Below, piece after piece: positions 1 to 48,247 of a stretch of DNA of 48,247 bases. Under the pieces are notes generated by a model that searched no databases, was not told the origin of the DNA, and saw only the letters and a list, made by a program, of their open reading frames with translations. This DNA comes from Actinomycetota bacterium. Lineage in GTDB: Bacteria > Actinomycetota > Actinomycetes > Actinomycetales > Microbacteriaceae. Every line of letters begins with the position of its first letter. Positions within the stretch are counted from its first letter, which is position 1. Made by a program: the position numbers and the translations under genes. The stretch is from the NCBI GenBank assembly GCA_005778835.1, contig SXMG01000136.1:1-48247 (forward strand), given 5' to 3'.

Positions 1-167
1 CCGCCGCCGTCGCGCCCGAGCTCGACGCCGCGCGGGCCGCTGAAGAGGTAGGCGTGGTTGACCCGGTCGCCGCGCAGGGCCGCGCGCAGCGGGTCGGTCA
101 CGTGACTCTGCCCGATGAGCTCGGCGAACGTCTCGGGGCGATAGCGACGGTAGAGGGCGGTGACCAC
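1..167 (-). CDS. dnaX: DNA polymerase III subunit gamma/tau, N-terminal fragment
   Basis: Clamp-loader ATPase of the replicative polymerase, cut by the window edge. Translating the minus strand from a GTG at 167 gives a start matching DnaX (TALYRRYRPETF, then LIGQSHVTDPL and NHAYLFSGPRG). In the family the next residues are the Walker A loop (CGKTT). Here the last 26 or so bases of the window read instead as VELGRDGGG, with no Walker A in any frame. The change is abrupt, so I suspect an assembly or contig-end artefact rather than a divergent enzyme. In many actinobacteria dnaX lies next to ffs and a tRNA-Ser; here pta-ackA and one small gene sit between them. Confidence 0.8.
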   Translation of the reverse strand, partial: MVTALYRRYRPETFAELIGQSHVTDPLRAALRGDRVNHAYLFSGPRGVELGRDGG

Positions 168-315
168 GCCCCCAGCGTAGTCGCGACCCCTGTCGCGGAT
201 GCCCGCCGGGTCGACCTCGTGGATGCTCGCCCGCCGTCGCTCGCACCCGCTGGCACTCGACGGTCTCAGCACGCGCGCACAGGCCGCACGGAGGCGCACC
301 TGATCTGGTGGGCGC

Positions 316-957
316 ATGCGCATTGCTATTGCCGGAGGACACGGCCAGATCGCCCGACTGCTCGCACGACGACTCGTCGAGATGGGCCATGAGCCCGTGG
401 CTCTCATCAGGAAGGCCGAGCAGAGCGCCGACATCGAGTCGGATGGCGCCACTCCCGTCGTCATCGACCTCGAGCACACCGACGACGCTCACCTTGCCGA
501 AGCGCTCACCGGGTGCGATGCCGCCGTCTTCGCAGCGGGCGCCGGCCCCGACAGCGGCGCCGCGCGCAAGCTCACACTCGACCGCGACGGCGCCATCTTG
601 CTCGCCGACGCCTGCGTGCAGGCCGGCGTGGAGCGCCTCGTCGTGATCTCGTCGCGACGAGCCGACAGCTTCGATCCCGATTCTGACGACGGCTTTCAGG
701 TCTACCTGCGGGCGAAGTCGGAGGCCGACGCGGCCGTGCGCGCTCACGATGACCTCGACTGGACGATCGTGCGGCCCGGCGGCCTCACCGACGAGCCGGG
801 CACCGGGATGCTCGAGATCGGTGAGAACGTCGAGGGCAGCATCCCCCGCTCCGATGTGGCGCACCTCGTGGCCGAACTCGTCACGAGCGGCCGCGGCGTG
901 CACCATCAGTTCGAGGTCGTGGCGGGAAGAACTCCCGTCGCCGCACTGCCGCTCTAG
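316..957 (+). CDS. NAD(P)H-binding protein, SDR/epimerase-like
   Basis: A 213-residue single-domain Rossmann protein of the atypical short-chain dehydrogenase (NAD(P)H-binding, YtfG/YwnB-like) type. The glycine-rich dinucleotide loop GGHGQIA is at residues 7-13, directly after the first beta strand. Later family landmarks are VVISSRRA (about residue 112), a Tyr/Lys pair in YLRAKSEAD (about 131-139), and WTIVRPGGLTDEPG (about 151-164). It is divergent from dnaX and converges on ackA with a 5 nt gap. The substrate cannot be told from sequence; family members include quinone reductases and sugar or flavin reductases. Probably cytosolic, as no signal or membrane segment is visible. Confidence 0.8.
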   Translation: MRIAIAGGHGQIARLLARRLVEMGHEPVALIRKAEQSADIESDGATPVVIDLEHTDDAHLAEALTGCDAAVFAAGAGPDSGAARKLTLDRDGAILLADACVQAGVERLVVISSRRADSFDPDSDDGFQVYLRAKSEADAAVRAHDDLDWTIVRPGGLTDEPGTGMLEIGENVEGSIPRSDVAHLVAELVTSGRGVHHQFEVVAGRTPVAALPL

Positions 958-962
958 GCAAC

Positions 963-2084
963 TCAGCCCACGAGGGCGGAGGCGGCCTGCGCGATCGCGA
1001 GCTCTTCGTTCGTCGGCACGACGAGCACCGACACGGGTGCTCCCTCGCTCGAGATGACCCGGGCATCGCGCGAGCGCACGGCGTTGCGGTCGGCGTCGAC
1101 GCCGAGCCCGAGGTGGGCCAGGCCGTCGAGCGCACGCGCCCGCAACTCGGGGCTGTTCTCTCCGATGCCGGCCGTGAAGACGAGGGCATCGAGCCCTCCG
1201 AGCTGGGCGAGGTACGCCCCGACGTAGTGCCGAATGCGGTGTGCCCAGACCTCGAGGGCGAGCGCAGCATCCGCGTCGCCGGCCTCGACGGCCGCCTCGA
1301 CGTCGCGCATGTCGCCCGAGCCGGTGAGCCCGAGCAGCCCGCTACGGCTGTTGAGCAGCGCATCGACCTCGGCGATCGAGAGCCCTGCGCGCAGCAGGTG
1401 CAGCAGCGCCCCGGGGTCGATGTCGCCCGATCGGGTGCCCATGACGAGACCCTGCAGCGGAGTCAGCCCCATCGAGGTGTCGATCGAGCGGCCGGCGTCG
1501 ATCGCCGCCGCTGACGAGCCGTTGCCGAGGTGCAGCACGATGAGCTTGAGCGACTCGAGCGACCGATCGAGCAGGCGTGCGGCTCGACGCGCGACGAACT
1601 CGTGGCTAGTGCCGTGAAAGCCGTAGCGCCGGATCCCGTGGTCGAGCGCGACAGCGCGATCGATCGCGTAGGTCGAGGCCGCGGCGGGCATCGACTGGTG
1701 GAAGGCCGTGTCGAAGACGGCGACGTGCGGCACGTCGGGCATGGCGAGGCGGGCGGCCCGGATGCCCGCAAGATTCGCCGGATTGTGCAGCGGCGCGAGG
1801 GTGCTGATCTGCTCGATCGCGGCCTCGACCTCATCGTCGATGACGGTCGGCGCCGTGAAGGCGCTGCCGCCGTGCACGACACGGTGACCGACGGCGACGA
1901 TCGACGCCGCGTGGTCGCCGAGGCGTTCGAGCACGACGCGCATCCCGTCGACATGATCGACGGCGTCACCGCCCGGCTGCCCGATGCGCTCAAGCAGCCC
2001 CGAGAGCACGACGTTCTCGCTCTCGGCATCGACGAGCTGGTACTTGATCGAGCTCGAGCCTGAGTTGACGACGAAGACGCGCAC
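963..2084 (-). CDS. ackA: Acetate kinase
   Basis: Interconverts acetate plus ATP and acetyl phosphate plus ADP in the cytosol. The 373 residues carry the ASKHA-fold acetate kinase signature. Visible sites are N7 in VVNSGSSSIKY, R68 in HRVVHGG, D125 in FDTAFHQ, H157 in YGFHGTSHE, the phosphate loop LHLGNGSS (184-191), R218 in MGTRSGDIDPG, and TAGIGENS near the C-terminus. Length is slightly below the roughly 400 residues usual for the family. The GTG start overlaps the pta stop by one base (TAGTG), so translation is probably coupled to pta; the pair runs the acetyl-CoA/acetyl phosphate/acetate interconversion. Confidence 0.97.
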   Translation of the reverse strand: MRVFVVNSGSSSIKYQLVDAESENVVLSGLLERIGQPGGDAVDHVDGMRVVLERLGDHAASIVAVGHRVVHGGSAFTAPTVIDDEVEAAIEQISTLAPLHNPANLAGIRAARLAMPDVPHVAVFDTAFHQSMPAAASTYAIDRAVALDHGIRRYGFHGTSHEFVARRAARLLDRSLESLKLIVLHLGNGSSAAAIDAGRSIDTSMGLTPLQGLVMGTRSGDIDPGALLHLLRAGLSIAEVDALLNSRSGLLGLTGSGDMRDVEAAVEAGDADAALALEVWAHRIRHYVGAYLAQLGGLDALVFTAGIGENSPELRARALDGLAHLGLGVDADRNAVRSRDARVISSEGAPVSVLVVPTNEELAIAQAASALVG

Positions 2085-4237
2085 TAGGCGACCCCGCCGA
2101 TGGTCGAGATCGGTGTGGTGGGCGGCGGCGCCGAGCGCTGCGCCTGAATCGCCGTGATGGCCACGGTGTTGACGATGTCGCTCACGAGCGCTCCACGGCT
2201 GAGGTCGTTGACAGGCTTGCGCAGCCCCTGCAGCACGGGCCCGATGGCCACAGCACCGGCCGACCTCTGCACTGCTTTATAGGTGTTGTTGCCCGTGTTG
2301 AGGTCGGGAAAGACGAAGACGGTCGCGTGGCCGGCCACGGGCGAGCCGGGCATCTTCGAGGCCGCGACGCTCGGCTCGGCCGCCGCGTCGTACTGCATGG
2401 GGCCGTCGACGAGCAGTTCGGGCGCCCGCTCGCGCACGAGCCGCGTCGCCTCGCGCACCTTCTCGACGTCATCGCCCGCGCCCGAATCGCCGGTCGAGTA
2501 CGACAGCATCGCCACGCGCGGCTCGATCGCGAACTGCGCGGCCGTCGCCGCCGAGCTGATCGCGATGTCGGCGAGCTGCGGCGCCGTCGGGTCGGGCACG
2601 ACCGCGCAGTCGCCGTAGACGAGCACGCGGTCGGCGAGCGCCATGAGGAAGACGCTCGAGACGATGCTCACGCCGGGGTCGGTCTTGATGATCTCGAAGC
2701 TCGGGCGGATCGTGTGGGCTGTCGTGTGCGCGGCACCACTCACCATGCCGTCGGCGAGCCCGAGGTGCACCATCATCGTGCCGAAATAGCTGACATCGGT
2801 CACGACGTCGCGCGCGGTCTCATAGGTCACGCCCTTGTGGGCGCGCAGTGCCGCATACTCCGTGGCGAATCGATCGCGCAGCGTCTCATCGAAGGGGCTC
2901 AGGATGCTCGCGGCGGCCAGCTCGAGCCCCAGCTCGGCGGCGCGGGCCCGCACAGCCTGCTCGTCGCCGAGACTCGTCAGGTCGCAGACGCCGCGCTGCA
3001 GCAGTGTGCTGGCCGCGCGGAGCACGCGGTCGTCGTCGCCCTCGGGCAGCACGATGTGCTTGCGATCGCTGCGGGCGCGCTCGAGCAGGTCGTGCTCGAA
3101 CATGAGGGGTGTCACGACGTCGGGCCGCGTGACCTCGAGCCGGTCGAGCAGCTCGGCCGCATCGATGTGCTTCTCCCAGAGGCTTAGGGCCGTGTCGTAC
3201 TTGCGCTGGCTGTCGGCGGCGAGCCGGCCCCGGGCATCCATCATCGCCAGCACCGTGTCGTAGGTGCCCGTGCCGACGCTGATGATGGGCAAGCTCGGGT
3301 CGAGGCCCGTGATGAGGCTCTGCACCGCATCGGGCGTCTCGAATCCGCCGTAGAGCACGATCGCGGCGATGCTCGGAAAGGTCTCGCTCGTGTGCGCCAT
3401 GAGAACCGCGAGCAGCACGTCTGACCGGTCGGCGGGCACGAGCACGACGGCGCCCTCGGTGAGCCGGGGCAGCACGTTCTCCATGCTCATCGCCGCGACG
3501 ACGGCCCCGAGCACCTCGCGTTGCAGCAGCTCTTCGTCGCCGCGCACGAACGTGCCGCCGCAGGCTTCCATGACGGCGCGCACGGTCGGGGCGATGAGAA
3601 AACGGTCTTCGGGAATCGCGCCGACGACAGCCTCCGGCGCGAGAGAGCGGAGAGTCTGAACGATCTCGTCGAGCTTCTCGGGGTCGGCGCGGTTGGCGAT
3701 GATGCCCAGCAGCTGCGCGTGCTCGTGCTCGAGTTCGGCGAGCGCCACCTCGGCAGAGCGGCGCAGATCGTCGGGAGTTCGGGCGCCGGGGTCGGCGAGC
3801 CCGCGTCCGCTCGTCTCCGACGAGTCGCGGCCGCCAAGCACGAGCAGCACGGGCGCCCCGAGGTTGGCGGCAGCTCGGGCGTTGATGCTCAGCTCAGTGG
3901 GGCTCGAGACGTCGGTGTAGTCGCTGCCCACGATCACGACGGCATCGCACTGCTGCTCGACGTCGTGGAACCGCTCGACGATGCTCGCGAGCGCCGCCTC
4001 GGGGTCGGCATGCACCTGGTCATAGCTCACGCCGATGCTGTCGTCGTAGCCGACGGCGACGCCGTCGTGCTCGAGCAGCACCTCGAGTACGTAGTCGCGC
4101 TCGTCGCGCGACCGCGCTATCGGACGGAAGACCCCGACCCGCTGGCCACGCCGCGAGAGCGCGTCGATGACCCCGAGCGCCACGGTCGACTTGCCCGAGT
4201 TGCCTTCGGCGGAGGTGATGTAGATGCTTCGCGACAT
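2084..4237 (-). CDS. pta: Phosphate acetyltransferase (long form)
   Basis: Converts acetyl-CoA and phosphate to acetyl phosphate and CoA. The 717-residue form has an N-terminal dethiobiotin synthetase-like P-loop domain (GNSGKST near residues 12-18), a central DRTGG-type region, and a C-terminal PTA/PTB catalytic domain (LPEGDDDRVLRA, DGMVSGAAHTTA, SYSTGDSGAG, FPDLNTGNNTYK). I chose the ATG at 4237, because the longer reading frame to 4315 would run back to the SRP RNA 3' end and its extra residues do not resemble Pta. It lies 77 nt downstream of ffs on the same strand and is coupled to ackA (TAGTG overlap). Confidence 0.96.
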   Translation of the reverse strand: MSRSIYITSAEGNSGKSTVALGVIDALSRRGQRVGVFRPIARSRDERDYVLEVLLEHDGVAVGYDDSIGVSYDQVHADPEAALASIVERFHDVEQQCDAVVIVGSDYTDVSSPTELSINARAAANLGAPVLLVLGGRDSSETSGRGLADPGARTPDDLRRSAEVALAELEHEHAQLLGIIANRADPEKLDEIVQTLRSLAPEAVVGAIPEDRFLIAPTVRAVMEACGGTFVRGDEELLQREVLGAVVAAMSMENVLPRLTEGAVVLVPADRSDVLLAVLMAHTSETFPSIAAIVLYGGFETPDAVQSLITGLDPSLPIISVGTGTYDTVLAMMDARGRLAADSQRKYDTALSLWEKHIDAAELLDRLEVTRPDVVTPLMFEHDLLERARSDRKHIVLPEGDDDRVLRAASTLLQRGVCDLTSLGDEQAVRARAAELGLELAAASILSPFDETLRDRFATEYAALRAHKGVTYETARDVVTDVSYFGTMMVHLGLADGMVSGAAHTTAHTIRPSFEIIKTDPGVSIVSSVFLMALADRVLVYGDCAVVPDPTAPQLADIAISSAATAAQFAIEPRVAMLSYSTGDSGAGDDVEKVREATRLVRERAPELLVDGPMQYDAAAEPSVAASKMPGSPVAGHATVFVFPDLNTGNNTYKAVQRSAGAVAIGPVLQGLRKPVNDLSRGALVSDIVNTVAITAIQAQRSAPPPTTPISTIGGVA

Positions 4238-4313
4238 TGCGCCCAGCCTAGGGCGGTGGCCTTGGAGGGCCCAGGGTCGATGGTCCCGGGGCGTGCGGCG
4301 AGCATCCACCGAC

Positions 4314-4410
4314 AAAAAAGGACCCCTCGCGCACCCGCCAGAGCCCGGTTACCCTTGCTGCATTTCTGCCCTGGGGGAGTTGGCCTGGATGGCGCCACGC
4401 GAGGAGCCGC
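4314..4410 (-). ncRNA. ffs: Signal recognition particle RNA, small bacterial type (4.5S-like)
   Basis: RNA scaffold of the signal recognition particle, which binds Ffh and targets nascent membrane proteins. Read on the minus strand, the apical part is CCCCCAGGGCAGAAATGCAG followed by CAAGGGTAACC; this has the conserved CAGG / AGCA asymmetric loop around a short apical loop. The arms GGCTCCTCGCG (4408-4398) and CGCGAGGGGTCC (4331-4320) pair to close a single hairpin of about 90 nt. A run of six T follows (4319-4314 on the minus strand) and is likely the termination point. Exact ends are estimated from the closing stem. No S domain or Alu domain is present, as expected for the small type. Confidence 0.9.
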
Positions 4411-4414
4411 CCCC

Positions 4415-4443
4415 AGTTTACGGCTACGATTGCCCAAGTCGAA
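4415..4443 (-). promoter_or_regulatory. Putative ffs promoter (-35/-10)
   Basis: On the minus strand, TTCGAC (4443-4438) and TAAACT (4420-4415) are spaced by 17 nt and end about 7 nt before the first paired bases of the SRP RNA. The spacing and the TAnnnT -10 fit an actinobacterial housekeeping sigma promoter. The site sits between ffs and the divergent tRNA-Ser. No transcription data are available, so this is a pattern call. Confidence 0.5.
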
Positions 4444-4463
4444 CCGTTGCGGTGCGACCGCCA

Positions 4464-4551
4464 GGAGGATTCGCCTAGTGGCCTATGGCGCACGCTTGGA
4501 AAGCGTGTTGGGTGCAAGCCCTCGGGGGTTCGAATCCCCCATCCTCCGCCA
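4464..4551 (+). tRNA. tRNA-Ser (anticodon GGA)
   Basis: Complete class II tRNA. The acceptor stem pairs GGAGGAT (4464-4470) with ATCCTCC (4541-4547); the discriminator base is G4548 and CCA is encoded (4549-4551). The anticodon stem is CACGC/GCGTG with loop TTGGAAA, giving anticodon GGA at 4498-4500 (reads UCC/UCU). The long variable arm and the T-arm GGGGGTTCGAATCCCCC are present. It is divergent from ffs, and the last gene of the catabolic series ends 7 nt beyond its 3' end on the opposite strand. Confidence 0.98.
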
Positions 4552-4557
4552 TGCAGG

Positions 4558-5412
4558 TCAGTCGTCGGGGTCGCTCGGGTCGAGCGGCGCGTGATGGTCG
4601 AACGCGGCTTCACCGCGCTTCCAGTAGCCCGAGATGGCGTACTGCTCTCTAGGCAGCTCCAGCTCGTGACGCAGCCATCGACGCACCTCGGCCATCGCGG
4701 CGGCCTCACCCGCGGCTGAGACGTAGGTGGCCTGATCGACGCCACGCGAGCGCAGACGCAGCAGCAACTGCTCGACCGTCGGCGCCTCGTGAACGACGAG
4801 GTCGTCGCGGCCCGACTGCTCGCAGAGGTACGACGCCGCTCCGGCAGCGCCCGCGCCGGCGAGTACGTGCACCTCGACGGCGGTGGAGGCGGGCACCTCG
4901 CGCGCCCACCGCGCCGACGTCGGCAAGGCGGTGGCGTCGGCGATGAGCAGGATGCGCGCCGCGCCGTGAACGGCACGCTTGGTGCCGCGCGGCCCGACGA
5001 GCACGAGCGGGTCGCCCGACGCGGCGGCGCGCGCCCACGCCCCGAGCGGCCCGGGCTCGGGGTGCAGAGCCACATCGAGACTGAGCACGACGTGTGTTCC
5101 GTCACGTTCGATGAGCATGGGAGTCAGATCTCGACCGTGCGCGGGGCGATCAGGACGCACGATGCCATCGGCGTCGGGCCCGACGGCGACAGGGGCAATC
5201 AGCTCTCCCGTGCTCGGGTCGGGCACGAAGGTTCGCACGTGGTCGCTCGGCCCATCGCTCTCGATGTCGAGCAGATCGGGGCCGGTGACCCGGATGCGCA
5301 TCATCGCCGGAGCGACCTCGCGAGTGTCGACCACCGTCGCACGCCGAGCCGTGAAGCGAAGGCGGCGACCAGGGCGCGCGAAGGGTCCTGCCGGCTCGGG
5401 CCGGGGCGTCAC
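4558..5412 (-). CDS. Siderophore-interacting-type flavin reductase
   Basis: A 284-residue FAD/NAD(P)H oxidoreductase of the siderophore-interacting protein (ViuB/SIP) family, which usually reduces ferric siderophores in the cytosol. Visible family features are the FAD-binding beta barrel with MMRIRVTGPDL (about residues 36-46), DHVRTFVPDP, RDLTPM, then GDPLVLVGPRG (about 134-144), a nucleotide-binding LLIADATALP segment, and the C-terminal REQYAISGYWKRGEA typical of SIPs. The chosen GTG start overlaps the RidA-family stop in GTGA; a longer upstream frame to 5547 would overlap that gene entirely. It is the last gene of the catabolic series, so a role in keeping an Fe(II) enzyme such as the extradiol dioxygenase supplied with iron is possible, but this is inference. 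Confidence 0.88.
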   Translation of the reverse strand: MTPRPEPAGPFARPGRRLRFTARRATVVDTREVAPAMMRIRVTGPDLLDIESDGPSDHVRTFVPDPSTGELIAPVAVGPDADGIVRPDRPAHGRDLTPMLIERDGTHVVLSLDVALHPEPGPLGAWARAAASGDPLVLVGPRGTKRAVHGAARILLIADATALPTSARWAREVPASTAVEVHVLAGAGAAGAASYLCEQSGRDDLVVHEAPTVEQLLLRLRSRGVDQATYVSAAGEAAAMAEVRRWLRHELELPREQYAISGYWKRGEAAFDHHAPLDPSDPDD

Positions 5413-5819
5413 GTGCTCACGCCGAGCGTCGGGTCGTGGGGCAGAATGGCGACGAGGTCGGCGTGTACTCGCGTGCCCTCGTCGAGGTGGGCAGCCATCA
5501 CCTGGCGCGCCGGTCTGCTCGTGGGGTCGGGGAAAGCTCGCTCCCACTCTCGATTGATCGCCTCGCGGTCGCGGTAATCGAGCACCCAGAAGGTGATCTT
5601 GATGATGTCGTCCAGCGAACCGCCGACGGCGTGCATGAGCTCTCGAAAGCGATCGAACAGCAGCACGACCTGCTCATCGAGGGTGTCGGGGGTTTGCTGC
5701 GTCTGCGGATCGCGTCCGGCAAGCACTCCGGAGTAGACATAGGGGCCGATGCGCGAGGCCGCTGGCACCGGGTTTCGGTGAGCGAAGCCGGAGATCTGCA
5801 CCGATTGACGACCGCTCAC
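5409..5819 (-). CDS. RidA (YjgF/YER057c/UK114) family protein
   Basis: A 136-residue member of the Rid family of trimeric enamine/imine deaminases. The motif SRPARQVM places an Arg at residue 105, matching the catalytic Arg of RidA-type enzymes; YVYSGVLAG (about 27-35) and IIKITFWVLDY (about 72-82) also match the fold. GTG start overlaps the FAH-family stop (GTGA) and its own stop overlaps the start of the flavin reductase gene (GTGA), so it is translationally coupled at both ends. Relatives in catabolic operons include 2-aminomuconate deaminases, so it may deaminate a nitrogen-containing intermediate here; generic enamine detoxification is the alternative. Confidence 0.9.
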   Translation of the reverse strand: MSGRQSVQISGFAHRNPVPAASRIGPYVYSGVLAGRDPQTQQTPDTLDEQVVLLFDRFRELMHAVGGSLDDIIKITFWVLDYRDREAINREWERAFPDPTSRPARQVMAAHLDEGTRVHADLVAILPHDPTLGVST

Positions 5820-6676
5820 GGTCGCGGCTCGTCAATCACAGTGTTCTCGATGGCCCCGAGGCCGTCGATCTCGGCGCGCACGATGTCGCCCGCCACGAGA
5901 AAGCGACCGGTGGGTGCGCCGATCCCGGCGGGTGTACCGGTGGCGATGATGTCGCCGGGCATGAGAGTCATCACCTGGGTGAGGTAGGCGATCTGCTCGT
6001 AGATGTCGTAGATCATGTCGTCGGTGCGCCAGTTCTGGCGCTCCTCACCGTTGACCGTCAGCCGCATGCCGAGGTCGAGGGGGTCGTCGATCTCACTGTC
6101 GGTCGTCAGCCAGGGTCCGATGGGTCCGTGGGTATCGAACGACTTGCCGAGGGTGAAGGTTGGCGAGCGCTTCTGCAGCCAATCTCGCACCGAGACGTCG
6201 TTCGCCACGAGGTAGCCGCCGATCACCGCGCGTGCCTGCTCAACCGGCACGTGGCGGCACCGGCGCCCGATGACCACGGCGAGCTCGATCTCGTAGTCGA
6301 GTTGGTCGCTGATCTCCGGTTTCACGATGGGGTCGTGGGGCCCGGAGATGCACGACACCTGCTTGTTGAACCAGAACTGGTTCTCCGGAATCGTGATGCC
6401 GGCCTTGCGAGCCTCCTCGGCGTGCTCGCGATAGTTCATGCCGATCCCCAGGTACTTCTGCGGGGCATCCACAGGCGGCAACAGCCAGACCGCGTCGAGG
6501 GGGTGTCGCTGGCCTTCTGCGGCGATGATCGTCGGCTCCAGATCGACAATGGTCGGCAGCAGCTCCTTCACCGACGAACCGACTCCGAGCGCGTCAGTGA
6601 TGTCGACCACGACGTCGCCGTCGACGCGGCCGAGGCGAGCTGGCCCCTGGTCGACACGGAAGCGGGCGAGCTTCAC
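5816..6676 (-). CDS. Fumarylacetoacetate hydrolase (FAH) family enzyme
   Basis: A 286-residue FAH-fold enzyme. The family includes acylpyruvate and fumarylpyruvate hydrolases, and the HpaG decarboxylase/isomerase and 4-oxalocrotonate decarboxylase of meta-cleavage pathways. With the GTG start at 6676, metal ligands are E129 and E131 (in DYEIELAVVIG) and D160 (VANDVSVRD), with a catalytic-type His in NYREHAEE (H85) and the GKSFDTHGPIGPW segment around 177-189. The start overlaps the upstream NTF2-like gene stop (GTGA). All expected active-site residues appear intact. In this context C-C hydrolysis or decarboxylation of a ring-cleavage product is likely; which one cannot be read from the sequence. 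Confidence 0.93.
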   Translation of the reverse strand: MKLARFRVDQGPARLGRVDGDVVVDITDALGVGSSVKELLPTIVDLEPTIIAAEGQRHPLDAVWLLPPVDAPQKYLGIGMNYREHAEEARKAGITIPENQFWFNKQVSCISGPHDPIVKPEISDQLDYEIELAVVIGRRCRHVPVEQARAVIGGYLVANDVSVRDWLQKRSPTFTLGKSFDTHGPIGPWLTTDSEIDDPLDLGMRLTVNGEERQNWRTDDMIYDIYEQIAYLTQVMTLMPGDIIATGTPAGIGAPTGRFLVAGDIVRAEIDGLGAIENTVIDEPRP

Positions 6677-7119
6677 GACTCGCCTTCCGAGTTCTGCTCC
6701 GAGGGCAGCGCGCCCCACACCTGTTCGGCGGTCGGCGTCATTTGAAAGCTCAAGAACCGCCACTCCCCGCGCTCGTCGCGCCGCAGTACCTGTGTGGCGA
6801 CGCCGCTCAGCGTTCGCTCACTGCCGTCGGGGTTGCGCAGCCGGTTGACGAGCGAACCGGTCATGATCGCGACGTCGCCCACCAGTCGTATGGCCAGTTC
6901 GCCGCGCTCGATGTCGAGATAGGCCTGGCGAGTCGCGAGGTGCTCGAGAAGCTGCGCCTTGGTGTGCACGACTCCCGGCGCGTGGATGTGCACGAGTTCG
7001 TCGTCGAGCAGCATCTCGAGGGCATCCACGTCGACATCGATGAGAGCTTGTCGCCGGCGGCCTTCCACGGCGATCAATTCCTCGCGGATGCTCGCCGCGG
7101 GTTCGTCGACCCGACTCAT
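6673..7119 (-). CDS. NTF2-like (SnoaL/DUF4440-type) protein
   Basis: A 148-residue single-domain protein of the nuclear transport factor 2 superfamily. It opens with the helix pattern REELIAVEGRRRQALIDVDVDALEMLLDDELVHIHAPG broken into typical NTF2 units and contains VHTKAQLLEHL and a GDVAIMTGSL strand. The ATG at 7119 was chosen because GGAG lies just upstream (GAAGGAGAAGAGACG). It follows the monooxygenase gene by 37 nt and overlaps the FAH-family gene by GTGA. Members act as small isomerases, dehydratases or ring-hydroxylating-enzyme small subunits, or bind ligands; no specific reaction can be assigned. Confidence 0.83.
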   Translation of the reverse strand: MSRVDEPAASIREELIAVEGRRRQALIDVDVDALEMLLDDELVHIHAPGVVHTKAQLLEHLATRQAYLDIERGELAIRLVGDVAIMTGSLVNRLRNPDGSERTLSGVATQVLRRDERGEWRFLSFQMTPTAEQVWGALPSEQNSEGES

Positions 7120-7156
7120 CGTCTCTTCTCCTTCCGTGACCGCTCTCGGCCGCGCC

Positions 7157-8437
7157 TCAGGCACGGGCCGAGGCCTCGTCCCACGTGCGGAACCCTGTGG
7201 CCTCGCCAGCCTCGAAGCCCGGGCGCGGTTGACCGACAAGACGGTGGTAGCCGCTGAAGATCTCATCGGCTTCGGCGAGGGGCAGCACCTCTTCGATGTC
7301 GTCGAAGGGCTTCCCGTTCGTGCGCTCTGCGACCATGCGACGGATGACCTCGTACCCTTCGCCTCGCATCGACATGACGATGCGGTTCACGGGTTCACGC
7401 CGCGCGGCGTCATAAGCGACGAAAGCCTCGTGGGGGTCGTCGTGCTCGCCAAGCTTCTCGGCGATGACGCGCGCGTCGAGGAACGCCTGGCAGACCCCGT
7501 TGCCCCCGCGCGGGAACATCGCGTGCGCCGCGTCGCCCAGCAGCACCACTCGTCCGTCGACCCAGTTCTCGAGTGGCTCGTGGCGGATGAGGGGGAAGAG
7601 ATACACCTCGCGGGCATCTCGCATGAGTGCCTGTACGTCGAGGAAGGGAAGCTTCACCGTGTCATACAGAGGCACGATGTCGTCCACGCTGCCGATCTGG
7701 TTCCAGTCCTCCACCGTCTCGTCGCGCTCGTACTCCACCACCCAGTTGATGAGGTCGAGACCCGAGCCTTCGAAATCGTGCGCGATGGGGTAGATGATCA
7801 TCGATGAGACGCGCGGGTCTCCGATGTGCAGAATGGTGTGGCCATCGCGGAACGGCTCGCGCAGTGTGGTGCCCCGGTACATGGTGATGCCCGAGTAGTG
7901 CGGGTCGGAGAGCGTCGGGTGCATCTGCTGGCGGATGGCCGACTTGATGCCGTCTGCCGCGATCACCGCGTCGTGTCGCACCGTCTCGGTACGTCCATCG
8001 CGATGCTCAAGGTGCAGAGTGACTCCCTCGGCGTCCTGCTCGTACTTCACGACCCGAGCACCGAGGACAATGCGCTCGGTACCTCCCATGCGCTCGACGA
8101 GGGTGTCGTAGAAGAGCATCTGCAGGTATCCGCGGTGCACGAATCGCTGCTCGTGCAGATAGCCCATGTGCACGCCGCACTTCTCGGCATAGATCTCTTG
8201 GCCGTAGTGGTTGAAGAAGATTGAGTCGACCGCATCGACCGAAATCTCGCGAAACTCCTCGAGCAGACCGAGTTCTTCGATCTCTTTGGTGCCGTAGACC
8301 TTGATGTCGACGCCGACCCCGAGCGGCTTGAGCTCGGCAACCGACTCATAGATGGTCGGAGTGACGCCCTGCTGCAGCAGTCGGAGCGCTGTGACAAGGC
8401 CCCCGGGGCCGGCGCCAATGATCGCGATGTCTGTCAT
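7157..8437 (-). CDS. FAD-dependent aromatic-ring monooxygenase, PhzS-like
   Basis: A 426-residue class A flavoprotein monooxygenase, expected to hydroxylate an aromatic or heteroaromatic acid with NAD(P)H and O2 and possibly to decarboxylate it. Visible signatures are the FAD loop GAGPGG (8-13), the DG motif AADGIKSAIR (D162, G163), and the GD motif LLGDAAHAMFP (G301, D302). SGITMYRG, LINWV, DWN and DARVIAEK positions resemble PhzS (5-methylphenazine-1-carboxylate monooxygenase) and related salicylate/nicotinate hydroxylases. It lies mid-operon between the dienelactone hydrolase-like and NTF2-like genes and is the probable ring-activating step of the pathway. Substrate unknown. Confidence 0.92.
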   Translation of the reverse strand: MTDIAIIGAGPGGLVTALRLLQQGVTPTIYESVAELKPLGVGVDIKVYGTKEIEELGLLEEFREISVDAVDSIFFNHYGQEIYAEKCGVHMGYLHEQRFVHRGYLQMLFYDTLVERMGGTERIVLGARVVKYEQDAEGVTLHLEHRDGRTETVRHDAVIAADGIKSAIRQQMHPTLSDPHYSGITMYRGTTLREPFRDGHTILHIGDPRVSSMIIYPIAHDFEGSGLDLINWVVEYERDETVEDWNQIGSVDDIVPLYDTVKLPFLDVQALMRDAREVYLFPLIRHEPLENWVDGRVVLLGDAAHAMFPRGGNGVCQAFLDARVIAEKLGEHDDPHEAFVAYDAARREPVNRIVMSMRGEGYEVIRRMVAERTNGKPFDDIEEVLPLAEADEIFSGYHRLVGQPRPGFEAGEATGFRTWDEASARA

Positions 8438-8495
8438 GGTTCTTTGGATTCCTTCGTCATAGTCGGTTCAGTTCTGCGATGGTCGGATGGCCGCG

Positions 8496-9260
8496 TCACG
8501 TGAGCGGCGCCCCGTCGGGGTCGACGCCTTCACCACGCAGCGCCTCGGCCAGCAAACGCTCAGTCGAGAGCCAGGCTCGGCGAGCACTGCGCGCGTTGTA
8601 GCCGAGCACGGGGTGATTGGCGGCGCGCGGCACAACAGGGTTCGTGAAGGCATGGCGGGTGCCGCTGTAGAGGTCGAGCTGCCAGTCGAGCCCGGCACTG
8701 TCAATCCCTTGGACGAGGCTGTCACGCTGCTCGGCGGTCGCCATCGGGTCATCGGCGCCGGTGCAGATCAGCACCGAGGCGTCGGCACGCGCAGACTCCC
8801 ATCCCGGCGCCAGAAGATCCAGACCACCGTGCACACTGACGACAGCACGAAGGTCGGCACCGACCCGCAGCAACTCGAGAGCTGTCGACCCTCCGAAGCA
8901 GTAGCCGACGGCGGCAATGCGAGTCGCGTCGATTTCTGGCAGGGCCTGAGCAGCGGAGAGCGCGGCCGCGGAGCGGGCGTGCCACCGAGGGCGGTCTGCC
9001 AGCATCGAGCCGATGAGAGGCCCGATCTCCTCGACCGACGTCGGTTGGGTGCGGCCACCCCAGACATCCGCGGCGAAGACGGCATAACCGAGAGATGCAT
9101 AGTCATGGGCCCAGGCGATCGCGAGCTCACCGAGCCCGAAGGCGTCGTGGAACAGCAGTACAGCGGGCTTCGGGTCCGCGTGTTCGGGAGCGACGAGCAT
9201 CCCGATCATGTCGACGCCGTCGTGCGCGTACGCAACATCGCGCGTGATGAGCGTGGTCAT
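8496..9260 (-). CDS. Dienelactone hydrolase family protein
   Basis: A 254-residue alpha/beta hydrolase. The catalytic triad of dienelactone hydrolase is visible: Cys nucleophile C121 in GYCFGGS, Asp about 171 in GADDPM, and His203 in GTRHAF; VLLFHDAFGL (35-44) and FAADVWGG (62-69) also fit. Cysteine rather than serine as nucleophile points to the true DLH subfamily (carboxymethylenebutenolidase), which opens dienelactones in modified ortho pathways. It is 43 nt downstream of a LysR gene and 58 nt upstream of the monooxygenase gene. A lactone or enol-ester formed in the pathway is a possible substrate. Confidence 0.9.
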   Translation of the reverse strand: MTTLITRDVAYAHDGVDMIGMLVAPEHADPKPAVLLFHDAFGLGELAIAWAHDYASLGYAVFAADVWGGRTQPTSVEEIGPLIGSMLADRPRWHARSAAALSAAQALPEIDATRIAAVGYCFGGSTALELLRVGADLRAVVSVHGGLDLLAPGWESARADASVLICTGADDPMATAEQRDSLVQGIDSAGLDWQLDLYSGTRHAFTNPVVPRAANHPVLGYNARSARRAWLSTERLLAEALRGEGVDPDGAPLT

Positions 9261-9303
9261 CGCGCCTCCCGGTAGCGCTCAGCACCGGTCGGTTCGTCGC
9301 ACC

Positions 9304-10203
9304 TCAGTCGTCGTGCGGCTGGCGGAACCAGGAGGTCATGAACGCGAGGAACACCTTGACCCGCTCGGGCGTCTGGCCTCCCGGGCCGTGCACGGCGTAC
9401 AGCGAGCGAGACTGCACCGGGTGCTGAGGCAGCAACTCGACGAGCTCTCCTGCGTCGAGAGCCTTGCGCGCCGAGCGGCGCGGAATAAGCCCTATGCCGA
9501 GGCCCGACTCGACCAGTTGCTCGATCACGAGGTAGGCATTCGTCGCCACCAGCGGGTCTTGCACCTTGACATGGGCGATCTCGTCGTCGACCGTCAACCG
9601 CCACGTCGCGTCGCTCATGTGGGCGAGAAGCGTGTGCTCCTGCAAGTCGGCGATCGTCGACGGAGTGCCGTGACGAGACAAATAGTCCGGCGACGCGGCA
9701 AGCAGGAAGGGCAGGTCGGTGATGCGCCGCACACGCACGCGCGAATCCTTCGGATCCCGCGCGTGGAAAGCCACATCGAAGCCGCGGTCGAGGAAGTCGT
9801 ACGGTCGATCGGAGATGCCCCCGAGCTCGAACCGAACTCGAATGCGGGGATGCGCCCGAACGAAGTCGCCGATCGCGGCGCCGAGGTCCATGAGCCCGAT
9901 CCACTTCGGACTGATGACAGAGAGCACGCCCTCTGCCGAGTCTTGTCGGCCGGCAAGCCGCTCGTCGGTCTCCTCGATCTCGAGCAGAATGCGGTCGGCG
10001 AACTCCGCGTAGGTCTGACCCGCCTCTGTCAGGCTCACCGACCGAGGTGTGCGGTTGACGAGCCTCACCCCGAGCGTCTCCTCGAGGTCGGCGACGTGCC
10101 TCGACACCAGCGAAGGCGAAATGCCGAGCTCCTGCGCTGCTCCGCTGAAAGTCGACGAATGAGCAACCGCAGCGAGCGTGCGCATGACGACGAGCCGGTC
10201 CAT
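9304..10203 (-). CDS. LysR-type transcriptional regulator (first)
   Basis: A 299-residue regulator with an N-terminal winged helix-turn-helix (HSSTFSGAAQELGISPSLVS is at residues 15-34) and a C-terminal periplasmic-binding-like effector domain (YDFLDRGFDVAFHA about 134-147; LIPRRSARKAL in the last third). It sits inside the minus-strand series, 66 nt after the ABC ATPase gene and 43 nt before the dienelactone hydrolase gene, rather than divergent from its targets as is usual for the family. Likely senses the pathway substrate or an intermediate and controls this operon. Confidence 0.92.
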   Translation of the reverse strand: MDRLVVMRTLAAVAHSSTFSGAAQELGISPSLVSRHVADLEETLGVRLVNRTPRSVSLTEAGQTYAEFADRILLEIEETDERLAGRQDSAEGVLSVISPKWIGLMDLGAAIGDFVRAHPRIRVRFELGGISDRPYDFLDRGFDVAFHARDPKDSRVRVRRITDLPFLLAASPDYLSRHGTPSTIADLQEHTLLAHMSDATWRLTVDDEIAHVKVQDPLVATNAYLVIEQLVESGLGIGLIPRRSARKALDAGELVELLPQHPVQSRSLYAVHGPGGQTPERVKVFLAFMTSWFRQPHDD

Positions 10204-10269
10204 GGCCGTGGCCTCCCTCTGCAGCGCGGCGAGTGCCCGTCAGTCTATCCAGGGCGTCGTGCGCGCTCG

Positions 10270-11145
10270 TCACGAGACTGCCTCTGCCTTGGCACGGAAC
10301 TCGCGCCGCCGGGCGCGGCGTTCGTCTCTGCCCTCGGGGCTCGATGCGGGCGTCGCCCCGAGCAGGCGTCGGGTGTAGGGGTGCTGCGGTGATCCGAAGA
10401 TGTCATCGACAGGAGCGAGCTCAACGAGGCTCCCCTGCGACATCACGCCCACTCGGTGAGCGATGTGCCGCACCAGGCCGAGGTCGTGGGCGATGAACAG
10501 ATAGCTCACTCCCGTCGACTGCTGCAGGTCGGCGAGCAGGTTGATGATCTGGCCTTGCGTCGACAGGTCGAGAGCGCTCACAGCCTCGTCGCAGACGACG
10601 AGGCGCGGCCGCAGCACGCGCGCGCGGGCCCTCGCGACGCGCTGCTGCTGCCCTCCCGAGAGCTCGTTGGGGAATCTCTGCAGGTGCGAACGGTCAAGAC
10701 CCACCATCTCGAAGGCCTCGAGCGTACGATCTCGCACCTCAGACCGAGTGGTCACCCCATGTCGACGGAGCGAGCTCTCAATGGAATGCGCCACGAGGTG
10801 CCGGGGATTCAGCGACGCCGAGGGGTCTTGGAACACGGCCTGCACCTGCCGCCGGTACGACAGCGGTGCCCGTGGCCCATCGTCGGCGACATCTCGGCCG
10901 TCGAACCTGATCGACCCTGCGAGTGGTGAAACAAGCCGCAGGATCGCCTTGCCGATCGTGCTCTTGCCTGAACCTGACTCACCCACGAAGCCGAGAGTCT
11001 CTCCGGGGGCGATCTCGAACGACACTCCTTCCACCGCTGGCACGATCCCGCGCCGTCCCCAGAATCCGCCGTTCGTCTCGTATCCCACGCTCAGATCGCG
11101 CACCTCCAGCAGAGGAGTCATGGCGTCGCCAGTCGCCGTGCTCAT
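10270..11145 (-). CDS. Peptide/opine-type ABC transporter ATPase (DppF-like)
   Basis: A 291-residue ABC ATPase of the oligopeptide/dipeptide/nickel class. Walker A GESGSGKS is at about 55-62, Q-loop in [11 protein letters not shown], signature LSGGQQQRV at 162-170, Walker B LVVCDEA about 182-188 and switch His in IAHD about 219-221; the C-terminal oligopeptide/dipeptide extension is present. Its ATG overlaps the stop of the fused permease-ATPase gene (ATGA). It works at the inner face of the membrane with the other ATPase domain as a heterodimer. Confidence 0.94.
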
Positions 11146-13034
11146 GCGCCGGCCTCGTCAGCCTCGAACGCGTCGAGCTGCCGATCGATCTCCATGCGCA
11201 ACTCGCCATCGATGGTCGCCAGGCGCCCGCTCGACTCCGCGTTCGCGGGATTCGCTGCCAGCAATGAGCGTGTGTACAGATGCTGCGGGTCGTGGAACAG
11301 AGTCTCGACCGAAGAGTCTTCGACAATGCGGCCCCGGTACATCACGGCTGCTCGATCGCACGTCTCTGCGACAACACCGAGGCTGTGGGTGATCATGAGA
11401 ACACCTAGTCCGTACTCGTCTCGCAGGTCGAGAATCAGGTCGAGCACCTGGGCTTGCGTCGTCACATCGAGTGCACTCGTCGCTTCGTCGGCGATCAGCA
11501 GCTCGGGGTCTGCCGCGAGCGCCATGGCGATCGCTACGCGCTGCGCCATGCCTCCTGAGAACTGATGCGGATAGTCGTCGAGACGCGAGGCCGCGTTGCG
11601 CACGCCAACTCGCTCGAGAAGTTCGATCGCGCGAGCACGTGCTTGCGCTCGGTTCATTGCCTTGTGCAGACGCAATGGCTCCGTCAGTTGCATGCCGACC
11701 GAGTGCACCGGCGACAGCGCGTTCATCGGGTCTTGGAAGACTGCCCCCATGCGCGTGCCGCGGATGTGAGCGAGCTCGGACTCTCGGCGATGAGCCAGTT
11801 CTTCACCCAGCAAGCGGATCGAGCCCGTCGCCAACCAGGTACCAGGCGGCAGCATGCCGAGCACCGCGCGAGCGAAGGTTGACTTGCCCGAGCCCGATTC
11901 GCCCAGGAGCCCGACAATCTCTCCCTTCGCGACGGTGATACTCACGTTCTTGACGATGCGCGCCTGCGTGCGGTCGGGCATTGCCAGCGCCACGCTCACG
12001 TCGTGGGCGACAAGTACCGGCTGGGCGCCAGAGCTCGACGATGTATCCGCCCCGATCGCCGCCTGCACGGTCGGAACCGCCGCGCGCGCCGCGCGCTCCT
12101 CCTCGGCCTGGGCGAGGCGAAGGCCCAGCCTCGGGAGCCGTCGTCGCTCGCCCGTGAGGGCATCGTTCAAGCCATCACCGAACACACTGAAGGCGAGCAC
12201 TGTGAGCACGATGGCGATGCCAGGAGGCCAGGTCAGGTGGGGGGCGACCGCCTGATTGTCCAGCGCGAGACTCAGCATGGCGCCCCAGGTCGGGATATCC
12301 GACGAGAGACCGATGCCGAGGAAGCTCATCGCCGACTCGATCATGATCGCAGAGCCCAGGAACACCGTGCCTTGAGTGACGATCGGGCCCACGAGGTTGG
12401 GCAGAATCTGCCCGAAAATGATCTGGCGACGCGGCAACCCGGCAACTTCAGCAGCCTCGACGTAGAGCTTGTTGCGCTCGACGAGGACAACGGCGCGGGT
12501 CATGCGGGCGAACAGGCTCGCACCGATGAGTCCGATGGCGAACATGAGAATGATGATGTTCCGGCCGAGGATCGCGACGACGGTGAGACCGATGACCATG
12601 CCAGGCAAGGCCTGCGCCATGTCGATGAAGCGCATGCCGATGCGGTCCCACCACCCACCGTTGAATCCGAAGATCAAGCCGAGAGGTACGCCGATGAGCG
12701 CTGCAACGACCACGGCACCCAGAGCGACGATGAGGACGATCTGAGCGCCGAAGATCAATCGACTGAGCTGATCGCGACCGAGATCGTCAGTGCCGAGCCA
12801 GAACTGCGCCGACGGGGGTTCGAGAATGTTGTCGAAGTTGACCTGCGTGGGATCGTAAGGAGCGAGGAGCGGCGCGAGAATCGCCGTGAAAAACAGCACG
12901 ACGATGAACGCACCGGCGACGATCGTTCCGGGCTGCTTCCGCATGCGTGCGACGATGCGGCCGATGTTTGACGATCGGCCTTGGTGGCGTCCCGAGCCCG
13001 AGACGGCGATGAGGGTCGTAGAAGTTTCACTCAT
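11142..13034 (-). CDS. Fused ABC permease and ATPase (DppC-DppD type)
   Basis: A 630-residue fusion of two importer subunits. Residues 1 to about 300 form a DppC-type permease with several membrane helices and the ATPase-contacting EAA loop ([12 protein letters not shown], about 193-204). Residues about 340-630 are an ABC ATPase: Walker A GESGSGKS (378-385), signature FSGGMAQRV (492-500), Walker B LLIADEA (512-518) and switch His550. Such DppCD fusions are known in actinobacteria. The gene is coupled at both ends by ATGA overlaps with the DppB and DppF genes. Substrate is probably an organic acid, peptide or amino-acid conjugate connected with the downstream enzymes. Confidence 0.94.
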
Positions 13035-13975
13035 GAGGGACGCGACTTCGGGTTCAGGAGGCCATAGCTGACATCGAGGATGAGGTTGATGAGGATGATC
13101 ATGATCGCGATCAGAAGCACGCCGCCCTGCACGACGGCGAAGTCCTTGCCGGTGACGCTGCGGATCATGAGAGCGCCTATACCGGGGAAGGAGAAGACCT
13201 TCTCGACGGAGAAGCTGGCGCCGAGCATGATGCTCACGGTGAGACCGGTGGAAGCGAGCACCGGCACGAGGGCGTTCTTGAAGCTGTAGCGGAACACCAC
13301 GCGGCGCCGGGGCACGCCCGCGGCAGTCAACGAATCGATATAGCGGGACGACATCGCGCTCGCCATGGCAGTGCGGGTCTGCCGTGCGATAAGCGCAGCG
13401 CCCCCGACACCCAGGGCGATCGAAGGAAGGATGAGTCCTCGTGCCCAGCCGAACGGATCGACGTCGAACGGCACGTACGAGACGACGGGAAGAATGCGCA
13501 GCTGCACAGCGAAGATCAGCAGCAGCACGATGCCGACCCAGAACTCAGGCAACGACATCGAAACAGAGGTGAACGCCGTTGCGACGCGGTCGCGGATCGA
13601 GCCGGGCTTGGTACCGCCCATAATGCCGAGAGCAAGCCCGAGGATCACCGCGACGAGCATGCCGGCGAGGATGAGCGAAGCCGTTGCCGGTATGCGCTCG
13701 ACGAAGAGTTCGACGACGGGTCGTCCCGAGATGTAGGAGTTTCCGAGATCGCCTCTGACTAGCCCGGCATAGAACTCGCCAAGTCTCACGTACCAGGGGC
13801 GATCGAGACCTAGTTGTGCTTCGAGCCGCGCGATGCCTTCAGGGGTAGCCGCTGCCCCGAGGATCGCGCCAGCTGGACTTCCCGGAATGAGGTAGGTCAA
13901 GAAGAACACGAAGAGCGACAGGAGAAGCAACTGGGGTACCGCCAGGGCGAGACGGTAGAGGATGAGTTTCAGCAT
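13031..13975 (-). CDS. ABC transporter permease (DppB type)
   Basis: A 314-residue inner-membrane permease with about six helices. The N-terminal RLALAVPQLLLLSLFVFFL helix, LGLDRPWYVRLGEF (about 55-68), the EAA-loop equivalent TAAGVPRRRVVFRYSFKNAL (about 218-237) and FSFPGIGALM are standard for the DppB/OppB class. AAAGGA precedes the ATG at 13975. It follows the binding-protein gene by 54 nt and overlaps the fused DppCD gene by ATGA. Pairs with the DppC domain to form the channel. Confidence 0.95.
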   Translation of the reverse strand: MLKLILYRLALAVPQLLLLSLFVFFLTYLIPGSPAGAILGAAATPEGIARLEAQLGLDRPWYVRLGEFYAGLVRGDLGNSYISGRPVVELFVERIPATASLILAGMLVAVILGLALGIMGGTKPGSIRDRVATAFTSVSMSLPEFWVGIVLLLIFAVQLRILPVVSYVPFDVDPFGWARGLILPSIALGVGGAALIARQTRTAMASAMSSRYIDSLTAAGVPRRRVVFRYSFKNALVPVLASTGLTVSIMLGASFSVEKVFSFPGIGALMIRSVTGKDFAVVQGGVLLIAIMIILINLILDVSYGLLNPKSRPS

Positions 13976-14029
13976 CGTGGGATGCGGTCCTTTCTGTTCT
14001 CGCCCTGGCGGTAGGGATGGCGGGTAGTG

Positions 14030-15547
14030 CTAGGAGACGGGCGTCAGGTCACGGAAGTTGACCGACTTCGGCTCCCACGGCTCACGAGGAGCGTCGACGC
14101 CCGCGACGGTGTCCCCGTTCCACGCCAGGATCTCGACACCACGCAGGTGAGCGCAGGTGAGCGCTTCGTCGGCGATGACCTTGGTCACCTCACCCCAGAG
14201 CGCCTCAGCGGCGTCAGAGTCGCCCGCCGCGATCGCCGCATCGGCCGCAGCCTTCAACTCGCTGCTCTCCACGCCCGAAGGGTTTCCGGGAGCATCGCCG
14301 GCGAACCACGAGCTGTACCACTCGAACGGCGTCTGCTCTTCATTGCTCGAGAGGCCGAGCGGGAACCTTCCGCTGTTCCAGGTGCTGTTGTACTCGGGCG
14401 GAGGGAGCTCCGTCACGGTAACCGCAACACTGCCGAGCGCAGCCGTGATCTGTTCCATGTAGACCGTGATCTGGCGCGCGTTGTACGGAGCCGCGACCAT
14501 CTCGACCGAGACGTTCGGGCTGCCGCCCGCTGTGAAGAGCTCTTGCGCCCGCGCGGCGTCGGTCGGGTAGCCCTCGATCGCCGAGTTGAAGCCGAGCTCT
14601 CCCTCGGCGAAGTGCTGCGTCGCAGCTTGACCTTCACCGTCGATCTCGACCCATTGTTCGACATCGATCGCCGTACACATGGCCTGGCGAACCTCGACCG
14701 ACTCGAAGACGCCTCCCGGCCCACGGTCGAAGAAGAACAGGTTGTTGCGGATGGCGGGGTACTGCAAGGTCTCGATCGAGCTGCCCTCGAAGCGCGAGAA
14801 GACGCGAATCTCCGAGTCTGCGACGTCGATCTCACCACTGACCAGCGCGGCAGCGACCGCTTCAGGGTCATCGATGGTGAAGAGCTCGACATTGGCGAAT
14901 CCCGGCTTGTCTCCCCAGTACTCGTCGAATGCGAGGAACGACAGCTTGGTCCCGAGAATCGAACTCGACTCGTCGAACGCCCAGGGTGACGTGCCCACGG
15001 GAGCCTGAGCGATCGATCCATCGGCGATCGCTGCCGGGCTGCCGATAGGCAGCACGCGCGAGGTCAATGTCGTCGGCAACGATGGGGTCGGTCCTGTGAG
15101 GTTGAGGCGCACGGTGAACTCGTCGACGACATCGACCGACTCGACGACCTGAAGCGGACCCGAGTAGGCAGTGGCGCTGTCACGCACGAGCTCCACATTC
15201 GCCTTGACTGCTTCGGCGTTGAATGGCTCGCCGTCGTGGAAGACGACATCATCGCGCAGCGTGAGGGTCAGCGAGTCGGCGGTGAGTTCCCACTCGGTCG
15301 CGAGATACGGAGCGGGCGCACCGTCATCGCCAGGAACAAGAAGAGTCTCGTAGGGGATGCGAAGGGGTCCGCCTTCCATCTCCTGGCCGGGCGACCAGTT
15401 CTCAGGGAATTGGCCGAAGTTGACCCGGAGCGTCGCATCGGCAGCGGCCGGCTCCTCCGGCTCGGCGGTGGCCGTGCATCCGGCCAGGAATAGAGCGGCC
15501 GCTGCGATCGGCACCACCGCTCTCAACAGCACTGACTTTCGTGGCAT
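14030..15547 (-). CDS. ABC transporter substrate-binding lipoprotein (SBP_bac_5)
   Basis: A 505-residue extracytoplasmic binding protein of the oligopeptide/opine/nickel cluster. The ATG at 15547 is preceded by AAGGAGG and opens a lipoprotein signal peptide with lipobox LAGC (C24). The mature part has the family's IPYETLL, LRDDVVFHDGEPF and later Tyr/Trp-rich ligand-site segments. A longer frame to 15769 is rejected because it would place the signal peptide internally. It is the first gene of the 12-gene minus-strand series and the capture component of the importer. SBP_bac_5 proteins bind very varied ligands, so the substrate cannot be inferred from family alone. Confidence 0.95.
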   Translation of the reverse strand: MPRKSVLLRAVVPIAAAALFLAGCTATAEPEEPAAADATLRVNFGQFPENWSPGQEMEGGPLRIPYETLLVPGDDGAPAPYLATEWELTADSLTLTLRDDVVFHDGEPFNAEAVKANVELVRDSATAYSGPLQVVESVDVVDEFTVRLNLTGPTPSLPTTLTSRVLPIGSPAAIADGSIAQAPVGTSPWAFDESSSILGTKLSFLAFDEYWGDKPGFANVELFTIDDPEAVAAALVSGEIDVADSEIRVFSRFEGSSIETLQYPAIRNNLFFFDRGPGGVFESVEVRQAMCTAIDVEQWVEIDGEGQAATQHFAEGELGFNSAIEGYPTDAARAQELFTAGGSPNVSVEMVAAPYNARQITVYMEQITAALGSVAVTVTELPPPEYNSTWNSGRFPLGLSSNEEQTPFEWYSSWFAGDAPGNPSGVESSELKAAADAAIAAGDSDAAEALWGEVTKVIADEALTCAHLRGVEILAWNGDTVAGVDAPREPWEPKSVNFRDLTPVS

Positions 15548-15749
15548 CGTTGCCTCCTTGCATCGTGGCCGTGGCGTCCGACAGGACATCGGCGTCTGTG
15601 GGTGCTGATCACGGTAGCCAGCGGGAGGCTTCTCGCGTACGCCGTATCGCGCAACATAACTGTGCACGATCGTGAGGCTACCGACGCACCGGCCCTGTCT
15701 AGGGTGAGAGGCGCGGCGGCGTTGCCGTGAATCCAGAGAGCAGGGAACC
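15548..15749. promoter_or_regulatory. Divergent control region with inverted repeats
   Basis: 202 bases between the binding-lipoprotein gene (minus) and the amidohydrolase gene (plus), so promoters for both catabolic transcripts should be here. Two dyads are visible. One is ATCGCGCA (15646-15653), 9 nt, TGCACGAT (15663-15670), an imperfect 8+8 palindrome with one mismatch. The other is GGTAGCC (15613-15619) and GGCTACC (15676-15682), a perfect but widely spaced pair centred near the same point. Either could be a LysR-type operator. I could not identify convincing -35/-10 pairs. Confidence 0.45.
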
Positions 15750-16799
15750 ATGACGGTCGTCGACATCAATGTGCATCATCTGCCCGAAGATCTCTTCACG
15801 AACGAGAAGATTCTGAACGGCTTCCTCACTAGTGCTCCGCGCGGGTTCGGCGAGATCGCCACCGTGGGCGAGACTGCCGACGGCCGCAAGCAGCTGATCC
15901 TGGAGAAGCCGAAGGGCTTCCAGAACCTCAACTATGTCGACGGTGACTACTCGGCTGAGGCGAAGCTCGCTGCAATGGATGAGGCCGGCGTCGACTACGG
16001 CATCATGCGAGTGCCCGTGTGGCAGGAATGGCTGGGTATCGAAACCTGCCGCGCTGTTAATGACAACGCGCACGAAATCGTTCAGCGGTCGGGTGGGCGG
16101 CTGTTCTCGACGGCATGCGTGCCGCCCTGGGGTCGAAAGGAAGACCTCTATGAGCTTGAGCGCTGCGTGAACGAGCTCGGCGTTGTCGGCGTGCAGATGG
16201 CCTGCCACTACGGCCAGCTCTACCTCGACGACGAGGTCTTCAAGCCCTATCTCGCTGTGCTCGACAAGCTGGGCCTGCCCGTGATCGTGCACCACACCCC
16301 GCTCCCCGTCGAGTGGAAGTCGGTCATCGACTACACGAACCTCCGTCGCGAATTCGGGCGCATTGTCGACCAGGCGACCGCGGTAGGACGTGAGCTCTTC
16401 AGCGGCATGTTCGACGAGTTCCCGAACCTCAAGTTCATCCACACGATGATGGGCGGCAACTGGTTCGCGAACGCCGATCTCATGACCCCGCACGCCACGG
16501 TCAAGAAGGAGGCGCTGAACCGTCTCGATCCGACCGGCGGCGAGAAGATTCGGCACTACCTCCAGAACAACATCTTCTTCGATATGACCCACCCACACTC
16601 CTGGGGCAAGCACCAGGTCGAAGCGGCCGTGAAGATCAGTGGCGCCGAGCACTACTTGTTCGGGTCCTCATTCCCGGTCTTCTACAGCTGGATGGGGCAG
16701 GGCGTCGAGTTCCTCAAGAACGAGATCGAGGTGACCGACGAAGAGCGCGAGCTGCTGCTCTCCGGCAACGCCAAGCGCCTCTTCAATCTGCCGATCTGA
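15750..16799 (+). CDS. Amidohydrolase-2 (ACMSD-like) family protein with altered metal site
   Basis: A 349-residue TIM-barrel protein of the COG2159 amidohydrolase group, which contains non-oxidative decarboxylases (ACMSD, gamma-resorcylate) and hydratases (LigJ). The usual N-terminal metal motif DxHxH reads DINVH here, so the first His is N7 while H9 remains. H181 (VIVHH) and H231 (FIHTMMGG) fill later His positions. The C-terminal metal/catalytic Asp, usually in a G-S/T-D-Y/F-P context, is replaced by Ser in FGSSFPV (S307). It is divergent from the transporter operon and 8 nt upstream of the DUF3500 gene. It may use a different metal or none; a decarboxylase or hydratase role in the pathway is inference. 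Confidence 0.85.
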   Translation: MTVVDINVHHLPEDLFTNEKILNGFLTSAPRGFGEIATVGETADGRKQLILEKPKGFQNLNYVDGDYSAEAKLAAMDEAGVDYGIMRVPVWQEWLGIETCRAVNDNAHEIVQRSGGRLFSTACVPPWGRKEDLYELERCVNELGVVGVQMACHYGQLYLDDEVFKPYLAVLDKLGLPVIVHHTPLPVEWKSVIDYTNLRREFGRIVDQATAVGRELFSGMFDEFPNLKFIHTMMGGNWFANADLMTPHATVKKEALNRLDPTGGEKIRHYLQNNIFFDMTHPHSWGKHQVEAAVKISGAEHYLFGSSFPVFYSWMGQGVEFLKNEIEVTDEERELLLSGNAKRLFNLPI

Positions 16800-16807
16800 T
16801 CGCGACG

Positions 16808-18112
16808 ATGGCCGACCGTACCGACGAGGACATCGACGGGTTCTTCACGACCGCTCGGGTGAGCGGGAGAGAGGAGGCCGTGCTGCTGGGCGAGGCGAGC
16901 TTTCGCGACTATCTCTATGAGCATGATCACGAGTCGCTCGCGCCGTGGCGGGGCATGACCTATGAGGAGTTCACTGCCGCCCGCCAGGACAACCCGTTCC
17001 TGCAGCAGTTGCTCGCCGACTGGAACGCCCTCTACGACGAGGAGTTCGTCGGCGTGACGAGCGACGGCGTCGTGCAGGAAGCGCTCTACACGCTTCCCCC
17101 CGAGGGTTCAGCAGACCCCGCGCTGGTCGGGGCAGCACGCCGCCTCGTCGATGCCCTCGATGACACCGGTCGCGCCGCAGCGATGCACGCGCTCGATGCT
17201 CGGCAGTGGCGGGCGTGGAGCAACCCCGAGTTCGTCTTCCACCGTGTTGGCATTCGCCTCGAGGACCACTCCGACGATGTCGTCGAGCACGTGCACGAGC
17301 TCTTGCGCGCTGCGTTGAGCCCCGAGGGCTACCAGCAGGTGCGCGAAGCGATGGAGCTCAACGGGTTCCTCGGTGAACTCGTCGATCTGCCGTCGATCAT
17401 GAACGAGCGCAGCTACTGGTTCTCGTTCTTCGGCACGCCGTCGATCGATGAACCCTGGGGTTTCCAGATCTTCGGACACCACCTAGCACTCAACTTCCTG
17501 ACGGTCGGCGGACGCGAGGTTATCGCTCCTGTCTTCATCGGCGCCGAGCCCGCTCTCAGCGACGACGCTCGAAGGCCGATCTTCGACACACGCGAGAAGA
17601 CCGCTGTCACTCTGGCGTCATCGCTGAACCCCGAGCAGCGCGCTAAGGCCGTCGTGTATCCGTCAGTACTCGACCCCACGATGCCCGAAGGCCGCCTGCA
17701 CCCGGCCGACGAGCGCCACGTGGCGGGGGCGTTTCGCGACAACCGAGTCGTCCCGTACGAGGGCATTCCGGTGACCGAGCTCGACCGACGTCAACGCGCT
17801 CTCTTGCGCGAGATCGTCGAAGACTTTCACCTGCTCCTCGCCTCGCCCGAACGAGCGGCGACGATGGGGGAGTACGACGCGCACCTCGACGAGACCTGGT
17901 TCTCGTGGTACGGGGCGACCGACGGCAGCGAACCGATCTACTTCCGTGTGCACAGTCCGGTGATCCTCGCCGAGCTCGACAATCACGCGGGCGTGTGGCT
18001 ATCGAACACCCTGCCGGCGAGATTCCATGTACACAGCACGCTCCGTCATCCGAACGGCAACGATTACGGTCGCGCTCTGCTCGCGCAGTGGCGGGCACGG
18101 CGCGACCGCTAG
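16808..18112 (+). CDS. DUF3500 domain-containing protein
   Basis: A 434-residue protein with no known biochemical function that I recognise as DUF3500. Family-type segments are WSNPEFVFHRVGIRLED (about 137-153), WFSFFGTPS (204-212), PWGFQIFGHHLALNF (216-230), PVFIGAEP (241-248) and a C-terminal FHVHSTLRHPNGNDYG. The conserved His, Glu and Asp residues suggest a metal-dependent or hydrolytic active site, but this is inference. There is no signal peptide. It starts 8 nt after the amidohydrolase stop, so the two are surely co-transcribed, and its stop overlaps that of the convergent LysR gene in a palindromic CTAG. Confidence 0.85.
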   Translation: MADRTDEDIDGFFTTARVSGREEAVLLGEASFRDYLYEHDHESLAPWRGMTYEEFTAARQDNPFLQQLLADWNALYDEEFVGVTSDGVVQEALYTLPPEGSADPALVGAARRLVDALDDTGRAAAMHALDARQWRAWSNPEFVFHRVGIRLEDHSDDVVEHVHELLRAALSPEGYQQVREAMELNGFLGELVDLPSIMNERSYWFSFFGTPSIDEPWGFQIFGHHLALNFLTVGGREVIAPVFIGAEPALSDDARRPIFDTREKTAVTLASSLNPEQRAKAVVYPSVLDPTMPEGRLHPADERHVAGAFRDNRVVPYEGIPVTELDRRQRALLREIVEDFHLLLASPERAATMGEYDAHLDETWFSWYGATDGSEPIYFRVHSPVILAELDNHAGVWLSNTLPARFHVHSTLRHPNGNDYGRALLAQWRARRDR

Positions 18113-19020
18113 GGAATCGTCTCGTGCACAGTGTCGAGGAGGCCGGCGAGCGCCGGGTTCGCGGCGCTGGCACCCGGGCGCGTCAGCACGAGCAGGCGAA
18201 GAGGTTCCGGTTCGGGATCGAATGGGCGGACGACGATGTCGAAACGGACGAGGCTGCAACCGTCGGCATCGGGCAGCGCACCGACTCCGACGCCGGCTTC
18301 GATGAGCGGGATGCTCGCCTGAAGGGTCGAGGTCGTTCTCACTCGCCCCGGCTCCACGCTGCTGAAGTCGAGCACCCGCTGCATCGCCTCCGGCAGGCTC
18401 GGCACTGCTGCCATACGCCGCGGCAGCAGAAGCGTCACGTCCGCGAGTGCGCTCAGTGGGTAGGCGTCGTCGGCGTCGTCGCTACCGGGGGGAAGGGCCG
18501 CGACGATGCGGACCGCGCCGCCGTCGATCACCTCGAGAGTTTCCCGAGTACGGGCGATGAATCGATCGTTGTCGGCGACGAGCACTGCAGCAAGGTCCAC
18601 TCGGCCGCTGAGCACGAGTTCGATGGCCTCCCACGGCGGCGGGTCGACGAGCTGCACTTCGACGTGCGGCGCTCGCACCGCGTGCTCGCGAAGCAGGCGT
18701 GGAACCCAGTGCCAGATCACCGCGGGCACCGCAGCCATCGTGAGCGAGCCGACCGTGCCCGCGCTGAACCGCTGGACGCCAGCGACGATGTCGTCGACCT
18801 CACCGAGCACGCGCGAGGCGGCATCGAGCAGGAAGCGGCCGGCGCTCGTCGGTTCGACGCCGCGCGAGCTGCGAACGAACAGGGGCGTGCCGAGCTCGTT
18901 CTCGAGCTTGCGAATGGCCACCGTCAACGGGGGCTGCGAGAGGTGCAGCTGCGCTGCGGCCGCGGTCAACGAACCGGCCTCGGCGGCAGCCACGAAGTAG
19001 CGAAGCTCCCGCAGTTCCAT
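18109..19020 (-). CDS. LysR-type transcriptional regulator (second)
   Basis: A 303-residue LysR regulator. The winged helix-turn-helix occupies the first 60 residues (SLTAAAAQLHLSQPPLTVAI, then LENELGTPLFVR); an effector-binding domain follows (GSLTMAAVPAVIWHW, WEAIELVLSGRVDLA). It is divergent from the extradiol dioxygenase gene across 128 nt that contain a classic T-N11-A box, so it probably controls that operon and itself. Its stop shares CTAG with the DUF3500 stop on the other strand. Confidence 0.94.
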   Translation of the reverse strand: MELRELRYFVAAAEAGSLTAAAAQLHLSQPPLTVAIRKLENELGTPLFVRSSRGVEPTSAGRFLLDAASRVLGEVDDIVAGVQRFSAGTVGSLTMAAVPAVIWHWVPRLLREHAVRAPHVEVQLVDPPPWEAIELVLSGRVDLAAVLVADNDRFIARTRETLEVIDGGAVRIVAALPPGSDDADDAYPLSALADVTLLLPRRMAAVPSLPEAMQRVLDFSSVEPGRVRTTSTLQASIPLIEAGVGVGALPDADGCSLVRFDIVVRPFDPEPEPLRLLVLTRPGASAANPALAGLLDTVHETIP

Positions 19021-19023
19021 AAC

Positions 19024-19029
19024 TTGACA
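19024..19029 (+). promoter_or_regulatory. TTGACA, possible -35 element
   Basis: A perfect TTGACA lies 4 nt outside the second LysR start, facing the dioxygenase gene. No good TAnnnT -10 occurs 16-18 nt downstream; that position is inside the LysR box. It may be chance. Confidence 0.25.
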
Positions 19030-19046
19030 CTAGTGGATGCGGCTTT

Positions 19047-19065
19047 CCATAGGCTCCGACTATGG
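19047..19065. promoter_or_regulatory. LysR-type regulator box (CCATAG-N7-CTATGG)
   Basis: A perfect 6+6 inverted repeat, CCATAG (19047-19052) and CTATGG (19060-19065), spaced by 7 nt. It contains T19050-N11-A19062 with dyad symmetry, the textbook LysR-family recognition pattern (ATAG-N7-CTAT). The centre is about 36 nt upstream of the second LysR start and 93 nt upstream of the dioxygenase ATG, so one bound site could give both autoregulation and activation. Confidence 0.72.
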
Positions 19066-19148
19066 CGACAATCGGCAACCGGTAGTTCCACGGGAGACCA
19101 TCCTGGACGCACCATGAGGGCATCCGATCCAACACTGAGGAGGCATTG

Positions 19149-20144
19149 ATGCTGCCGATGACCAATTTCTCACCGCCGTTCGCAATCACGCGCGCCAGCC
19201 ACGTGTCACTATCTGTGACTGACCTCGAAGCGAGCCGCGACTTCTATCGCGACGTGATTGGGCTAGTCGTGACCGAAGAGACCGATGATGCCGTCTACCT
19301 GCGCGGGCTGGAAGAGGCCGCCCACCACAGTCTCGTGCTCGAGCGCGGCACCGACGCGAAGGCACTGCGGGTGGGTCTGCGTGTGCGCACCGACGCTGAC
19401 ATCATCGCCGCCGAAAGGCACTTCGCATCAGCGGGCATCGAACACGAGCGCGTCGAGAAACCCTTTCAGGGCCCGACTCTGCAGTTTCGCGACCCCGTCG
19501 GAACCCATATGGAGCTCACGAGCTCGATGCAGACGGTGCCGCGCAAGATGCAGGCCTTCGATGAGTTCGTCGCCGGAGCCCCGCAGCGGCTCGACCACTA
19601 CCAGGTCGTGACCTATGACGTGCAGGCCGCCACCGACTTCTGGATGGGACTCGGCATGCGCATGTCGGAGTACACCGCGACTGATGGCACGGATGAACTC
19701 TGGGGCACCTGGATGGAGGTCAAGGGCAACACTCACGATCTCGTGTTCACCAACGGCCGCGGGCCTCGACTGCATCACTTCGCCTACACCGTGCCTGACG
19801 GCCTGTCGCTGCTGCATGCGGCCGACGTCGCAGGGGCGAAGGGCTTCGGCGACGAGATCGACCGTGGGCCCGGACGCCATGGCATCAGCAACGCACTGTT
19901 CCTCTACCTCCGAGACCCCGACCAGCACCGCATCGAGTTGTTCACGACGCACTATCAATTCATCGACCTCGAAGACGAGCCCCTGCGGTGGGACGTCAGC
20001 AATCCGAAGCGCGCGCAGCTCTGGGGCATGCCCGCCTCGAACCGCTGGTTCTTCGAGGCAAGCGAGTTTCCCGGCGAGACGTTGACCGAGCCGCTGCTGC
20101 AGGCGACACCGCCGACCCTCGAGGCCTACCTCGGCCTTCACTAG
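19149..20144 (+). CDS. hpaD: Extradiol ring-cleavage dioxygenase, HPCD type
   Basis: A 331-residue two-domain vicinal-oxygen-chelate enzyme like homoprotocatechuate 2,3-dioxygenase. The Fe/Mn ligands are H150 (RLDHYQV), H209 (RLHHFAY) and E263 (RIELFTTHY). Second-sphere residues of HPCD are also present at matching spacing: H196 (NTHDL), H244 (GRHGIS) and Y253 (LFLYLRD). It opens a catechol-type ring with O2 to a 2-hydroxymuconate semialdehyde-type product. GAGGAGG (19137-19143) is an excellent ribosome site for the ATG at 19149. It leads an operon with RraA-like, hydratase and aldolase genes. The actual substrate may differ from homoprotocatechuate because the rest of the pathway does. Confidence 0.93.
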   Translation: MLPMTNFSPPFAITRASHVSLSVTDLEASRDFYRDVIGLVVTEETDDAVYLRGLEEAAHHSLVLERGTDAKALRVGLRVRTDADIIAAERHFASAGIEHERVEKPFQGPTLQFRDPVGTHMELTSSMQTVPRKMQAFDEFVAGAPQRLDHYQVVTYDVQAATDFWMGLGMRMSEYTATDGTDELWGTWMEVKGNTHDLVFTNGRGPRLHHFAYTVPDGLSLLHAADVAGAKGFGDEIDRGPGRHGISNALFLYLRDPDQHRIELFTTHYQFIDLEDEPLRWDVSNPKRAQLWGMPASNRWFFEASEFPGETLTEPLLQATPPTLEAYLGLH

Positions 20145-20167
20145 TGTCGCGATCATCAAGGAGACCC

Positions 20168-20887
20168 ATGACGACGCCGCAGCCCCTCGAGCCCGCCTTG
20201 CGCGAGCTCCTGCTCGCCGCACCGACGGCAGGCCTCTCGGCGCAGTTGCGCGCCCTCGGCATTCAGGGAGTCTCGATCGAGGGGGTGACACCTGTGCGCC
20301 CGGGCGCCAAGTTGGTCGGAGTCGCCCGCACCCTGCGATATCTGCCGCTCCGTGAAGACCTCTTCCGCGAACACGGCGGCGGGTACAACGCGCAGAAGCG
20401 CCTGTTCGACGACGTCGGCGAGGGCGAAGTGATCGTGATCGAGGCGCGCGGCGATAGCCGCGCAGGCACCTTGGGCGACATCCTTGCCGCTCGTGCCGTT
20501 TCGCGAGGAGCAGCCGGAATCGTCACCGACGGTGCCGTGAGAGATGTCGATGCTCTGGCTGCCCTGACGATGCCCGTCTTCGCGCTTGCTGGCCATCCCG
20601 CTGTTCTGGGGCGAGCTCATGTGCCCTGGGAGCACGACGTGACGATTGCGTGCGGAGGCGCAACCGTGCAACCAGGAGATGTGATCGTCGGCGACACCGA
20701 CGGAGTCATCGTGATTCCCCGCGGCATGGTCGACAAGGTTGTGACCGCGGCCCTCGTTCAAGAGGAAGAGGACGCGTGGGTGGCGGCGCGGGTGTCGGAA
20801 GGGCATCCGCTCGACGGACTCTTCCCGATGAATGCCGACTGGAGGGCCCGCTACGAGGCCAGCCATCCGGCGGGAGAGGAGCGCTGA
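20168..20887 (+). CDS. RraA family protein (HMG/CHA aldolase-like)
   Basis: A 239-residue protein of the RraA fold. Catalytic members are 4-hydroxy-4-methyl-2-oxoglutarate / 4-carboxy-4-hydroxy-2-oxoadipate aldolases and oxaloacetate decarboxylases; others inhibit RNase E. The catalytic signature of the aldolase branch is visible as G-D (LGDILAARA, 102-110) and R125-D126 in TDGAVRDVDAL. AAGGAG (20158-20163) precedes the ATG at 20168, 23 nt after the dioxygenase gene. In this operon a role as decarboxylase or aldolase on a pathway keto-acid is more likely than RNase regulation. Confidence 0.88.
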   Translation: MTTPQPLEPALRELLLAAPTAGLSAQLRALGIQGVSIEGVTPVRPGAKLVGVARTLRYLPLREDLFREHGGGYNAQKRLFDDVGEGEVIVIEARGDSRAGTLGDILAARAVSRGAAGIVTDGAVRDVDALAALTMPVFALAGHPAVLGRAHVPWEHDVTIACGGATVQPGDVIVGDTDGVIVIPRGMVDKVVTAALVQEEEDAWVAARVSEGHPLDGLFPMNADWRARYEASHPAGEER

Positions 20888-20891
20888 CCGG

Positions 20892-21677
20892 ATGCTCTCG
20901 CCCGACCTCATCGACACCCTCGGCGCCGAACTGGCCGAGGCGACACGCCAGCGCTCCATGCTGCCCCGCATCACTGCCCGTCACCCCGAAGCCGAGGTGG
21001 ACGACTCGTACGCCATCCAGCGCGCGTGGCGTGAGCGCCGCCTCGCGGAGGGCCGCAGCATCATCGGCAGAAAGATCGGACTCACCTCGCGCGCCATGCA
21101 GCTCGCGACCGGGATCACCGAGCCCGACTACGGCATCATGTTCGACGACACTGTCTGGCACGACGGAGACGAGATTCCGACAGCCCGCTTCGCCAACACC
21201 CGCCTCGAGGTCGAGCTCGCTTTCGTTCTCAAGAGCCCACTCGAAGGCGAGGGGCTCACGATCGACGATGTGCTCGACGCGACCGAGCACGTGACACCCG
21301 CACTCGAGCTGCTCGACTCGCACTTCGAGCTAGAGGGCCGGACGATCGTCGACACGATCAGCGACAACGCGGCCTACGGCGGCTTGATTCTCGGGGGGCG
21401 TCCCGTGGGCCCCCGCGAGCTCGATCTGCGCTGGATCGCGGCAACGCTGAGCCGCAACGGAGCGATCGAAGAGACCGGCGTAGCGGCGGGTGTGCTCGGG
21501 CATCCCGCGCTCGGCGTCGCGTGGCTGGCGGCGAAGCTGGCGCAGCATGGCGATCGGCTTGAAGCCGGCGAATACATACTGGCGGGGTCGTTCACGCGGC
21601 CCGTCTGGTTCTCGGCGGGCGACACTGCGGTCGCCGACTACAACGACCTGGGGAGCATCTCGTGCCGCTTCGTCTAG
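20892..21677 (+). CDS. hpaH: 2-oxo-hept-4-ene-1,7-dioate hydratase type
   Basis: A 261-residue member of the HpaH/MhpD hydratase group, which adds water to a 2-hydroxydienoate to give a 4-hydroxy-2-oxo acid. IGRKIGLTS (58-66) with catalytic-type Lys61, the metal-binding E106/E108 of LEVELAFVL and the following [10 protein letters not shown] are all present. I took the ATG at 20892, 4 nt after the RraA-like stop; the longer frame to 20832 overlaps that gene. Its 3' end overlaps the aldolase gene by 16 nt. Confidence 0.92.
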
Positions 21678-22465
21678 CCCCGACCCTGCGTGATCGGCTC
21701 GCCGACACTGACCGCCCCCTTGCGGGCATGTGGCTGTGCACCGGCAGCCCCCTCGTCGCTGAGATCGTCGCCGGTGGTGAGCTCGACTGGGTGCTCATCG
21801 ACATGGAGCACTCGCCGCTCACTCTCGACTCCGTTGCAGCCCAGCTGCAGGCGATTGCCGCGTACGCGACGACTCCGGTGGTGCGAGTGCCCTCCAACGA
21901 CGCGGTCGTCATTAAACAAGTGCTCGATCTCGGCGCGCAGAACCTGCTCGTGCCCATGGTGTCGTCCGCAGACGAAGCGCAAGCGGCCGTCGCTGCCGTG
22001 CGCTACCCGCCGCACGGCGTTCGCGGCGTGGGGTCGGCACTCGCACGCTCGGCACGGTGGAACCGCATCGATGACTACCTCGAGAACGCCGGCCGTTACA
22101 CCGCTCTCTTCGTGCAGATCGAGACGATCGCTGGAGTGGAGGCGGCGACCGAGATCGCTGATGTCGACGGAGTCGATGGCGTCTTCGTCGGCCCGAGCGA
22201 TCTCGCGGCATCGATGGGGCTGATCGGCCAGCAGTCTCACCCCGAGGTGGTGGAAGCCGTGCGCCGAGCCTTCGCGGCAGTGCGAGCGTCGGGCAAACCG
22301 GTCGGAGTGAATGCGTTCGATGCTGGCCTGGCGCGCGACTATGCGCGTGAGGGTGCATCGTTCTTGCTCGTCGGAGCCGACGTCGCCGTGCTCGCTCGAG
22401 CGGCTGAAGGCGTCGCTGCTCAGTGGGGCGCCGCTCCGTCTGAACAGACAATCGACTCCTACTGA
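21662..22465 (+). CDS. hpaI: 4-hydroxy-2-oxoheptanedioate aldolase (HpaI/HpcH)
   Basis: A 267-residue class II pyruvate aldolase that cleaves 4-hydroxy-2-oxo acids to pyruvate and an aldehyde such as succinate semialdehyde. Residues match E. coli HpaI with a constant +5 offset: H50 (DMEHSP), R75 (VVRVP), E154 (QIETIAG) and D180 (VGPSDLA) for base, substrate and metal binding. It starts at a GTG inside the last codons of the hydratase gene (16-nt overlap), which implies translational coupling. Last gene of the dioxygenase operon; no hairpin terminator is visible after it. Confidence 0.93.
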   Translation: MPLRLAPTLRDRLADTDRPLAGMWLCTGSPLVAEIVAGGELDWVLIDMEHSPLTLDSVAAQLQAIAAYATTPVVRVPSNDAVVIKQVLDLGAQNLLVPMVSSADEAQAAVAAVRYPPHGVRGVGSALARSARWNRIDDYLENAGRYTALFVQIETIAGVEAATEIADVDGVDGVFVGPSDLAASMGLIGQQSHPEVVEAVRRAFAAVRASGKPVGVNAFDAGLARDYAREGASFLLVGADVAVLARAAEGVAAQWGAAPSEQTIDSY

Positions 22466-22541
22466 CCGACTTGACCTTGCTCAGCACAGAGCGGCTGACA
22501 CCCCGTTGAGTCAGCGTGCGCAGTGGAGACCCAGCATGATG

Positions 22542-22578
22542 TATCGTTTGTCGATAGATACCACTCGACAATCGATAG
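22542..22578. promoter_or_regulatory. TCGATAG repeats upstream of DUF2975 operon
   Basis: TCGATAG occurs at 22551-22557 and again at 22572-22578, start to start 21 nt, two helical turns. TATCG (22542-22546) and CGATA (22552-22556) also form an inverted pair around the first copy. The cluster ends 7 nt before the ATG of the DUF2975 gene. It is a good candidate operator for the XRE regulator encoded by the second gene. Confidence 0.5.
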
Positions 22579-22585
22579 GAACGCG

Positions 22586-23062
22586 ATGCACCGGATCACC
22601 ATCGTCTCGCTCAAGTCGCTCATCGCCGTGCTCTTCGCACTGCTGCTGCTCTGCCAGACCGTCGTCGTACCGATCGTTGCGGCACAGATGGCCGACGCTC
22701 TGCCGCCGCTCGCGTTCTTGCAGTGGCCCGGCGTCATCGCGGCCGCCCTCTTCGTGCTGTGCCTGCAAGTCGCCCTCGCGTGCGTCTGGCGGCTGCTGAC
22801 CCTCGCGCGCGAGGGCATCATCTTCAATGCCAAGGCCTTCGCCTACGTCGACGTCATTCTTGCGGCGATCATCGTCGCCACCGTCATCGTGCTCGGCTCG
22901 ATCATCCTGCTCACGATCGTCGGCGCCGCCTCGCCCTCGATCACACTGCTCGCGGCGCTCGGCATCGTCATCGGCGCGATACTCGCCCTGCTGGTTGTCG
23001 TGCTGCGCGGGCTTCTGCGACAGGCCTCGCAGCTCGAGAGCGACCTCGCCGAGGTGGTCTGA
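22586..23062 (+). CDS. DUF2975 membrane protein
   Basis: A 158-residue integral membrane protein with four predicted helices (about 8-30, 42-65, 85-110 and 115-140) and the LLTLAREGIIFNAKAF loop between helices 2 and 3 that marks DUF2975. The ATG at 22586 follows TAGGA. Its stop overlaps the XRE gene start (TGATG). DUF2975 proteins are regularly paired with small YozG-type helix-turn-helix regulators; function is unknown, a membrane sensor or partner of the regulator being the common guess. Confidence 0.87.
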   Translation: MHRITIVSLKSLIAVLFALLLLCQTVVVPIVAAQMADALPPLAFLQWPGVIAAALFVLCLQVALACVWRLLTLAREGIIFNAKAFAYVDVILAAIIVATVIVLGSIILLTIVGAASPSITLLAALGIVIGAILALLVVVLRGLLRQASQLESDLAEVV

Positions 23063-23298
23063 TGCCCATCATCATCAACATCGACGTGCAGCTCGCGCAG
23101 AAGAAGATGTCGGTCGGCGACTTCGCGGCGGCCATCGACATCACGCCCGCGAACGTCGCCGTGCTGAAGAACGGGCGTGCGAAGGCCGTGCGCTTCTCGA
23201 CGCTCGACGCCATCTGCCGGGTGCTCGAGTGCCAGCCGGGCGACATTCTCGTGTGGGTGCCCGAGGGCGACCCTGCGAGTGACAGGGAGCAGTCGTGA
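23062..23298 (+). CDS. Small XRE-family regulator (YozG-like)
   Basis: A 78-residue protein that is almost entirely one Cro/C1-type helix-turn-helix: SVGDFAAAIDITPANVAVLK then FSTLDAICRVLECQPGDIL, the typical XRE tail. It overlaps DUF2975 by one base (TGATG) and the giant membrane-protein gene by four (GTGA). Likely represses its own operon through the TCGATAG repeats upstream. Confidence 0.9.
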   Translation: MPIIINIDVQLAQKKMSVGDFAAAIDITPANVAVLKNGRAKAVRFSTLDAICRVLECQPGDILVWVPEGDPASDREQS

Positions 23299-26200
23299 CC
23301 GCCACGATCGGCGAGCCTTCGCACTGGAGCACGCTCACAGTCGCCCGGCTGCGCGACGCCACGAAGTGCCCCGTCTGCTCTCGACGCCTCGTCGCGGGCG
23401 TCTGCCCTCAGTGCGGCGCCGACCTGCGCGGCGACGCCGGCGTCGAGGTCTGGAAATCGGCCGCCGCCGCCGCGGAAGCCCTGACGGCGTTGCAGGCGAC
23501 CGTCGCACGGGTGCCGCGCCACGCCCTGCAGCGCGCCACGTCTGCCGCCACCAGTGACCCGGCACCCGCGCGACCCACGCCACCCGTCGCGGAACCGCTT
23601 GCCGCCCCGCGGGCGAGCACGACCCTGCAGTCGGTGCTCGCCGTCGCCGGCGCCGGCCTCATCGGTCTCGCGGCGATCGTGTTCACGCTGCTGAACCCCG
23701 ACCTCACCGACCCGGCGGCGCGCGGCGCGATTCTCGTGGTCGCCCTGGCGCTCTTCTCCCTCGCAGCGCCCGCGCTCATGCGGCGAGGCCTGCGGGTCTC
23801 GGCCGAGTGCATCGGCGCTCTCGCGCTCGTGTTCGCCGCTCTCGCCGGCTCGACGCTCGCCCCGGTGCTGGCACCGGGCGTCGATGCGTGGTCGGTCACG
23901 ACGGCGCTCGCACTGCTCGGCGGCGCGGCGGCCCTCGCCCTCGGCCTGCGCTCGCGCATACGGGTGTGGATGCTCGCCGGCAGCATCGCCCTCGCCCTCG
24001 TTCCTCTGCTCGCGAGCGCGTCGCTCGGCGGGCTGCTGCCGTCGCTGTGGGGCCCGCTCGGCACCGCGTTCGCGGCACTCGCCCTGCTCGAGGGCGCGAC
24101 CGCGCTCGAGTCGCGGCGCTCCCTCGCGCTGCGGATCGAGCGGCTCGCCCTCGTCGGCGTGCAGGTCGTCGGGTTCGTCGCCCTCGCCGCGGCCGCCTTC
24201 GCGATTCTGGTCGAGGGGGACGAGCAGTGGCTCGCCCTCGCCGCCGCCCTGCTCGGCGCGGGCGCAGTCGCCGCGCGGTCAGCCCGTCACGCGCCCCGTC
24301 GGCTCTGGAGCTTCGCGGCGGGCGCGAGCGCTCCCGCCGCACTCGTGCTCGCGACGTTCGCCATCGACACGTCGACGTTCGGTGCCGAGTCGGCACGCAT
24401 CGTGCTCATTCCCACCGCGGCGATCGTCGGCCTCCTGCTGGTCTCGACGCTCTCCTCCGCTCGCAGCGCGCCGCATCGTGGGTCTGTGCTCGTGGGGGCG
24501 ATGAGCGTCGCCGCGCTCTCGATAGCACCGCATGCTGCGCTCGCCGCGCTCGGCGCGCTCGGCGCCCTGCTCAGTGCACAGTGGCTGAGCGAGGCGACCC
24601 TCGACGCCGACACGGGTGTGGCCGTCGTGCTCTCACTGGTCATGGCGAGCGTCGGGCTCGGCGCGCAAGCACGAGTGCTCGCCGCACGCGCGGGTCGCGC
24701 CACCCGCACCACGGGTGTGCGACGAGCGATGGCGTTCTGGCTGCTCGGCCTCGCGGGCCTGGGCGCGCTGGGACTCACGGTCGTCGACGCAGGCACGCGC
24801 GCCGTCGCCGCAATCATCGTCGTGACGGCGAGCGCGGTAGTCCTCAGCGCTGTCGATCGTGCTCGGCGGTCTGCTCTCGCCGATCGCACTCCGATCGTGC
24901 TGGCCGCGCACCTCGCGCTGATCATCGCCGCCTCTCTGTCGTGGCAGTCGGTGCCGCTCGCTGTCGCGCTCGGCTCAGCAGCGCTCGTCGCACTCGCCGC
25001 GGTGGCGCGCACCGTGCCGCGCGTGCTACGACCGGCCCACCTCGCCGTCGGCTACGCCTACGCGCTCGTGCTCGTCGCGTCGGCGCTGTCGCTCGCCTCC
25101 ATCGAGGGGCCAGCGCAGCTCAGCCTCACCGCCACGGCCGGGCTGCTGGTCGCGATCGCCGCGACGTTCGTGCGCCGCCTCGACGCCGTGCGCTGGATCA
25201 CGATTCTCGTGGTCTCGGTTGTGCCCTTCGCGATGGCGGTCGTGCTCGTCGTGGTCGAGCGCAGCGGCTGGGTCGCCCTCTCGACCTCGACCATGATCGT
25301 GCTCGCCCTCAGCCTGCTGCTGACCCGACGACCGGGCCTCGGCATCGTGATCAGAGCTCTCGCAGGCGCCCTCATCATTCCGTCGATCGCGGTCGTGCTC
25401 GTGAACCTCGGGGCGCAACTGCTCGTCACGAGCGGCTCGCCTGTCGTGCTGCCCGCCATCGCGGCGGTCGTGGCGCTGACCCTGCCGGTGATCCCGCGCG
25501 CGATCGCCCTGCTGAGGGCTCGCGGCATGAGCGCCGAGCACGCCACCGCGGTCGGCGAGGGCATCGAGTTCTCTACCCTGCTCACGGCGGCCCTCGCCGT
25601 GCTGCTGAGCTTCAGCCGCGAGGCGGCGGGCGCCCCGACGGCGCTAATCGTCTTCGCCCTGCTTGCCGGGGGTGCAGCTATCGCGGCGGCCGTGCGCCGT
25701 CGACCTCTCTATTGGTGGATGTCCGGCGGGACGGCGACGGCGGCCCTCTGGTGCCTCTGGCAGGTGCTCCGCGTGACCTCGCTCGAAGCCCACCTGCTGC
25801 CGCCGACACTCGGCGTGGCCGCCGTGGCCGCCGTGCTCACCGCGCGCGGCACCCCTCGGCCCCGGCTCTACGGCGGTGCACTGCTCGCAGCGATCGTGCC
25901 GCTGCTCGCGGTGCTCGCGCTCGACGTCGAGGCGTCGCCCGGGCGAGCCGTCGGCCTCGTGGCCGCGTCGGTCGTGCTCACCGGGCTCGGGGCGGGCATC
26001 CGCGCCCTCGACGGTCGGCTGGCGGCCCTCGCGACGCCGACGCTGCTGGCTGCAATCGCCGCGGGTCTCGCGGGCGCCGCGCAGGCCGCCCGTGTCGGGC
26101 TCGGCATCGATGCCGTCGCGACCACGGTGCCGACCGTGATCATCGTCATCGCGATCGCTGCAGCGGGAGCGCTGCCCATGGGCATCGCCGGGCTGCTGCT

Positions 26201-26933
26201 CGCGCGCGGGGCAGGCGCTGCGCAACGACGGTGGTCGCTCGTACCGGCGATCGCGGCCGTCGCGGTCGCCAGCTGGACAGCCGTTGCCGTCGACGAGTTC
26301 ACCGTCGCCGTGCTCTGGTCGCTCATGCTGGCCCTGCTCATCACGATGGTCGCCGCCGTCGCGCGCGAGCAGCGCACGGCGACGACACTGCCCCGCCCGT
26401 GGGTGCTGTTCGCGCTCGCCCTCGCGACCGCGATCGCCGCGTGGAGCACGCGAGAGTTCTTGCGCGTCGAGGCCTTCTCGCTGCCGCTCGGCGCGATGCT
26501 GCTCGTCGCGGGCGCCCTCGGCCTGCGACACAGCACGGCCAGGCCAGCGCCCCTCCACCACTGGCCCGTGGGCCGCACGGGGTCATGGCAGCTGCTGGGG
26601 CCCGGCATCGTCGTGCTGGTCTTTGCCTCGATGCTCGCGACCGCGACCGACCCGCAAACCTGGCGCGCCGTGCTCGTCATGGCCATCGCTCTCGTCGCCA
26701 TCATCGTCGGCGTGCGCTGGCGGCTGGCAGCGCCGTTCGTGCTCGGCATCATCGTGCTGCCGATCGAGAACGTGCTCGCGTTCTCGGTGCAGATCGGCCG
26801 CGGCATCGAGGCCATGCCGTGGTGGATCACACTCGCCGTCGTCGGACTCGTGCTGCTCGTCATCGCGGTCGGATCTGAGCGTCGGGGCGGCGACGATCGC
26901 GCCTCGAGCGCGCGCCTGCGCGACCTGCGCTAA
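23295..26933 (+). CDS. Giant polytopic membrane protein, SCO7613 C-terminal-domain type
   Basis: A 1212-residue protein made mostly of hydrophobic helices, 30 or more by eye. Near the N-terminus is a zinc ribbon with C25, C28, C37 and C40 (CPVC-N8-CPQC), then a short soluble stretch and a very long Ala/Leu/Val-rich membrane region with regular Arg-rich turns. This layout matches actinobacterial proteins annotated as SCO7613 C-terminal domain-containing membrane proteins, whose function is unknown. Its GTG start overlaps the XRE stop by GTGA, placing it in the DUF2975-XRE operon. It converges on the protease gene with a 6 nt gap. Confidence 0.82.
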   Translation: MTATIGEPSHWSTLTVARLRDATKCPVCSRRLVAGVCPQCGADLRGDAGVEVWKSAAAAAEALTALQATVARVPRHALQRATSAATSDPAPARPTPPVAEPLAAPRASTTLQSVLAVAGAGLIGLAAIVFTLLNPDLTDPAARGAILVVALALFSLAAPALMRRGLRVSAECIGALALVFAALAGSTLAPVLAPGVDAWSVTTALALLGGAAALALGLRSRIRVWMLAGSIALALVPLLASASLGGLLPSLWGPLGTAFAALALLEGATALESRRSLALRIERLALVGVQVVGFVALAAAAFAILVEGDEQWLALAAALLGAGAVAARSARHAPRRLWSFAAGASAPAALVLATFAIDTSTFGAESARIVLIPTAAIVGLLLVSTLSSARSAPHRGSVLVGAMSVAALSIAPHAALAALGALGALLSAQWLSEATLDADTGVAVVLSLVMASVGLGAQARVLAARAGRATRTTGVRRAMAFWLLGLAGLGALGLTVVDAGTRAVAAIIVVTASAVVLSAVDRARRSALADRTPIVLAAHLALIIAASLSWQSVPLAVALGSAALVALAAVARTVPRVLRPAHLAVGYAYALVLVASALSLASIEGPAQLSLTATAGLLVAIAATFVRRLDAVRWITILVVSVVPFAMAVVLVVVERSGWVALSTSTMIVLALSLLLTRRPGLGIVIRALAGALIIPSIAVVLVNLGAQLLVTSGSPVVLPAIAAVVALTLPVIPRAIALLRARGMSAEHATAVGEGIEFSTLLTAALAVLLSFSREAAGAPTALIVFALLAGGAAIAAAVRRRPLYWWMSGGTATAALWCLWQVLRVTSLEAHLLPPTLGVAAVAAVLTARGTPRPRLYGGALLAAIVPLLAVLALDVEASPGRAVGLVAASVVLTGLGAGIRALDGRLAALATPTLLAAIAAGLAGAAQAARVGLGIDAVATTVPTVIIVIAIAAAGALPMGIAGLLLARGAGAAQRRWSLVPAIAAVAVASWTAVAVDEFTVAVLWSLMLALLITMVAAVAREQRTATTLPRPWVLFALALATAIAAWSTREFLRVEAFSLPLGAMLLVAGALGLRHSTARPAPLHHWPVGRTGSWQLLGPGIVVLVFASMLATATDPQTWRAVLVMAIALVAIIVGVRWRLAAPFVLGIIVLPIENVLAFSVQIGRGIEAMPWWITLAVVGLVLLVIAVGSERRGGDDRASSARLRDLR

Positions 26934-26939
26934 CCGCCC

Positions 26940-28472
26940 CTAGGGCCCCTCGATGTCGACGATCTCGACCTCGGTGCGATTGCCCGCCTCGTCGAGACCG
27001 TAGACGCAGTAGCGAACGGGCAGCTCGTCGGCCGCCAGGAACAGCGGCACCGTGAAGAACTCTTGGAACGAGGCCGTGTCATCGCAGTCGAGCTCGTCGG
27101 CGTCGCCCCAGATGAAGCGCACGGTCGAGACCTCGGGCGGATCGATGCGCGGCCACACGATCACGGCGCCGTCGCCGGCATCTTCCACGACCGCCCCTGC
27201 CGGTGCAACCGGAGGCGTGCGGTCGACGGCGAAGAGCTGCGATGCCGCGCCCGCGTAGTCGTCGCCTGCAACGGCGCACACCATGAACCGGCCCTCCTCG
27301 GTGGGCAGATCGACCGGCAGCGGCACGCCGAGCTGCTCCCAGACCTCGCCCCCCGCGGGCAGATCGATGAGTGCGGCCCCGGCATACGTGGCGGGCTCGA
27401 GGCACGCGGTAGCGTCGCCAATCGGCACGAGGGCCGTGCGGGCCTCACCCGCCTCGGCCCCCACGAAGCTCGTCGACGGCACGCGCCCGGTCGAATCGGG
27501 CTCGCCGCCTCCGCGGAACGATCCGCCCGAGCCCTCGGCCCAGATGCTCGACACGGGCAGAGGGCAGTCGCCGCCGATGGCGAACAGGCCCTGCGCGTCG
27601 AAGCACGACCCCATGCCCGCCACACTCTGCGCATAGCTGGTCCCTTCGACCATCACGGCACCGTCGGCCGTCACCTGGCACGGGCGGTTGAGCCAGCAGG
27701 CCCCGCCCATCGCGGCCGTCGAACCGACCGACGTCGTGTTGATGAGGCCCACGATCTCGCGCGGCTCGCCGTCAGCATCCACGCTCAGCAGCGGTGAGCC
27801 GCTCGAGCCCTGGATGATGCCCGGACAGTCGTTCGCCCAGACCCCGAACCACAGCCACTGGAACTCGATGAGCGTGTGCTGGCCGCCGAGAGTGCAGTCC
27901 CCGCGCCGCAGCACCCAGTCGTCGTAGTCGAGGCCCTGCACCGGCACGCCGACGTTGACCACCGCGTCGCCCTCGGCTGGCTCTGACGCCGCGATCGGCA
28001 CCGCGCGCAGCCCGAACTCTTGCAGCTCGCCGAGCGTCGCGTCGAGGCGCACGATGGCCGTGTCGGTGTGGCGCATGGTCGAGTAGGCGAGCTCGACGAC
28101 CTCGACCGTGAGGCGTTCGCCATAGCCCTCGGCCCGCAAGAACTCGGCCGTGCCGCCCCATTCGATGCCGAGCGTGGTCTGCTGAGCAGGACGACCCACG
28201 TCGCCCGTGCAGTGGCCATTGGTCAGAACGTAGGCGGGGCCGGATGCTGTGCCAGTGTCGATGAGCGTGCCCGAGCAGTTCGACCCTGCGTTCATGGCCG
28301 CGATGCCGCTGAACGCGGCCAGTTGCTCGAGCGGCAGCGCCGGTGCTGCCTCCGCCTCGGGGGCTTCGGGCGCAGGTTCAGGCGCGACGACGCACCCCGC
28401 GAGCATGCCGCAGAGAACAACCGCGCCGAGCACACAGGCCAGGGCCGAACGCCGGCGCGCAGGCTTGCCCAT
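26940..28472 (-). CDS. Trypsin-like serine protease lipoprotein
   Basis: A 510-residue exported protein. The ATG at 28472 opens a signal peptide with lipobox LAGC (C27); a TTG 12 codons upstream is less likely. The triad is visible: H87 in LTNGHC, D137 in DTAIVRLD and S226 in GSSGSP. NCSGTLI and paired cysteines suggest disulphides in a chymotrypsin-fold domain (about 55-300). A C-terminal region of about 150 residues holds a fibronectin-like segment (DRTPPVAPAGAVVED). Expected to be anchored outside the membrane. Substrate unknown. It is divergent from the MFS gene. Confidence 0.87.
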   Translation of the reverse strand: MGKPARRRSALACVLGAVVLCGMLAGCVVAPEPAPEAPEAEAAPALPLEQLAAFSGIAAMNAGSNCSGTLIDTGTASGPAYVLTNGHCTGDVGRPAQQTTLGIEWGGTAEFLRAEGYGERLTVEVVELAYSTMRHTDTAIVRLDATLGELQEFGLRAVPIAASEPAEGDAVVNVGVPVQGLDYDDWVLRRGDCTLGGQHTLIEFQWLWFGVWANDCPGIIQGSSGSPLLSVDADGEPREIVGLINTTSVGSTAAMGGACWLNRPCQVTADGAVMVEGTSYAQSVAGMGSCFDAQGLFAIGGDCPLPVSSIWAEGSGGSFRGGGEPDSTGRVPSTSFVGAEAGEARTALVPIGDATACLEPATYAGAALIDLPAGGEVWEQLGVPLPVDLPTEEGRFMVCAVAGDDYAGAASQLFAVDRTPPVAPAGAVVEDAGDGAVIVWPRIDPPEVSTVRFIWGDADELDCDDTASFQEFFTVPLFLAADELPVRYCVYGLDEAGNRTEVEIVDIEGP

Positions 28473-28607
28473 GGGGGCGACAGTAGCCCTGTCGAGTCGC
28501 GTGCACAATCGACTGTTTCTGCCTCTCGCGAAGCGCGCTTTCGTAGTGCAGGATTACCGCAATGAGCGCGCGCACTCGCGCGCGCCACGAGCGGGAGGAC
28601 CACCCCC

Positions 28608-30236
28608 ATGTCCGCAGGTTCCGTTGTCGAGACCAGGTCGTCCTGGCTCCCGTTGATCGTCGTCATGCTCGCGCAGGTGCAGCTGGCGTTCAACGCGTGG
28701 AACGTCTCGATCACCGGCATCACCGAAGACCTCGGCATCTCGCCGACCACGGTGGGTCTGGCGAACACGGCGAGCACGTTCGCTGTCTCGGCCTTCCTTC
28801 TGCTCGGAGCCAAGATCACGGCGAAGATCGGCCCCGTGCTGGCTTTCCGCATCGGCGTCATCATCCCCGCGCTCGCGGCTATCCTCATCGCGACAGCGCA
28901 AGACGGGTCGGTGCTCTTCATCGCCCAGTCGATCACGGGTGCCTCGAACGCCATCACGCTGCCGGCGCTGACGATCATCATCGCGGCGAGCTTCCAGGGC
29001 AAGCAGCAGGCCTCGGCGATCGGCTACTTCGCCGCGAGCATCCCTCTCGCCCAGGTGGTCTCGCTGCTCATCGCCGGTCAGTTCGCGTCGACGATCGGCT
29101 GGCGCTGGTCGTTCGTGCTCGTCGCGTCGATCGGCCTGATCAACTTCGCCGCGAGCTTCCTGCTCAAGCCGGTGCCGCCGCAGAAGAACCTCATCGTCGA
29201 CTGGACGGGCGGCATGCTCGCCGCCATCTCGATCATCCTGATCAGCTTCGGCATGAGCGTCATGAACGACTGGGGCCTGCTGACGGCGACCGGCAACGCT
29301 CCCCTCTCGATCGGTGAGTTCTCGGTCGTTCCGTTCTTCTTCGTCGCGGCCGTCATCTTCGCGCAGCTCTTCCTCAGCCGCACGCGCAAGCGCATGGCCG
29401 AGCAGAAGGTGCCGCTCGTCAACCTCGACATCGTGGGCACGCGGCCCGAGCGTGCCACTGTCACGGTCATGGGCCTCATGCTCTTCGTCGGCACGGCCGT
29501 GAGCTTCCTCATGCCGCTCTACATGCAGGTCGTTCAGGGCTTCGTCGGCATCGAGGTCTCGTTCGCCGTCATTCCGTACACGATCTCGATCTTCATCGCG
29601 AACACTCTCGTCTCGCGTCTCTACAGCCGATTCGCGCCACGCACGATCGCGAGTGTCAGCATGACGGTCGTCACCCTGGCGCTCGTGTGGTTGTCGTTCA
29701 CGATCGCGAATGACTGGGGCCAGGCATCTGTCATCCTCGGTCTCGTGGTGCTCGGCCTGGCGCAAGGCTGCGTCGTCGCCCTCGTGTTCAACTCGCTGCT
29801 CACCTCGGCGCCCGCCGAGAACGCCGGCGACGTCGGCGCGATCCGCGGTCTGACGCACAACCTCTCGGGCAGCGCGGGCATCGCCGTCGCGTCGGCCTTC
29901 GCGGTCGGCCTGCTCACCTCGAGCGCCTACTCGGCCGCGAACGACTCCGAGATCTTCACCCCCGAGATCGTCGAGCAGCTCAACTTCGACAACGTGAACT
30001 TCTTCACCAACGCGCAGCTCGAGCAGGTGCTGACCGACCGCACCGACGCGACAGAAGAGCAGATCGCGTTCGCCGTCGAAGAGTTCACCGAATCGCGACT
30101 CACCGCGCTGCGCACCACGATGCTCGTGCTCGGCGGCCTCGCCGCGCTGGCGATCGTGCCCGCGCGCCGCATGCCCGGCTTCCAGAAGGAAGACCTCTAC
30201 GTCGGCTACCCGGAGTCGGACGAGAAGAAGGACTAG
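28608..30236 (+). CDS. MFS transporter, DHA2-like drug exporter
   Basis: A 542-residue major facilitator protein with about 14 hydrophobic segments, the size of the DHA2 drug:H+ antiporter group. The first helices include QLAFNAWNVSITGI and the second-helix pattern STFAVSAFLLLGAKITAKIG; the mid-loop helix IGWRWSFVLVASIGLINF is the classic antiporter motif region. The C-terminus (about 440-500) has an acidic, Asn-rich extracytoplasmic loop. GGGAGG lies 8-10 nt before the ATG. A perfect terminator follows the stop. Substrate unknown. Confidence 0.9.
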   Translation: MSAGSVVETRSSWLPLIVVMLAQVQLAFNAWNVSITGITEDLGISPTTVGLANTASTFAVSAFLLLGAKITAKIGPVLAFRIGVIIPALAAILIATAQDGSVLFIAQSITGASNAITLPALTIIIAASFQGKQQASAIGYFAASIPLAQVVSLLIAGQFASTIGWRWSFVLVASIGLINFAASFLLKPVPPQKNLIVDWTGGMLAAISIILISFGMSVMNDWGLLTATGNAPLSIGEFSVVPFFFVAAVIFAQLFLSRTRKRMAEQKVPLVNLDIVGTRPERATVTVMGLMLFVGTAVSFLMPLYMQVVQGFVGIEVSFAVIPYTISIFIANTLVSRLYSRFAPRTIASVSMTVVTLALVWLSFTIANDWGQASVILGLVVLGLAQGCVVALVFNSLLTSAPAENAGDVGAIRGLTHNLSGSAGIAVASAFAVGLLTSSAYSAANDSEIFTPEIVEQLNFDNVNFFTNAQLEQVLTDRTDATEEQIAFAVEEFTESRLTALRTTMLVLGGLAALAIVPARRMPGFQKEDLYVGYPESDEKKD

Positions 30237-30246
30237 CGAACGACAC

Positions 30247-30285
30247 GAACGGGCCCCGGCGGATGCTCTCCGCCGGGGCCCGTTC
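30247..30285. terminator. Perfect bidirectional hairpin terminator
   Basis: A 17-bp perfect stem (GAACGGGCCCCGGCGGA and its complement) around the loop TGCTC, between the convergent MFS and leucyl aminopeptidase genes. Only short T-runs flank it (TTCTTC on the plus side), as is common for actinobacterial terminators. It should serve both transcripts. Confidence 0.85.
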
Positions 30286-30299
30286 TTCGTGTCTGCGCG

Positions 30300-31781
30300 C
30301 TACGCGGTGAAGCGCTGCTCGATCGCCGTGAGCAGCGTGCGCACCGAGACGCCCGTCGCACCCTCGGCGAGGTACCCGTAGCCGGGGCCCTCGTTGACCG
30401 CGGCGCCCGCGATGTCGAGGTGCGCCCACGGGATCGGGTTGCCGTCTGCGCCGTTGCCGACGAACTCCTTCAAGAAGATGCCGGCGACGAGCATGCCGCC
30501 ATCGCGGTTGCCGACCTTGAGGTTCGCCATGTCGGCGAAGCGCGAGTCGAGTTGCGAGCGCAGCTCTTCGGGCAGCGGCATGTGCCAGTGCGGCTCACCC
30601 GTCTGCTCTCCCGCCGCGACGATCGCACCGACCAGGTCGGTGTCGCCCATGACGCCGACCGTGCGACGGCCGAGCGACACGATCGCGGCGCCCGTGAGAG
30701 TCGCGACGTCGATGATGGCGTCGGGCTGCTCTTCGCTCGCGAGCACGAGGCCGTCGGCCATGACCAGGCGCCCCTCTGCGTCGGTGTTCATGACCTCGAC
30801 GGTCGTGCCGCCGCGGATCGTGAGAATGTCGTTGACGCGAATCGCGGTCGACGAGACGAGGTTCTCTGACATGCAGAGCCAGGCGGTGAGCCGAACCGGC
30901 AGCCCGAGTCGGGCCGCGGTCAGCACGAGTCCGAGCGAGACGGCTGCGCCGCCCATGTCGTTCTGCATGCCGTTCATGGCCTCGGCCGGCTTGAGCGAGT
31001 AGCCGCCCGTGTCGTACGTGATGCCCTTGCCGACGAGCGCCACATGCTTCTCGGCCCCGGCCGGCGAGTACGAGACCTTCACCAGGCGCGGCTGCCGCGA
31101 CGAGCCCTGGCCGATGCCGATGATGCCGCCGCAGCCCTCGGCCGCGAGCTTCTTCTCGTCCCACACCTCGACGGTGACCGGAGCGCCCTGGGCCGCCTCG
31201 GTCGCGGCGTCGGCGAACGACTGAGGGTAGAGGTCGCCGCCCGAGCGGTTGGTGAGGTCGCGCACGAGCGCGACGTGCTCGCTCACGATGCGCACGCGCT
31301 CGATGGCCTCTGCCGAGACGGTCGCGGTCGTGCACACCGTCACCGACTGCACGGGTGCCTTGACCTTCGACGCCGTCTTCTGGCGGTAGTCGGTGAAGGC
31401 GTAGGCGGCGATGCTCGCGCCTTCGATCATCGCGTGCACGTGGGCCTCGTCGTCGAGACCGAAGGCGAGCGCCACGGAACCAGCGCCGGCCAGCTGCCGC
31501 ACGGCCGAGCCGGCAGCCTGCCGTGCGGTGACGGCGTTGAGGGCCTTGCCGACACCGACGAAGGCCACCGAGGCGCGCGAGCCGTCGAGCGTCGGAAAGC
31601 GCACGAGCTCGTCGGCCTTGCCGGTTGCGCCCACCGTCGCGAGGTGCGGCTGCAGGTGCGCCAGATCGGGGTGCGAGACGAGCTCGGGGCCGTCGGCCCC
31701 GGCCCGCACGGCGACGACGACGATGTCGACGTCGAGAGAGGCGGGTGCTTCGGTAGAGGTGGTCACCGACAGGCTGGTCAT
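30300..31781 (-). CDS. pepA: Leucyl aminopeptidase (M17)
   Basis: A 493-residue cytosolic dinuclear-metal aminopeptidase that removes N-terminal residues from peptides. The M17 signature NTDAEGRL is present, as are the metal/active-site segment VGKGITYDTGGYSLK, MQNDMGGAA and the DVATLTGA stretch. An N-terminal macro-like domain of about 170 residues precedes the catalytic part, giving normal family length. It shares a terminator with the MFS gene. Confidence 0.96.
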   Translation of the reverse strand: MTSLSVTTSTEAPASLDVDIVVVAVRAGADGPELVSHPDLAHLQPHLATVGATGKADELVRFPTLDGSRASVAFVGVGKALNAVTARQAAGSAVRQLAGAGSVALAFGLDDEAHVHAMIEGASIAAYAFTDYRQKTASKVKAPVQSVTVCTTATVSAEAIERVRIVSEHVALVRDLTNRSGGDLYPQSFADAATEAAQGAPVTVEVWDEKKLAAEGCGGIIGIGQGSSRQPRLVKVSYSPAGAEKHVALVGKGITYDTGGYSLKPAEAMNGMQNDMGGAAVSLGLVLTAARLGLPVRLTAWLCMSENLVSSTAIRVNDILTIRGGTTVEVMNTDAEGRLVMADGLVLASEEQPDAIIDVATLTGAAIVSLGRRTVGVMGDTDLVGAIVAAGEQTGEPHWHMPLPEELRSQLDSRFADMANLKVGNRDGGMLVAGIFLKEFVGNGADGNPIPWAHLDIAGAAVNEGPGYGYLAEGATGVSVRTLLTAIEQRFTA

Positions 31782-31905
31782 GGGCTTTCCGTTTCTCGTG
31801 CGAGTGCTGACGAAGTGTCGGGCTCAGGCTATTCGCTTTGCGTTCTGGGCGATATGGTGACGAGGATTCTGTCGGCCAACGGGCGGCAGTCAGAGAGGAC
31901 GACCC

Positions 31906-33018
31906 ATGCCCCCCGAGGCCCCCTCCCCCGCTGCCGACGCCGACCCGGGTTCCGACACTGTGCGCGCTCGCGCGAGCTGGCTGCGGTCGGGGCCGTTCGC
32001 GATCGGCTTCATCGGCACCCTCGGCGTGCTGCTCGCGCTGCTGCTGGGCGCCGCCATCTCGCAGCTCGCCTACACGATCACCCTCATCTTCTTGGCCACG
32101 TTCATCAGCCTCGGGCTCTACCCGGTGGTGACGCGGCTCGAACGGCGCGGGTTGCCCAAGGCGGCCGCGATCGGCCTCGTGCTCGCGGCCTTCCTCGCGG
32201 TTGTCGCCGTGCTGCTCGTGCTCATCGTGCCGATCGTCATCGAGCAGGCCACCGAGCTCGCCCGCACCCTGCCCGAGAACCTCAACGACATCGAGAACCA
32301 GGGCTGGTTCCTCGATCTCGACAACCAGTTCAACGGCTACCCCTTCATCCTGCTCGAGTGGGTGCGCCTCACCTCGGCCGACCCGAATCTCTGGATCACG
32401 CTCGGCGGCGGCGCCCTGCGCATCGGCGCCGACATCATCAACGGCAGCTTCGGCGTGCTGCTCGTCGTGGTCATCACGCTCTACTTCGTCGCCTCGCTCG
32501 ACTCGATGAAGCAGGCGCTCTACGACCTCGTGCCCGGCTCGAAGCGCGAGAGCTTCGCCGAGATCGCCGAAGAGATCTTCGACTCGATCGGCAAGTACCT
32601 GAGCGGGCAGGTCGTCATCGCGGCGATGAACGCCCTCTTCTCGTTCATTCTGTTGAGCGTTCTCGGGGTGCGCTACGCGGGCATCCTCGCCTTCATCGCG
32701 CTCTTCATCACCTTGATTCCGGTCATCGGCCCGCTCATCAGCGCCACGCTCATGGTGCTCGTCTCGCTCTTCACGTCACCGGCGACGGCGCTCATCGTCG
32801 CGATCGTCATGATCGTCTACATGCAGTTCGAGGCCTACTTCATCTCGCCCCGCATCATCGGCAAGGCCATCAGCATTCCGGCCTCGCTCGTGCTCATCGG
32901 CGCCGTCATCGGCGGCACGCTGCTCGGCCTGCTCGGTGCGCTCGTCGCCTCGCCGGTCGTCGCGAGCATCCTGCTCATTCTCAAGAAGGTCGTCGTGCCG
33001 AGGCAGCGCGCCCGGTGA
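31906..33018 (+). CDS. AI-2E family transporter (PerM type)
   Basis: A 370-residue membrane protein with about eight helices. FLATFISLGLYPVVTRLERRG in the early part, GLAAFLA-like helix three, a soluble middle segment, then ITLIPVIGPLISATLMVLV and QFEAYFISPRIIGKAI are hallmarks of the AI-2E/PerM (UPF0118) family. Members have been tied to autoinducer export, Na+/H+ exchange or general permease roles, so the label is by family only. Its stop overlaps the cardiolipin synthase start (GTGA). Confidence 0.92.
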   Translation: MPPEAPSPAADADPGSDTVRARASWLRSGPFAIGFIGTLGVLLALLLGAAISQLAYTITLIFLATFISLGLYPVVTRLERRGLPKAAAIGLVLAAFLAVVAVLLVLIVPIVIEQATELARTLPENLNDIENQGWFLDLDNQFNGYPFILLEWVRLTSADPNLWITLGGGALRIGADIINGSFGVLLVVVITLYFVASLDSMKQALYDLVPGSKRESFAEIAEEIFDSIGKYLSGQVVIAAMNALFSFILLSVLGVRYAGILAFIALFITLIPVIGPLISATLMVLVSLFTSPATALIVAIVMIVYMQFEAYFISPRIIGKAISIPASLVLIGAVIGGTLLGLLGALVASPVVASILLILKKVVVPRQRAR

Positions 33019-34475
33019 GTGCCGACCCGGTCGACCTCATCGCGATCATCGCGGTCGCCCTGCACGTCGTGCTGGGGTCGATCGCGGTCATTCTCATTTC
33101 AGCGCGACGCCGACCGTCGACGGCCATCGCGTGGATGCTCACGATCATCTTCATCCCCTACCTCGGCGCGATCGCCTTCTTCCTCGTCGGGCTCAGCAGA
33201 CTGCCGAAGCGTCGGCGTGAGAAGCAGCGTGAGGTGAGCGAGCTCATTCTCGCCCGCACCGAGGGCCTCGACCGGGTGAGCCACCGCGACGAGTGGCCCG
33301 AGTGGCTGGGCTCATCGGTGCGTCTGAACGAGAATCTCGGCGCCCTGCCCATGGTCGGCGGCACCCGGGCCGAGCTCACTGACGACTACGAGGGCTCGAT
33401 CGCCTCGATGGCCGCCGACATCGACACGGCGCAGTCGTACGTGCACGTCGAGTTCTTCATCCTCGCCCTCGACGACACGACCGAGCCGTTCTTCGCGGCG
33501 CTCGAGCGGGCGGCCGCGCGCGGGGTCACGGTGCGCGTGCTGAGCGACCACCTGATGAGCATCCTGTCGCCGGCCCGCAAGCCGACCCTCGCCCGCTTGG
33601 CCGCGATGGGCGCCGAATGGCACGGGATGCTCCCGCTGCGCCCGCTGCGTGGCCAGTGGCAGCGGCCCGACCTGCGTAACCACCGTAAGCTCGTGGTCGT
33701 CGACGGGCGCGTGGGCCACACGGGCTCGCAGAACATGGTCGCGGCGAACTACGGCAAGAAGAAGGCCATCAAGCGGGGCCTGCACTGGCACGAGGTCATG
33801 GTGCGGCTCGAGGGCCCGGTCGTGCGCGAGCTCGACGCGGTCTTCGTGACCGACTGGTACAGCGAGACCGACAAGCTGCTGCCGCTCGACACCACTCCGG
33901 TCGTGCTCGGCGACGACCCCACCCTGCTCGACGCGCAAGTGCTGCCGAGCGGCCCGAGCTTCGAGAACGACAACAACCTCAAGCTGTACACGACGCTCAT
34001 CCACAAGGCCGAGCGCCAAGTGAGCATCACGAGCCCCTACTTCGTGCCCGACGAGGCGATTCAGCTCGCCATCATCACGGCGGCATCGCGCGGGCTGCTC
34101 GTCGAGCTCTATGTGAGCGAGGTCGGTGACCAGTTCTTCGTCTACCACGCGCAGCGCTCGTACTACGAAGACCTGTTGCGCGCGGGGGTGCGCATCTACC
34201 TCTACCGCGCCCCGACCGTGCTGCACTCGAAGCACTTCACGATCGACGACGACGTGGCGATCGTGGGCTCGAGCAACATGGATATCCGCTCGTTCAGCCT
34301 CAACATGGAGGTCTCGGTGATGGTGCACGGCGCCGACTTCGTGCAGCGCATGCGCGAGATCGAGGCCTCGTACCGCGCGCAGAGCCGCGAGCTGCAGCTC
34401 GACGAGTGGGTGCGACGACCGCGAGGCGAGAAGGTGCGCGACAGCCTTGCCCGCCTCACGTCGTCACTGCAGTAG
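33015..34475 (+). CDS. cls: Cardiolipin synthase (phospholipase D family)
   Basis: A 486-residue membrane-bound enzyme joining phosphatidylglycerol units to cardiolipin. Two N-terminal helices (about 6-28 and 37-60, PLDc_N region) precede two HKD catalytic motifs: H223-K225-D230 in NHRKLVVVDG and H404-K406-D411 in LHSKHFTIDDD. The GTG at 33015 overlaps the AI-2E gene stop by GTGA; the much longer open frame upstream is not real as it would run through two other genes. It converges on the PLDc_N/SHOCT gene. Confidence 0.96.
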   Translation: MSADPVDLIAIIAVALHVVLGSIAVILISARRRPSTAIAWMLTIIFIPYLGAIAFFLVGLSRLPKRRREKQREVSELILARTEGLDRVSHRDEWPEWLGSSVRLNENLGALPMVGGTRAELTDDYEGSIASMAADIDTAQSYVHVEFFILALDDTTEPFFAALERAAARGVTVRVLSDHLMSILSPARKPTLARLAAMGAEWHGMLPLRPLRGQWQRPDLRNHRKLVVVDGRVGHTGSQNMVAANYGKKKAIKRGLHWHEVMVRLEGPVVRELDAVFVTDWYSETDKLLPLDTTPVVLGDDPTLLDAQVLPSGPSFENDNNLKLYTTLIHKAERQVSITSPYFVPDEAIQLAIITAASRGLLVELYVSEVGDQFFVYHAQRSYYEDLLRAGVRIYLYRAPTVLHSKHFTIDDDVAIVGSSNMDIRSFSLNMEVSVMVHGADFVQRMREIEASYRAQSRELQLDEWVRRPRGEKVRDSLARLTSSLQ

Positions 34476-34484
34476 CGCTACGAC

Positions 34485-34874
34485 CTAGGCGAGCGCCTTC
34501 GTCTTGATGGCGTCGAACTCGGCCTGCGAGATCGTGCCATCGGCAAGCAGCGCCTTGGCCTTGGCGATCTCGTCAGCAGGGCTCGTGCCGGCGACACCGC
34601 GAATGTACTCGGCGGCGGCCTCCTGCTGCTTCTGCGCCTGCGACTGGCTGCGCTTCGCCATGCCGCCGCCGCGCGCGATGAGATAGACGAACAGCGTCAC
34701 GAAGGGAACGAACCAGATGAAGAGCAGCCAGACGGCCTTCCAGCCGCCGCTGAGCGACTCATCGCGGAACAGGTCGACGACCACGCTGAAGAGCGTGATG
34801 AAGTAGGCGATGAACGCGAACGAGATGAAGAAGAGCAAAACGAAGTCCCAGACATTGCCGAGAAATCCGTCCAT
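34485..34874 (-). CDS. PLDc_N and SHOCT domain protein
   Basis: A 129-residue protein with two membrane helices (about 10-33 and 45-66) of the PLDc_N type, with WLLFIWFVPFVTLFVYLIARG near the end of the second, and a C-terminal SHOCT domain (about 98-129: ADEIAKAKALLADGTISQAE, then FDAIKTKAL). SHOCT is a short oligomerisation motif. It lies tail-to-tail with cls, whose N-terminus carries the same PLDc_N element. Function unknown. Confidence 0.85.
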   Translation of the reverse strand: MDGFLGNVWDFVLLFFISFAFIAYFITLFSVVVDLFRDESLSGGWKAVWLLFIWFVPFVTLFVYLIARGGGMAKRSQSQAQKQQEAAAEYIRGVAGTSPADEIAKAKALLADGTISQAEFDAIKTKALA

Positions 34875-34967
34875 GGTGGTGGTCCTTTCGATGACCTGAT
34901 GCGCGGCGATGCCTTCTCCGCGATATTCACTCTACGAAGAAATGCCCGGCTCAGTTAGTGTCTGACC

Positions 34968-36782
34968 GTGAGCGATATCGCGATGACCATGCTGATTCTC
35001 GCGATCGTGGTGCTCGCGTTCGTGACCAACCGCATTCCGGTCGGCCTCATCGCCCTCGGCGCCTCGCTCGCCCTCTATGCCACGGGCATTCTCGACCTCG
35101 GTCAGACCTTCGCGGGCTTCGGTGATCCGGCCGTCATCCTCATCGCGAGCCTGTTCGTCGTGGCCGAAGGTCTCGACTCGTCGGGCCTCACGGCGTGGAC
35201 CGGCCAGCGCCTGATCGCGAGCGGCGGCGGCAGCTCGCGCACGCTCACGATCATCATCATGATCGTCGTCGCCGTGCTCGCCGCGCTCATCAGCGTCAAC
35301 GGGGCGGTCGCCGCCCTGTTGCCCGTCGTCGTCGTGATCGCGACGAAGATGTCGATCGCCTCGGCGCGGCTGCTGCTGCCGCTCGCGTTCGGGGCCCACG
35401 CCGGTTCACTGCTCACCCTCACCGGCTCGCCCGTCAACGTCATCATGTCCGAGCTGGCCGAAGAAGAAACCGGCCGGGCTTTCGGCTTCTTCGAGTTCGG
35501 GCTCGTCGGCGTGCCCATCGTCGCCGGCACGATCCTCATCACGGTGCTGTTCGGCAACCGCCTCATTCCGGCCCGCATCCCGACGACCCTGTCGACCGAT
35601 CTGGGCGACCACGCACGCACGCTGCTGAGCCAGTTCGGCAACGCGCAGCCCTTCGGACGCGTGCGCGTGCTCTCCGGTTCGCCGCTCATCGGCAAGACCG
35701 AGGGCGAGATCGTCTTCGAGGCGCCGACCCCCGTCTCGCTCATCGCAATCCAGTCGCCGTCGAAGCCGGGGCCGCGCGACGCAGCCGCACCGATCCGCGT
35801 CGGCGACGTGCTGATCCTGCAGGGCACCCCGACAGCCATCAGGGCCGTCAGCGACGACTCGAAGCTCGAGGGCGTCGGCACGAGCACGGTCGCGGCGAAC
35901 TGGGCAACGCTCGACGCCGAGTACGGCGTCGCCGAGATCGTCATCCCTCCCCGCTCCCGCGCGATCGGCGACCCGGTCTGGCCCGGCATGGTGACCGAGA
36001 GCGGCGATCTCATCATCGTCGCGATTCAACGCGGCGGCGAGAACGTGGGTGATCAGACCGGCCTCCGTCTCGAGGCCGGCGACATTCTTCTGGTGCAGGG
36101 CCGCTGGGATGCCCTCGACGCGAATCTGCGCGACCCGTCGGTGATGGTCGTGGATGCTCCCGACCAGATCCGCCGCCAGGCAGCTCCGATCGGCCCGCGC
36201 GCCTACACGGCGCTCATCGTGCTCGTGCTCATGGTCATCGCGCTCGCCACGGGCATCGTGCCGCCCGCCGTGGCCGGCCTGCTCGCCGCGGGCGCCATGG
36301 TGCTCACGAGGGTGGTCTCGATCGAGAAGGCGCACCGCTCCATTCAATGGACGACCGTGCTGCTCGTCGGCGGCATGATCCCCGTCTCGACGGCGATCAC
36401 CGAGACCGGAGCGGCAGACCTCATCGCCACCGGCATTGTCGAGATCGTCGGCTCACTGGGGCCGCACGTGGTCATGACGGCGCTGCTGGTCGTGACGCTC
36501 ATCTTCGGCCAGCTCATCAGCAACACGGCCACCGCGCTCATCGTCGCGCCCATCGCGATCTCGGTCGCCTACGAGCTCGGCGTCTCGCCGCTTCCGTTCT
36601 TGCTCGGCGTGGCCGTAGTGTCGGCGGCCGCGCTGCTCACCCCGGTCGCCACCCCGGCCAATCTCATGATCATGTCGCCAGCGGGCCTTCAGTTCGGCGA
36701 CTACTGGAAGTTCGGGCTGCCGATCATGGTGCTGGTCCTCGCGGTCGCGGCGCTGCTCGTGCCCGTGCTGTTCCCCTTCTAG
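34968..36782 (+). CDS. SLC13 family permease with TrkA-C domains
   Basis: A 604-residue anion transporter of the divalent anion:Na+ symporter type (SLC13/CitM-like). N-terminal helices (1-200) include LASLFVVAEGLDSSGL and LTGSPVNVIMSELA, where SPVN resembles the family SNT/SPxN site. A cytosolic middle (about 215-395) has two RCK_C/TrkA-C domains (LIGKTEGEIVFEA; AIGDPVWPGM). C-terminal helices carry a second NTAT-type site (QLISNTATALIVAP) and TPVATPANLM. Starts with GTG. Its stop shares CTAG with the kinase gene on the other strand. Substrate may be sulfate or dicarboxylate. Confidence 0.9.
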   Translation: MSDIAMTMLILAIVVLAFVTNRIPVGLIALGASLALYATGILDLGQTFAGFGDPAVILIASLFVVAEGLDSSGLTAWTGQRLIASGGGSSRTLTIIIMIVVAVLAALISVNGAVAALLPVVVVIATKMSIASARLLLPLAFGAHAGSLLTLTGSPVNVIMSELAEEETGRAFGFFEFGLVGVPIVAGTILITVLFGNRLIPARIPTTLSTDLGDHARTLLSQFGNAQPFGRVRVLSGSPLIGKTEGEIVFEAPTPVSLIAIQSPSKPGPRDAAAPIRVGDVLILQGTPTAIRAVSDDSKLEGVGTSTVAANWATLDAEYGVAEIVIPPRSRAIGDPVWPGMVTESGDLIIVAIQRGGENVGDQTGLRLEAGDILLVQGRWDALDANLRDPSVMVVDAPDQIRRQAAPIGPRAYTALIVLVLMVIALATGIVPPAVAGLLAAGAMVLTRVVSIEKAHRSIQWTTVLLVGGMIPVSTAITETGAADLIATGIVEIVGSLGPHVVMTALLVVTLIFGQLISNTATALIVAPIAISVAYELGVSPLPFLLGVAVVSAAALLTPVATPANLMIMSPAGLQFGDYWKFGLPIMVLVLAVAALLVPVLFPF

Positions 36783-38749
36783 CCCGGCGGAGACTCCTCG
36801 ATCAAGGCGTCGCGGATCGTGCGCAGCAGCGTCTCGGCGGTGAACGGCTTCGAGATGAAGTGCCGCACACCGGCATCCCGGGCTCTGTCGACCGCGGCGG
36901 AGGCCGAGAGCCCGCTCGAGGCGACGATCGCGACGCCCGGGTGATTCTCCATCACGTACGTCGCGGTCGCCGCTCCATCCATGATCGGCATCATCATGTC
37001 GGTGAAGACGAGTCGCACGCTGCCAGCGTGCTCGTGAAGCAGCGCCATCGCGTCACGGCCGTTCTGCGCCTGCACAGTGCGGTACCCGTTGCGCGTCAGG
37101 GTCTGCGACACGATCGTGCGGATGCTCTCCTCGTCATCGATCACGAGAACCAGTTCCCCGTGCCCGCTCATCAGCTCGACGTCAGGAATCGAGGTCTCGG
37201 CATCCGCCTTCTGGGTGTCGTCCACCGCCGGGACGAAGAGGGTGAATCGCGACCCCACTCCTGTTTCACTGTGCACCTGGAGGTAGCCGCCGTGACTGCG
37301 AGCGATCGCGAGACTGCTCGCCAGACCCAGCCCCGTTCCGTCTCCCGGGTTCTTCGTCGTGAAGAACGGCTCGAAGATGCGACTCTGCACGTCGGGGCTC
37401 ATGCCGAGGCCTGAGTCTTCGACCGCCACCGCCACATAGCGCCCAGGCTCGAGAACCGACCGCCCCTCCGGGCTCGCGGTCACCTCCTGTTCCTGCACGG
37501 AGATGCGCAGCGTGCCGCCGTCGGGCATGGCGTCTCGAGCGTTGGTCACGAGGTTGACGAGCACCTGCAGAATCTGGGTCGCATCCCCCCAGAGAGGCGG
37601 CACCTCTGCGTGCTCGATCTCGACGTCGATCGACTTCGGCAGCACGGCGAGAGTGAGCGTTCCGAGCTCATCGATCAGGCTGGCAGCGTGCACGGCATCT
37701 CGAGCTCCCTCGACTCCTCGTGCGAACGAGAGCACCTGGCTGATCATGTTCGCACCCCGGGTGATCGCCGATTGCATGCCGTCGAGCAGTTCCTCTTGCT
37801 CGCGCGCGGGCTGCATGGTGCGCAAGAGCTGCACCGACATGAGCAACGGAGTCAGCACATTGTTGAGGTCGTGTGCGATGCCGCCCGCGAGCGTGCCGAG
37901 GCTCTCGAGGCGTCGGGCGCGATTCTGCTGCTCTTGCTGCTCGCGGAGTGCCGTCACATCGGAGTTGACGGCGAAGTAGCTCGTCGGTCGTCCCTCGTCA
38001 TCGACGATGGCCTGCCAGCGGCACGCGACGATGATGCGCCTGCCGTCTTTCGAGCGCTGCTGCAGCTCTCCCGACCACCTTCCTGTGGCCGCCAGTGTCG
38101 CGGCGGGCTCGTCGAACCGCGTGGCGTCGTCGTAGATGAGGTCACGGATATCGCGGCCGATCGCTTCGTCTCTCGTCCACCCGTAGATCTGCTCCGCACC
38201 GCTGTTCCAGTAGGTCACTCGGTACTCGAGGTCTTCGGTGATGAAGGCCTCGTTCGAGATATCGAGCAGAGAGCTCATGCGCACCGCACGCTGCGTCGCT
38301 TCGTCGAGCTCGCGACGTTGACGCTCGAGGTCAGAGACATCGCGCATGTGCACGGCGATTCCCTCGACCGTGGGATAGGTGCGGGTCTCGAGCCAGAGAT
38401 CGAGCGTCGCGTGGTACGCGCGAACGTAGGTGACCTCGCCGTTCTCCATCGCTCGACGCAGGGGGCCGCCGAAGTCCTGTTCGGCCGGATCTCCGGGAAA
38501 GAGGGCCCCGAGCGTCTTACCCACCACCTCGTCGGCAGTGAGCCGCAGATACCGCTCTGCCGCGCGGTTGAGGTAGGTGTATCGCCACTGACGATCGAAG
38601 AAGATCAGCCCATCGGCGATCTGATCGAGCGCCTCGTCGAGCCGCGGGTCACCGCCGCCGTATCGCTCTGCGTCACGGTGCGGAGGTCGGGGCACGGCGG
38701 GCACCCTTCTCACTGGAGTCAACGTCGTCGGCATACGGGGTGCGCTCAT
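36779..38749 (-). CDS. PAS hybrid sensor histidine kinase with receiver domain
   Basis: A 656-residue hybrid kinase with no membrane segment. Two PAS domains (about 35-135 and 155-270) are followed by the phosphoacceptor H293 (LAGGIAHDLNN), the ATPase N-box (N403, NLVTNARDAMPDGG), G-boxes (DSGLGMS; GTGLGLA), and a C-terminal receiver with acceptor D584 (FTDMMMP) and Lys634 (SKPF). The H-box form AHDLNN fits the HWE/PAS-NtrB-like group. I chose the ATG at 38749; a GTG nine codons upstream is possible. No separate response regulator is adjacent. Confidence 0.93.
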   Translation of the reverse strand: MSAPRMPTTLTPVRRVPAVPRPPHRDAERYGGGDPRLDEALDQIADGLIFFDRQWRYTYLNRAAERYLRLTADEVVGKTLGALFPGDPAEQDFGGPLRRAMENGEVTYVRAYHATLDLWLETRTYPTVEGIAVHMRDVSDLERQRRELDEATQRAVRMSSLLDISNEAFITEDLEYRVTYWNSGAEQIYGWTRDEAIGRDIRDLIYDDATRFDEPAATLAATGRWSGELQQRSKDGRRIIVACRWQAIVDDEGRPTSYFAVNSDVTALREQQEQQNRARRLESLGTLAGGIAHDLNNVLTPLLMSVQLLRTMQPAREQEELLDGMQSAITRGANMISQVLSFARGVEGARDAVHAASLIDELGTLTLAVLPKSIDVEIEHAEVPPLWGDATQILQVLVNLVTNARDAMPDGGTLRISVQEQEVTASPEGRSVLEPGRYVAVAVEDSGLGMSPDVQSRIFEPFFTTKNPGDGTGLGLASSLAIARSHGGYLQVHSETGVGSRFTLFVPAVDDTQKADAETSIPDVELMSGHGELVLVIDDEESIRTIVSQTLTRNGYRTVQAQNGRDAMALLHEHAGSVRLVFTDMMMPIMDGAATATYVMENHPGVAIVASSGLSASAAVDRARDAGVRHFISKPFTAETLLRTIRDALIEESPPG

Positions 38750-38791
38750 GGTGGCACATCCGGGCCCGCGCCGCACGGGGCGCGGGCCTGC

Positions 38792-40114
38792 TCAGCCGCC
38801 CTGGGCGATGACCGCCGCGGCGGCCGCTCGGCCGGTGCGCACCGCGCCCTCCATGTAGCCGCACACCCACTGGTCGCTGCCCGCGACGTAGAGCGGGGGC
38901 TCGTGCGTACCGTGCAGCGGCCCGACGCCCATAACGTCACCCGGCCGCCAGCTCGTGATGTAGCCGAGCGTGAACGGATCGATCGCCCACCGGCGCACGG
39001 CCAGTTGGTGCACGTCGCGCGCTCGCGGCCCGAAGGCTGCGACGAGCTCGTCGAGTAGCTCCTCGTGCAACCGCTCGGGCGAGGTGGAGAGAAACGCGCT
39101 CTGCCGCTCGGGGGGCACGAGCGCCGAGAGAATGCCGTCGCGCTGCACCCACGTGCCGCCGAGCATGCCGACTTCGGCATACGCGGTGCCGTTGAGGCCG
39201 TCGGCCGCCCAGAACGAGTCGCTGTAGGCCGCGGTGACCTTCGACGTGAGGGCGTGGCGCTGGCGGTCGAGCGACGCGCGGCGAGCATCCGACAGGCCGT
39301 CGATGCGGATGCTGCGCAGGGGCCCCGCGGGAATCGTCGAGATCACCGCGCCGGCCGTGAAGCACTCGCCGCTCACGAGCGTGACGGTGCAGCCCTGCGT
39401 CGAGAGGCTCACGCGGTCGACGACGGCACCGAGGGTGATGCGGTGCCCGAGCTCGGCGGCCATGCGCAGCGCGACGGTCGCGGAGCCCTCGCCGACGCGC
39501 GAGACCTCCCACACGTCGTAGTCGTAGAAGCCGGTCGCGCCGACGGCGGCCTCTTTGCGCAGGTCGCTCAGCAGCGACGTGCGCTCGACCGACTCGGCCG
39601 CGAGCGCGAGCATCGCCACGTCGCGCGCGCGGACGACGTTCGGGGTGGCTCCGACTTCGCGCAGCCACTGCCCGACGCTGAGCGCGTCGAGCCGTGCGGC
39701 GTCGGGGTGCGTCCAGGGGTCATCGGGGTCGACCGAGCGCACGAGATCGCCGAACGCGCGCTCGGCCACCTCGTAGCTGCGGCGATCGTCATCGCTGAAC
39801 CAGGGAATGCCCTCGCCGCGGTAGGTGCCGTCGGCGAGCACCCAGACGTCATCGCCGGGCAGCCCGGCGAACGCGGGTACGAGGGTCAGGCCGAGCTCGT
39901 CGACGAGCTGCGTGTAGGCCGTGTGCGAAGGCCCGACCACCTCGCCGCCGAGTTGCACGAGGCGACCGTCGGCGAGCTCGGTCTGCTCGACTCGCCCGCC
40001 CACGCGGCCCCGCGCTTCGAGCACCCGCACGTCGACACCGGCGGCCGCCAGGTCGCGCGCGGCCGACAGCCCGGCGAGACCGGCACCGAGCACGATGACA
40101 TCGCTCGCGTTCAT
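38792..40114 (-). CDS. Flavin monoamine oxidase family protein
   Basis: A 440-residue FAD enzyme of the MAO/amine oxidase group. The FAD-binding GAGLAG is at residues 10-15, followed by LEARGRVGGRVEQTEL and a C-terminal second FAD-contact segment (YVAGSDQWVCGYMEGAVRTG). AAGGGG precedes the ATG at 40114. It begins 14 nt after the split HerA-like gene and may share its transcript. The substrate could be a polyamine, an aromatic amine or a related compound. No signal peptide. Confidence 0.9.
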   Translation of the reverse strand: MNASDVIVLGAGLAGLSAARDLAAAGVDVRVLEARGRVGGRVEQTELADGRLVQLGGEVVGPSHTAYTQLVDELGLTLVPAFAGLPGDDVWVLADGTYRGEGIPWFSDDDRRSYEVAERAFGDLVRSVDPDDPWTHPDAARLDALSVGQWLREVGATPNVVRARDVAMLALAAESVERTSLLSDLRKEAAVGATGFYDYDVWEVSRVGEGSATVALRMAAELGHRITLGAVVDRVSLSTQGCTVTLVSGECFTAGAVISTIPAGPLRSIRIDGLSDARRASLDRQRHALTSKVTAAYSDSFWAADGLNGTAYAEVGMLGGTWVQRDGILSALVPPERQSAFLSTSPERLHEELLDELVAAFGPRARDVHQLAVRRWAIDPFTLGYITSWRPGDVMGVGPLHGTHEPPLYVAGSDQWVCGYMEGAVRTGRAAAAAVIAQGG

Positions 40115-40128
40115 GCGTCGTTCCCCTT

Positions 40129-41877
40129 CTAGCGGCGCCCGAGGGTGCCGAAGATGCCGCGCACGACCTCGCGAATGACGGTCTGGCCCGAGCGCGAGCC
40201 GAGCAGGTCGCCGATCGTGTCGCCCACGGTCGGCGCGGGTTTGGTCGAACGCCGGGTGGTCGTGCGCGTTGTCGTGCGCTCGCTCTTCTGCAGGTCGCGA
40301 AGCGCCTTCTCGTACTCCTCCTGCGCCTTGTCTTTCTGCGTCGCCGCCTCGCGCGCGGCTTCGGCATCGGCTGCGGCGTTCATGCGCTCGGCGAGCATCT
40401 CGTGGGCCGAGACCGGGTCGATCGCTTGCCCGTAGCGCGCCATGAGCGGCGAGGCAGCGACCGTGGCCGTGACGAGTTCGGCCGGCGCGGGATCCATCGA
40501 TCCTTGCGGAGCCCGCAGCCTCGTCCACGCAACAGGCGAGGGGGCGCCCTTCTCGTTCATGACCGTGACGATCGCCTCGCCGATGCCGAGCCCCATGAGC
40601 ACCTCTTCGAGGTCGTAACCCGAGTTCGGGTACGTGCGCACGGTTGCGCGCAGGGCCTTCTGATCGTCGGGGGTGTGCGCCCGCAACTGGTGCTGCACGC
40701 GCGAGCCGAGCTGGGCCAGCACGTCGGCCGGCACGTCTTTCGGCGTCTGGGTCACGAAGAAGATGCCGACGCCCTTAGAGCGGATCAGCCGCACGGTCTG
40801 CGTGATCGCGGCGAGGAAGTCTTTGCTCGCATCCTTGAAGAGCAGGTGCGCCTCGTCGACGAAGAAGACGAGCTTAGGTCTCTCGATGTCGCCGACCTCG
40901 GGCAGGTCGTTGAACAGGTCGGCGAGCAGCCACATGAGGAAGGTCGAGAACAGGGCGGGCTTGTCGGCGACTCCCGGCACCTCGAGCAGGCTCACGATGC
41001 CGCGGCCGTCGGGCGTCGTGCGCAAGAACTCGGCGGTGTCGAATTCGGGCTGCCCGAAGAAGACGTCGGCGCCCTCGGCCGCGAAGGTGATGAGCTCGCG
41101 CAGAATGACCCCGGCCGTCGCCTTGCTGAGGCCGCCGAGCTCAGCGAGATCGGCCTTGCCCTCGGGGCTCGTCAAGAACTGAATCACGGTGCGCAGGTCG
41201 GTGAGATCGACGAGCGGCAGACCGTTGAGGTCGGCGTAGTGGAACACGAGCCCGAGACTCGACTCCTGCGTCTGGTTGAGCCCGAGCACCTTGGCGAGCA
41301 TGAGCGGCCCGAAGCTCGACACGGTCGCACGCACCGGTACGCCGTGCCCGATGCCACCGAGGCAGTAGAACTCGGTCGGGTGCGCCGTCGCCTGCCAGTT
41401 CTGCCCGATGCCCTCGGTGCGGGCGAGCAGCTTCTCGCTGCTGCTGCCCGCCACGGCGATGCCGCTCAAGTCGCCCTTGATGTCGGCCGCGAACACGGGA
41501 ACACCCGCCGCACTCAGCTGCTCGGCGAGCACCTGCAGCGTCTAGGTCTTGCCCGTGCCGGTCGCGCCGGCGACGAGACCGTGCCGGTTGGTCATCGCGA
41601 TCGGAATGCGCACCGGCACCTCGGGCAGCGCCTCGCCGTTGACGAGCGCGCCCATCTCGAGCACCGCGCCCTCCATGGCGTAGCCGGCGCGGATGCTCGC
41701 CACGCGCTCAGCATCGAGCGGGGCATCCGCGGCCACGGCGGGGGTGGGCTGCGCGGGCTCCGGCTGCTCCGCCTTCGCAGCCTCCGCCTTCGCGGCCTCG
41801 GTCGCGGCGGCGAGCGCCGCCTCGGCATCGGCGAGGGCCTTCTTCGCGGCCTCGACGGCCTCCTGCGGATCAGTCAT
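40129..41877 (-). pseudogene. HerA-like ATPase (DUF853 type) interrupted by an in-frame TAG
   Basis: The reading frame from 41877 encodes an Ala/Lys/Glu-rich coiled region (residues 1-50) and then a HerA/VirB4-like P-loop ATPase. Walker A GATGTGKT is at about 104-111. The next codon is TAG at 41544-41542, where relatives have Lys (AAG). The same frame then continues with TLQVLAEQLSAAGV without shift to 40129 and includes Walker B FFVDEAHLLF and LIRSKGVGIFFVTQTP. A single A-to-T change would restore a 582-residue protein. A GTG at 41532 could restart translation but would lack Walker A. Real nonsense mutation or a read error; I call it a pseudogene provisionally. Confidence 0.75.
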
Positions 41878-41917
41878 GGCCTCAGCCTACGGATCGCGGC
41901 GCGCGGCGGCCACGCAC

Positions 41918-43054
41918 TCAGCGCCCGTGCTCGGCAGCGAGCCGCTCTCCCGCCGCTCGCAGCCAGGGGAACGGATCGGCCATGGCCGCAGCGGCCGAAC
42001 CGGCGAGCTCGTCGAGCGCGATGGCGACCTCGAACCGCGACGCCGCCTCCTCGACCGAGCGGGCGTCGATCGTGCCCGCGACGAGGGCGCAGGGCACGCC
42101 GGCCTCCGCCGCCCGTCGCGCCACCTCGACGGGAGCCTTGCCGCCCGCCGACTGCCCGTCGAACCTCCCCTCGCCCGTGACGACGAGCTGCGCCCCGGCG
42201 ATCGACCCCGGCAGCCCGATCGCCTCGGCGATGGCGCGAGACCCCGAGGTGATCGCGGCACCCCAGGCGAGCATCCCGAAGCCGGTGCCCCCGGCCGCGC
42301 CCGCCCCGGGAGCAGCGGCGAGAGCGCCGGCCGGGTCGATCGCCGTCGCGAAGCGCTCGAGCGCGCGCTCGGCGTCGGGCGCGAGCGAGGCGTCGAGTCC
42401 TTTCTGCGGCCCGAAGACGGCGACCGCGCCGCGCGAGCCCAGCAGGGGGTTGTCGACATCGCTGAGCACGATGGCCCCGCCGCTGGGCGGTGCGAGGGCC
42501 GTGCCGAGGTCGAGACGGGCGAGTCGGCGCAGCCCCGCGTTGCCGAGCGGAATCGCGGCGCCAGACGCATCGAGCAGCTCGGCGCCGAGCGCGCGCAGTG
42601 CGCCGGCCCCGCCGTCGGTCGAGCAGCTGCCGCCGAGCGCGAGCAGCACGCGGTCGGCTCCCGCGGCGAGCGCCACGGCGATGAGCTGCCCGAACCCGAG
42701 CGTGTGCGCCGTCAGCGGTGCGAGGTCGTCGAGCAGCAGCAGCCCCGAGCCCTCGGCCAGCTCGACGAGCGCCGTGCGCGAGCCATCGGGCTCGGGCGGC
42801 AGCAGCAGCCAGCGCGCGTCGACATCGCGTTCGTCGGCAGGGGTGGCGGGGCCCGTGACGCGCGTGTGCCGCAGCTCGGCGGCGGGCACGGCCGCGGCCA
42901 CCGCATCCACCGTTCCTTCGCCGCCGTCGGCCATGGGGGCGAGCACGATCTCGTCATGAGGGCGGATGCTGCGCCACCCCTCGGCGAGCGCCCGAGCCGT
43001 CTCGGCCGCCGTCGCGGTGCCCTTGAGCGAATCGGGTGCGACAACGATGCGCAT
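41918..43054 (-). CDS. glxK: Glycerate kinase (GCK type I)
   Basis: A 378-residue cytosolic kinase phosphorylating glycerate. VAPDSLKG (about 4-11), ADGGEGT (about 43-49), the LALGGSCSTDGGAGAL segment (about 125-140) and TGEGRFDGQSAGGK (about 291-304) are typical of the glycerate kinase type I family. GTGATG at 43057-43052 offers two starts; I took the ATG. It is divergent from the arabinofuranosidase gene across about 118 nt. Confidence 0.94.
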   Translation of the reverse strand: MRIVVAPDSLKGTATAAETARALAEGWRSIRPHDEIVLAPMADGGEGTVDAVAAAVPAAELRHTRVTGPATPADERDVDARWLLLPPEPDGSRTALVELAEGSGLLLLDDLAPLTAHTLGFGQLIAVALAAGADRVLLALGGSCSTDGGAGALRALGAELLDASGAAIPLGNAGLRRLARLDLGTALAPPSGGAIVLSDVDNPLLGSRGAVAVFGPQKGLDASLAPDAERALERFATAIDPAGALAAAPGAGAAGGTGFGMLAWGAAITSGSRAIAEAIGLPGSIAGAQLVVTGEGRFDGQSAGGKAPVEVARRAAEAGVPCALVAGTIDARSVEEAASRFEVAIALDELAGSAAAAMADPFPWLRAAGERLAAEHGR

Positions 43055-43172
43055 CACGGCACCTCATCGGCTCGGCGGGGCATGACCTGACGCTAGCAAG
43101 TGCGAAGATCGAAGCGCCGTGCGCGACCCGCGCCGCGCGCCACCACATCACTGCACCACCAGGGAGATCGAC

Positions 43173-44678
43173 GTGCCTGCTGCCCGCATCACCGTGCACC
43201 CGGCGTTCACCACCGGGCCCATCGACCGACGCGTGTTCGGCTCGTTCGTCGAGCACATGGGGCGCTGCGTCTACACGGGCATCTACGAGCCCGGTCATCC
43301 GACCGCAGACGCCGACGGGTTCCGGGGCGATGTCGCAGAACTCACGCGCGAGCTCGGCACGACCGTCGTGCGCTACCCCGGCGGCAACTTCGTCTCGAAC
43401 TACAAGTGGGAAGACGGGGTGGGCCCGCGCGACGAGCGGCCCACCCGCATCGATCTCGCCTGGCGGTCGCTCGAGACGAACCAGGTCGGCACCGACGACT
43501 TCGTGCGCTGGGCCGCGCTCACGGGCACCGAGCCGATGATCGCGATCAACCTCGGCACGCGCGGGCCGGCCGAGGCCGCCGACCTCGTCGAGTACTGCAA
43601 CGTCGCCGGGGGCACGGCCCTCAGCGAGCAGCGTCGTGCGAACGGCGCCGATGCCCCGCACGGCATCCGGCTCTGGTGCCTCGGCACCGAGATGGACGGG
43701 CCGTGGCAGATCGGCCACCGCACCGCCGAGGAGTACGGCCGGCTCGCGAGCCAGACCGCCCAGGCCATGCGCCGCGTCGATCCGACGATCGAGCTCGTCG
43801 CCTGCGGCAGCAGCGGCCGCGAGATGGCGACGTTCGGCGAGTGGGAGCGCGTCGTGCTCGAGCACACCTTCGACGACGTCGACTACATCTCGGTGCACGC
43901 CTACTACCAGGAGCGCGAGGGCGACCGGGCGAGCTTCCTCGCCTCGGGCGCCTCGTTCGAGGCCTTCCTGCACGAGGTGATCGCGACGGCCGACGCGGTC
44001 GCGGCGAAGCGCCACTCGACCAAGCGCATCCGTCTCTCGGTCGACGAGTGGAACGTCTGGTACATCGACGACTTCGAGGGCGAGACGAATCTCGAGCTGC
44101 GCGAGACTCCGCGACTCATTGAAGACCGCTACTCGGCGCTCGACGCCGTCGTCGTGGGCGACCTGTTGACGACGCTCGTGCGCAACGCCGACCGGGTCGG
44201 GGTCGCCTGCCTCGCCCAGCTCGTCAACGTCATCGCCCCCATCATGACCGAACCGGGAGGCGAGGCGTGGCGGCAGACCACCTTCTTCCCCATCGCGCTG
44301 CTCGCCCGGCACGCGCGGGGAATCGCGCTGGATGCTCGCCTCGACTCTCCCCGCATGACGACCGCGAAGCACGGCGAGGTCGACGCGCTCTCGGCCGCCC
44401 TCGTGCACAACACCGAGGCGGGCGAGCTCGTGATGGCCGTGACCAACCGCTCGGCAGAGCCCGTGACGACCTCGCTCGAGCACGCGGCGTTCGGCGCCGT
44501 CTCGCTGGTCGAAGCGCTCACGGTGCGCGCTGACGACGCCGGGGCCCGCCGCACGCGTGACGAGGCCGCCGACGCCGCACCGCGCGCGCTCGACGGCGTC
44601 GTCGTCGGCGACGAGGCGACGACGATCGAGCTGCCGCCGCAGAGCTGGAGCATCGTGCGGCTGCGACTGCTCGGCTGA
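43173..44678 (+). CDS. abfA: Alpha-L-arabinofuranosidase, GH51
   Basis: A 501-residue intracellular glycosidase removing arabinose from arabinan or arabinoxylan oligosaccharides. N-terminal FGSFVEHMGRCVYTGIYEP (22-40) and GGNFVSNYKWEDGVGP (70-85) are classic GH51. The acid/base Glu is E173 in LGTEMDGPWQ and the nucleophile E292 in SVDEWNVWY. The residue before the acid/base, almost always Asn in clan GH-A, is Thr here. AGGGAG (43161-43166) supports the GTG at 43173 over the ATG at 43119. A monosaccharide ABC importer lies a few genes away. Confidence 0.94.
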   Translation: MPAARITVHPAFTTGPIDRRVFGSFVEHMGRCVYTGIYEPGHPTADADGFRGDVAELTRELGTTVVRYPGGNFVSNYKWEDGVGPRDERPTRIDLAWRSLETNQVGTDDFVRWAALTGTEPMIAINLGTRGPAEAADLVEYCNVAGGTALSEQRRANGADAPHGIRLWCLGTEMDGPWQIGHRTAEEYGRLASQTAQAMRRVDPTIELVACGSSGREMATFGEWERVVLEHTFDDVDYISVHAYYQEREGDRASFLASGASFEAFLHEVIATADAVAAKRHSTKRIRLSVDEWNVWYIDDFEGETNLELRETPRLIEDRYSALDAVVVGDLLTTLVRNADRVGVACLAQLVNVIAPIMTEPGGEAWRQTTFFPIALLARHARGIALDARLDSPRMTTAKHGEVDALSAALVHNTEAGELVMAVTNRSAEPVTTSLEHAAFGAVSLVEALTVRADDAGARRTRDEAADAAPRALDGVVVGDEATTIELPPQSWSIVRLRLLG

Positions 44679-44705
44679 CGTCGCGTCAGCGCCGCCGCAG
44701 GCCGA

Positions 44706-45983
44706 TCACGCCGCCGGCGTGCGCTCCTGCAGGCCCCAGGCCTGGCCGTAGCCGCCCTCGCTCTCGGGCAGCGCCATGAGGTCGAGAAAGGGCTTCGCGT
44801 CGAAGGCCTCGGGGCCGAGCACGCCCGCGCCGCTCCAGGCGCCGGTCGCGAGCAGCTCGAGCGCGATGACGGGGTTGAGGGCGGTCTGCCAGACGACGCA
44901 CTGCGCCTCGTACTCGGCCATCGTCCACTCGTTGTCGCTCACGTGATACAGGTAGACGTCGCGGGGCGAGCCGTCCACCCCGGTGCCGGTGACCCAGAGG
45001 CCCGCGCAGGTCTTGCCGGTCATCCGCGGGCCCAGAGTGGCCGGGTCGGGCAGACCGGCCGCGACGACATCGCGGGGCGCGACCTCGACCGGGCCGTTCT
45101 TCGACCGCACGCGAATCGGCTCGGTCTTGTCGAGACCCAGCTGGTTGAGCGTCTTGAGAATGCCGATGAACTCGTCGCCGAGCCCGTACTTGAAGGTCAC
45201 GCGCTTCGCGTCGAGCCAGCGCGGCATGAGCAGCACTTCTTCGTGCTCGACGTTGACGCACTCGACCGGGCCGATGCCCTCGGGAAAGTCGAAGACCTCC
45301 GGCTCGCTGAACGGCGGCGTCGTGAACCAGCCCGTGCCCTTCTCCCAGATGACGGGCGGGTTGAGGCACTCTTCGATGGTCGTCCAGATGCTGAACGAGG
45401 GGGCGAAGATCTCGTTGCCCTCGTCATCGCGCACGACGAGGTTGGCGCCGTCGCGCGTGCCGAGCTCGTCGACCTCGCTGAAGAGGTGATCGACGGCGTA
45501 GCGGGCGAACACGTCGCTCAGGCCGGGCTCGACGCCCATGCCGACGAGAGCGAGGCGGCCCGCCGACTCCCACTCGCCGGCGACGGCGAACTGCTCGTCA
45601 CCGAGCTTGACGCCCGTCTCGCTGTAGGGGTTCTCGGGGTGCGGCTTCGACAGGCTCATGGCCATATCCATGTAGTCGGCACCGGCCGCCTTCGCGCCCT
45701 CGAAGATGGGCATGACGAACTTGGGCTCGACCGCGTTCATGACGTGCGTCGCGCCGTGCTCGCGCGCGACCCTCTCGACGACCGCGGCATCGGAGGCGTC
45801 GATCTGCGCTGCGACGAAGCGGTCACCCTGCGGCCCGTGCTTCTGCTCGATCCAGGCGATCGTGCGCTCGGCGCGCGCGGGGTCGTAGTCGCTCACGATG
45901 ATCTGCTCGAAGAACGAGCGACGGGCGGCGATCTTGGCGATGGCGTCTCCGACGCCACCGGCGCCGACAAGCAGGATTCTCAT
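44706..45983 (-). CDS. Saccharopine dehydrogenase family protein
   Basis: A 425-residue oxidoreductase with an N-terminal Rossmann loop GAGGVG (8-13) and the conserved NAVEPKFVMPIFEGA and ADYMDMAM segments of the family. The C-terminal half is a dimerisation/substrate domain. Relatives include saccharopine and carboxynorspermidine dehydrogenases and lysine dehydrogenases, so an amino-acid or polyamine substrate is likely. A palindrome overlaps the region 9-26 nt before its start. It converges on abfA. Confidence 0.87.
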   Translation of the reverse strand: MRILLVGAGGVGDAIAKIAARRSFFEQIIVSDYDPARAERTIAWIEQKHGPQGDRFVAAQIDASDAAVVERVAREHGATHVMNAVEPKFVMPIFEGAKAAGADYMDMAMSLSKPHPENPYSETGVKLGDEQFAVAGEWESAGRLALVGMGVEPGLSDVFARYAVDHLFSEVDELGTRDGANLVVRDDEGNEIFAPSFSIWTTIEECLNPPVIWEKGTGWFTTPPFSEPEVFDFPEGIGPVECVNVEHEEVLLMPRWLDAKRVTFKYGLGDEFIGILKTLNQLGLDKTEPIRVRSKNGPVEVAPRDVVAAGLPDPATLGPRMTGKTCAGLWVTGTGVDGSPRDVYLYHVSDNEWTMAEYEAQCVVWQTALNPVIALELLATGAWSGAGVLGPEAFDAKPFLDLMALPESEGGYGQAWGLQERTPAA

Positions 45984-45991
45984 GGGCTCAT

Positions 45992-46009
45992 GTTATCCAA
46001 CTGGACAAC
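45992..46009 (-). promoter_or_regulatory. Palindromic operator candidate before the saccharopine dehydrogenase gene
   Basis: On the minus strand GTTGTCC, AGTT, GGATAAC forms an 7+7 near-palindrome (one mismatch) ending 9 nt before the ATG at 45983. GATAAC could double as a -10 element, giving a very short or leaderless mRNA. The pattern resembles GntR-type operators, but the binding protein is not identifiable here. Confidence 0.5.
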
Positions 46010-46015
46010 AGAGCG

Positions 46016-46729
46016 CTAGAGGGGATGCTCGCTCCGTGCCGAACGGGGCGACCGCGGCTCTGCGCTCAATCGATCGGCGATAGGCGCCCACAGCGCCACC
46101 GCGATGCCGCCGCCGATCAGCACTCCGCCGATCGTGTCGGTGAGCCAATGCACACCAAGGTAGGTGCGGCTGAGTGCCATCGCGACGACGTACGCAGAGC
46201 CGACGAGCCAGACCCACCAGCGACGATCGGGGCCGAGCCCGAACACCAGCCCCACGACGACGGCGATCGTCGCCGCGTTGGCGACGTGACCCGAGGGGAA
46301 CGAGCCTTCGTCGCTCGCGACGAGCATGAGCTCGGGGCGGGCGCGGTCGAACACTGCCTTGAGCAACTGCACGACTCCTGCACTCACGATCGCGGCGGCG
46401 ATCGAGAAGCCCGCGGCCCAGGGCCGGCGCAGGGCGAGCAGCCAGATCACCATGGCCAGCGGCACGACGACGATGCCGACGACGTGACCCCCGACCCAGT
46501 CGAGCAGCAGCGCTGGCACGTCGAACCACGGCCCGCGCTCGTCGATCAGCTCGTCCAGCCATTCCTGGTCGAGGCCGCTCGGAGCATCGCGCGTCGCGAG
46601 CAGCAGACCCATCAGCAGCGCGACGCCGAGGGCGACTGACCCGGTGATGATCGGCCAGCGGCGGCGGATGCGACGGCTCGCGGCGCTCGCACCCGTGCTG
46701 GGCGGCGAGGGGATCGGCGGCGACGACAT
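46016..46729 (-). CDS. PAP2 family membrane phosphatase
   Basis: A 237-residue integral membrane phosphatase of the PAP2 superfamily. The three catalytic motifs are visible: K124-N6-R131-P (KAVFDRARP), PSGH (145-148) and SRTYLGVHWLTD with R188 and H194. About six helices. The ATG at 46729 was preferred over an upstream start at 46777 because the added residues are polar and unconserved. Likely dephosphorylates lipid phosphates such as phosphatidate or undecaprenyl pyrophosphate. Confidence 0.93.
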   Translation of the reverse strand: MSSPPIPSPPSTGASAASRRIRRRWPIITGSVALGVALLMGLLLATRDAPSGLDQEWLDELIDERGPWFDVPALLLDWVGGHVVGIVVVPLAMVIWLLALRRPWAAGFSIAAAIVSAGVVQLLKAVFDRARPELMLVASDEGSFPSGHVANAATIAVVVGLVFGLGPDRRWWVWLVGSAYVVAMALSRTYLGVHWLTDTIGGVLIGGGIAVALWAPIADRLSAEPRSPRSARSEHPL

Positions 46730-46788
46730 CTGCACGACCCTAGCGAGTCGATCTGGGCGGCTCCGCAGGGGGAGCACCGTGCAGCACG

Positions 46789-46822
46789 AAAACGAGGGGG
46801 TGGCCGACCGGCCACCCCCTCG
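46789..46822 (-). terminator. Intrinsic terminator of the sugar ABC operon
   Basis: On the minus strand a perfect 13-bp stem, CGAGGGGGTGGCC with its complement around a 4-nt loop (46822-46793), followed by TTTT (46792-46789). It lies 15 nt after the permease gene stop and is a standard rho-independent terminator. Confidence 0.88.
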
Positions 46823-46836
46823 TCACGACCTCGCGG

Positions 46837-48072
46837 TCAGCGCGCGACGCTCGTGCCCGACCGGCGCTTGTTGTAGACGTCGAAGGCCACGGCGAGCAGC
46901 AGCACGAGGCCCTTGACGGCCTGCTGCCATTCGATACCGATGCCCATGATCGACATGCCGTTGTTGAGCACGCCGATGATGAGGCCGCCGATGATCGCGC
47001 CGCCGATGGTGCCGATACCGCCCTGCACCGCGGCGCCGCCGATGAACGCGGCCGAGATGGCCTCGAGCTCGAAACCGTCACCGGCCTTCGGACCCGCCAG
47101 GTTCAGGCGGGCCGTGAAGATCAGGCCGGCCATGGCCGCGAGCAGGCCCATGTTGACGAACAGCCAGAAGTCGACCGAGCGCGTCTTGACACCCGACAGC
47201 TCGGCAGCACGGCGGTTGCCGCCCACGGCGTAGATGTGACGACCGAAGACCGTGCGGTTGGCGACGATGCCGTAGATCATCACGAGCACCGCAAGGATGA
47301 CGAGCGTCACCGGAACACCCTTGAAGCTCGCGAGTGCGAAGAAGAATGCTCCGATACCGGCAGCGACGAGGGCCATCTTCGCGATGAACCAGACCGTCGG
47401 GTCGACCTCTTGGCCGTACTTCTTGCGGCCGGCACGCGTGCGCATCTGCTGCACGACGAGGCCCACGATGGCGATCAGACCGATCAGCAGGGTGACGACG
47501 TCGATCTGGTCGGGCCCGATATCGAACGGCAAGTCGATGAATCCGTTGCCGAGCGCGCGGTACTCCTCGGGGAACGAGCCGATGTTCGAGTTGCCGAGCG
47601 TGATGAGAGCGAGCCCGCGGAAGATGAGCATGCCCGCGAGCGTCACGATGAACGCGGGTATGCCGACGTAGGCGATCCAGAAGCCTTGCCAGGCTCCCAC
47701 CACCAGACCGACGACGAGGGCGCCGATGATGGCGAGCCACCACGGGAAACCGAGATCTCGGATGAAGACGCCCGAGATGGCCCCGATGAAGGCCGCGATC
47801 GATCCGACCGAGAGGTCGATGTGCCCCGCCACGATGACCAGGACCATGCCGATGGCGAGCACCAGGATGTAGCCGTTCTGAACCACCAGGTTCGAGATGT
47901 TCTGCGGCCTGAGCAGAATGCCGTCTGTCGTGATCGAGAACAGCACGACCACGGCGATGAGCGCGAGGAAGATGCCGTTCTTGCCGAGGTCGGTGACGAT
48001 CAGCTGCAGGGTCGTCGGGAGCTTGATGCCGCCGGTCGATTTCGGCGGAGTCGTGGTTGCGGTGTCAGACAT
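46837..48072 (-). CDS. mmsB: Multiple-monosaccharide ABC transporter permease
   Basis: A 411-residue inner-membrane permease of the ribose/xylose (BPD_transp_2) class with about ten helices. GHIDLSVGSIAAF (about 84-96), FIVTLAGMLIFRGLALI (about 140-156), VGGNRRAAELSGV and the NNGMSIMGI segment near the end are typical of MmsB/XylH. The ATG overlaps the preceding ATPase stop (TAATG). Imports arabinose, xylose, galactose or similar with the ATPase MmsA and a binding protein upstream of the window. Confidence 0.93.
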   Translation of the reverse strand: MSDTATTTPPKSTGGIKLPTTLQLIVTDLGKNGIFLALIAVVVLFSITTDGILLRPQNISNLVVQNGYILVLAIGMVLVIVAGHIDLSVGSIAAFIGAISGVFIRDLGFPWWLAIIGALVVGLVVGAWQGFWIAYVGIPAFIVTLAGMLIFRGLALITLGNSNIGSFPEEYRALGNGFIDLPFDIGPDQIDVVTLLIGLIAIVGLVVQQMRTRAGRKKYGQEVDPTVWFIAKMALVAAGIGAFFFALASFKGVPVTLVILAVLVMIYGIVANRTVFGRHIYAVGGNRRAAELSGVKTRSVDFWLFVNMGLLAAMAGLIFTARLNLAGPKAGDGFELEAISAAFIGGAAVQGGIGTIGGAIIGGLIIGVLNNGMSIMGIGIEWQQAVKGLVLLLAVAFDVYNKRRSGTSVAR

Positions 48073-48247
48073 TAGCGCTGCTTCTCCAGGGTCATGAGCT
48101 TGAGGAGGGCTTCGGGGGTGGCGTCGGCCACCGGCATCTCACCGGTGATCCGGCCCTCGGAGAGGGCGTAGATGCGATCGCAGATGCCCAGCAGTTCGGG
48201 CAGCTCGGAGGAGATGACGATGATCGCCTTCCCCTCACTCGCAAGAC
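48072..48247 (-). CDS. mmsA: Multiple-monosaccharide ABC transporter ATPase, C-terminal fragment
   Basis: The last 58 codons of the ATPase partner, cut by the window edge. The frame reads [20 protein letters not shown] and ends in [12 protein letters not shown], with the SSELPE/D-loop-distal region typical of the second ABC cassette of MmsA/XylG. Its stop overlaps the permease start (TAATG). The Walker motifs lie outside the window. Confidence 0.88.

Follow-up and report, generated by a model that had tools for sequence, protein, structure and literature searches.

The window, a stretch of 48,247 nucleotides from a member of the Microbacteriaceae (contig SXMG01000136.1 of assembly GCA_005778835.1; the assembly, our genome G000, is 81% complete and has 168 contigs), carries a cluster of 18 genes at 4558-22465, as found by profile searches of its open reading frames. 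The initial annotation had counted 17, leaving an NTF2-like gene and a SIP gene unnamed; all the genes that it did name are present where it had placed them.

The genes up to position 15547 lie on the minus strand. The outermost encodes a flavoreductase of the siderophore-interacting-protein family, SIP (4558..5412; PF08021 at 8.7e-18 and PF04954 at 4.4e-17 over 4558-5370). Its start is probably a GTG that overlaps the stop codon of a gene for a RidA family protein (Ribonuc_L-PSP; 5409..5819; PF01042, 6.6e-11). A SIP-family gene also occurs directly after HpaI in locus L018. There follow an FAH family hydrolase with a predicted start (5816..6676; PF01557, 3.2e-71), a small DUF4440/NTF2-like protein (6673..7119; PF14534, 2.1e-15), a PhzS-like FAD-dependent aromatic hydroxylase, FMO (7157..8437; PF01494, 1.8e-26; NF005720, 415.9 bits, above the cut-off of 400), whose best PDB matches are 2rgj/3c96 at about 3e-62, a dienelactone hydrolase, DLH (8496..9260; PF01738, 3.3e-35), and a first LysR regulator (9304..10203; PF03466, PF00126). 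The adjoining ABC importer comprises an ATPase of the DppF/OppF type (10270..11145; PF00005, PF08352), a DppC-DppD type permease and ATPase fused within one 630-aa frame (11142..13034; PF00528, PF12911, PF00005), a DppB type permease (13031..13975; PF00528, PF19300) and a NikA/GsiB-like solute-binding lipoprotein (SBP) of family 5, also with a predicted start (14030..15547; PF00496, 3.5e-47), which scores 104.6 bits, below the cut-off, against the NikA-type profile.

On the plus strand, an amidohydrolase-superfamily protein and proposed decarboxylase, AHY (15750..16799; PF04909, 8.7e-26), precedes a DUF3500 protein (16808..18112; PF12006, 1.1e-95, 321.1 bits, above the cut-off of 27.2), a family that we take to be IPR021889. 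A second LysR regulator is on the minus strand (18109..19020; PF00126, PF03466). The remaining genes, again on the plus strand, encode an HpaD-type extradiol dioxygenase with a changed pocket, Q153 and A290 (19146..20144, although the start may be the ATG at 19149; TIGR02295, 335.6 bits, above the cut-off of 321.4), an RraA family aldolase/decarboxylase (20168..20887; PF03737, 2.4e-35; NF006093, 218.1 bits, above the cut-off of 208), an HpaH-type hydratase/decarboxylase (20832..21677; TIGR02312, 344.6 bits, below the cut-off of 351.5) and an HpaI-type aldolase (21662..22465; TIGR02311, 300.1 bits, below the cut-off of 368.8). Neither a tannase nor an O-demethylase was seen among the cluster genes.

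Relatives of AHY were collected by exact peptide patterns, a procedure biased toward close ones, and 45 of 46 loci were kept. Further module genes accompany AHY in 25 of these 45 loci, all of them actinomycete. Cultured carriers include Microbacterium murale (L017) and, lacking HpaD, Streptomyces abyssomicinicus (L019). By counts that include loci truncated where a contig or stretch ends, DUF3500 occurs in 25 of the 25 module loci, FMO and the NTF2-like gene in 23 each, DLH in 22, FAH in 21 and RidA in 15, whereas HpaD, RraA, HpaH and HpaI occur in 15, 13, 11 and 11. The initial annotation had advised a search for the same gene set elsewhere, and parts of it indeed recur with AHY in these 25 other loci. 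Since, in addition, the 12 cluster proteins tried gave zero matches in 20 control stretches, the association of the set is beyond chance. HpaD, HpaH and HpaI had been regarded as the backbone of the cluster and the rest as extra; the reverse is seen, as the conserved core consists of the supposed extra genes and the three Hpa-type genes are optional. HpaD is found together with HpaH and HpaI in seven of the 25 loci, without them in eight, and HpaH/HpaI occur without HpaD in four, so that the HpaD branch is loosely linked to the module. Outside the module, an FAH relative lies near DUF3500 in 6 of 19 stretches, compared with 0 of 20 control stretches. The importer type varies: a peptide-type SBP is present in 11 of the 25 module loci, and the importer of L003 has a sugar-type binding protein.

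Gallic acid is a building block of plant tannins, and the cluster is probably devoted to the catabolism of gallate or galloyl compounds. From the gene families, the conserved set, the neighbours and the residue changes, we infer the following reactions, with their order and substrates. The ABC importer would take up the substrate, AHY would convert gallate to pyrogallol and CO2, and FMO would hydroxylate pyrogallol to 1,2,3,5-tetrahydroxybenzene. DUF3500 would open the ring of this tetrol, as proposed for fungi, to yield a hydroxydienelactone or 2,4-dihydroxymuconate. DLH, acting as a hydroxydienelactone hydrolase, could then form 2,4-dioxoadipate, an acylpyruvate that FAH, as an acylpyruvase, would split into pyruvate and malonate. 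In an optional branch, the changed HpaD may act on pyrogallol or the tetrol, and RraA, HpaH and HpaI would end it with pyruvate and a small aldehyde. This branch would need no HpaE, because the cut carbon already bears a hydroxyl group and the product is an acid. RidA presumably serves as a tautomerase or enamine hydrolase, and roles for the NTF2-like protein and SIP are likewise presumed. The formulas, checked by hand, balance at every step. A trihydroxylated ring with an acid as cleavage product, suggested in the initial annotation, fits the gallate and pyrogallol evidence.

The ring-opening step is modelled on the fungal 1,2,3,5-tetrahydroxybenzene pathway. In Aspergillus (Martins et al., 2024), this pathway reportedly also includes a short protein and one resembling FAH. 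In A. nidulans, according to a review (PMC12388069), gallate is converted to 1,2,3,5-tetrahydroxybenzene, and the step proposed to follow is its conversion to 5-hydroxydienelactone by a DUF3500 protein. A 2026 paper names IPR021889, written DUF3550 there, as the open-ring protein of the fungal pathway, which in its words "currently seems restricted to fungi" (PMC13094099). The window cluster would share with this pathway DUF3500 as the proposed ring opener, a gallate-derived substrate and a monooxygenase; both a flavin monooxygenase and an FAH-like gene lie within it. The presence of DLH supports the DUF3500 route, because it is the next gene wanted after 5-hydroxydienelactone. The fungal pathway employs a single decarboxylating monooxygenase, PhyA, whereas two enzymes, AHY and FMO, are proposed here, and DLH, RidA and the HpaD branch are extras of the bacterial cluster.

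The ring-opening role of DUF3500 is the weakest part of this route, because the only significant PDB match in a fold search with the DUF3500 model, 9x86, is titled a dehydratase (amipurimycin biosynthesis). This match could mean that DUF3500 is instead a dehydratase or lactonising enzyme and that the ring is cut by the HpaD-type enzyme or an outside dioxygenase, which would be compatible with gallate catabolism as such. HpaD is present in 15 of the 25 loci, and an extradiol C2-C3 cut of the tetrol gives, by hand, the same diacid as an intradiol cut. However, HpaD was not seen in 10 of the 25 module loci, within the stretch examined for each, and the role proposed for the fungal DUF3500 proteins in PMC12388069 and PMC13094099 speaks for ring opening. 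On balance, a dehydratase or lactonising DUF3500 is possible, though rather doubtful.

The reading of AHY draws on its neighbours in other genomes. A polyphenol-type gene is found near AHY in 14 of the 20 non-module loci. Tannase genes are present in L023 and L029 (534 and 513 bits to 6yq4), and L030 harbours the large subunit of a pyrogallol hydroxytransferase (853 bits to 4v4c, against 256 for the entry that follows), relatives of which lie near AHY in L040 (53.7% identity) and, more weakly, in L041 (35%). The gene near AHY in L030 is also the likeness to the Pelobacter-type anaerobic route through gallate, pyrogallol and phloroglucinol (PMC10470551), from which the window cluster differs in its O2-dependent enzyme families and lack of a transhydroxylase. 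Corrinoid methyl-transfer genes stand beside AHY in L025 (URO-D, pterin-binding and B12-binding) and L022 (one URO-D). Catechol-dehydroxylase-like molybdoenzymes, assigned by Pfam for L031 only, occur in seven of eight Eggerthellales loci; six lie just upstream of AHY, and that of L033 (44%) lies 4 kb downstream. No polyphenol-type neighbour was seen in the other six non-module loci (L024, L026, L027, L028, L034 and L042). Two of these, L028 and L034, are represented by short stretches; in L027, hydantoinase-like genes were identified by eye.

Sites of the amidohydrolase superfamily usually hold a catalytic Asp, which AHY appears to lack. The unusual metal site pointed out in the initial annotation is real and common to the whole clade as sampled: in the alignment, H9, H181, H182, R214 and H231 are present in 46 of 46 rows, N7 in 45 (a gap in L042) and S307 in 45 (T in L027). 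The idea that AHY is a broken enzyme with an aberrant metal site was rejected on the occurrence of the same residues in 45 or 46 of the 46 rows, including the Eah-like ones.

AHY is best read as a putative gallate decarboxylase. Amidohydrolase-type decarboxylases are described for ortho-substituted phenols (PMC7862292), and this preference counts against AHY acting on gallate, because gallate has no ortho hydroxyl group. The same chemistry could instead serve another polyhydroxylated acid, such as 2,4,6- or 2,3,4-trihydroxybenzoate, which are phenols of that kind, or an O-methylated gallate, in line with the genes beside AHY in L025, which point to methoxy aromatics. Such a substrate is considered unlikely, since genes for tannase and pyrogallol hydroxytransferase near AHY indicate gallate and pyrogallol instead.

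The Eggerthellales loci match the published eam cluster of gut Coriobacteriia in taxon and arrangement. Their AHY relatives, which are 55-60% identical and keep the site residues N-x-H, H-H, H and S, represent Eah in the residue comparison in place of its own sequence. To our knowledge, Eah, which acts on ellagic acid, is the sole assayed protein resembling the AHY clade. The purified enzyme converts ellagic acid to urolithin M5 (PMC12771579). By analogy, the cluster might degrade ellagic acid or another galloyl dimer, with AHY opening the lactone and decarboxylating it and with DLH, which could serve as a lactonase, and DUF3500 processing the product. This alternative is quite improbable, as the Eah-like rows form a clade of their own in the tree (support 100/100, branch 0.79) and no cluster gene is known to handle a biaryl. 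Position 10 is F or M and position 153 is C or S in all eight Eggerthellales rows, whereas the window AHY has H10 and H153 in common with the tannase-locus rows and the L030 row, a likeness that also speaks for gallate. The Eah route is anaerobic and continues with dehydroxylases, while ring cleavage is proposed for the window cluster.

With the homoprotocatechuate meta pathway (HpaD/E/F/G/H/I), the cluster shares members of the HpaD, HpaH and HpaI families; it differs in having neither HpaE nor HpaB, in the changed HpaD pocket and in the RraA gene in between. A variant of this 4-hydroxyphenylacetate pathway, with the missing steps encoded elsewhere, would agree with the HpaD score and with locus L137, in which HpaH- and HpaI-like genes, identified by eye, follow a higher-scoring HpaD. 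Yet among the three Hpa genes HpaD alone passes its curated cut-off, and Q153 and A290, equivalent in the window HpaD to N157 and R293 of the B. fuscum numbering, occur in 16 of 16 cluster copies, whereas N and R stand there in 30 of 30 higher-scoring HpaD. Both replaced residues presumably bind the substrate; the metal ligands are kept. One genome, G117, carries both kinds of HpaD, as judged by score. The initial annotation had noted HpaE as absent from the cluster, and indeed none of the 18 genes encodes an aldehyde dehydrogenase; a check of the rest of the genome, which it had recommended, gave a best HpaE match of 514.9 bits on another contig, below the cut-off of 638.35. HpaB (PF11794) had no match in this 81% complete genome, while 6 of 14 control genomes were positive. 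HpaF (CHMI, PF02962) gave no match either, a result that says little because the 14 controls were also silent. Around the higher-scoring HpaD, an aldehyde dehydrogenase was seen in 0 of 30 stretches of about 4 kb, with the query frame chosen by length alone, a count that was given no weight; in the larger stretch of L137 one precedes HpaD. The pathway was rejected on the HpaD residues, the HpaB and HpaE searches and the optional presence of HpaD, and even as a variant it is very improbable.

A nitrogen heteroaromatic acid pathway, in which RidA would be the deaminase and AHY a decarboxylase of the ACMS type, is hardly credible. In its favour are the RidA gene itself and the ACMS decarboxylases that figure among the PDB relatives of AHY. 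However, at the threshold applied, no RidA was seen in L003, L011, L038 and L045, module loci that are uncut nearby, and AHY lies close to polyphenol-type genes in the 14 of 20 loci mentioned above. The aromatic acid of the initial annotation is supported; its hydroxypyridine or pyrrole acid is not, as nothing found points to a nitrogen heterocycle.

A literature search, mostly outside subscription journals and covering titles and the beginnings of abstracts, suggests that the cluster is undescribed in bacteria. We tentatively put forward that Actinomycetota may possess a 1,2,3,5-tetrahydroxybenzene central pathway, in which DUF3500 would be a new class of ring opener outside the known dioxygenase folds and AHY a gallate decarboxylase lacking the usual catalytic Asp and acting on a para-hydroxy acid, and that the same family may supply a gallate decarboxylase that is missing from anaerobic degraders of tannin. 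If so, DUF3500, a family of unknown function, would gain a bacterial role, and a candidate for a non-UbiD gallate decarboxylase, in aerobes, would become recognisable by sequence. One enzyme family would connect the metabolism of tannin, of lignin (syringyl) and of gut polyphenols, and a pathway that, according to PMC13094099, seems confined to fungi would also exist in soil and plant actinomycetes.

Across 6-22 kb, the G+C content is 0.63-0.68, compared with 0.69-0.74 on both flanks. A genomic island at the tRNA-Ser gene remains a weak proposal, as the dip recurs from 28 to 38 kb (0.66-0.67 in most 2-kb steps) and repeats of 12 to 18 bases of this tRNA gene are absent elsewhere in the window. 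In a search for a shared LysR operator, with up to 13 upstream sequences per gene, exact inverted repeats were inconsistent. With at most one mismatch, the operator-like motif ATCGCACACGAT precedes AHY by no more than 260 bases in 11 of 25 relatives. Its two copies in the window lie inside FMO and at 37868; the lack of one upstream of AHY counts against the gallate reading.

The 18-gene cluster at 4558-22465 most likely serves gallate catabolism. The initial annotation had singled it out as a degradation cluster, an observation that holds, and had offered a trihydroxylated ring or a hydroxypyridine or pyrrole acid as the substrate; the former is well supported as a class, and the heteroaromatic option is unsupported. 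The cluster would join in one bacterial locus an Eah-type decarboxylase (Eah is the ellagic-acid decarboxylase of the eam cluster) and the fungal DUF3500 route, each known separately. No description of such a bacterial cluster was found in the literature searched, outside which most subscription journals fall.

The cluster lies on contig 133 of a 2.47-Mb assembly that is 81% complete, bounded by a tRNA-Ser gene (4464-4551), which ends 6 bases before the cluster start (region 4464-5412), and by a DUF2975 gene (22523). On the minus strand, the genes for a siderophore-interacting-protein family flavoreductase (SIP), RidA, an FAH family hydrolase and a DUF4440/NTF2-like small protein each overlap their neighbours slightly, by a few bases, given inferred starts. 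Upstream of this run are the FAD monooxygenase (FMO) and dienelactone hydrolase (DLH) genes, with gaps of 37 and 58 bases, and the same strand carries ABC importer genes. The plus strand holds AHY-DUF3500, AHY being the amidohydrolase-superfamily protein, and HpaD-RraA-HpaH-HpaI. A DppC-type permease and a DppD-type ATPase are fused in a single 630-aa frame (11142-13034), which finds a single long match in the compared loci L001 (1146 bits), L010 (927 bits) and L012 (1010 bits). The G+C content of the cluster is below that of its nearest flanks and drops again at 28-38 kb. The low G+C and the tRNA-Ser border give the cluster the look of an insert; a repeat of that tRNA gene was not found anywhere in the window.

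A single scan of genome contigs with AHY, possibly excluding records of the window's own genome, returned 46 loci, of which 45 were kept and L046 (26% identity) was left out. Further window-cluster genes accompany AHY in 25 of the 45 (module loci L001-L021, L038 and L043-L045), which come from an unplaced actinomycete MAG, Microbacteriaceae, Promicromonosporaceae, Cellulomonadaceae, Micrococcaceae, Nocardiaceae and Streptomycetaceae; at the thresholds used, the other 20 contain none. With the window's AHY added to those of the 25 loci, the module's 26 rows group in a single clade (100/100). Counted within each stretch, with absences at cut ends scored as misses, DUF3500 occurs in all 25 module loci, FMO and NTF2-like in 23 each, DLH in 22, FAH in 21, RidA and HpaD in 15 each, RraA in 13, and HpaH, HpaI and a peptide-type solute-binding lipoprotein in 11 each. 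FMO is absent from L002 and L020 at the point where the stretch or contig ends. What looks like a ribose-type ABC importer replaces the peptide type in L003, L005, L016, L018 and L043 (by eye; by Pfam in L003 only). Among 394 genomes of the class that were sampled separately, DUF3500 occurs in 61 and AHY (E 1e-60 or better) in two, the window's own and G117, where DLH, FMO, NTF2-like, FAH, RidA, DUF3500 and HpaD all lie beside AHY.

AHY is most simply read as a putative gallate decarboxylase. However, PMC7862292 describes decarboxylases of this superfamily as acting on ortho-substituted phenols, which speaks against that reading. H9, H181, H182, R214 and H231 are present in 46/46 aligned AHY rows, N7 in 45 (one gap) and S307 in 45. 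The "unusual metal site" noted initially is thus the rule in this clade. At position 10, 35 rows (the window's among them) have H, the eight Eggerthellales rows have F or M, and L040-L042 have W; at position 153, 38 rows have H and the eight Eggerthellales rows C or S. By these positions the window AHY agrees with the tannase rows and L030.

The 20 loci lacking the module hint at the substrate: 14 have a polyphenol-type neighbour (tannase, transhydroxylase-like, URO-D or molybdopterin oxidoreductase genes). A tannase lies within about 2 kb of AHY in L023 (534 bits) and L029 (513 bits). In L030, a match to the pyrogallol hydroxytransferase large subunit (853 bits; next entry 256) lies 3 kb away; L040 has a relative of this protein that is 53.7% identical over 436 residues, and the weaker one in L041 (35%) may be another molybdoenzyme. 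L025 carries a URO-D gene together with genes for pterin-binding and B12-binding proteins, and L022 has a single URO-D gene; gene sets of this kind usually function in corrinoid methyl transfer. A molybdopterin oxidoreductase lies 1-2 kb upstream of AHY in six of eight Eggerthellales loci (L031, L032, L035, L036, L037 and L039; Pfam for L031 only) and, 44% identical, 4 kb downstream in L033; none was seen in the 4.8-kb stretch of L034. An MFS-like transporter follows in the five Eggerthellales loci inspected by eye. The same arrangement characterises the eam cluster that Gordonibacter and Ellagibacter carry, whose purified Eah converts ellagic acid to urolithin M5 (PMC12771579); the match with Eah rests on taxon, neighbours and family. 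No polyphenol-type neighbour was seen in L024, L026, L027, L028, L034 and L042 (6/20), and L027 has hydantoinase-like genes (by eye). Lactonase-like beta-propeller and aminopeptidase-like genes (by eye) share the stretch with AHY in L024, L030, L040 and L041.

In A. nidulans, gallate is converted to 1,2,3,5-tetrahydroxybenzene, from which a DUF3500 protein is proposed to yield 5-hydroxydienelactone (review PMC12388069). Twenty DUF3500 stretches were taken from 19 of the 61 positive genomes, four of them shorter than 17 kb and one (L103) with DUF3500 itself missed by the query. One of them, L091, belongs to the G117 module; in the remaining 19, AHY was not found and an FAH relative lies near DUF3500 in six (L085-L088, L090 and L101), against 0/20 control stretches (19 from genomes of the same set) at the same threshold. 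The fungal cluster reportedly includes an FAH-like gene and a gene for a short protein as well. Bacterial DUF3500-FAH pairs without AHY, at L090:5677-10356 (with an FAD monooxygenase) and L085:6615-9284 (with a SnoaL-like protein), are possibly a simpler version of it. In the Streptomyces module loci L018 (at 911-2245), L019 and L021, a further, distantly related DUF3500 gene (64-68 bits) sits roughly 9 kb away from the module's own. An AlphaFold model was built on 24 sequences, with L008 and L013 excluded, and has a mean pLDDT of 79.5. Its sole match in the PDB at a threshold of E 0.001 is 9x86, titled as the dehydratase ApmL of amipurimycin biosynthesis (E 2.5e-17; TM 0.84 when normalised by target length and 0.51 by query length). 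H224 and H225 are present in 37/37 aligned family members and E389 in the 32/32 reaching that position, a pattern that would fit a metal or acid-base site; these residues are compatible with either ring opening or dehydration and do not decide between them.

The proposed route, its formulas balanced by hand, would begin with AHY converting gallate (C7H6O5) to pyrogallol (C6H6O3) and CO2. FMO would add one oxygen (C6H6O4), DUF3500 would add O2 with loss of water to give a hydroxydienelactone (C6H4O5), DLH would hydrate this to 2,4-dioxoadipate (C6H6O6), and FAH would hydrolyse it to pyruvate (C3H4O3) and malonate (C3H4O4). On a second branch, HpaD would cleave pyrogallol with O2 to 2-hydroxymuconate (C6H6O5), which RraA, HpaH and HpaI would take through decarboxylation, hydration and aldol cleavage to pyruvate and acetaldehyde. 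The initial argument for the missing HpaE is adopted here: a pyrogallol-type ring already bears a hydroxyl at the cut bond, so the product would be an acid and HpaE would be unneeded.

The cluster HpaD scores above the cut-off of the HpaD model, and homoprotocatechuate dioxygenases are the entries it matches best in the PDB. It keeps the metal ligands as well as W192, H200, R243, H248, Y257, R292 and W304; N157 is replaced by Q and R293 by A in 16/16 cluster copies, and N and R stand there in 30/30 of the HpaD genes that score highest across the 394 genomes, which are 34-39% identical to the window HpaD. G117 carries both kinds (433 bits, high-scoring; 331 bits, window-like). HpaH and HpaI accompany HpaD in seven module loci, eight have HpaD alone of the three, and four (L018-L021) have the other two but no HpaD; this loose linkage counts against a strict single branch. 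A SIP-family gene lies near HpaI at L018:16153-16989 (Pfam, L018 only), with low-scoring matches in L010, L014 and L019-L021; as a guess, the protein may maintain the dioxygenase's Fe(II) or release iron that gallate has chelated.

LysR genes are present in the window, and ATCGCACACGAT was not found upstream of its AHY. In 11 of the 25 relatives this 12-base near-palindrome precedes AHY (sites include L003:9918, L015:5797, L016:9922 and L017:9931), in some others it precedes DLH, and a GntR-type regulator stands beside the module in some of the loci that carry it (by eye).
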